From Antedon mediterranea (taxonomy: Eukaryota; Echinodermata; Crinoidea; Comatulida; Antedonidae), in the NCBI RefSeq assembly GCF_964355755.1, contig NC_092676.1, positions 15,232,288-15,296,287 of the forward strand: a stretch of DNA of 64,000 nt, read 5' to 3'. The notes below the pieces were generated by a model, which searched no databases, was not told the origin of the DNA, and was given only the letters and a program-made list of their open reading frames with translations. Below, in pieces: positions 1-64,000 of the stretch; position 1 is the stretch's first letter, and each line of letters begins with the position of its first letter. The position numbers and the translations under genes are program-made.

Positions 1-889
1 AGTCATGTCATTAGTATCAAAAGAAATCCGTCGAATGTCAGAAACTCTTGAAAATATTAGACTTTCCTCAATTTCTAAACAGAGAGTTAAATAAATAAAC
101 AATATTACCAGGGAAGACTGAACACTTTTCCCTTTTTATATACTATAGTTATAATTTGAAGCAAGCAAGCATCCATACAAGTTGTGGTGGCCAAGTTCTG
201 CATTTGAAAGGTGGAAACTTTCCTAAAACACCTAAATCATTTGTTAAACCCACACCTTCACGTCATAGAGGGTTGCCAGAATCCATGCTATGGAGAGTGT
301 GCACAAGTGTTACACAAAGTAAAGCTGAAATTTCCATCACTAAAATACAATTTTTCTTTTGGTCTTTGACTACCAAATATAATTTGATTAAACAGAACAG
401 TTCACAAATGATTTACCATATTCATAAAAATCTAAGCATACATACTGTTTGAACAATGGGTATTGTTAACCAATCTAAAACCGGTTTCACAAGCGCAACT
501 GAATCCAACATCATTAAACAAACACAGATGACTGCAACCACCATTGTTCATTCCACACGCATTTACACCTATAATCAAAATAAATTACATTTTTTACATA
601 AAAATATGACACATATTGTATTTCATTATCCTACAATGTTTACAAATTTGTATGAATTTATTGCTATTACAACTAGGCCTAATAATAAATAATAAGTAAT
701 TAAATACAGTAACTAAAGGTTTTCATTAATGATGAATATTAGTATAGTGTAAAATTAAGCTATCTGAAGGTTTTTGTAGAAGATGAAATAATCTGAGGGT
801 TGTCATCACAGAATGGAATTTTAACAGCTTCATACTCTCTTTCTGTTTTTCTTTTCTTGATCTATACAATTGGCTAACAAACAACTTAC
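1..889. other. LRP4 intron 15 (partial)
   Basis: This is the sequence 3' of the last visible LRP4 exon. No EGF-like exon with the expected six cysteines could be found on the minus strand, so the next coding exon is probably outside the window. Open frames of 98 and 78 codons on the plus strand show no domain or splice logic. Confidence 0.6.
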
Positions 890-29585
<28,696 letters not shown>

Positions 29586-29830
29586 TTTAAATAGAATAAC
29601 AAAAAACGTCAGTGAAAGTTACATTTCCATCGAGTTTTTCTCTGTACAAGTATTTTGCAGCAATACCGCAAGCCGCCGGCTTATATACACTCAATCAATT
29701 CTAATAATAAGTACTGTACATCACTCGTTCTTTTTTAAATCACGACACTTTCTTTTCACACTGTCAACAAACTAAACGCATGCGTAGCTGGTTTCTGGTC
29801 TTATGCGTATGCGTTCATGCGTATCCTCCA
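29586..29830 (-). promoter_or_regulatory. Putative LRP4 5' flank
   Basis: This is the sequence upstream of the start codon on the minus strand. A palindrome ACGCATGCGT lies at 29776-29785, and several ATGCGTATGCG words follow to about 29820, resembling NRF-1-type GCATGC sites. There is no transcript evidence for the start site, so the promoter call is inference. Confidence 0.3.
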
Positions 29831-30251
29831 TTCAACTGGAATTATAAATTTAAGTGCAGGAACCGCACTGCACCCACAGAATATAAAGGTGATTACCGTA
29901 TGTATTGTGCCCTCTTTAAACGGGAATTACATTTGGTTACGTCACCTTTCTACTGAAATACACCGACATTCAAAATCTTCAAGAATAATGATATTGATTT
30001 GTATTAAAATAATGGTATTAGATATTTAATTGTTTTTTTTTTAAATTGCTCTTCCGCCTACTTTATTGGAAATAGTCACACTATACGCAATTTTAGTTAG
30101 TAGGCCTACGGTACCAGTAATAGACTACAGGGTTCATGTATATCACCTGGCGCCAGTTTCCTGACGGGAGGGGTCAACATTATTTGACGGGAGAGAGAGG
30201 ACGGACGGAGCAATACATGATAAGTGGTTGAATGAATCTGAAGAACTGCTA

Positions 30252-30280
30252 GCAGGGAGTTGTTTAACAACTCCCTGCTG
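30252..30280. repeat. Perfect 14-bp inverted repeat
   Basis: AGCAGGGAGTTGTT, one T, then its exact reverse complement. It lies in the intergenic region upstream of LRP4 and has no obvious terminator or gene association. Confidence 0.8.
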
Positions 30281-31438
30281 CTAGTAATAGTGCTAACTAA
30301 AAAAAGATTTAAAAAATGAATAGATGGAGGGCGCACTGTGAGTCGTGTGGTGTACAATTCAAAAGTTTAGATAAAATTATTACTATTAAATGTAATTTTT
30401 TCTAAGAAGGATTTTAAAGTTTTCTCCACCAATAGGACGCAGGAATGATAAACAAAATATTGAATGAATCCAATTTCCCCTACCTTTCTTTTTTTAGTAA
30501 TTTACGGCCTAAAACTCCTCTAGTAATTCAATCTCTAGCTCACAGTCCGGAGAGGTTGACCACTCTTCACACTTTGACGAATCTATATATAATAATAGTA
30601 ATGAATGACACTAAAGTGTTAATGTTGAAATAATTTTCTCCATGGTCATTATATAGGCCTTACTTATTATAGTAAGTTAAAAAACGTGACCCACACATCC
30701 CAATTTTTTGACATGAATATGAAGATGAAAATTTCCGATCATTGTTTGACCAAAGAACATATATTTAAAAAATAACGAAAAATAATCAGCTGGCCATATG
30801 ATGACATCACAAAAAATAAAATAATAGTTTTGTTAAATTTACATTTTCATCAAGAAGAAATAAATGAAATAATACGAACTTCTATAAACAATAATATACA
30901 GAAGAGCAACCAACTGTAGGCCTACATCATATTTTCGGTTTCATTCTTCAAAAATGTTTCAATAAAAAATGACTTATTGTTTATTGATTGTGTATGTTAA
31001 CAGTATAAGAAACAATTCACATTACTCAGGAAGTTACATGCGAGAAAAGTGTAGGCCCTACTTGGAAAATATGTGGTCAAAATTAATGAAATATTTTCCA
31101 TTGTAACTTTCTGTATTTATAAAAATAAAGTCAGTCATAGACTTGGTCTTGTAAAAAATGTAAATGGATAATGTTTACTGCTGAGTTAGAAGTTTTAATC
31201 AATAGTGAAAATAATTAAAGAAATGAAATAAAGAAAAGGCAAATAAAATGTGATCAGATATGGACCGTAACAATTTAGCAAGGTATAAAATTATCGTTTA
31301 TAAAATTGATATTTAGGTAAAGTAAAATATAACTATTTTCTGATTACATGAAAGAGATAAAAAGAGATAAAGATAAAACAAAAGAATTCTGTTCTAAATT
31401 ATACGTATGTTGTCAAGGATTGAACGAACACTGGGCAT

Positions 31439-31458
31439 AGTGCATCACTTGATGCACT
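31439..31458. repeat. Perfect 9-bp hairpin
   Basis: AGTGCATCA and TGATGCACT surround a 2-nt centre. No function is inferred. Confidence 0.7.
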
Positions 31459-32326
31459 AACTGTAATGTAAAAGTGTTTAAAATAGAGGAAAATAATTTG
31501 TTTTTTCTTCTTTTCTTACTATTATATATGGTAGGTAGATATAAGATGTATTGAAACTTATTTAATGTCAGTTGTATTGTATTGTAATATTACATGAATC
31601 AAGTGCAATGCATTGTAAACGAACATTTTATTGATGAAGAAATAAAAGTGGGTCGAACCTACATAAGACAAAACAAAGAAACAATTCGCGGTCTAGCCTT
31701 CCATGCAGCTTATTGTTATAGGATGGAAAAGAATTGTCATCAATAAAAAGAAAGCTTTTAAATATACGATAAGGAACGCATATATGTTCCGTGCCCAATA
31801 TTGATAATTAGTTGATGAGACTGAAATTTGAAGCAAATATGGAAAATAAAATTGTGAACGTGTAATCAGGGAGGTGTAATATATCAGATAAAATCCAAGA
31901 CTACAAAAGATAATCTGAACAGAAATAATGAAAAGAAAACTGTGACTTTTAATCTTTGCCGTTGAATTTTATCAACGGGATTGGTGTCTGTTGTGATAAT
32001 TTTTTGTTGTTGTAACTGTGACTGTTTTGTTTATTTTTACCATAGGCCTATTTCTGTCAAAGAAAACAATATTTCCATGTACACATTTTTATATATGGAA
32101 CAAATACAAATTAGATTTGATTTATATAACTTACTAGGGCGGATCCAGGGCCAGGGTTGGTGCGCGAGCTCCCATGCTGACACTGTGACGTATTACAAAC
32201 TCGACACGGACGTATTAAAGCAAAGCCATGCATTTTGATAGCTTTTACAAGAGTTTCGGATCAGTTTAACTCTGTTATGAACCTCAGTATGTGAATAAGG
32301 TTTGGCACAAATGATAACTGAGACTT

Positions 32327-32502
32327 AAGCTTGGTTTCCCCTAGAACGCAACGCAGCGACGTATTGACGCAAAGTTATGTATTGCGTAATCACAAGTGAG
32401 AACCGACGACGCAACAATGCTGCAAAAATCAAAAAGGTTTGATTTCACGCAGGCGGGGGCAAACACGTTGCGTAGGTTGCGTCGCTAGTGGGAACCAAGC
32501 TT
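32327..32502. mobile_element. MITE A
   Basis: The termini AAGCTTGGTTTCCC and its complement (GGGAACCAAGCTT) are inverted, and inside them are inverted GACGCAACGCAGCGACG-like words. It is 176 bp and non-coding. The target duplication is not clear. Confidence 0.7.
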
Positions 32503-32626
32503 CAGCAGAGGGAACTGAGACAACTATTAAAATAGGAAAATATTAGACTAGTTTTTAAATAATATGTCTCTGGAGGAAACGTCAATGTTGAGATTGAAAA
32601 CGATACAATAACAAGAATAAATTAGT

Positions 32627-32768
32627 AAAGCGTGGTTCCCACTAGCGACGCAACGCAATGTAAGCAGATGCCCTTCTAATAATTGTGTTTTCTCCCACTT
32701 GTGATCACGCAATGCAGCACTTTGCGTCGATACGTCGCTGCGTTGCGTTCTAGTGGGAACCACGCTTT
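32627..32768. mobile_element. MITE B, related to MITE A
   Basis: A 142-bp element with inverted termini AAAGCGTGGTTCCCACTAG. It shares the CGACGCAACGCA subterminal words with MITE A 125 bp away, so both belong to one family. Confidence 0.75.
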
Positions 32769-32876
32769 AAGCATAGTCAGTCTTGAGTTGAATTCTTATT
32801 TTTAAACAGTTTATTTATGAATTAAATGGCTAAATACCTATTATAGCCATAGAAAAATTAGTTACATTGATAATGC

Positions 32877-32916
32877 TACGTACTGTATATATATATATAT
32901 ATATATACAGTACGTA
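32877..32916. repeat. 40-bp perfect palindrome with TA core
   Basis: TACGTACTG followed by (TA)n and its mirror CAGTACGTA form a perfect 20+20 palindrome. It is capable of cruciform formation and lies upstream of a CTGATGA/GAAAC motif pair at 32965-32991. Confidence 0.85.
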
Positions 32917-33189
32917 CCAATATGTCCTATTGGTATATAAGCACTCTAGGCGTTGTTTACTGTTCTGATGATGAGAATAGTTTCTCGAAACATGTCACAT
33001 TTACATTTTAAGGCAATTTGCCTTTTTATTAAATGCCTCGTTATAGTCATCCTAATTCGCAAGTTTGGTGGTATTATTCATGATATATACAGTACAATTT
33101 AATCAATATTGAACTGTGGTTCACAATTAAAAACTTCAGCCATTCTACACAGCGAGTCCTTTTAAAATTATTTCCTCTATAAAACCAAG

Positions 33190-33627
33190 GTGAACAGAGT
33201 TACAAAGCTACTTGGATGGCAATTCGCAACGCAACCTGTAGGCCTATGTGCTAGTAGACAGAATAATATTTGTCAAGTGAGTGTGAAAGGTAGATCCTTA
33301 ACTTCTTCAATTTTCGCATTCACTTGCCTATTGTGCCTACAAAAAACCACAGGGGAACAACAGTATCTTGTCCCGAGTACAAGGAATCCTGAATCAACAG
33401 ACACCTCCTGTACTGTGGTCTTGAGGGAGTGCCATCCTTCGTTTTCGAATGAAGACAAAAACAAGTTGGAAAAAGGCGAAGTTTGGTTACATCAGTTTTA
33501 CACTTCCAAACTTGTGGTGTTAAACATGCCAGGGAGGAGGGGCAATGTCCGTCACAGAGTAAGTCCCTGTTCACATCTTAAGAAATATCGTAAAGAAAAA
33601 CACAGAGCTAAAACAATTAATGGATGA
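33190..33627 (+). CDS. Orphan open frame, 145 codons
   Basis: The frame opens MNRVTKLLGW and is hydrophilic towards the end (SFSNEDKNKLEKGEVWLHQF, then KKYRKEKHRAKTING). I recognise no domain. Local base composition is less AT-rich than its surroundings, which hints at a decayed coding or transposon sequence. A good splice donor (GTAAGT) follows CACAGA near 33559. It could be chance. Confidence 0.2.
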   Translation: MNRVTKLLGWQFATQPVGLCASRQNNICQVSVKGRSLTSSIFAFTCLLCLQKTTGEQQYLVPSTRNPESTDTSCTVVLRECHPSFSNEDKNKLEKGEVWLHQFYTSKLVVLNMPGRRGNVRHRVSPCSHLKKYRKEKHRAKTING

Positions 33628-34271
33628 AATGGTAATGAGACACGATCGACAAAAACAAAGAATAGAAAAAGTTCACACTGTTACAGTTATTCTACATGCC
33701 ATTTGACCACTGACACAAAAAGGTCACTATGGAAATTTGATTCAAGTCATCCTGTTAATCCGATTAAAGTTTATTCATCATAAAAATATATACATATGTT
33801 AAAATAAAAATGTCCCAAATATATATTTTGTACTAGCAACTAAACTAAATAAATTGAATTGTATTCATATTGCCCCAAAACATAGACTAATTTTATTTTA
33901 TGTTAGTCATTGTTCTTTGCTAGGTATTAAACCATACATTTTTTACGGAAATAAACGTTGCCGTATACTAATAAAAAAATGCAAAGGTCACATTCAACAT
34001 AATTATATTTACAGTACATGTAAAAAATATTTGTTCAAACCGACATGATAAATTTAAATATTTAGTGTGGCTTATGCGATTAATAATATATACCAATTAT
34101 TCAACAACTATTCTTAGCATACCATGTAAGTTGGTGGGGATGAAGGGGTCCTGAAAAAAATTACAACATAGTTTCTTTGGGGTTGAAAGTGTACATACAG
34201 TATCTCATTCCGTTTGGGGATAACGTAAACATTTTTAAAACATGGGACACGGGAAAAAAGTTTTTAAAATG

Positions 34272-34663
34272 TTACATATCTAATGCTAGAAAATTATATG
34301 CATCTATGTCTATTTGATTTTCACAACACTTTTTTGCAAGTTCTCTAACAGTTGCCTTATTTCCATTGCGTTTTTTCCATACCAACAAACATTTGAATAT
34401 CGGTTCATGTACTATCATGTTAGAATCTCCAGTAGCCTGGTACATATCCACGTCTGTTAATCCAAGATTTCGAATGAAACTTCTCCAATTGGAACCCAAT
34501 TTACCAGCGAATGTGTTTAGTTGGTGTTCAGTAACTCTTGTGAGAGGAAATCTGTTTAAGTCATTGTTACCAAATTGATGAACAGATCTTTCTCTTTCTG
34601 GATTCTCTGTTTTTTGGTAGTAGGGTTGTTCTTGGGTTGAAGCATCTACATCATCGTTTGGAA
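34272..34663 (-). CDS. Last exon: death domain and stop codon
   Basis: 392 nt ending in TAA. It encodes a polar spacer (STQEQPYYQKTENPERERS) and then about 85 residues with the death-domain pattern: LNTFAGKLGSNWRSFIRNLG, LTDVDMYQ, VWKKRNGNKATVRELAKKC. The conserved tryptophans and the WxxRNGxxATVxxL helix-5 signature place it in the death superfamily, death subfamily. These domains self-associate or bind adaptors in apoptosis and innate immune signalling. The acceptor is TTTATTCATAG. Joining to the previous exon gives a valine codon. Confidence 0.88.
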
Positions 34664-37600
34664 CTATGAATAAAACAGACTGGCTATGTTAAATAACCAA
34701 ATATTATTGCATAACACATTTTTAAAATTATTAATAAATAAAAAACCAAGTTATCATTTGCAGTTCTATGGTTCCTTCTCTGTTTTATGAAACATTTGAA
34801 TGTACCTACAATAATGATTGGAGACATTTCGATTTTTTTAAAATGATTTGCACATCAATTGCCAAAGGTTCAGTGAATGTGTTCAGTGGCATTTTGTCAT
34901 TTGCTATACAGGGAGAGGTATGACGTCGTGAAACTGAAAAAATTACCACAATTATGGCGGAGAATAATTTTGTGATGATTTTTTGGAGATTGTTAAAAGT
35001 ATTAAAATTAATTTTACAGTGAATTATTATTATTATATGTGGAATATTTAATAAAGATTTTAATAATATAGCTTAGGGTCTAGGTCATTTTATGATCTAG
35101 CTAGGACTAAACTACCAACACTCTGCCTACTGTATATATAGAATGGTCTAAGCCCATGTACTTGTCATTACGTCATACATTCACTGGCTTGTTACCATGA
35201 ATATCCACTCCAATTAAAACATTCATATACAGTACATGTGGATGGGTACTGTCGTAAGGTAGTTTCCCGATTAATCGTACGATCAAACGGTACTGGGTAT
35301 GATCAACTAGCGTTCGTGTTCCCACCTAATCATCCATTCATAGAAGTACTGATGAAGATATCAATCTGTGGCGACAATAGAATGGACCCGAGACCTGGCT
35401 ATCTTCGACTTTTAAATAATAGAAAGTTTAGAAAAATGTTTTTGTTAGACTAGAAATGTACGTTGTATGTATATAGAAAAATGGTTGTAGTTTTCAAAAT
35501 TACGTTGTATAAGTTGCGATGTGAAAAACTGTTATTTGATCGTTAGTTGTCGTGTACATGAAGCAAAAATATAAATATAATAAAATAAAATAAAATAAAA
35601 AACGTTAGTAAAACTTTTAAAAAGAGTAAAGATATAAGGAAGAAAAGCAAAGAGATCATGGAGCGGCTGTACCAGAATATACAACACTAAGTATTGTAAA
35701 GTTAAAAACTAAAAATTTAGGCGATCTTGTCAAAGGTCAAGCGCCTTCAGCCTGCCACGTTTCGATATTCAATATTGAACTTGACCTGACGTGGTTCCAC
35801 AATATCTTTATATGAAAATGGTAGAATTTATAGAAAATAATTAATTCAAAATTTACCTAAAAATGGTTTTGAACTGAATCGATGGATGTCTTGTCGTTGT
35901 ATGGTTTTGGTTTGGTTTAAAAGTATGTTCGATAAAGTGCGTGAGCGTATTAGAATGAAATGCTAGCGTATACAATGTGCGCGATGTCAAATTGTGTACT
36001 GTGTGTGATACATGTAAGATTATAAGTGTATCGTACATTGTAGTAGAGTGAAAATAACATAGGTATAAAGGTAGGATATAAATAAGTAGTATAGGATGTA
36101 TAGAAAAAGGAATGGGTTGTTAGTTACAGGAAAGATTTTGAATGTGAGGAATGACTATGATGGTTAACTCCCACTAGAGATCTATGTCGGCACCTAGGCC
36201 TGTATAATGTCGTAAGGTAGTTTCCCGATTAATCGTACGATCAAACGGTACTGGGTATGATCAACTAGCGTTCGTGTTCCCACCTAATCATCCATTCATA
36301 GAAGTACTGATGAAGATATCAATCTGTGGCGACAATAGAATGGACCCGAGACCTGGCTATCTTCGACTTTTAAATAATAGAAAGTTTAGAAAAATGTTTT
36401 TGTTAGACTAGAAATGTACGTTGTATGTATATAGAAAAATGGTTGTAGTTTTCAAAATTACGTTGTATAAGTTGCGATGTGAAAAACTGTTATTTGATCG
36501 TTAGTTGTCGTGTACATGAAGCAAAAATATAAATATAATAAAATAAAATAAAATAAAAAACGTTAGTAAAACTTTTAAAAAGAGTAAAGATATAAGGAAG
36601 AAAAGCAAAGAGATCATGGAGCGGCTGTACCAGAATATACAACACTAAGTATTGTAAAGTTAAAAACTAAAAATTTAGGCGATCTTGTCAAAGGTCAAGC
36701 GCCTTCAGCCTGCCACGTTTCGATATTCAATATTGAACTTGACCTGACGTGGTTCCACAATATCTTTATATGAAAATGGTAGAATTTATAGAAAATAATT
36801 AATTCAAAATTTACCTAAAAATGGTTTTGAACTGAATCGATGGATGTCTTGTCGTTGTATGGTTTTGGTTTGGTTTAAAAGTATGTTCGATAAAGTGCGT
36901 GAGCGTATTAGAATGAAATGCTAGCGTATACAATGTGCGCGATGTCAAATTGTGTACTGTGTGTGATACATGTAAGATTATAAGTGTATCGTACATTGTA
37001 GTAGAGTGAAAATAACATAGGTATAAAGGTAGGATATAAATAAGTAGTATAGGATGTATAGAAAAAGGAATGGGTTGTTAGTTACAGGAAAGATTTTGAA
37101 TGTGAGGAATGACTATGATGGTTAACTCCCACTAGAGATCTATGTCGGCACCTAGGCCTGTATAATGTCGTAAGGTAGTTTCCCGATTAATCGTACGATC
37201 AAACGGTACTGGGTATGATCAACTAGCGTTCGTGTTCCCACCTAATCATCCATTCATAGAAGTACTGATGAAGATATCAATCTGTGGCGACAATAGAATG
37301 GACCCGAGACCTGGCTATCTTCGACTTTTAAATAATAGAAAGTTTAGAAAAATGTTTTTGTTAGACTAGAAATGTACGTTGTATGTATATAGAAAAATGG
37401 TTGTAGTTTTCAAAATTACGTTGATCATACCCAGTACCGTTTGATCGTACGATTAATCGGGAAACTACCTTACGACATTATACAGGCCTAGGTGCCGACA
37501 TAGATCTCTAGTGGGAGTTAACCATCATAGTCATTCCTCACATTCAAAATCTTTCCTGTAACTAACAACCCATTCCTTTTTCTATACATCCTATACTACT

Positions 37601-40600
37601 TATTTATATCCTACCTTTATACCTATGTTATTTTCACTCTACTACAATGTACGATACACTTATAATCTTACATGTATCACACACAGTACACAATTTGACA
37701 TCGCGCACATTGTATACGCTAGCATTTCATTCTAATACGCTCACGCACTTTATCGAACATACTTTTAAACCAAACCAAAACCATACAACGACAAGACATC
37801 CATCGATTCAGTTCAAAACCATTTTTAGGTAAATTTTGAATTAATTATTTTCTATAAATTCTACCATTTTCATATAAAGATATTGTGGAACCACGTCAGG
37901 TCAAGTTCAATATTGAATATCGAAACGTGGCAGGCTGAAGGCGCTTGACCTTTGACAAGATCGCCTAAATTTTTAGTTTTTAACTTTACAATACTTAGTG
38001 TTGTATATTCTGGTACAGCCGCTCCATGATCTCTTTGCTTTTCTTCCTTATATCTTTACTCTTTTTAAAAGTTTTACTAACGATTTTTATTTTATTTTAT
38101 TTTATTATATTTATATTTTTGCTTCATGTACACGACAACTAACGATCAAATAACAGTTTTTCACATCGCAACTTATACAACGTAATTTTGAAAACTACAA
38201 CCATTTTTCTATATACATACAACGTACATTTCTAGTCTAACAAAAACATTTTTCTAAACTTTCTATTATTTAAAAGTCGAAGATAGCCAGGTCTCGGGTC
38301 CATTCTATTGTCGCCACAGATTGATATCTTCATCAGTACTTCTATGAATGGATGATTAGGTGGGAACACGAACGCTAGTTGATCATACCCAGTACCGTTT
38401 GATCGTACGATTAATCGGGAAACTACCTTACGACATTATACAGGCCTAGGTGCCGACATAGATCTCTAGTGGGAGTTAACCATCATAGTCATTCCTCACA
38501 TTCAAAATCTTTCCTGTAACTAACAACCCATTCCTTTTTCTATACATCCTATACTACTTATTTATATCCTACCTTTATACCTATGTTATTTTCACTCTAC
38601 TACAATGTACGATACACTTATAATCTTACATGTATCACACACAGTACACAATTTGACATCGCGCACATTGTATACGCTAGCATTTCATTCTAATACGCTC
38701 ACGCACTTTATCGAACATACTTTTAAACCAAACCAAAACCATACAACGACAAGACATCCATCGATTCAGTTCAAAACCATTTTTAGGTAAATTTTGAATT
38801 AATTATTTTCTATAAATTCTACCATTTTCATATAAAGATATTGTGGAACCACGTCAGGTCAAGTTCAATATTGAATATCGAAACGTGGCAGGCTGAAGGC
38901 GCTTGACCTTTGACAAGATCGCCTAAATTTTTAGTTTTTAACTTTACAATACTTAGTGTTGTATATTCTGGTACAGCCGCTCCATGATCTCTTTGCTTTT
39001 CTTCCTTATATCTTTACTCTTTTTAAAAGTTTTACTAACGATTTTTATTTTATTTTATTTTATTATATTTATATTTTTGCTTCATGTACACGACAACTAA
39101 CGATCAAATAACAGTTTTTCACATCGCAACTTATACAACGTAATTTTGAAAACTACAACCATTTTTCTATATACATACAACGTACATTTCTAGTCTAACA
39201 AAAACATTTTTCTAAACTTTCTATTATTTAAAAGTCGAAGATAGCCAGGTCTCGGGTCCATTCTATTGTCGCCACAGATTGATATCTTCATCAGTACTTC
39301 TATGAATGGATGATTAGGTGGGAACACGAACGCTAGTTGATCATACCCAGTACCGTTTGATCGTACGATTAATCGGGAAACTACCTTACGACATTATACA
39401 GGCCTAGGTGCCGACATAGATCTCTAGTGGGAGTTAACCATCATAGTCATTCCTCACATTCAAAATCTTTCCTGTAACTAACAACCCATTCCTTTTTCTA
39501 TACATCCTATACTACTTATTTATATCCTACCTTTATACCTATGTTATTTTCACTCTACTACAATGTACGATACACTTATAATCTTACATGTATCACACAC
39601 AGTACACAATTTGACATCGCGCACATTGTATACGCTAGCATTTCATTCTAATACGCTCACGCACTTTATCGAACATACTTTTAAACCAAACCAAAACCAT
39701 ACAACGACAAGACATCCATCGATTCAGTTCAAAACCATTTTTAGGTAAATTTTGAATTAATTATTTTCTATAAATTCTACCATTTTCATATAAAGATATT
39801 GTGGAACCACGTCAGGTCAAGTTCAATATTGAATATCGAAACGTGGCAGGCTGGAGGCGCTTGACCTTTGACAAGATCGCCTAAATTTTTAGTTTTTAAC
39901 TTTACAATACTTAGTGTTGTATATTCTGGTACAGCCGCTCTATGATCTCTTTGCTTTTCTTCCTTATATCTTTACTCTTTTTAAAAGTTTTACTAACGAT
40001 TTTTATTTTATTTTATTTTATTATATTTATATTTTTGCTTCATGTACACGACAACTAACGATCAAATAACAGTTTTTCACATCGCAACTTATACAACGTA
40101 ATTTTGAAAACTACAACCATTTTTCTATATACATACAACGTACATTTCTAGTCTAACAAAAACATTTTTCTAAACTTTCTATTATTTAAAAGTCGAAGAT
40201 AGCCAGGTCTCGGGTCCATTCTATTGTCGCCACAGATTGATATCTTCATCAGTACTTCTATGAATGGATGATTAGGTGGGAACACGAACGCTAGTTGATC
40301 ATACCCAGTACCGTTTGATCGTACGATTATTCGGGAAACTACCTTACGACAGTTTTAATAAAGTCACTTCCGCAGAAAAAAAATTTTAAAAGATATTTTC
40401 ACTTAAAAAAAAGACAAAATACCATACCAACCAAAAACACATTGACTTCCGTCAATTTGACTATTGTATTTTTGTTTTAAATTACAGTTTTTTCAGGTGA
40501 ATGTTATTGTTACATAAAAGCGGCATATTCAACAAAAACATTTAAAAAAATTTTACATTTTTTGCTGGATAAATATTTTAAATGTATGATGTAATACAAT

Positions 40601-43600
40601 GAGTTAATTACTTATGACTTTTGTTAGACAATAATGTCTTGTAAACTTTGAAACACTTAGCCATGCAGTAGAATATCTCAAGGTTAGATATTTGAACTGG
40701 TAGCATAATATTGTCCCCCACCCCTGACAAAATAATTTTTAAATTTCATCATACAATACAGTACAAGAGCATATTAAATACTTAGCTACACAAAAAAAAA
40801 AACAAATAAAAAATAACAAGGAATAAACACATTTTTAGGTATTTATTTTTAGATTGTAATTATATAGAAAATGGTTACCTTTAATTTCATTTACAGCTGA
40901 TTCAACTGGTATGATCGCCAAATTAATGTCTGGATCTTTATAAAACAAAAAATAAGACATTCAAAAAAAAAATTGTGCAGTTTATTTATACTATATGAAA
41001 ACTGCCAAAGAAAAAAAAATAACGGATGATAATTTTGAAGCAGCTATTGTTTATATGTTTGCCCTACTCTGACATAGTTCACGTCAGAGTAGGGAAAACT
41101 TTTAGAATGAAAACTGTACTATAATAGTATCACACCCACTCATACAACAAAAAATTACAAACACATTTTAAAATTCCGATTGGTCCATGAGGTACGTTTG
41201 ACTACATTTGTGTATGTTTTCTATGCTATAATTTACCCTTTGGATTTTTGAAGTTATATTTAGATGGACTATTTTGTAATCATTAGTGACCATTTTAGGA
41301 AAGTTACAGCAAGACTGTATGATTAAATTAAAAAGACCCTGCATCCCGCCTATTGTTGCTCACTCCGCTTTGCAAAGTACTAAATATTTTCGTTTTGGGC
41401 CCCTGCCTCTAAAATTAATCCTACACATGCCTGTGACAACACCCTTTCTATTACGTAATCCCTTTCTATTTCCATTCCGTTTATATTACATAATTGTGTT
41501 GACTTAATGTGTTGTATAAACATGCCTAAATGAGTACAATACAATTACTTACACTTGCATTATGTACTGAAAAATGAAGGGAAATTTAATGTTTTAAGAT
41601 AAAACTGTGTAGCACCACCTATCAGTGGAAAGCGCATGGGGACGCGCAAACTGGGAAATAAAGGAGAAACAAAACCAACTCAACTACTTGTGCAACAAGT
41701 ATAAAATAAACACAAAACAAAGCATAAGACACATTAAAGGAAACATAATTGATTAATGAAAATATATGCCTGGAATATACAACGTGCAAACATAATTAAA
41801 AAGTACAATTACATTAAATAAACTTCACAATTTGTGGTACCACTTCCCAGCTCATTCCCAAACTGAACACATACTAATTTGTGGTACCATTTCCCAGCTC
41901 ATTCCCAAACTGCACACATACTAATTTGTGGTACCACTTCCCAGCTCCTTCCCAAACTGCACACATACTAATTTGTGGTACCACTTCCCAGCTCCTTCCC
42001 AAACTGCACACATACTAATTTGTGGTACCACTTCCCAGCTCATTCCCAAACTGCACACATACTAATTTGTGGTACCACTTCCCAGCTCATTCCAAAACTG
42101 CACACATACTAATTTGTGGTACCACTTCCCAGCTCATTCCAAAACTGCACACATACTAATTTGTGGTACCACTTCCCAGCTCATTCCCAAACTGCACACA
42201 TACTAATTTGTGATACCACTTCCCAGCTCATTCCCAAACTGCACACATACTAATTTGTGATACCACTTCCCAGCTCTTTCCCAAAATGCAAACTGCAAAC
42301 ATACTAATTTGTGGTACCTCTTCCCAGCTCATTCCCAAACTGCACACATACTAATTTGTGGTACCACTTCCCAGCTCATTCCCAAACTGCACACATACTA
42401 ATTTGTGGTACCACTTCCCAGCTCTTTCCCAAACTGCACACATATTAATTTGTGGTACCACTTCCCAGCTCATTCCCAAACTGCACAGATACTAATTTGT
42501 GGTACCACTTCCCAGCTCATTCCCAAACTGCACACATACTAATTTGTGGTACCACTTCCCAGCTCATTCCCAAACTGCACACATACTAATTTGTGGTACC
42601 ACTTCCCAGCTCATTCCCAAACTGCACACATACTAATTTGTGGTACCACTTCCCAGCTCATTCCAAAACTGCACACATACTAATTTGTGGTACCACTTCC
42701 CAGCTCATTCCCAAACTGCACACATACTAATTTGTGGTACCACTTCCCAGCTCATTCCCAAACTGCACACATACTAATTTGTTGAAATTGATTGATATTA
42801 TTGTTTGTAATTTGCATAAAAAAAAATAACCTGAAAAAGGTTACTTACTTTCATCTGTAACACCACCATCACATGTGTCTTTATTAGGCATTTTGTCTGA
42901 AAACAATGAGAAGAATGCATTACAGTATAACATAATGTAGTTTTATTTAAGTTTTACGTTAGTTACAAAATCCATTTAGAGTTTTCTAATTTGTTAATTG
43001 GAAATTAATAAAGTCACTTCTGCAGAATATTTTTTAAAAGATAATGTTTTTACTTATAAAAAGACAAAAAAAAAAAGTTTCAACCAATAACCCATTGACT
43101 ACCCGTCAATTTGAAAATACCCTGAAAGGTTTCTTACTTTCATCTGTAACACCACCATCACCTTTGTCATTATTAGGCGTTTTGTCTGAAAACAATGACA
43201 AGAATGCATTACAGTATAACATAATGTAGTTTTATTTAAGTTTTAGGTTAGTTACAAATTCAATTACAGTTTTCTAATTTTTAAATGGAAATCCTCAGCT
43301 CCTCAAGTTAGATTTCAAAAAGGAAATGGGGGCATAAGTTCCCACATCCCTTTTTTGAAAAGCTAAGAGAATAGGGTGCAGGTTAGGGAATATTGACTAG
43401 CAACATTATCTTACAAAAAGTAGGCCTACATGTGAATCTGAAAGTATCTGCTTAAAATAAAACTAAAATGAAACAAGAGGTGACGGAGGTCACTTAAAAA
43501 TGGAATTTTACAGTTTTCAGCAAGGTATGGTTACATGAATTGTTGCCATCCACCTAACTATATTATATGAAAGAAAATGATTATGAAATATATGGGTGTT

Positions 43601-46600
43601 ATAATTATAGTTGATACATCTAAATTTTATTTTTGTCAACTAAAACCAGTCAATGGCCTGATTTTCTCAACAATAAGAATGGCTAACAAAACAAATAACA
43701 CGTAAGTAGGAGGCTAACCATTCTCCATGTTATTCAGTCATATTCAGGTGGGTAAAAATCATGGGAAAGCTGGAGATAAAGAATCGGGCAAAAAGTTTAT
43801 CACATTTTGGCAACTTAAATAATGGTCACAGTACAGTTTTATATCGGACTGTCATTCCTTTCCAACCAAAATTGGTTTAAAAGCGGCTTTTCTTTTCTAA
43901 AATATCGCTTCATGCCTTTTTTTTTCTATTGTTCTTTTCAGTATACTGAAGTTTCAGAACAATCCCATCATTGATTGAATTATATTTATTCACCACGTCA
44001 GATGGCATAAGACCACTTGTTCTTAAATTAAACTGTAGGTTATGAGTACACAAAATGTTTGTGTGTACTTTAAAGAACATAGCACCAATGTTGTTTCCCA
44101 CACTATCCATCAAATTTTGAATAATAATAAAAATTTAGAGCATTAATTCCTCTCAATTTTGGACATTATCATTGTGGTCAAGTTTAACGGAAAATATTTA
44201 TATTGCACTTTTAAAACAGTGATTGTTTGAGTGCTGCTACTACAAATGGCACTCAGTCATCTGTCTACAACGACAGGGGCCGAGATGCACCAGTACAATG
44301 TGGCAACCCCAACGACAGGGGCCGAGATGCACCAGTACAACGTGGCAACCCCAACGACAGGGGCCGAGATGCACCAGTACAACGTGGCAACCCCAACGAC
44401 AGGGGCCGAGATGCACCAGTACAACGTGGCAACCCCAACGACAAGGGCCGAGATGCACCAGTACAACGTGGCAACCCCAACGACAGGGGCCGAGATGCAC
44501 CAGTACAACGTGGCAACCCCATATTCTCTGAAATATATGCACTGGATTCTTTAGTGCACATAAACCAGATGTGTAGATTGAACCTTTCAAGTCCATTCCA
44601 ACACCAGACCTATGGTTGAGGAGAGCATAGAACCTGTGCCAATTTTGTGGCTATGGTTTGTCAGTCTGTTCACAAAATAATGCAATAACAAATATATTAG
44701 ACATAACATATTAAACATAGGTAATTTAAATTATATTGTGGTATACCTGGCCTACAATGATGGCACTTCAAAACTTTGTAAAACAGAGCTTACTTACCAG
44801 AATCTGCAAATAACAATGGATCCGTTTCAGTTCCACCATTTATTGAAATCTCAGCTTTAACTATTTTTATAACAAGATAATTAAAAAATGTTTTTTATTT
44901 CTCAGGGTCATTCCTTCCTTCGATCTTAGTAATTGCAATATTAGATAGTTGTGTAACTGCTACATTTCTCAGTACTGTAATTTGTTCTCTTTCATTAAGT
45001 AATGATAAGATGAATGCCGCACAATATTTTTATGAAAATGTTTGAAAAGTACTACCATTATTTTTCCAATGACAATTTTGCAAAACTCCAGGAGGCGTAC
45101 TTAATTTCAAACTAACTTTTGTGGCGTTTGCATGTCACCCTATTTGTACACCTGGTTTTTCATTTTTGGCGCAGATTGTATGCTACTGTCGGTCCTCTAT
45201 CCTACCTTTGCTAAAACTATACAGTACATACATTCTTCAAAATTCCAATTTCTAAAAAAACTATGTCATTGAGACTATCTTTAACGATATATTGTCCTTC
45301 CAAAAACATGAAAAATTAGAATTAATAAAAAAACAAGACTTAGAATATGCCATTTCACAGTTTTAATAAAGTCACTTCCGCAGAAAAAAAATTTTAAAAG
45401 ATATTTTCACTTAAAAAAAAGACAAAATACCATACCAACCAAAAACACATTGACTTCCGTCAATTTGACTATTGTATTTTTGTTTTAAATTACAGTTTTT
45501 TCAGGTGAATGTTATTGTTACATAAAAGCGGCATATTCAACAAAAACATTTAAAAAAATTTTACATTTTTTTGCTGGATAAATATTTTAAATGTATGATG
45601 TAATACAATGAGTTAATTACTTATGACTTTTGTTAGACAATAATGTCTTGTAAACTTTGAAACACTTAGCCATGCAGTAGAATATCTCAAGGTTAGATAT
45701 TTGAACTGGTAGCATAATATTGTCCCCCACCCCTGACAAAATAATTTTTAAATTTCATCATACAATACAGTACAAGAGCATATTAAATACTTAGCTACAC
45801 AAAAAAAAAACAAATAAAAAATAACAAGGAATAAACACATTTTTAGGTATTTATTTTTAGATTGTAATTATATAGAAAATGGTTACCTTTAATTTCATTT
45901 ACAGCTGATTCAACTGGTATGATCGCCAAATTAATGTCTGGATCTTTATAAAACAAAAAATAAGACATTCAAAAAAAAAATTGTGCAGTTTATTTATACT
46001 ATCTGAAAACTGCCAAAGAAAAAAAAATAACGGATGATAATTTTGAAGCAGCTATTGTTTATATGTTTGCCCTACTCTGACATAGTTCACGTCAGAGTAG
46101 GGAAAACTTTTAGAATGAAAACTGTACTATAATAGTATCACACCCACTCATACAACAAAAAATTACAAACACATTTTAAAATTCCGATTGGTCCATGAGG
46201 TACGTTTGACTACATTTGTGTATGTTTTCTATGCTATAATTTACCCTTTGGATTTTTGAAGTTATATTTAGATGGACTATTTTGTAATCATTAGTGACCA
46301 TTTTAGGAAAGTTACAGCAAGACTGTATGATTAAATTAAAAAGACCCTGCATCCCGCCTATTGTTGCTCACTCCGCTTTGCAAAGTACTAAATATTTTCG
46401 TTTTTGGCCCCTGCCTCTAAAATTAATCCTACACATGCCTGTGACAACACCCTTTCTATTACGTAATCCCTTTCTATTTCCATTCCGTTTATATTACATA
46501 ATTGTGTTGACTTAATGTGTTGTATAAACATGCCTAAATGAGTACAATACAATTACTTACACTTGCATTATGTACTGAAAAATGAAGGGAAATTTAATGT

Positions 46601-49600
46601 TTTAAGATAAAACTGTGTAGCACCACCTATCAGTGGAAAGCGCATGGGGACGCGCAAACTGGGAAATAAAGGAGAAACAAAACCAACTCAACTACTTGTG
46701 CAACAAGTATAAAATAAACACAAAACAAAGCATAAGACACATTAAAGGAAACATAATTGATTAATGAAAATATATGCCTGGAATATACAACGTGCAAACA
46801 TAATTAAAAAGTACAATTACATTAAATAAACTTCACAATTTGTGGTACCACTTCCCAGCTCATTCCCAAACTGAACACATACTAATTTGTGGTACCATTT
46901 CCCAGCTCATTCCCAAACTGCACACATACTAATTTGTGGTACCACTTCCCAGCTCCTTCCCAAACTGCACACATACTAATTTGTGGTACCACTTCCCAGC
47001 TCCTTCCCAAACTGCACACATACTAATTTGTGGTACCACTTCCCAGCTCATTCCCAAACTGCACACATACTAATTTGTGGTACCACTTCCCAGCTCATTC
47101 CAAAACTGCACACATACTAATTTGTGGTACCACTTCCCAGCTCATTCCAAAACTGCACACATACTAATTTGTGGTACCACTTCCCAGCTCATTCCCAAAC
47201 TGCACACATACTAATTTGTGATACCACTTCCCAGCTCATTCCCAAACTGCACACATACTAATTTGTGATACCACTTCCCAGCTCTTTCCCAAAATGCAAA
47301 CTGCAAACATACTAATTTGTGGTACCTCTTCCCAGCTCATTCCCAAACTGCACACATACTAATTTGTGGTACCACTTCCCAGCTCATTCCCAAACTGCAC
47401 ACATACTAATTTGTGGTACCACTTCCCAGCTCTTTCCCAAACTGCACACATATTAATTTGTGGTACCACTTCCCAGCTCATTCCCAAACTGCACAGATAC
47501 TAATTTGTGGTACCACTTCCCAGCTCATTCCCAAACTGCACACATACTAATTTGTGGTACCACTTCCCAGCTCATTCCCAAACTGCACACATACTATTTT
47601 GTGGTACCACTTCCCAGCTCATTCCCAAACTGCACACATACTAATTTGTGGTACCACTTCCCAGCTCATTCCAAAACTGCACACATACTAATTTGTGGTA
47701 CCACTTCCCAGCTCATTCCCAAACTGCACACATACTAATTTGTGGTACCACTTCCCAGCTCATTCCCAAACTGCACACATACTAATTTGTTGAAATTGAT
47801 TGATATTATTGTTTGTAATTTGCATAAAAAAAAATAACCTGAAAAAGGTTACTTACTTTCATCTGTAACACCACCATCACATGTGTCTTTATTAGGCATT
47901 TTGTCTGAAAACAATGAGAAGAATGCATTACAGTATAACATAATGTAGTTTTATTTAAGTTTTACGTTAGTTACAAAATCCATTTAGAGTTTTCTAATTT
48001 GTTAATTGGAAATTAATAAAGTCACTTCTGCAGAATATTTTTTAAAAGATAATGTTTTTACTTATAAAAAGACAAAAAAAAAAAGTTTCAACCAATAACC
48101 CATTGACTACCCGTCAATTTGAAAATACCCTGAAAGGTTTCTTACTTTCATCTGTAACACCACCATCACCTTTGTCATTATTAGGCGTTTTGTCTGAAAA
48201 CAATGACAAGAATGCATTACAGTATAACATAATGTAGTTTTATTTAAGTTTTAGGTTAGTTACAAATTCAATTACAGTTTTCTAATTTTTAAATGGAAAT
48301 CCTCAGCTCCTCAAGTTAGATTTCAAAAAGGAAATGGGGGCATAAGTTCCCACATCCCTTTTTTGAAAAGCTAAGAGAATAGGGTGCAGGTTAGGGAATA
48401 TTGACTAGCAACATTATCTTACAAAAAGTAGGCCTACATGTGAATCTGAAAGTATCTGCTTAAAATAAAAAAAAGAGGTGACGGAGGTCACTTAAAAATG
48501 GAATTTTACAGTTTTCAGCAAGGTATGGTTACATGAATTGTTGCCATCCACCTAACTATATTATATGAAAGAAAATGATTATGAAATATATGGGTGTTAT
48601 AATTATAGTTGATACATCTAAATTTTATTTTTGTCAACTAAAACCAGTCAATGGCCTGATTTTCTCAACAATAAGAATGGCTAACAAAACAAATAACACG
48701 TAAGTAGGAGGCTAACCATTCTCCATGTTATTCAGTCATATTCAGGTGGGTAAAAATCATGGGAAAGCTGGAGATAAAGAATCGGGCAAAAAGTTTATCA
48801 CATTTTGGCAACTTAAATAATGGTCACAGTACAGTTTTATATCGGACTGTCATTCCTTTCCAACCAAAATTGGTTTAAAAGCGGCTTTTCTTTTCTAAAA
48901 TATCGCTTCATGCCTTTTTTTTTCTATTGTTCTTTTCAGTATACTGAAGTTTCAGAACAATCCCATCATTGATTGAATTATATTTATTCACCACGTCAGA
49001 TGGCATAAGACCACTTGTTCTTAAATTAAACTGTAGGTTATGAGTACACAAAATGTTTGTGTGTACTTTAAAGAACATAGCACCAATGTTGTTTCCCACA
49101 CTATCCATCAAATTTTGAATAATAATACAAATTTAGAGCATTAATTCCTCTCAATTTTGGACATTATCATTGTGGTCAAGTTTAACGGAAAATATTTATA
49201 TTGCACTTTTAAAACAGTGATTGTTTGAGTGCTGCTACTACAAATGGCACTCAGTCATCTGTCTACAACGACAGGGGCCGAGATGCACCAGTACAATGTG
49301 GCAACCCCAACGACAGGGGCCGAGATGCACCAGTACAACGTGGCAACCCCAACGACAGGGGCCGAGATGCACCAGTACAACGTGGCAACCCCACCGACAG
49401 GGGCCGAGATGCACCAGTACAACGTGGCAACCCCAACGACAGGGGCCGAGATGCACCAGTACAACGTGGCAACCCCAACGACAGGGGCCGAGATGCACCA
49501 GTACAACGTGGCAACCCCAACGACAGGGGCCGAGATGCACCAGTACAACGTGGCAACCCCATATTCTCTGAAATATATGCACTGGATTCTTTAGTGCACA

Positions 49601-52600
49601 TAAACCAGATGTGTAGATTGAACCTTTCAAGTCCATTCCAACACCAGACCTATGGTTGAGGAGAGCATAGAACCTGTGCCAATTTTGTGGCTATGGTTTG
49701 TCAGTCTGTTCACAAAATAATGCAATAACAAATATATTAGACATAACATATTAAACATAGGTAATTTAAATTATATTGTGGTATACCTGGCCTACAATTA
49801 CAATGATGGCACTTCAAAACTTTGTAAAACAGAGCTTACTTACCAGAATCTGCAAATAACAATGGATCCGTTTCAGTTCCACCATTTATTGAAATCTCAG
49901 CTTTAACTATTTTTATAACAAGATAATTAAAAAATGTTTTTTATTTCTCAGGGTCATTCCTTCCTTCGATCTTAGTAATTGCAATATTAGATAGTTGTGT
50001 AACTGCTACATTTCTCAGTACTGTAATTTGTTCTCTTTCATTAAGTAATGATAAGATGAATGCTGCACAATATTTTTATGAAAATGTTTGAAAAGTACTA
50101 CCATTATTTTTCCAATGACAATTTTGCAAAACTCCAGGAGGCGTACTTAATTTCAAACTAACTTTTGTGGCGTTTGCATGTCACCCTATTTGTACACCTG
50201 GTTTTTCATTTTTGGCGCAGATTGTATGCTACTGTCGGTCCTCTATCCTACCTTTGCTAAAACTATACAGTACATACATTCTTCAAAATTCCAATTTCTA
50301 AAAAAACTATGTCATTGAGACTATCTTTAAAGATATATTGTCCTTCCAAAAACATGAAAAATTAGAATTAATAAAAAAACAAGACTTAGAATATGCCATT
50401 TCACAGTTTTAATAAAGTCACTTCCGCAGAAAAAAAATTTTAAAAGATATTTTCACTTAAAAAAAAGACAAAATACCATACCAACCAAAAACACATTGAC
50501 TTCCGTCAATTTGACTTCCGTCAATTTGACTATTGTATTTTTGTTTTAAATTACAGTTTTTTCAGGTGAATGTTATTGTTACATAAAAGCGGCATATTCA
50601 ACAAAAACATTTAAAAAAATTTTACATTTTTTGCTGGATAAATATTTTAAATGTATGATGTAATACAATGAGTTAATTACTTATGACTTTTGTTAGACAA
50701 TAATGTCTTGTAAACTTTGAAACACTTAGCCATGCAGTAGAATATCTCAAGGTTAGATATTTGAACTGGTAGCATAATATTGTCCCCCACCCCTGACAAA
50801 ATAATTTTTAAATTTCATCATACAATACAGTACAAGAGCATATTAAATACTTAGCTACACAAAAAAAAAACAAATAAAAAATAACAAGGAATAAACACAT
50901 TTTTAGGTATTTATTTTTAGATTGTAATTATATAGAAAATGGTTACCTTTAATTTCATTTACAGCTGATTCAACTGGTATGATCGCCAAATTAATGTCTG
51001 GATCTTTATAAAACAAAAAATAAGACATTCAAAAAAAAAATTGTGCAGTTTATTTATACTATATGAAAACTGCCAAAGAAAAAAAAATAACGGATGATAA
51101 TTTTGAAGCAGCTATTGTTTATATGTTTGCCCTACTCTGACATAGTTCACGTCAGAGTAGGGAAAACTTTTAGAATGAAAACTGTACTATAATAGTATCA
51201 CACCCACTCATACAACAAAAAATTACAAACACATTTTAAAATTCCGATTGGTCCATGAGGTACGTTTGACTACATTTGTGTATGTTTTCTATGCTATAAT
51301 TTACCCTTTGGATTTTTGAAGTTATATTTAGATGGACTATTTTGTAATCATTAGTGACCATTTTAGGAAAGTTACAGCAAGACTGTATGATTAAATTAAA
51401 AAGACCCTGCATCCCGCCTATTGTTGCTCACTCCGCTTTGCAAAGTACTAAATATTTTCGTTTTGGGCCCCTGCCTCTAAAATTAATCCTACACATGCCT
51501 GTGACAACACCCTTTCTATTACGTAATCCCTTTCTATTTCCATTCCGTTTATATTACATAATTGTGTTGACTTAATGTGTTGTATAAACATGCCTAAATG
51601 AGTACAATACAATTACTTACACTTGCATTATGTACTGAAAAATGAAGGGAAATTTAATGTTTTAAGATAAAACTGTGTAGCACCACCTATCAGTGGAAAG
51701 CGCATGGGGACGCGCAAACTGGGAAATAAAGGAGAAACAAAACCAACTCAACTACTTGTGCAACAAGTATAAAATAAACACAAAACAAAGCATAAGACAC
51801 ATTAAAGGAAACATAATTGATTAATGAAAATATATGCCTGGAATATACAACGTGCAAACATAATTAAAAAGTACAATTACATTAAATAAACTTCACAATT
51901 TGTGGTACCACTTCCCAGCTCATTCCCAAACTGAACACATACTAATTTGTGGTACCATTTCCCAGCTCATTCCCAAACTGCACACATACTAATTTGTGGT
52001 ACCACTTCCCAGCTCCTTCCCAAACTGCACACATACTAATTTGTGGTACCACTTCCCAGCTCCTTCCCAAACTGCACACATACAAATTTGTGGTACCACT
52101 TCCCAGCTCATTCCCAAACTGCACACATACTAATTTGTGGTACCACTTCCCAGCTCATTCCAAAACTGCACACATACTAATTTGTGGTACCACTTCCCAG
52201 CTCATTCCAAAACTGCACACATACTAATTTGTGGTACCACTTCCCGGCTCATTCCCAAACTGCACACATACTAATTTGTGATACCACTTCCCAGCTCATT
52301 CCCAAACTGCACACATACTAATTTGTGATACCACTTCCCAGCTCTTTCCCAAAATGCAAACTGCAAACATACTAATTTGTGGTACCTCTTCCCAGCTCAT
52401 TCCCAAACTGCACACATACTAATTTGTGGTACCACTTCCCAGCTCATTCCCAAACTGCACACATACTAATTTGTGGTACCACTTCCCAGCTCTTTCCCAA
52501 ACTGCACACATATTAATTTGTGGTACCACTTCCCAGCTCATTCCCAAACTGCACAGATACTAATTTGTGGTACCACTTCCCAGCTCATTCCCAAACTGCA

Positions 52601-55600
52601 CACATACTAATTTGTGGTACCACTTCCCAGCTCATTCCCAAACTGCACACATACTAATTTGTGGTACCACTTCCCAGCTCATTCCCAAACTGCACACATA
52701 CTAATTTGTGGTACCACTTCCCAGCTCATTCCAAAACTGCACACATACTAATTTGTGGTACCACTTCCCAGCTCATTCCCAAACTGCACACATACTAATT
52801 TGTGGTACCACTTCCCAGCTCATTCCCAAACTGCACACATACTAATTTGTTGAAATTGATTGATATTATATATATTATATATATATATAACATAATGTAG
52901 TTTTATTTAAGTTTTACGTTAGTTACAAAATCCATTTAGAGTTTTCTAATTTGTTAATTGGAAATTAATAAAGTCACTTCTGCAGAATATTTTTTAAAAG
53001 ATAATGTTTTTACTTATAAAAAGACAAAAAAAAAAAGTTTCAACCAATAACCCATTGACTACCCGTCAATTTGAAAATACCCTGAAAGGTTTCTTACTTT
53101 CATCTGTAACACCACCATCACCTTTGTCATTATTAGGCGTTTTGTCTGAAAACAATGACAAGAATGCATTACAGTATAACATAATGTAGTTTTATTTAAG
53201 TTTTAGGTTAGTTACAAATTCAATTACAGTTTTCTAATTTTTAAATGGAAATCCTCAGCTCCTCAAGTTAGATTTCAAAAAGGAAATGGGGGCATAAGTT
53301 CCCACATCCCTTTTTTGAAAAGCTAAGAGAATAGGGTGCAGGTTAGGGAATATTGACTAGCAACATTATCTTACAAAAAGTAGGCCTACATGTGAATCTG
53401 AAAGTATCTGCTTAAAATAAAAAAAAGAGGTGACGGAGGTCACTTAAAAATGGAATTTTACAGTTTTCAGCAAGGTATGGTTACATGAATTGTTGCCATC
53501 CACCTAACTATATTATATGAAAGAAAATGATTATGAAATATATGGGTGTTATAATTATAGTTGATACATCTAAATTTTATTTTTGTCAACTAAAACCAGT
53601 CAATGGCCTGATTTTCTCAACAATAAGAATGGCTAACAAAACAAATAACACGTAAGTAGGAGGCTAACCATTCTCCATGTTATTCAGTCATATTCAGGTG
53701 GGTAAAAATCATGGGAAAGCTGGAGATAAAGAATCGGGCAAAAAGTTTATCACATTTTGGCAACTTAAATAATGGTCACAGTACAGTTTTATATCGGACT
53801 GTCATTCCTTTCCAACCAAAATTGGTTTAAAAGCGGCTTTTCTTTTCTAAAATATCGCTTCATGCCTTTTTTTTTCTATTGTTCTTTTCAGTATACTGAA
53901 GTTTCAGAACAATCCCATCATTGATTGAATTATATTTATTCACCACGTCAGATGGCATAAGACCACTTGTTCTTAAATTAAACTGTAGGTTATGAGTACA
54001 CAAAGTGTTTGTGTGTACTTTAAAGAACATAGCACCAATGTTGTTTCCCACACTATCCATTACATTTTAAATACAGTAATAATAAAAATTTAGAGCATTA
54101 ATTCCTCTCAATTTTGGACATTATCATTGTGGCCAAGTTTAACGGAAAATATTTATATTGCACTTTTAAAACAGTGATTGTTTGAGTGCTGCTACTACAA
54201 ATGGCACTCAGTCATCTGTCTACAACGACAGGGGCCGACATGCACCAGTACAACGTGGCAACCCCAACGACAGGGGCCGACATGCACCAGTACAACGTGG
54301 CAACCCCAACGACAGGGGCCGACATGCACCAGTACAACGTGGCAACCCCAACGACAGGGGCCGACATGCACCAGTACAACGTGGCAACCCCAACGACAGG
54401 GGCCGACATGCACCAGTACAACGTGGCAACCCCAACGACAGGGGCCGACATGCACCAGTACAACGTGGCAACCCCAACGACAGGGGCCGACATGCACCAG
54501 TACAACGTGGCAACCCCAACGACAGGGGCCGACATGCACCAGTACAACGTGGCAACCCCAACGACAGGGGCCGAGATGCACCAGTACAACGTGGCAACCC
54601 AAACGACAGGGGCCGACATGCACCAGTACAACGTGGCAACCCCAACGACAGGGGCCGACATGCACCAGTACAACGTGGCAACCCCAACGACAGGAGCCGA
54701 GATGCACCAGTACAACGTGGCAACCCCAACGACAGGGGCCGACATGCACCAGTACAACGTGGCAACCCCAACGACAGGAGCCGAGATGCACCAGTACAAC
54801 GTGGCAACCCCAACGACAGGGGCCGAGATGCACCAGTACAACGTGGCAACCCCAACGACAGGGGCCGAGATGCACCAGTACAACGTGGCAACCCCAACGA
54901 CAGGGGCCGAGATGCACCAGTACAACTTGGCAACCCCAACGACAGGGGCCGAGATGCACCAGTACAACTTGGCAACCCCAACGACAGGGGCCGAGATGCA
55001 CCAGTACAACGTGGCAACCCCATAATCTCGGAAATATATGCACTGGATTCTTTAGTGCACATAAACCAGATGTGTAGATTGAACCTTTCAAATCCATTCC
55101 ACCACCAGACCTATGGTTGAGGAGAGCATAGAACCTGTGCCAATTTTGTGGCTATGGTTTGTTAGTATGTTCACAAAATAATGCAATAACAAATATATTA
55201 GACATAACATATTAAACATAGGTAATTTAAATTATATTGTGGTATACCTGGCCTACAATGATGGCACTTCAAAACTTTGTAAAACAGAGCTTACTTACCA
55301 GAATCTGCAAATAACAATGGATCCGTTTCAGTTCCACCATTTATTGAAATCTCAGCTTTAACTATTTTTATAACAAGATAATTAAAAAATGTTTTTTATT
55401 TCTCAGGGTCATTCCTTCCTTCGATCTTAGTAATTGCAATATTAGATAGTTGTGTAACTGCTACATTTCTCAGTACTGTAATTTGTTCTCTTTCATTAAG
55501 TAATGATAAGATGAATGCCGCACAATATTTTGATGAAAATGTACGACCATTGTTTTTCCAATGACAATTTTGCAAAACTCCAGGAGGCGTACTTAATTTC

Positions 55601-58600
55601 AAACTGACTTTTGTGGCGTTTGCATGTCACCCTTTTTGTACACCTGATTTTTCATTTTTGGCGCAGATTGTATGCTACTGTCGGTCCTCTATCCTACCTT
55701 TTCTAAAACTATACAGTACATACATTCTTCAAAATTCCAATTTCTAAAAAAACTATGTCATTGAGACTATCTTTAAAGATATATTGTCCTTCCAAAAACA
55801 TGAAAAATTAGGATTAATAAAAAAACAAGACTTAGAATATGCCATTTTACAGTTTTAATAGTCACTTCCGCAGAAAAAAAATTTTAAAAGATGTTTTCAC
55901 TTAAAAAAAGACAAAATAAACAGTTAAATTCAACCAAAAACCCATTGACTTCCGTCAATTTGACTATTGTATTTTTGTTTTAAATTACAGTTTTTTCAGG
56001 TGAATGTTATTGTTACATAAAAGCGGCATATTCAACAAAAACATTTAAAACAATTTTACATTTTTTGCTGGATAAATATTTTAAATGTATGATGTAATAC
56101 AATGAGTTAATTACTTATGACTTTTGTTAGACAATAATGTCTTGTAAACTTTGAAACAATTAGCCATGCAGTAGAATATCTCAAGGTTAGATATTTGAAC
56201 TGGTAGCATAATATTGTCCCCCACCCCTGACAAAATAATTTTTAAATTTCATACATCATACAATACAGTACAAGAGCATATTAAATACTTAGCTACACAA
56301 AAAAAAACCAAATAAAAAATAACAAGGAAAACACATTTTTAGGTATTTATTTTTTGATTGTAATTATATAGAAAATGGTTACCTTTAATTTCATTTACAG
56401 CTGATTCAACTGGTATGATCGCCAAATTAATGTCTGGATCTTTATAAAACAAAAAATAAGACATTCAAAAAAAAAATTGTGCAGTTTATTTATACTATAT
56501 GAAAACTGCCAAAGAAAAAAAAATAATGGATGATAATTTTGAAGCAGCTATTGTGTATATGTTTGCCCTACTCTGACATAGTTCACGTCAGAGTAGGGAA
56601 AACTTTTAGAATGAAAACTGTACTATAATAGTATCACACCCACTCATACAAAAAAAAATTACAAACACATTTTAAAATTCCGATTGGTCCATGAGGTACG
56701 TTTGACTACATTTGTGTATATTTTCTATGCTATAATTTACCCTTTGGATTTTTGAAATTATATTTAGATGGACTATTTTGTAATCATTAGTGACCATTTT
56801 AGGGAAGTTACAGCAAGACTGTATGATTAAATTAAAAAGCCCCTGCATCCCGCCTATTGTTGCTCACTCCGCTTTGCAAAGTACTAAATATTTTCGTTTT
56901 GGGCCCCTGCCTCTAAAATTAATCCTACACATGCCTGTGACAACACCCTTTCTATTACGCAATCCCTTTCTATTTCCATTCCGTTTATATTACATAACTG
57001 TGTTGACTTAGTGTGTTGTATAAACATGCCTAAATGAGTACAATACGATTACTTACACTTGCATTATGTACTGAAAAATGAAGGGAAATTTAATGTTTTA
57101 AGATAAAACTGTGTAGCACCACCTATCAGTGGGAAGCGCATGGGGACGCGCAAACTGGGAAATAAAGGAGAAACAAAACCAACTCAACTACTTGTGCAAC
57201 AAGTATAAAATAAACACAAAACAAAGCATAAGACACATTAAAGGAAACATAATTGATTAATGAAAATATATGCCTGGAATATACAACGTGCAAACATAAT
57301 TAAAAAGTACAATTACATTAAATAAACTTCACAATTTGTGGTACCACTTCCCAGCTCATTCCCAAACTGCACACATACTAATTTGTGGTACCACTTCCCA
57401 GCTCATTCCCAAACTGCACACATACTAATTTGTGGTACCACTTCCCAGCTCATTCCCAAACTGCACACATACTAATTTGTGGTACCACTTCCCAGCTCAT
57501 TCCCAAACTGCACACATACTAATTTGTGGTACCACTTCCCAGCTCTTTCCCTAACTGCACACATACTAATTTGTGGTACCACTTCCCAGCTCATTCCCAA
57601 ACTGCACACATACTAATTTGTGGTACCACTTCCCAGCTCATTCCCAAACTGCACACATACTAATTTGTGGTACCACTTCCCAGCTCATTCCCAAACTGCA
57701 CACATACTAATTTGTGGTACCACTTCCCAGCTCTTTCCCAAACTGCACACATACTAATTTGTGGTACCACTTCCCAGCTCTTTCCCAAACTGCACACATA
57801 CTAATTTGTGGTACCACTTCCCAGCTCATTCCCAAACTGCACACATACTAATTTGTGGTACCACTTCCCAGCTCTTTCCCAAACTGAACACATACTAATT
57901 TGTGGTACCACTTCCCAGCTCTTTCCCAAACTGCACACATACTAATTTGTGGTACCACTTCCCAGCTCATTCCCAAACTGCACACATACTAATTTGTGGT
58001 ACCACTTCCCAGCTCATTCCCAAACTGCACACATACTAATTTGTGGTACCACTTCCCAGCTCATTCCCAAACTGCACACATACTAATTTGTGGTACCACT
58101 TCCCAGATCATTCCCAAACTGCACACATACTAATTTGTGGTACCACTTCCCAGCTCATTCCCAAACTGCACACATACTAATTTGTGGTACCACTTCCCAG
58201 CTCTTTCCCAAACTGCACACATACTAATTTGTGGTACCACTTCCCAGCTCATTCCCAAACTGCACACATACTAATTTGTGGTACCACTTTCCAGCTCATT
58301 CCCAAACTGCACACATACTAATTTGTGGTACCACTTCCCAGCTCATTCCCAAACTGCACACATACTAATTTGTGGTACCACTTCCCAGCTCATTCCCAAA
58401 CTGCACACATACTAATTTGTGGTACCACTTCCCAGCTCTTTTCCAAACTGCACACATACTAATTTGTGGTACCACTTCCCAGCTCATTCCCAAACTGCAC
58501 ACATACTAATTTGTGGTACCACTTCCCAGCTCATTCCCAATCTGCACACATACTAATTTGTGGTACCACTTCCCAGCTCATTCCCAAACTGCACACATAC

Positions 58601-61600
58601 TAATTTGTGGTACCACTTCCCAGCTCATTCCCAAACTGCACACATACTAATTTGTGGTACCACTTCCCAGCTCTTTCCCAAACTGCACACATACTAATTT
58701 GTGGTACCACTTCCCAGCTCTTTCCCAAACTGCACACATACTAATTTGTGGTACCACTTCCCAGCTCATTCCCAAACTGCACACATACTAATTTGTGGTA
58801 CCACTTCCCAGCTCATTCCCAAACTGCACACATACTAATTTGTGGTACCACTTCCCAGCTCATTCCCAATCTGCACACATACTAATTTGTGGTACCACTT
58901 CCCAGCTCATTCCCAAACTGCACACATACTAATTTGTGGTACCACTTCCAGCTCTTTCCCAAACTGCACACATACTAATTTGTGGTACCACTTCCCAGCT
59001 CATTCCCAAACTGCACACATACTAATTTGTGGTACCACTTCCCAGCTCATTCCCAAACTGCACACATACTAATTTGTGGTACCACTTCCCAGCTCATTCC
59101 CAAACTGCACACATACTAATTTGTGATACCACTTCCCAGCTCTTTCCCAAACTGAACACATACTAATTTGTGGTACCACTTCCCAGCTCTTTCCCAAACT
59201 GCACACATACTAATTTGTGGTACCACTTCCCAGCTCATTCCCAAACTGCACACATACTAATTTGTGGTACCACTTCCCAGCTCATTCCCAAACTGCACAC
59301 ATACTAATTTGTGGTACCACTTCCCAGCTCATTCCCAAACTGCACACATACTAATTTGTGGTACCACTTCCCAGCTCATTCCCAAACTGCACACATACTA
59401 ATTTGTGGTACCACTTCCCAGCTCATTCCCAAACTGCACACATACTAATTTGTGGTACCACTTCCCAGCTCTTTCCCAAACTGAACACATACTAATTTGT
59501 GGTACCACTTCCCAGCTCTTTCCCTAACTGCACACATACTAATTTGTGGTACCACTTCCCAGCTCTTTCCCAAACTGCACACATACTAATTTGTGGTACC
59601 ACTTCCCAGCTCATTCCCTAACTGCACACATACTAATTTGTGGTACCACTTCCCAGCTCATTCCCAAACTGCACACATACTAATTTGTGGTACCACTTCC
59701 CAGCTCTTTCCCAAACTGCACACATACTAATTTGTGGTACCACTTCCCAGCTCATTCCCAAACTGCACACATACTAATTTGTGGTACCACTTCCCAGCTC
59801 ATTCCCAAACTGCACACATACTAATTTGTGGTACCACTTCCCAGCTCTTTCCCAAACTGAACACATACTAATTTGTGGTACCACTTCCCAGCTCATTCCC
59901 AATCTGCACACATACTAATTTGTGGTACCACTTCCCAGCTCATTCCCAAACTGCACACATACTAATTTGTGGTACCACTTCCCAGCTCATTCCCAAACTG
60001 CACACATACTAATTTGTGGTACCACTTCCCAGCTCTTTCCCAAACTGCACACATACTAATTTGTGGTACCACTTCCCAGCTCTTTCCCAAACTGCACACA
60101 TACTAATTTGTGGTACCACTTCCCAGCTCATTCCCAAACTGCACACATACTAATTTGTGGTACCACTTCCCAGCTCATTCCCAAACTGCACACATACTAA
60201 TTTGTGGTACCACTTCCCAGCTCATTCCCAATCTGCACACATACTAATTTGTGGTACCACTTCCCAGCTCATTCCCAAACTGCACACATACTAATTTGTG
60301 GTACCACTTCCAGCTCTTTCCCAAACTGCACACATACTAATTTGTGGTACCACTTCCCAGCTCATTCCCAAACTGCACACATACTAATTTGTGGTACCAC
60401 TTCCCAGCTCATTCCCAAACTGCACACATACTAATTTGTGGTACCACTTCCCAGCTCATTCCCAAACTGCACACATACTAATTTGTGATACCACTTCCCA
60501 GCTCTTTCCCAAACTGAACACATACTAATTTGTGGTACCACTTCCCAGCTCTTTCCCAAACTGCACACATACTAATTTGTGGTACCACTTCCCAGCTCAT
60601 TCCCAAACTGCACACATACTAATTTGTGGTACCACTTCCCAGCTCATTCCCAAACTGCACACATACTAATTTGTGGTACCACTTCCCAGCTCATTCCCAA
60701 ACTGCACACATACTAATTTGTGGTACCACTTCCCAGCTCATTCCCAAACTGCACACATACTAATTTGTGGTACCACTTCCCAGCTCATTCCCAAACTGCA
60801 CACATACTAATTTGTGGTACCACTTCCCAGCTCTTTCCCAAACTGAACACATACTAATTTGTGGTACCACTTCCCAGCTCTTTCCCTAACTGCACACATA
60901 CTAATTTGTGGTACCACTTCCCAGCTCTTTCCCAAACTGCACACATACTAATTTGTGGTACCACTTCCCAGCTCATTCCCTAACTGCACACATACTAATT
61001 TGTGGTACCACTTCCCAGCTCATTCCCAAACTGCACACATACTAATTTGTGGTACCACTTCCCAGCTCTTTCCCAAACTGCACACATACTAATTTGTGGT
61101 ACCACTTCCCAGCTCATTCCCAAACTGCACACATACTAATTTGTGGTACCACTTCCCAGCTCATTCCCAAACTGCACACATACTAATTTGTGGTACCACT
61201 TCCCAGCTCTTTCCCAAACTGAACACATACTAATTTGTGGTACCACTTCCCAGCTCATTCCCAAACTGCACACATACTAATTTGTGGTACCACTTCCCAG
61301 CTCATTCCCAAACTGCACACATACTAATTTGTTGAAATTGATTGATATTATTGTTTGTACTTTGCATTAAAAAAAATACCCTGAAAAAGGTTACTTACTT
61401 TCATCTGTAACACCACCATCACATGTGTCTTTATTAAGCATTTTGTCTGAAAACAATGACAAGAATGCATTACAGTATAACATAATGTAGTTTTATTTAA
61501 GTTTTAGGTTAGTTACAAAATCCATTTAGAGTTTTCTAATTTGTTAAATGGAAATTAATAAAGTCACTTCTGCAGAAAATTTTTTAAAAGATAATGTTTT

Positions 61601-63278
61601 TACTTATAAAAAGACAAAATAAACAGTTTCAACCAATAACCCATTGACTACCCGTCAATTTGAAAATACCCTGAAAGGTTTCTTACTTTCATCTGTAACA
61701 CCACCATCACCTTTGTCATTATTAGGCGTTTTGTCTGAAAACAATGACAAGAATGCATTACAGTATAACATAATGTAGTTTTATTTAAGTTTTAGGTTAG
61801 TTACAAATTCAATTACAGTTTTCTAATTTTTAAATGGAAATCCTCAGCTCCTCAAGTTAGATTTCAAAAAGGAAATGGGAGCATAAGTTCCCCTGTCCCT
61901 TTTTTGAAAAGCTAAGAGAATAGGGTGCAGGTTAGGGAATATTGACTAGCAACATTATCTTACAAAAAGTAGGCCTACATGTGAATCTGAAAGTATCTGC
62001 TTAAAATAAAACTAAAATGAAACAAGAGGTGACGGAGGTCACTTAAAAATGGAATTTTACAGTTTTCAGCAAGGTATGGTTACATGAATTGTTGCCATCC
62101 ACCTAACTATATTATATGAAAGAAAATGATTATGAAATATATGGGTGTTATAATTATAGTTGATACATCTAAATGTTATTTAGGACGATATACTGCAGTC
62201 TTTGTATAGAAATGCAAGATATTTTGGTTTTAATTATCGTGAGAGTGGTCTCAAATGTGAGTCTCAATATATAGGTACGGAAAGTTGCAAGACTTCAATC
62301 AATCTTTTCACAGTTGGCAGGCCTAAGCCCAAATTTTGAATTAAGCATTCATATTAAAAATAGTAACAGTTTACAAGTAGCCCTTGCTAATAAATTAGCA
62401 CTACAAAAAAAAGTAATTCAGAATCATAAGATTAAGTAACTTTTAAAAAATCTTTAAACTCTTATGAATTTCATAAATCAATATGGCAATTAGAAAAATA
62501 CTAATACAAATTGTAAGAAAATAATGAAACAAAATACATGCATGGTCCATGCATACTTTTGTTGTGCATACAAAAATGCTAATAAACTAGTAATAAAATA
62601 AATAATAAAATTAAAATACAGCATTATTGGATGGTAGCTTATGTAGAATTGTTGCTTACCACAGCATTGCACTTTTTCTTTTAAGCTTTTCCAACGTTGT
62701 GGACAGAAACATTTTATCACTGTGAGTATTGCTCCCACTATTGCACCACCAACAACTACAACTATGTTACAACAAAAGACAAGATATAGGATAAAAACAC
62801 TACCGGTATTTATAAAGATCATTTGAAAAGAAAAGTTAAAGCAGAGCCTAGGGCCAAAATTGCTGGTATTTATACAAATGCGATATAGAGTAATTCTCTG
62901 TCTACACCATCAAACTTTATGTGACAAAAAAAGTGTAATGTGCCCAAATATGGTATTGATATGACATCATCATGTCAATATATGATGGGCACATCACATT
63001 TTTTGTCACATGGTGGGGCTGAGGTAAGATAATTTTACGAATATGGACGGAAATTGCACTGTAATTTATTTGGATACTGTAGCATTGCAATGATGATGTT
63101 TGCAGAACGTCGGTGTAGATAGAGCTTAAGATTGCAGTATACAGTGTCAGTAGTTATTCTCAGATCTACATTACTGTCTTCAGTTAATTGGCTTTACAGT
63201 GCATACCATAAACCGGCCAAAACTTGAGTGCTTCTGTGAGAGAGGTATTATTAGTGGCTTCTGTGCTGTTAGACATAT
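34272..63278 (-). CDS. Transmembrane death-domain protein with repeated exon cassette
   Basis: I know no named family with this architecture. Seventeen exons, all phase 1-1 except the last, join into one open frame of about 438 residues. The order is a glycosylation-rich N terminus without a signal peptide (MSNSTEATNNTS), one hydrophobic helix (VYVVVVGGAIVGAILTVI), a basic cysteine-containing juxtamembrane segment, a linker of 16-, 16-, 19- and 21-residue modules repeated with cassette duplication, and a C-terminal death domain. Positive charges after the helix predict the N terminus outside and the death domain in the cytosol, as in signalling receptors that recruit death-domain adaptors. 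Each junction codon was checked and stays open. The model is inferred from sequence alone; alternative skipping of in-frame modules would be easy because all are phase 1-1. A further upstream exon is possible. Confidence 0.7.
34664..35250. other. Last-intron sequence before the satellite
   Basis: AT-rich intron with no exon recognised. Confidence 0.5.
35251..35453 (+). other. 66-codon open frame at satellite unit end
   Basis: Every intact unit carries a frame beginning CRKVVSRLIV and ending NNRKFRKMFLLD before TAG, with protein-like composition (CGDNRMDPRPGYLRLLNN). In internal copies a stop lies just upstream and there is no ATG; only the outermost left copy gains an ATG from flanking sequence. 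It may be the relic 3' end of a transposon gene. I do not recognise it. Confidence 0.3.
35251..40350. repeat. Head-to-head array of 958-bp satellite units
   Basis: Units start at 35251, 36209 and 37167 in one orientation; the third is cut after 257 bp at 37423. From 37420 the same unit runs in the opposite orientation: a 57-bp end (37420-37476), then full units 37477-38434, 38435-39392 and 39393-40350. Both outer edges carry GTCGTAAGGTAGTTTCCCG, facing inwards. The inversion joint shares GTTG. Left-arm copies read ...AACGTTTTTTA-like and right-arm copies ...AACGATTTTTA at the same place, so the arms differ by fixed variants. The array lies within the last intron of the death-domain gene and abuts the first 5-kb cassette. 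Confidence 0.95.
40879..40935 (-). CDS. Linker mini-exon PDI, unit 1
   Basis: 57 nt, phase 1-1, encoding PDINLAIIPVESAVNEIK between a TTTATAAAG acceptor and GTAACC donor. In the model it joins directly to the death-domain exon. Confidence 0.65.
41062..41094. repeat. 12-bp-stem hairpin, unit 1
   Basis: CCCTACTCTGAC, a 9-nt loop, then GTCAGAGTAGGG. The same hairpin recurs at 46070-46102, 51130-51162 and 56566-56598. No function is assigned. Confidence 0.85.
41829..42781. repeat. 47-bp minisatellite, unit 1 (about 20 copies)
   Basis: Contiguous copies of a 47-bp unit containing AATTTGTGGTACCACTTCCC and AGCTCATTCCCAAACTGCAC. Copies differ by CATT/CTTT and a few single bases. There are no spacers. 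Confidence 0.98.
42849..42896 (-). CDS. Linker mini-exon KMP, unit 1
   Basis: 48 nt, phase 1-1, encoding KMPNKDTCDGGVTDE. The acceptor is TTGTTTTCAG and the donor GTAAGT. It is a duplicate of the neighbouring KTP exon 289 bp away. Confidence 0.65.
43138..43185 (-). CDS. Linker mini-exon KTP, unit 1
   Basis: 48 nt, phase 1-1, encoding KTPNNDKGDGGVTDE. The acceptor is TTGTTTTCAG and the donor GTAAGA. Confidence 0.65.
44269..44520. repeat. 42-bp minisatellite, unit 1 (6 copies)
   Basis: Exactly 252 bp of a 42-bp unit (AACGACAGGGGCCGAGATGC, then ACCAGTACAACGTGGCAACC). It is open in all six frames because 42 is divisible by three and the unit contains no stop trinucleotide on either strand. Confidence 0.97.
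44798..44860 (-). CDS. Linker mini-exon KAE, unit 1
   Basis: 63 nt, phase 1-1, encoding KAEISINGGTETDPLLFADS. The acceptor is TATAAAAATAG and the donor GTAAGTAAG. Confidence 0.65.
45887..45943 (-). CDS. Linker mini-exon PDI, unit 2
   Basis: 57 nt, phase 1-1, same sequence as the unit 1 copy (PDINLAIIPVESAVNEIK), with intact splice sites. Confidence 0.63.
46837..47790. repeat. 47-bp minisatellite, unit 2 (about 20 copies)
   Basis: Same monomer order and same variant positions as unit 1, showing that the array was copied along with the cassette and did not arise independently. Confidence 0.98.
47857..47904 (-). CDS. Linker mini-exon KMP, unit 2
   Basis: 48 nt, phase 1-1, identical in product to the unit 1 copy. 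Confidence 0.63.
48146..48193 (-). CDS. Linker mini-exon KTP, unit 2
   Basis: 48 nt, phase 1-1, identical in product to the unit 1 copy. Confidence 0.63.
49267..49560. repeat. 42-bp minisatellite, unit 2 (7 copies)
   Basis: 294 bp. One copy carries ACCGACAGG in place of AACGACAGG. Confidence 0.97.
49844..49906 (-). CDS. Linker mini-exon KAE, unit 2
   Basis: 63 nt, phase 1-1, same product as unit 1 (KAEISINGGTETDPLLFADS). Confidence 0.63.
50947..51003 (-). CDS. Linker mini-exon PDI, unit 3
   Basis: 57 nt, phase 1-1, same product as the other PDI copies. In the model it joins directly to a KTP exon because the KMP exon of this unit is deleted; the reading frame is unaffected. Confidence 0.63.
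51897..52850. repeat. 47-bp minisatellite, unit 3 (about 20 copies)
   Basis: Same variant order as units 1 and 2 with a few private changes (for example TACAAATTTG near 52082 and CCCGGCTC near 52243). Confidence 0.98.
52851..52890. other. Deletion scar replacing the KMP exon in unit 3
   Basis: After GATTGATATTAT the sequence becomes a TA-rich run and resumes at ACATAATGTAGTTTT. Relative to units 1, 2 and 4 the KMP exon and its splice sites are missing. Confidence 0.9.
53098..53145 (-). CDS. Linker mini-exon KTP, unit 3
   Basis: 48 nt, phase 1-1, same product as the other KTP copies, with intact TTTTCAG acceptor and GTAAGA donor. Confidence 0.63.
54224..55021. repeat. 42-bp minisatellite, unit 3 (19 copies)
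   Basis: 798 bp, exactly 19 units. Early copies read GCCGACATG and later ones mostly GCCGAGATG, with interspersed variants. The plus strand has a 312-codon open frame here purely from the repeat. Confidence 0.97.
55299..55361 (-). CDS. Linker mini-exon KAE, unit 3
   Basis: 63 nt, phase 1-1, same product as the other KAE copies. Confidence 0.63.
56383..56439 (-). CDS. Linker mini-exon PDI, unit 4
   Basis: 57 nt, phase 1-1, same product as the other PDI copies although this is the most diverged cassette. Confidence 0.65.
57332..61331. repeat. 47-bp minisatellite, unit 4 (about 85 copies)
   Basis: About 4.0 kb. A higher-order repeat is visible: markers such as the one-base-short monomer ACCACTTCCAGCTC (near 58942 and 60304) and CTTTCCCTAACTGC (near 59520 and 60882) recur 1362 bp apart, which equals 29 monomers minus one base. 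Confidence 0.97.
61399..61446 (-). CDS. Linker mini-exon KMP, unit 4
   Basis: 48 nt, phase 1-1, encoding KMLNKDTCDGGVTDE; the proline of other copies is leucine here. Splice sites are intact. Confidence 0.65.
61687..61734 (-). CDS. Linker mini-exon KTP, unit 4
   Basis: 48 nt, phase 1-1, same product as the other KTP copies. In the model it is the first linker exon after the transmembrane exon, and the junction codon is GAC. Confidence 0.65.
62660..62761 (-). CDS. Transmembrane exon of the death-domain gene
   Basis: 102 nt, phase 1-1. It encodes a hydrophobic segment (VVVGGAIVGAILTVI) with small residues in a GxxxG-like pattern, followed by KCFCPQRWKSLKEKVQCC. The basic residues and clustered cysteines suggest the cytosolic side and possible palmitoylation. 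The acceptor is GTAACATAG and the donor GTAAGC. An unspliced frame reading upstream into the intron also opens with an ATG at 62822 and could be an alternative start. Confidence 0.72.
62892..63130. mobile_element. Palindromic MITE in intron 1 of the death-domain gene
   Basis: The outer inverted ends are CTCTGTCTACACC and GGTGTAGATAGAG. A nearly perfect inner hairpin (about 62920-63011) pairs ATGTGACAAAAAAAGTG with its complement. TTAA adjoins the right end but the left end is TAATT, so the target duplication is uncertain. Confidence 0.6.
63207..63278 (-). CDS. First visible exon of the death-domain gene
   Basis: 72 nt after acceptor TTTTTTATAG, with ATG two bases in (63276). It encodes MSNSTEATNNTSLTEALKFW and PVY and leaves 1 nt in phase 1 before GTATGC. 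Three overlapping NxS/T sequons (N3, N9, N10) in the first 12 residues and no signal peptide suggest a signal-anchor protein with its N terminus outside. The acceptor means at least one 5' exon lies upstream; it may be only untranslated. Confidence 0.6.
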
Positions 63279-64000
63279 CTATAAAAAAAAATGTTAAATT
63301 TGAATACACAGTTATTAACTGAAAAATTTGTCGACTTTACAAAGTAGTATAATGTTTACCTAAAAACGTTCATATCTATTCATTTCTTTTGAACTAATAT
63401 CTGAATTTTATCAACACATTTTTACAAATACTTATTTTCAGGGGAGTATAATACTACAGTATGTCTAGATAGAGGCGAAAGAGGAAACCAAAATGACTAA
63501 TGCAGTTTGTACCCACATGGATTTCTATAGTGTTAAATTATTAAATAATAAAAAATAGTTTATAAATAGAAAATGATTGATGTTATGCTTGCAGGATGTT
63601 TTTTGTAGACAATCCATGAGTATGGTGGATGAAGTATTTTAAAAGAATTTTGAGTAATTTTAAGGGGTAAGTATGAAACAGAGCAACAAATCCTACCACC
63701 AGGGAGCAGCCACCTGTTTGGAATTGATTATTAATGGTATTTTACAAATTTAAAAGCTTAAATCTTTCAGAAACTGATGAAATTTAAGTTAAAAGTGAAT
63801 TTCTCGCTGTCGCAATTCCAGAATCGAATGCATTCGATCATCATAACAGTAACGAAACAAAGCGTTCATCTGTATGTATTGTATTCAGCGGTCAACTTTG
63901 AGGCGCTACCGATGAATTTATTTGGTCAAATAAATTCTAAACTAACATTTTTTATTTATTTCATTCCAGACCAACAGCAAATCATCACCACTAACAGGCT
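63279..64000. other. Sequence upstream of the death-domain gene
   Basis: No confident exon. A 16-bp palindrome ATCGAATGCATTCGAT lies at 63823-63838, and plus-strand acceptor-like sequence TTATTTCATTCCAG lies just before the right edge (63969). Confidence 0.45.

Follow-up and report, generated by a model that had tools for sequence, protein, structure and literature searches.

Tandem cassettes of mini-exons between the transmembrane and death-domain exons of a crinoid gene

A gene built from repeated mini-exons

The gene lies on the minus strand of contig NC_092676.1 of the Antedon mediterranea assembly GCF_964355755.1, at 34272..63278 of the window – the whole 64,000-nt stretch of DNA that was analysed. 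Its 17 coding exons, none with a stop or frame break, join into an open chain of 438 residues in which an N-terminal exon and a transmembrane exon are followed by 14 mini-exons and a death-domain exon (Table 1). A sequence-only reading of this DNA had proposed 14 mini-exons of 48-63 nt, all phase 1-1, and splicing verified their sizes, number, coordinates and strand; the spliced chain likewise reproduced the order of transmembrane segment, cassettes and death domain, the open codons at the junctions and the 72 residues of a full unit. That a single gene joins the transmembrane exon to the death-domain exon is borne out by one recorded isoform, which spans both. An LDL-receptor-type gene is its neighbour.

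Table 1. Coordinates of coding exons and intronic arrays in the window, in the order of the gene
Feature	Position	Strand	Remarks
First coding exon	63207..63278	-	MSNSTEATNNTSLTEALKFWPVY; 23-residue N-terminus; start in recorded models
Transmembrane exon	62660..62761	-	phase 1-1
Mini-exon A1	61687..61734	-	48 nt
Mini-exon B1	61399..61446	-	48 nt
Intronic 47-bp minisatellite, cassette 1	57333..61332	.	85.1 copies
Mini-exon C1	56383..56439	-	57 nt
Mini-exon D1	55299..55361	-	63 nt; encodes ETDPLL
Intronic 42-bp minisatellite	54223..55022	.	19 copies
Mini-exon A2	53098..53145	-	48 nt
Intronic 47-bp minisatellite, cassette 2	51897..52850	.	20.1 copies
Mini-exon C2	50947..51003	-	57 nt
Mini-exon D2	49844..49906	-	63 nt
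Intronic 42-bp minisatellite	49266..49561	.	7 copies
Mini-exon A3	48146..48193	-	48 nt
Mini-exon B3	47857..47904	-	48 nt; left out of isoform X2
Intronic 47-bp minisatellite, cassette 3	46837..47790	.	20.1 copies
Mini-exon C3	45887..45943	-	57 nt
Mini-exon D3	44798..44860	-	63 nt
Intronic 42-bp minisatellite	44268..44521	.	6 copies
Mini-exon A4	43138..43185	-	48 nt
Mini-exon B4	42849..42896	-	48 nt
Intronic 47-bp minisatellite, cassette 4	41829..42782	.	20.1 copies
Mini-exon C4	40879..40935	-	57 nt; final mini-exon ahead of death-domain exon
16-nt extension used in X3	34664..34679	-	alternative acceptor, exon start 34679; frame leads to VCFIHSSKR-stop
Last coding exon	34272..34663	-	pre-domain segment and death domain PF00531; ends with stop codon at 34272-34274

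The mini-exons (A and B, 48 nt; C, 57 nt; D, 63 nt) are set in four tandem cassettes, as had been claimed, but not in four uniform 5-kb units: distances from one exon A to the next, taken from the exon coordinates, are 8589, 4952 and 5008 bp, cassette 1 measures 8.6 kb, and cassettes 2 and 4 are each one exon short. Cassette 2 has no exon B, the deletion sitting at a TA-rich patch; cassette 4, whose likeness to the others stops at 40349, has no exon D. The splice sites, described earlier as clean, are less so in two exon types: in exon C the acceptor carries A at -3, and that of exon D is A-rich. The window also contains a head-to-head 958-bp array; it is overlapped by one of seven open frames, the other six lying outside the gene, and none of the seven has a Pfam match.

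A scan for splice sites is not, by itself, decisive. At thresholds of 1/0.5 with exons of 36-99 nt in phase 1 – reached by stepwise relaxation, stricter settings having given 0 and then 4 candidates – the gene strand of 34.2-63.4 kb yielded 12 candidates, of which one is the first coding exon and the others are mini-exons (11 of 14); the three D exons score under these thresholds and were recovered only at the looser setting of -2/0.5. The same phase 1 scan returned 1 candidate on the opposite strand of that region and, in the rest of the window, 12 on the minus and 2 on the plus strand; when phase 0 was scanned, 15 candidates came from the gene region. At -2/0.5 in phase 1 the counts were 31 on the gene strand, 1 on the strand opposite, and 42 (minus) and 7 (plus) in the rest. 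It is isoform identity that settles the exon structure: we accept it because two recorded A. mediterranea isoforms match the spliced chain exactly, residue for residue, both being database models probably derived from the same assembly. Since the cassettes are near-identical copies, the 14 mini-exons amount to three or four independent exon types.

Of the two isoforms, X2 (P0001; 422 aa) has 13 of the 14 mini-exon peptides, B3 being skipped, together with the death domain; X3 (P0002; 317 aa) has all 14 and loses the death domain by frameshift. Use of the acceptor 16 nt upstream recreates the C-terminal ending of X3 exactly and removes the death domain. The idea that copy number might yield a decoy finds no support here: the decoy-like form is a product of splicing at an alternative 3' splice site.

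Membrane segment, tether and death domain

The 23 residues ahead of the transmembrane exon carry N-x-S/T at 3, 9 and 10 and no cysteine. Transmembrane prediction on the spliced product agreed with the earlier assignment (a hydropathy peak of 2.4 over 19 residues); the exon has one GxxxG, and a basic juxtamembrane stretch with Cys follows. The chain has no other hydrophobic stretch; basic residues follow this one, and N-x-S/T sites occur solely ahead of it. The notion of a receptor fared worse: the recorded isoforms leave no space for an extracellular domain, and a ligand-binding role is unlikely given so short and cysteine-free an N-terminus.

Between membrane and death domain lies a tether of 251 residues, the first 249 of which (56 acidic, 20 basic) plot as disordered by charge and hydropathy. 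One 72-residue unit found no match in PDB (E up to 10) or Pfam (E up to 1), and the isoform scans gave weak tether matches, all of them below cut-off (GlcV_C_terminal, 19.1 and 20.5 bits versus 27.6; Cthe_2159, 13.0 versus 25.8). A full-length structure model made with no alignment has a mean pLDDT of 38.2, too low for the model to be of use. No TRAF6-type motif was found in the chain; a TRAF2-type STQE motif occurs once.

At the level of sequence the death domain stood up well, PF00531 matching the spliced product above the curated cut-off (35.5 bits versus 22.6; 32.8 bits in P0001). It is the sole match above cut-off in the Pfam scan of P0001, from which ZU5 is absent. Judged by sequence, the domain is nearest CRADD/RAIDD and RIPK1: among solved structures CRADD ranks first (E 5.9e-07), followed by RIPK1, THO subunit 1, TNFR1 and FADD, with NRADD last of the 25 PDB sequences matched (E 1.3). 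A single-sequence model of the domain, of low quality without an alignment, has several helices (mean pLDDT 62.0), and a fold search with it placed no death-domain entry among the best 50 of 67 matches (best E 0.87).

Searches for relatives with the 438-residue chain (7996 candidates sharing most words scored), with an artificial 243-residue single-cassette form (281 candidates) and with residues 285-422 of P0001 (21 candidates) returned the gene's own isoforms only; such searches see just those proteins that are of similar length and have 5-residue words in common, and relatives are not thereby shown absent. Nor did we find a published account of such a gene in the open-licence literature, which is not proof of its absence from print.

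Divergence among the cassettes

Within this one gene, phase-symmetric exons are grouped in multi-kb cassettes that recur in tandem as near-identical copies, and this near-identity supports the earlier claim that the linker has been enlarged by tandem genomic cassettes. Cassette introns range from about 98% identical (cassette 1 against the others, a divergence of about 2%) to 99.9%, with cassettes 2-4 the most alike (0.14-0.29% divergence); between cassettes 3 and 4 there are 4 differences in 2765 intron sites. Cassette number could therefore alter stalk length, and the low divergence of that last pair, 0.14%, makes a copy-number polymorphism plausible.

Cassettes 1 and 2 differ at none of 168 exon sites against 1.94% in introns, a hint that the exons are constrained and not just tolerated (P 0.037 site by site, 0.097 with clustered changes counted once); the contrast had appeared stronger (binomial P 0.015, Fisher 0.032) before a recount of introns that left out the exon B deletion patch (U2 52855-52890). 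The A/B pair shows no sign of constraint: the two exons have 4 differences in 48 sites, each of which changes the amino acid, against 9 in 124 in their flanks. Exon-versus-intron divergence offers no more than weak hints of tether constraint. A separate idea, mosaic recombination of cassettes 2 and 3 (S1 versus S2 divergence, P 8e-07), was dropped because the deletion patch, at 52862-52885, accounts for 16 of the 22 S1 differences.

A putative membrane-tethered scaffold

The explanation that we favour, with confidence a little above even, is a membrane-tethered death-domain scaffold whose disordered tether is growing and tolerated. Its proposed function is read from domain content. The protein would be a single-pass, N-out/C-in membrane protein with a tiny glycosylatable N-terminus, a transmembrane helix, an acidic and probably disordered cytoplasmic tether and a C-terminal death domain; clustering through the transmembrane segment or a partner receptor would allow it to recruit a death-domain adaptor. 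Splicing would be the main switch, the 34663 acceptor retaining the death domain and the 34679 acceptor removing it, and the membrane form without the domain could compete. The tether would have lengthened through duplication of A-B-C-D cassettes, probably by unequal exchange, A and B being duplicates of a single exon; growth may be tolerated because all cassette exons are phase 1-1 and encode flexible sequence.

Another possibility, put forward in the sequence-only reading and in our view unlikely, is that cassette number is a functional dial, natural copy-number change tuning how far the death domain reaches or how it clusters. The few differences between cassettes 3 and 4 do suggest an array that is young and may be polymorphic; arrays also differ among cassettes (about 20 versus 85 copies of the 47-bp repeat; 6, 7 and 19 of the 42-bp), and the skipping of B3 in X2 likewise alters tether length. 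Yet the cassettes resemble ordinary recent duplication, the A/B exon pair shows no constraint, and a further 72-residue unit may matter little because the tether is already long.

Slightly less likely still is a caspase-releasable reservoir of the UNC5 kind, in which cleavage would free the death domain. Each A and B exon has DxxD-G, so that cassettes would multiply candidate sites: the tether holds seven DxxD[GSAN], where 5000 composition shuffles of its first 249 residues averaged 1.47 (maximum 7); an eighth, DDVDA, opens the last exon; and the two middle positions vary between A and B, both D and the G being kept. Against this, a site is present in 20% of shuffled A exons and 8.5% of B, and two in 2.5% of A+B; the count is not independent, the sites descending from one or two ancestral exons; and the P3/P2 residues depart from the classic caspase ones. 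Published work gives DXXD as the caspase-3 pattern (PMC5253643) and describes in vitro recognition by caspase-3 of a site upstream of the UNC5H death domain (PMC2361483).

Improbable, too, is a trafficking module in which every added cassette would bring further signals for endocytic or lysosomal sorting, ETDPLL being encoded by each D exon. The tether contains three copies of this acidic dileucine motif, and [D/E]XXXL[L/I] is described as one of three established endocytic motifs (PMC2882754). Such a motif arises in 4.9% of 20000 shuffled D exons, a low figure but also a one-in-twenty chance match; moreover, the three copies stem from one duplicated exon, and cassette 4 has no exon D. Both kinds of motif, caspase-type and sorting, rise in number with the cassettes and are for now no more than leads.

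It is just as improbable that the cassette count reflects assembly error, or that the gene is decaying. Near-identical cassettes, an 85-copy array and the head-to-head 958-bp array are hard to assemble, and cassettes 2 and 4 are incomplete; but the cassettes are distinct in base changes and array lengths, the 17 exons remain open, and two isoform records exist, albeit probably built on the same assembly. Least probable, and by our estimate very unlikely, is a composite in which individuals differ in cassette number, each cassette adds caspase-type sites and a dileucine signal, and copy number together with splicing (B skipping, the death-domain acceptor) sets the release, movement and silencing of a membrane-held death domain.

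The proposed scaffold shares a transmembrane segment and C-terminal death domain with TNF-receptor-type death receptors, whereas their extracellular cysteine-rich domains are absent from the recorded isoforms. CRADD (RAIDD) and RIPK1, whose death domains are the best sequence matches, are a cytosolic adaptor and a cytosolic kinase, and we know of no transmembrane segment or repeated tether in either. Mammalian NRADD has a shortened ectodomain and, to our knowledge, no cassettes. Like NRADD/NRH2, a p75NTR paralogue that PMC7828832 describes as single-pass with an N-glycosylated N-terminus and a C-terminal death domain, the Antedon protein is predicted to be single-pass, with N-x-S/T sites in its N-terminus and the death domain at its C-terminus; unlike the zebrafish Nradd of that paper it has none of the four cysteine-rich domains, and unlike NRADD/p75NTR its death domain ranks CRADD and RIPK1 first. 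It resembles the UNC5 dependence receptors, as described in PMC2361483, in that a caspase-type site (here a motif only) separates the membrane from the death domain, and differs in having no ZU5 and no space for a netrin-binding ectodomain.

The sequence-only reading knew of no described family with this layout, but human LPA provides a precedent: its 5.5-kb, two-exon KIV-2 cassette occurs in 1 to >40 copies, according to PMC4378929. Both genes have an intragenic multi-exon cassette of about 5 kb in near-identical tandem copies, with protein length set by their number. LPA is a plasma protein of folded kringles with two exons per cassette and a known polymorphism, whereas the Antedon array sits between membrane and death domain and probably encodes a disordered cytoplasmic tether. 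At present the gene is well defined, in a single species, and a putative death-domain scaffold. If confirmed, it would show in a crinoid, and in a gene presumed to act in cell death, size variation of the LPA type, and would offer a natural graded series of membrane-to-death-domain spacers for studying the effect of tether length and of site number on death-domain signalling.

Gene model and recorded isoforms

Joined in phase 1, the minus-strand exons encode an uninterrupted 438-residue chain, made up of 23 residues at the N-terminus, 34 from the transmembrane (TM) exon, 251 of tether and 130 from the last exon. The tether runs [A B C D][A C D][A B C D][A B C], where letters are mini-exon types and brackets are cassettes (number taken from one assembly). 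The sequence-only reading was right about phase and open frame; the four repeated units it described encode 72, 56, 72 and 51 residues. The peptides are DKTPNNDKGDGGVTDE (A), NKMPNKDTCDGGVTDE (B; L instead of P in B1), NPDINLAIIPVESAVNEIK (C) and VKAEISINGGTETDPLLFADS (D). DNA identity is complete among the four A, four C and three D copies, and a single base separates B1 from B3 and B4.

By itself the splice scan would not convince as proof of the mini-exons. At the stricter setting, phase 1 gave 12 candidates on the gene strand versus 1 on the opposite strand of the same stretch, and also 12 on the minus strand outside it, which holds another multi-exon gene; phase 0 gave 15 in the gene region. 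Exons D (n = 3) were detected only at the looser setting, with 31, 1 and 42 phase-1 candidates (gene strand, opposite strand, minus strand in the rest of the window).

Proof of the exon structure is external, and lies in the recorded isoforms. Searching 5.8 billion proteins with the chain gave two hits, each named 'uncharacterized protein [Antedon mediterranea]', the species being a crinoid, and both lying on a single contig (30.6 Mb). Isoform X3 (P0002, 317 aa) is identical to the chain through all 14 mini-exons and then ends in VCFIHSSKR; isoform X2 (P0001, 422 aa; two member sequences, one of them compared) is identical to it apart from the absence of B3, and retains the death domain. Since such isoforms are usually built from RNA reads, these models, above all the death-domain-less X3, presumably rest on them.

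Joined to exon C4, an acceptor at 34679 gives the exact X3 ending; a second acceptor 16 nt downstream, at 34663, gives VPNDDVDAS, then the death domain. On the principle of exon-junction-dependent mRNA decay, X3-type mRNA should escape, because its stop codon falls inside the last coding exon of the death-domain form, provided that this exon is also the final one.

Domain and topology

The spliced product matches the death-domain profile (PF00531) at 35.5 bits (cut-off 22.6), as the earlier reading expected. Among solved structures the best match is CRADD (5.9e-07), followed by RIPK1 (2e-04 and weaker), THO subunit 1 (0.0038), TNFR1 (0.013) and FADD (0.049). The expected transmembrane segment is also present: one hydrophobic stretch, encoded before the mini-exons (19-residue windows >1.6 begin at residues 16-26). 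With N-x-S/T sites at residues 3, 9 and 10 and a basic, cysteine-containing stretch directly after the TM, it would fit, by the positive-inside rule, an N-out/C-in topology; predicted structures added nothing to these assignments. The proposal of a receptor fared worse: a ligand-binding receptor is unlikely because the outside portion has 23 residues, no cysteine and no domain, the sole proviso being an unannotated upstream exon, possibly past the window end.

Growth of the tether and its surroundings

Minisatellites and the B2-deletion patch left out, introns of cassette 1 differ from those of 2, 3 and 4 at 55/2828, 60/2888 and 41/2135 sites, versus 10/3477, 6/2705 and 4/2765 among cassettes 2-4. 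Because cassette 1 is far more diverged, the history is most simply explained by one older and two younger duplications. In cassettes 2-4 the 47-bp arrays (20 copies, versus 85 in cassette 1) are each 954 bp and 1-3 bases apart, so they were copied with the cassettes, whose multiplication was likely by unequal exchange. Exons A and B plus flanks are identical at 159/175 positions (3 gap columns), so an older exon duplication lies within the cassette. At 0.14%, the divergence is smaller than that between alleles of many marine invertebrates; copy number may therefore well be still polymorphic.

Evidence for selection on the tether is weak and mixed. Exon changes number 0/168 for cassette 1 versus 2 (expected 3.3; P 0.037, or 0.097 with clustered intron changes counted once), 1/216 versus 3 (0.06, or 0.167) and 1/153 versus 4 (0.206, or 0.402); the three pairs among cassettes 2-4 are uninformative on exon constraint (P 0.6-0.9), and all pairs are non-independent. 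Between A and B, 4/48 exon sites changed, 4/4 altering the amino acid, versus 9/124 flanking sites.

Two motifs rise in number along with the cassettes. DxxD[GSAN] occurs seven times in the tether and once more (DDVDA) immediately beyond it, and the tether also holds three copies of the dileucine motif ETDPLL. In 5000 shuffles of its first 249 residues DxxD sites averaged 1.47 (maximum 7), a comparison limited by the non-independence of motif copies in cassettes. In single exons DxxD is not a rare motif: shuffles contained it in 20% (A) and 8.5% (B) of cases, and twice in A+B in 2.5%. Shuffles of D contained a dileucine motif in 4.9%. We regard both motifs as leads rather than findings.

The 42-bp minisatellites carry long open frames because 42 is a multiple of three and the unit is stop-free; these frames lie within introns, and reading them as genes would be a mistake.

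Features of the window
Feature	Position	Strand	Remarks
LDL-receptor-type gene exons	726-20240	minus	Pfam profile matches
YWTD/class B	726-1088	minus	23.9
YWTD/class B	2636-2920	minus	79
YWTD/class B	5222-5578	minus	18.7, under cut-off 21
EGF-like stretch	7783-8079	minus	FXa_inhibition 32.5 bits, under 33.4 cut-off
LDLR class A	19914-20240	minus	LDL-receptor-type gene, Pfam
Open frame	35142-35453		overlaps 958-bp array; zero Pfam matches
958-bp units, head-to-head array	35248-40353		~2.3 in one orientation, ~3.1 inverted; 99.7-100% alike in pieces compared; abuts cassette 4 end, fills most of intron preceding death-domain exon
42-bp minisatellites	44268-44521, 49266-49561, 54223-55022		all six frames open, the longest 318 aa
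TA-rich patch	52851-52890		mark of deletion that took exon B from cassette 2
GC-skewed stretch through the large 47-bp array	56001-60000		plus-strand GC skew -0.407; exon-bearing strand strongly G over C

Comparison with known systems

In architecture, a cassette array inside one gene, the locus resembles LPA KIV-2, described with 1 to >40 copies of a 5.5-kb cassette of two exons each (PMC4378929). In protein plan it resembles NRADD, described as single-pass with a glycosylated N-terminus and a death domain (PMC7828832), glycosylation here being predicted sites, and UNC5, with a caspase site ahead of the death domain (PMC2361483), here a candidate motif. From each receptor family compared it differs in lacking a defining feature: CRDs, p75-type domain, ZU5. 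We see the gene as a cassette array of a known kind that sits in a membrane death-domain protein.
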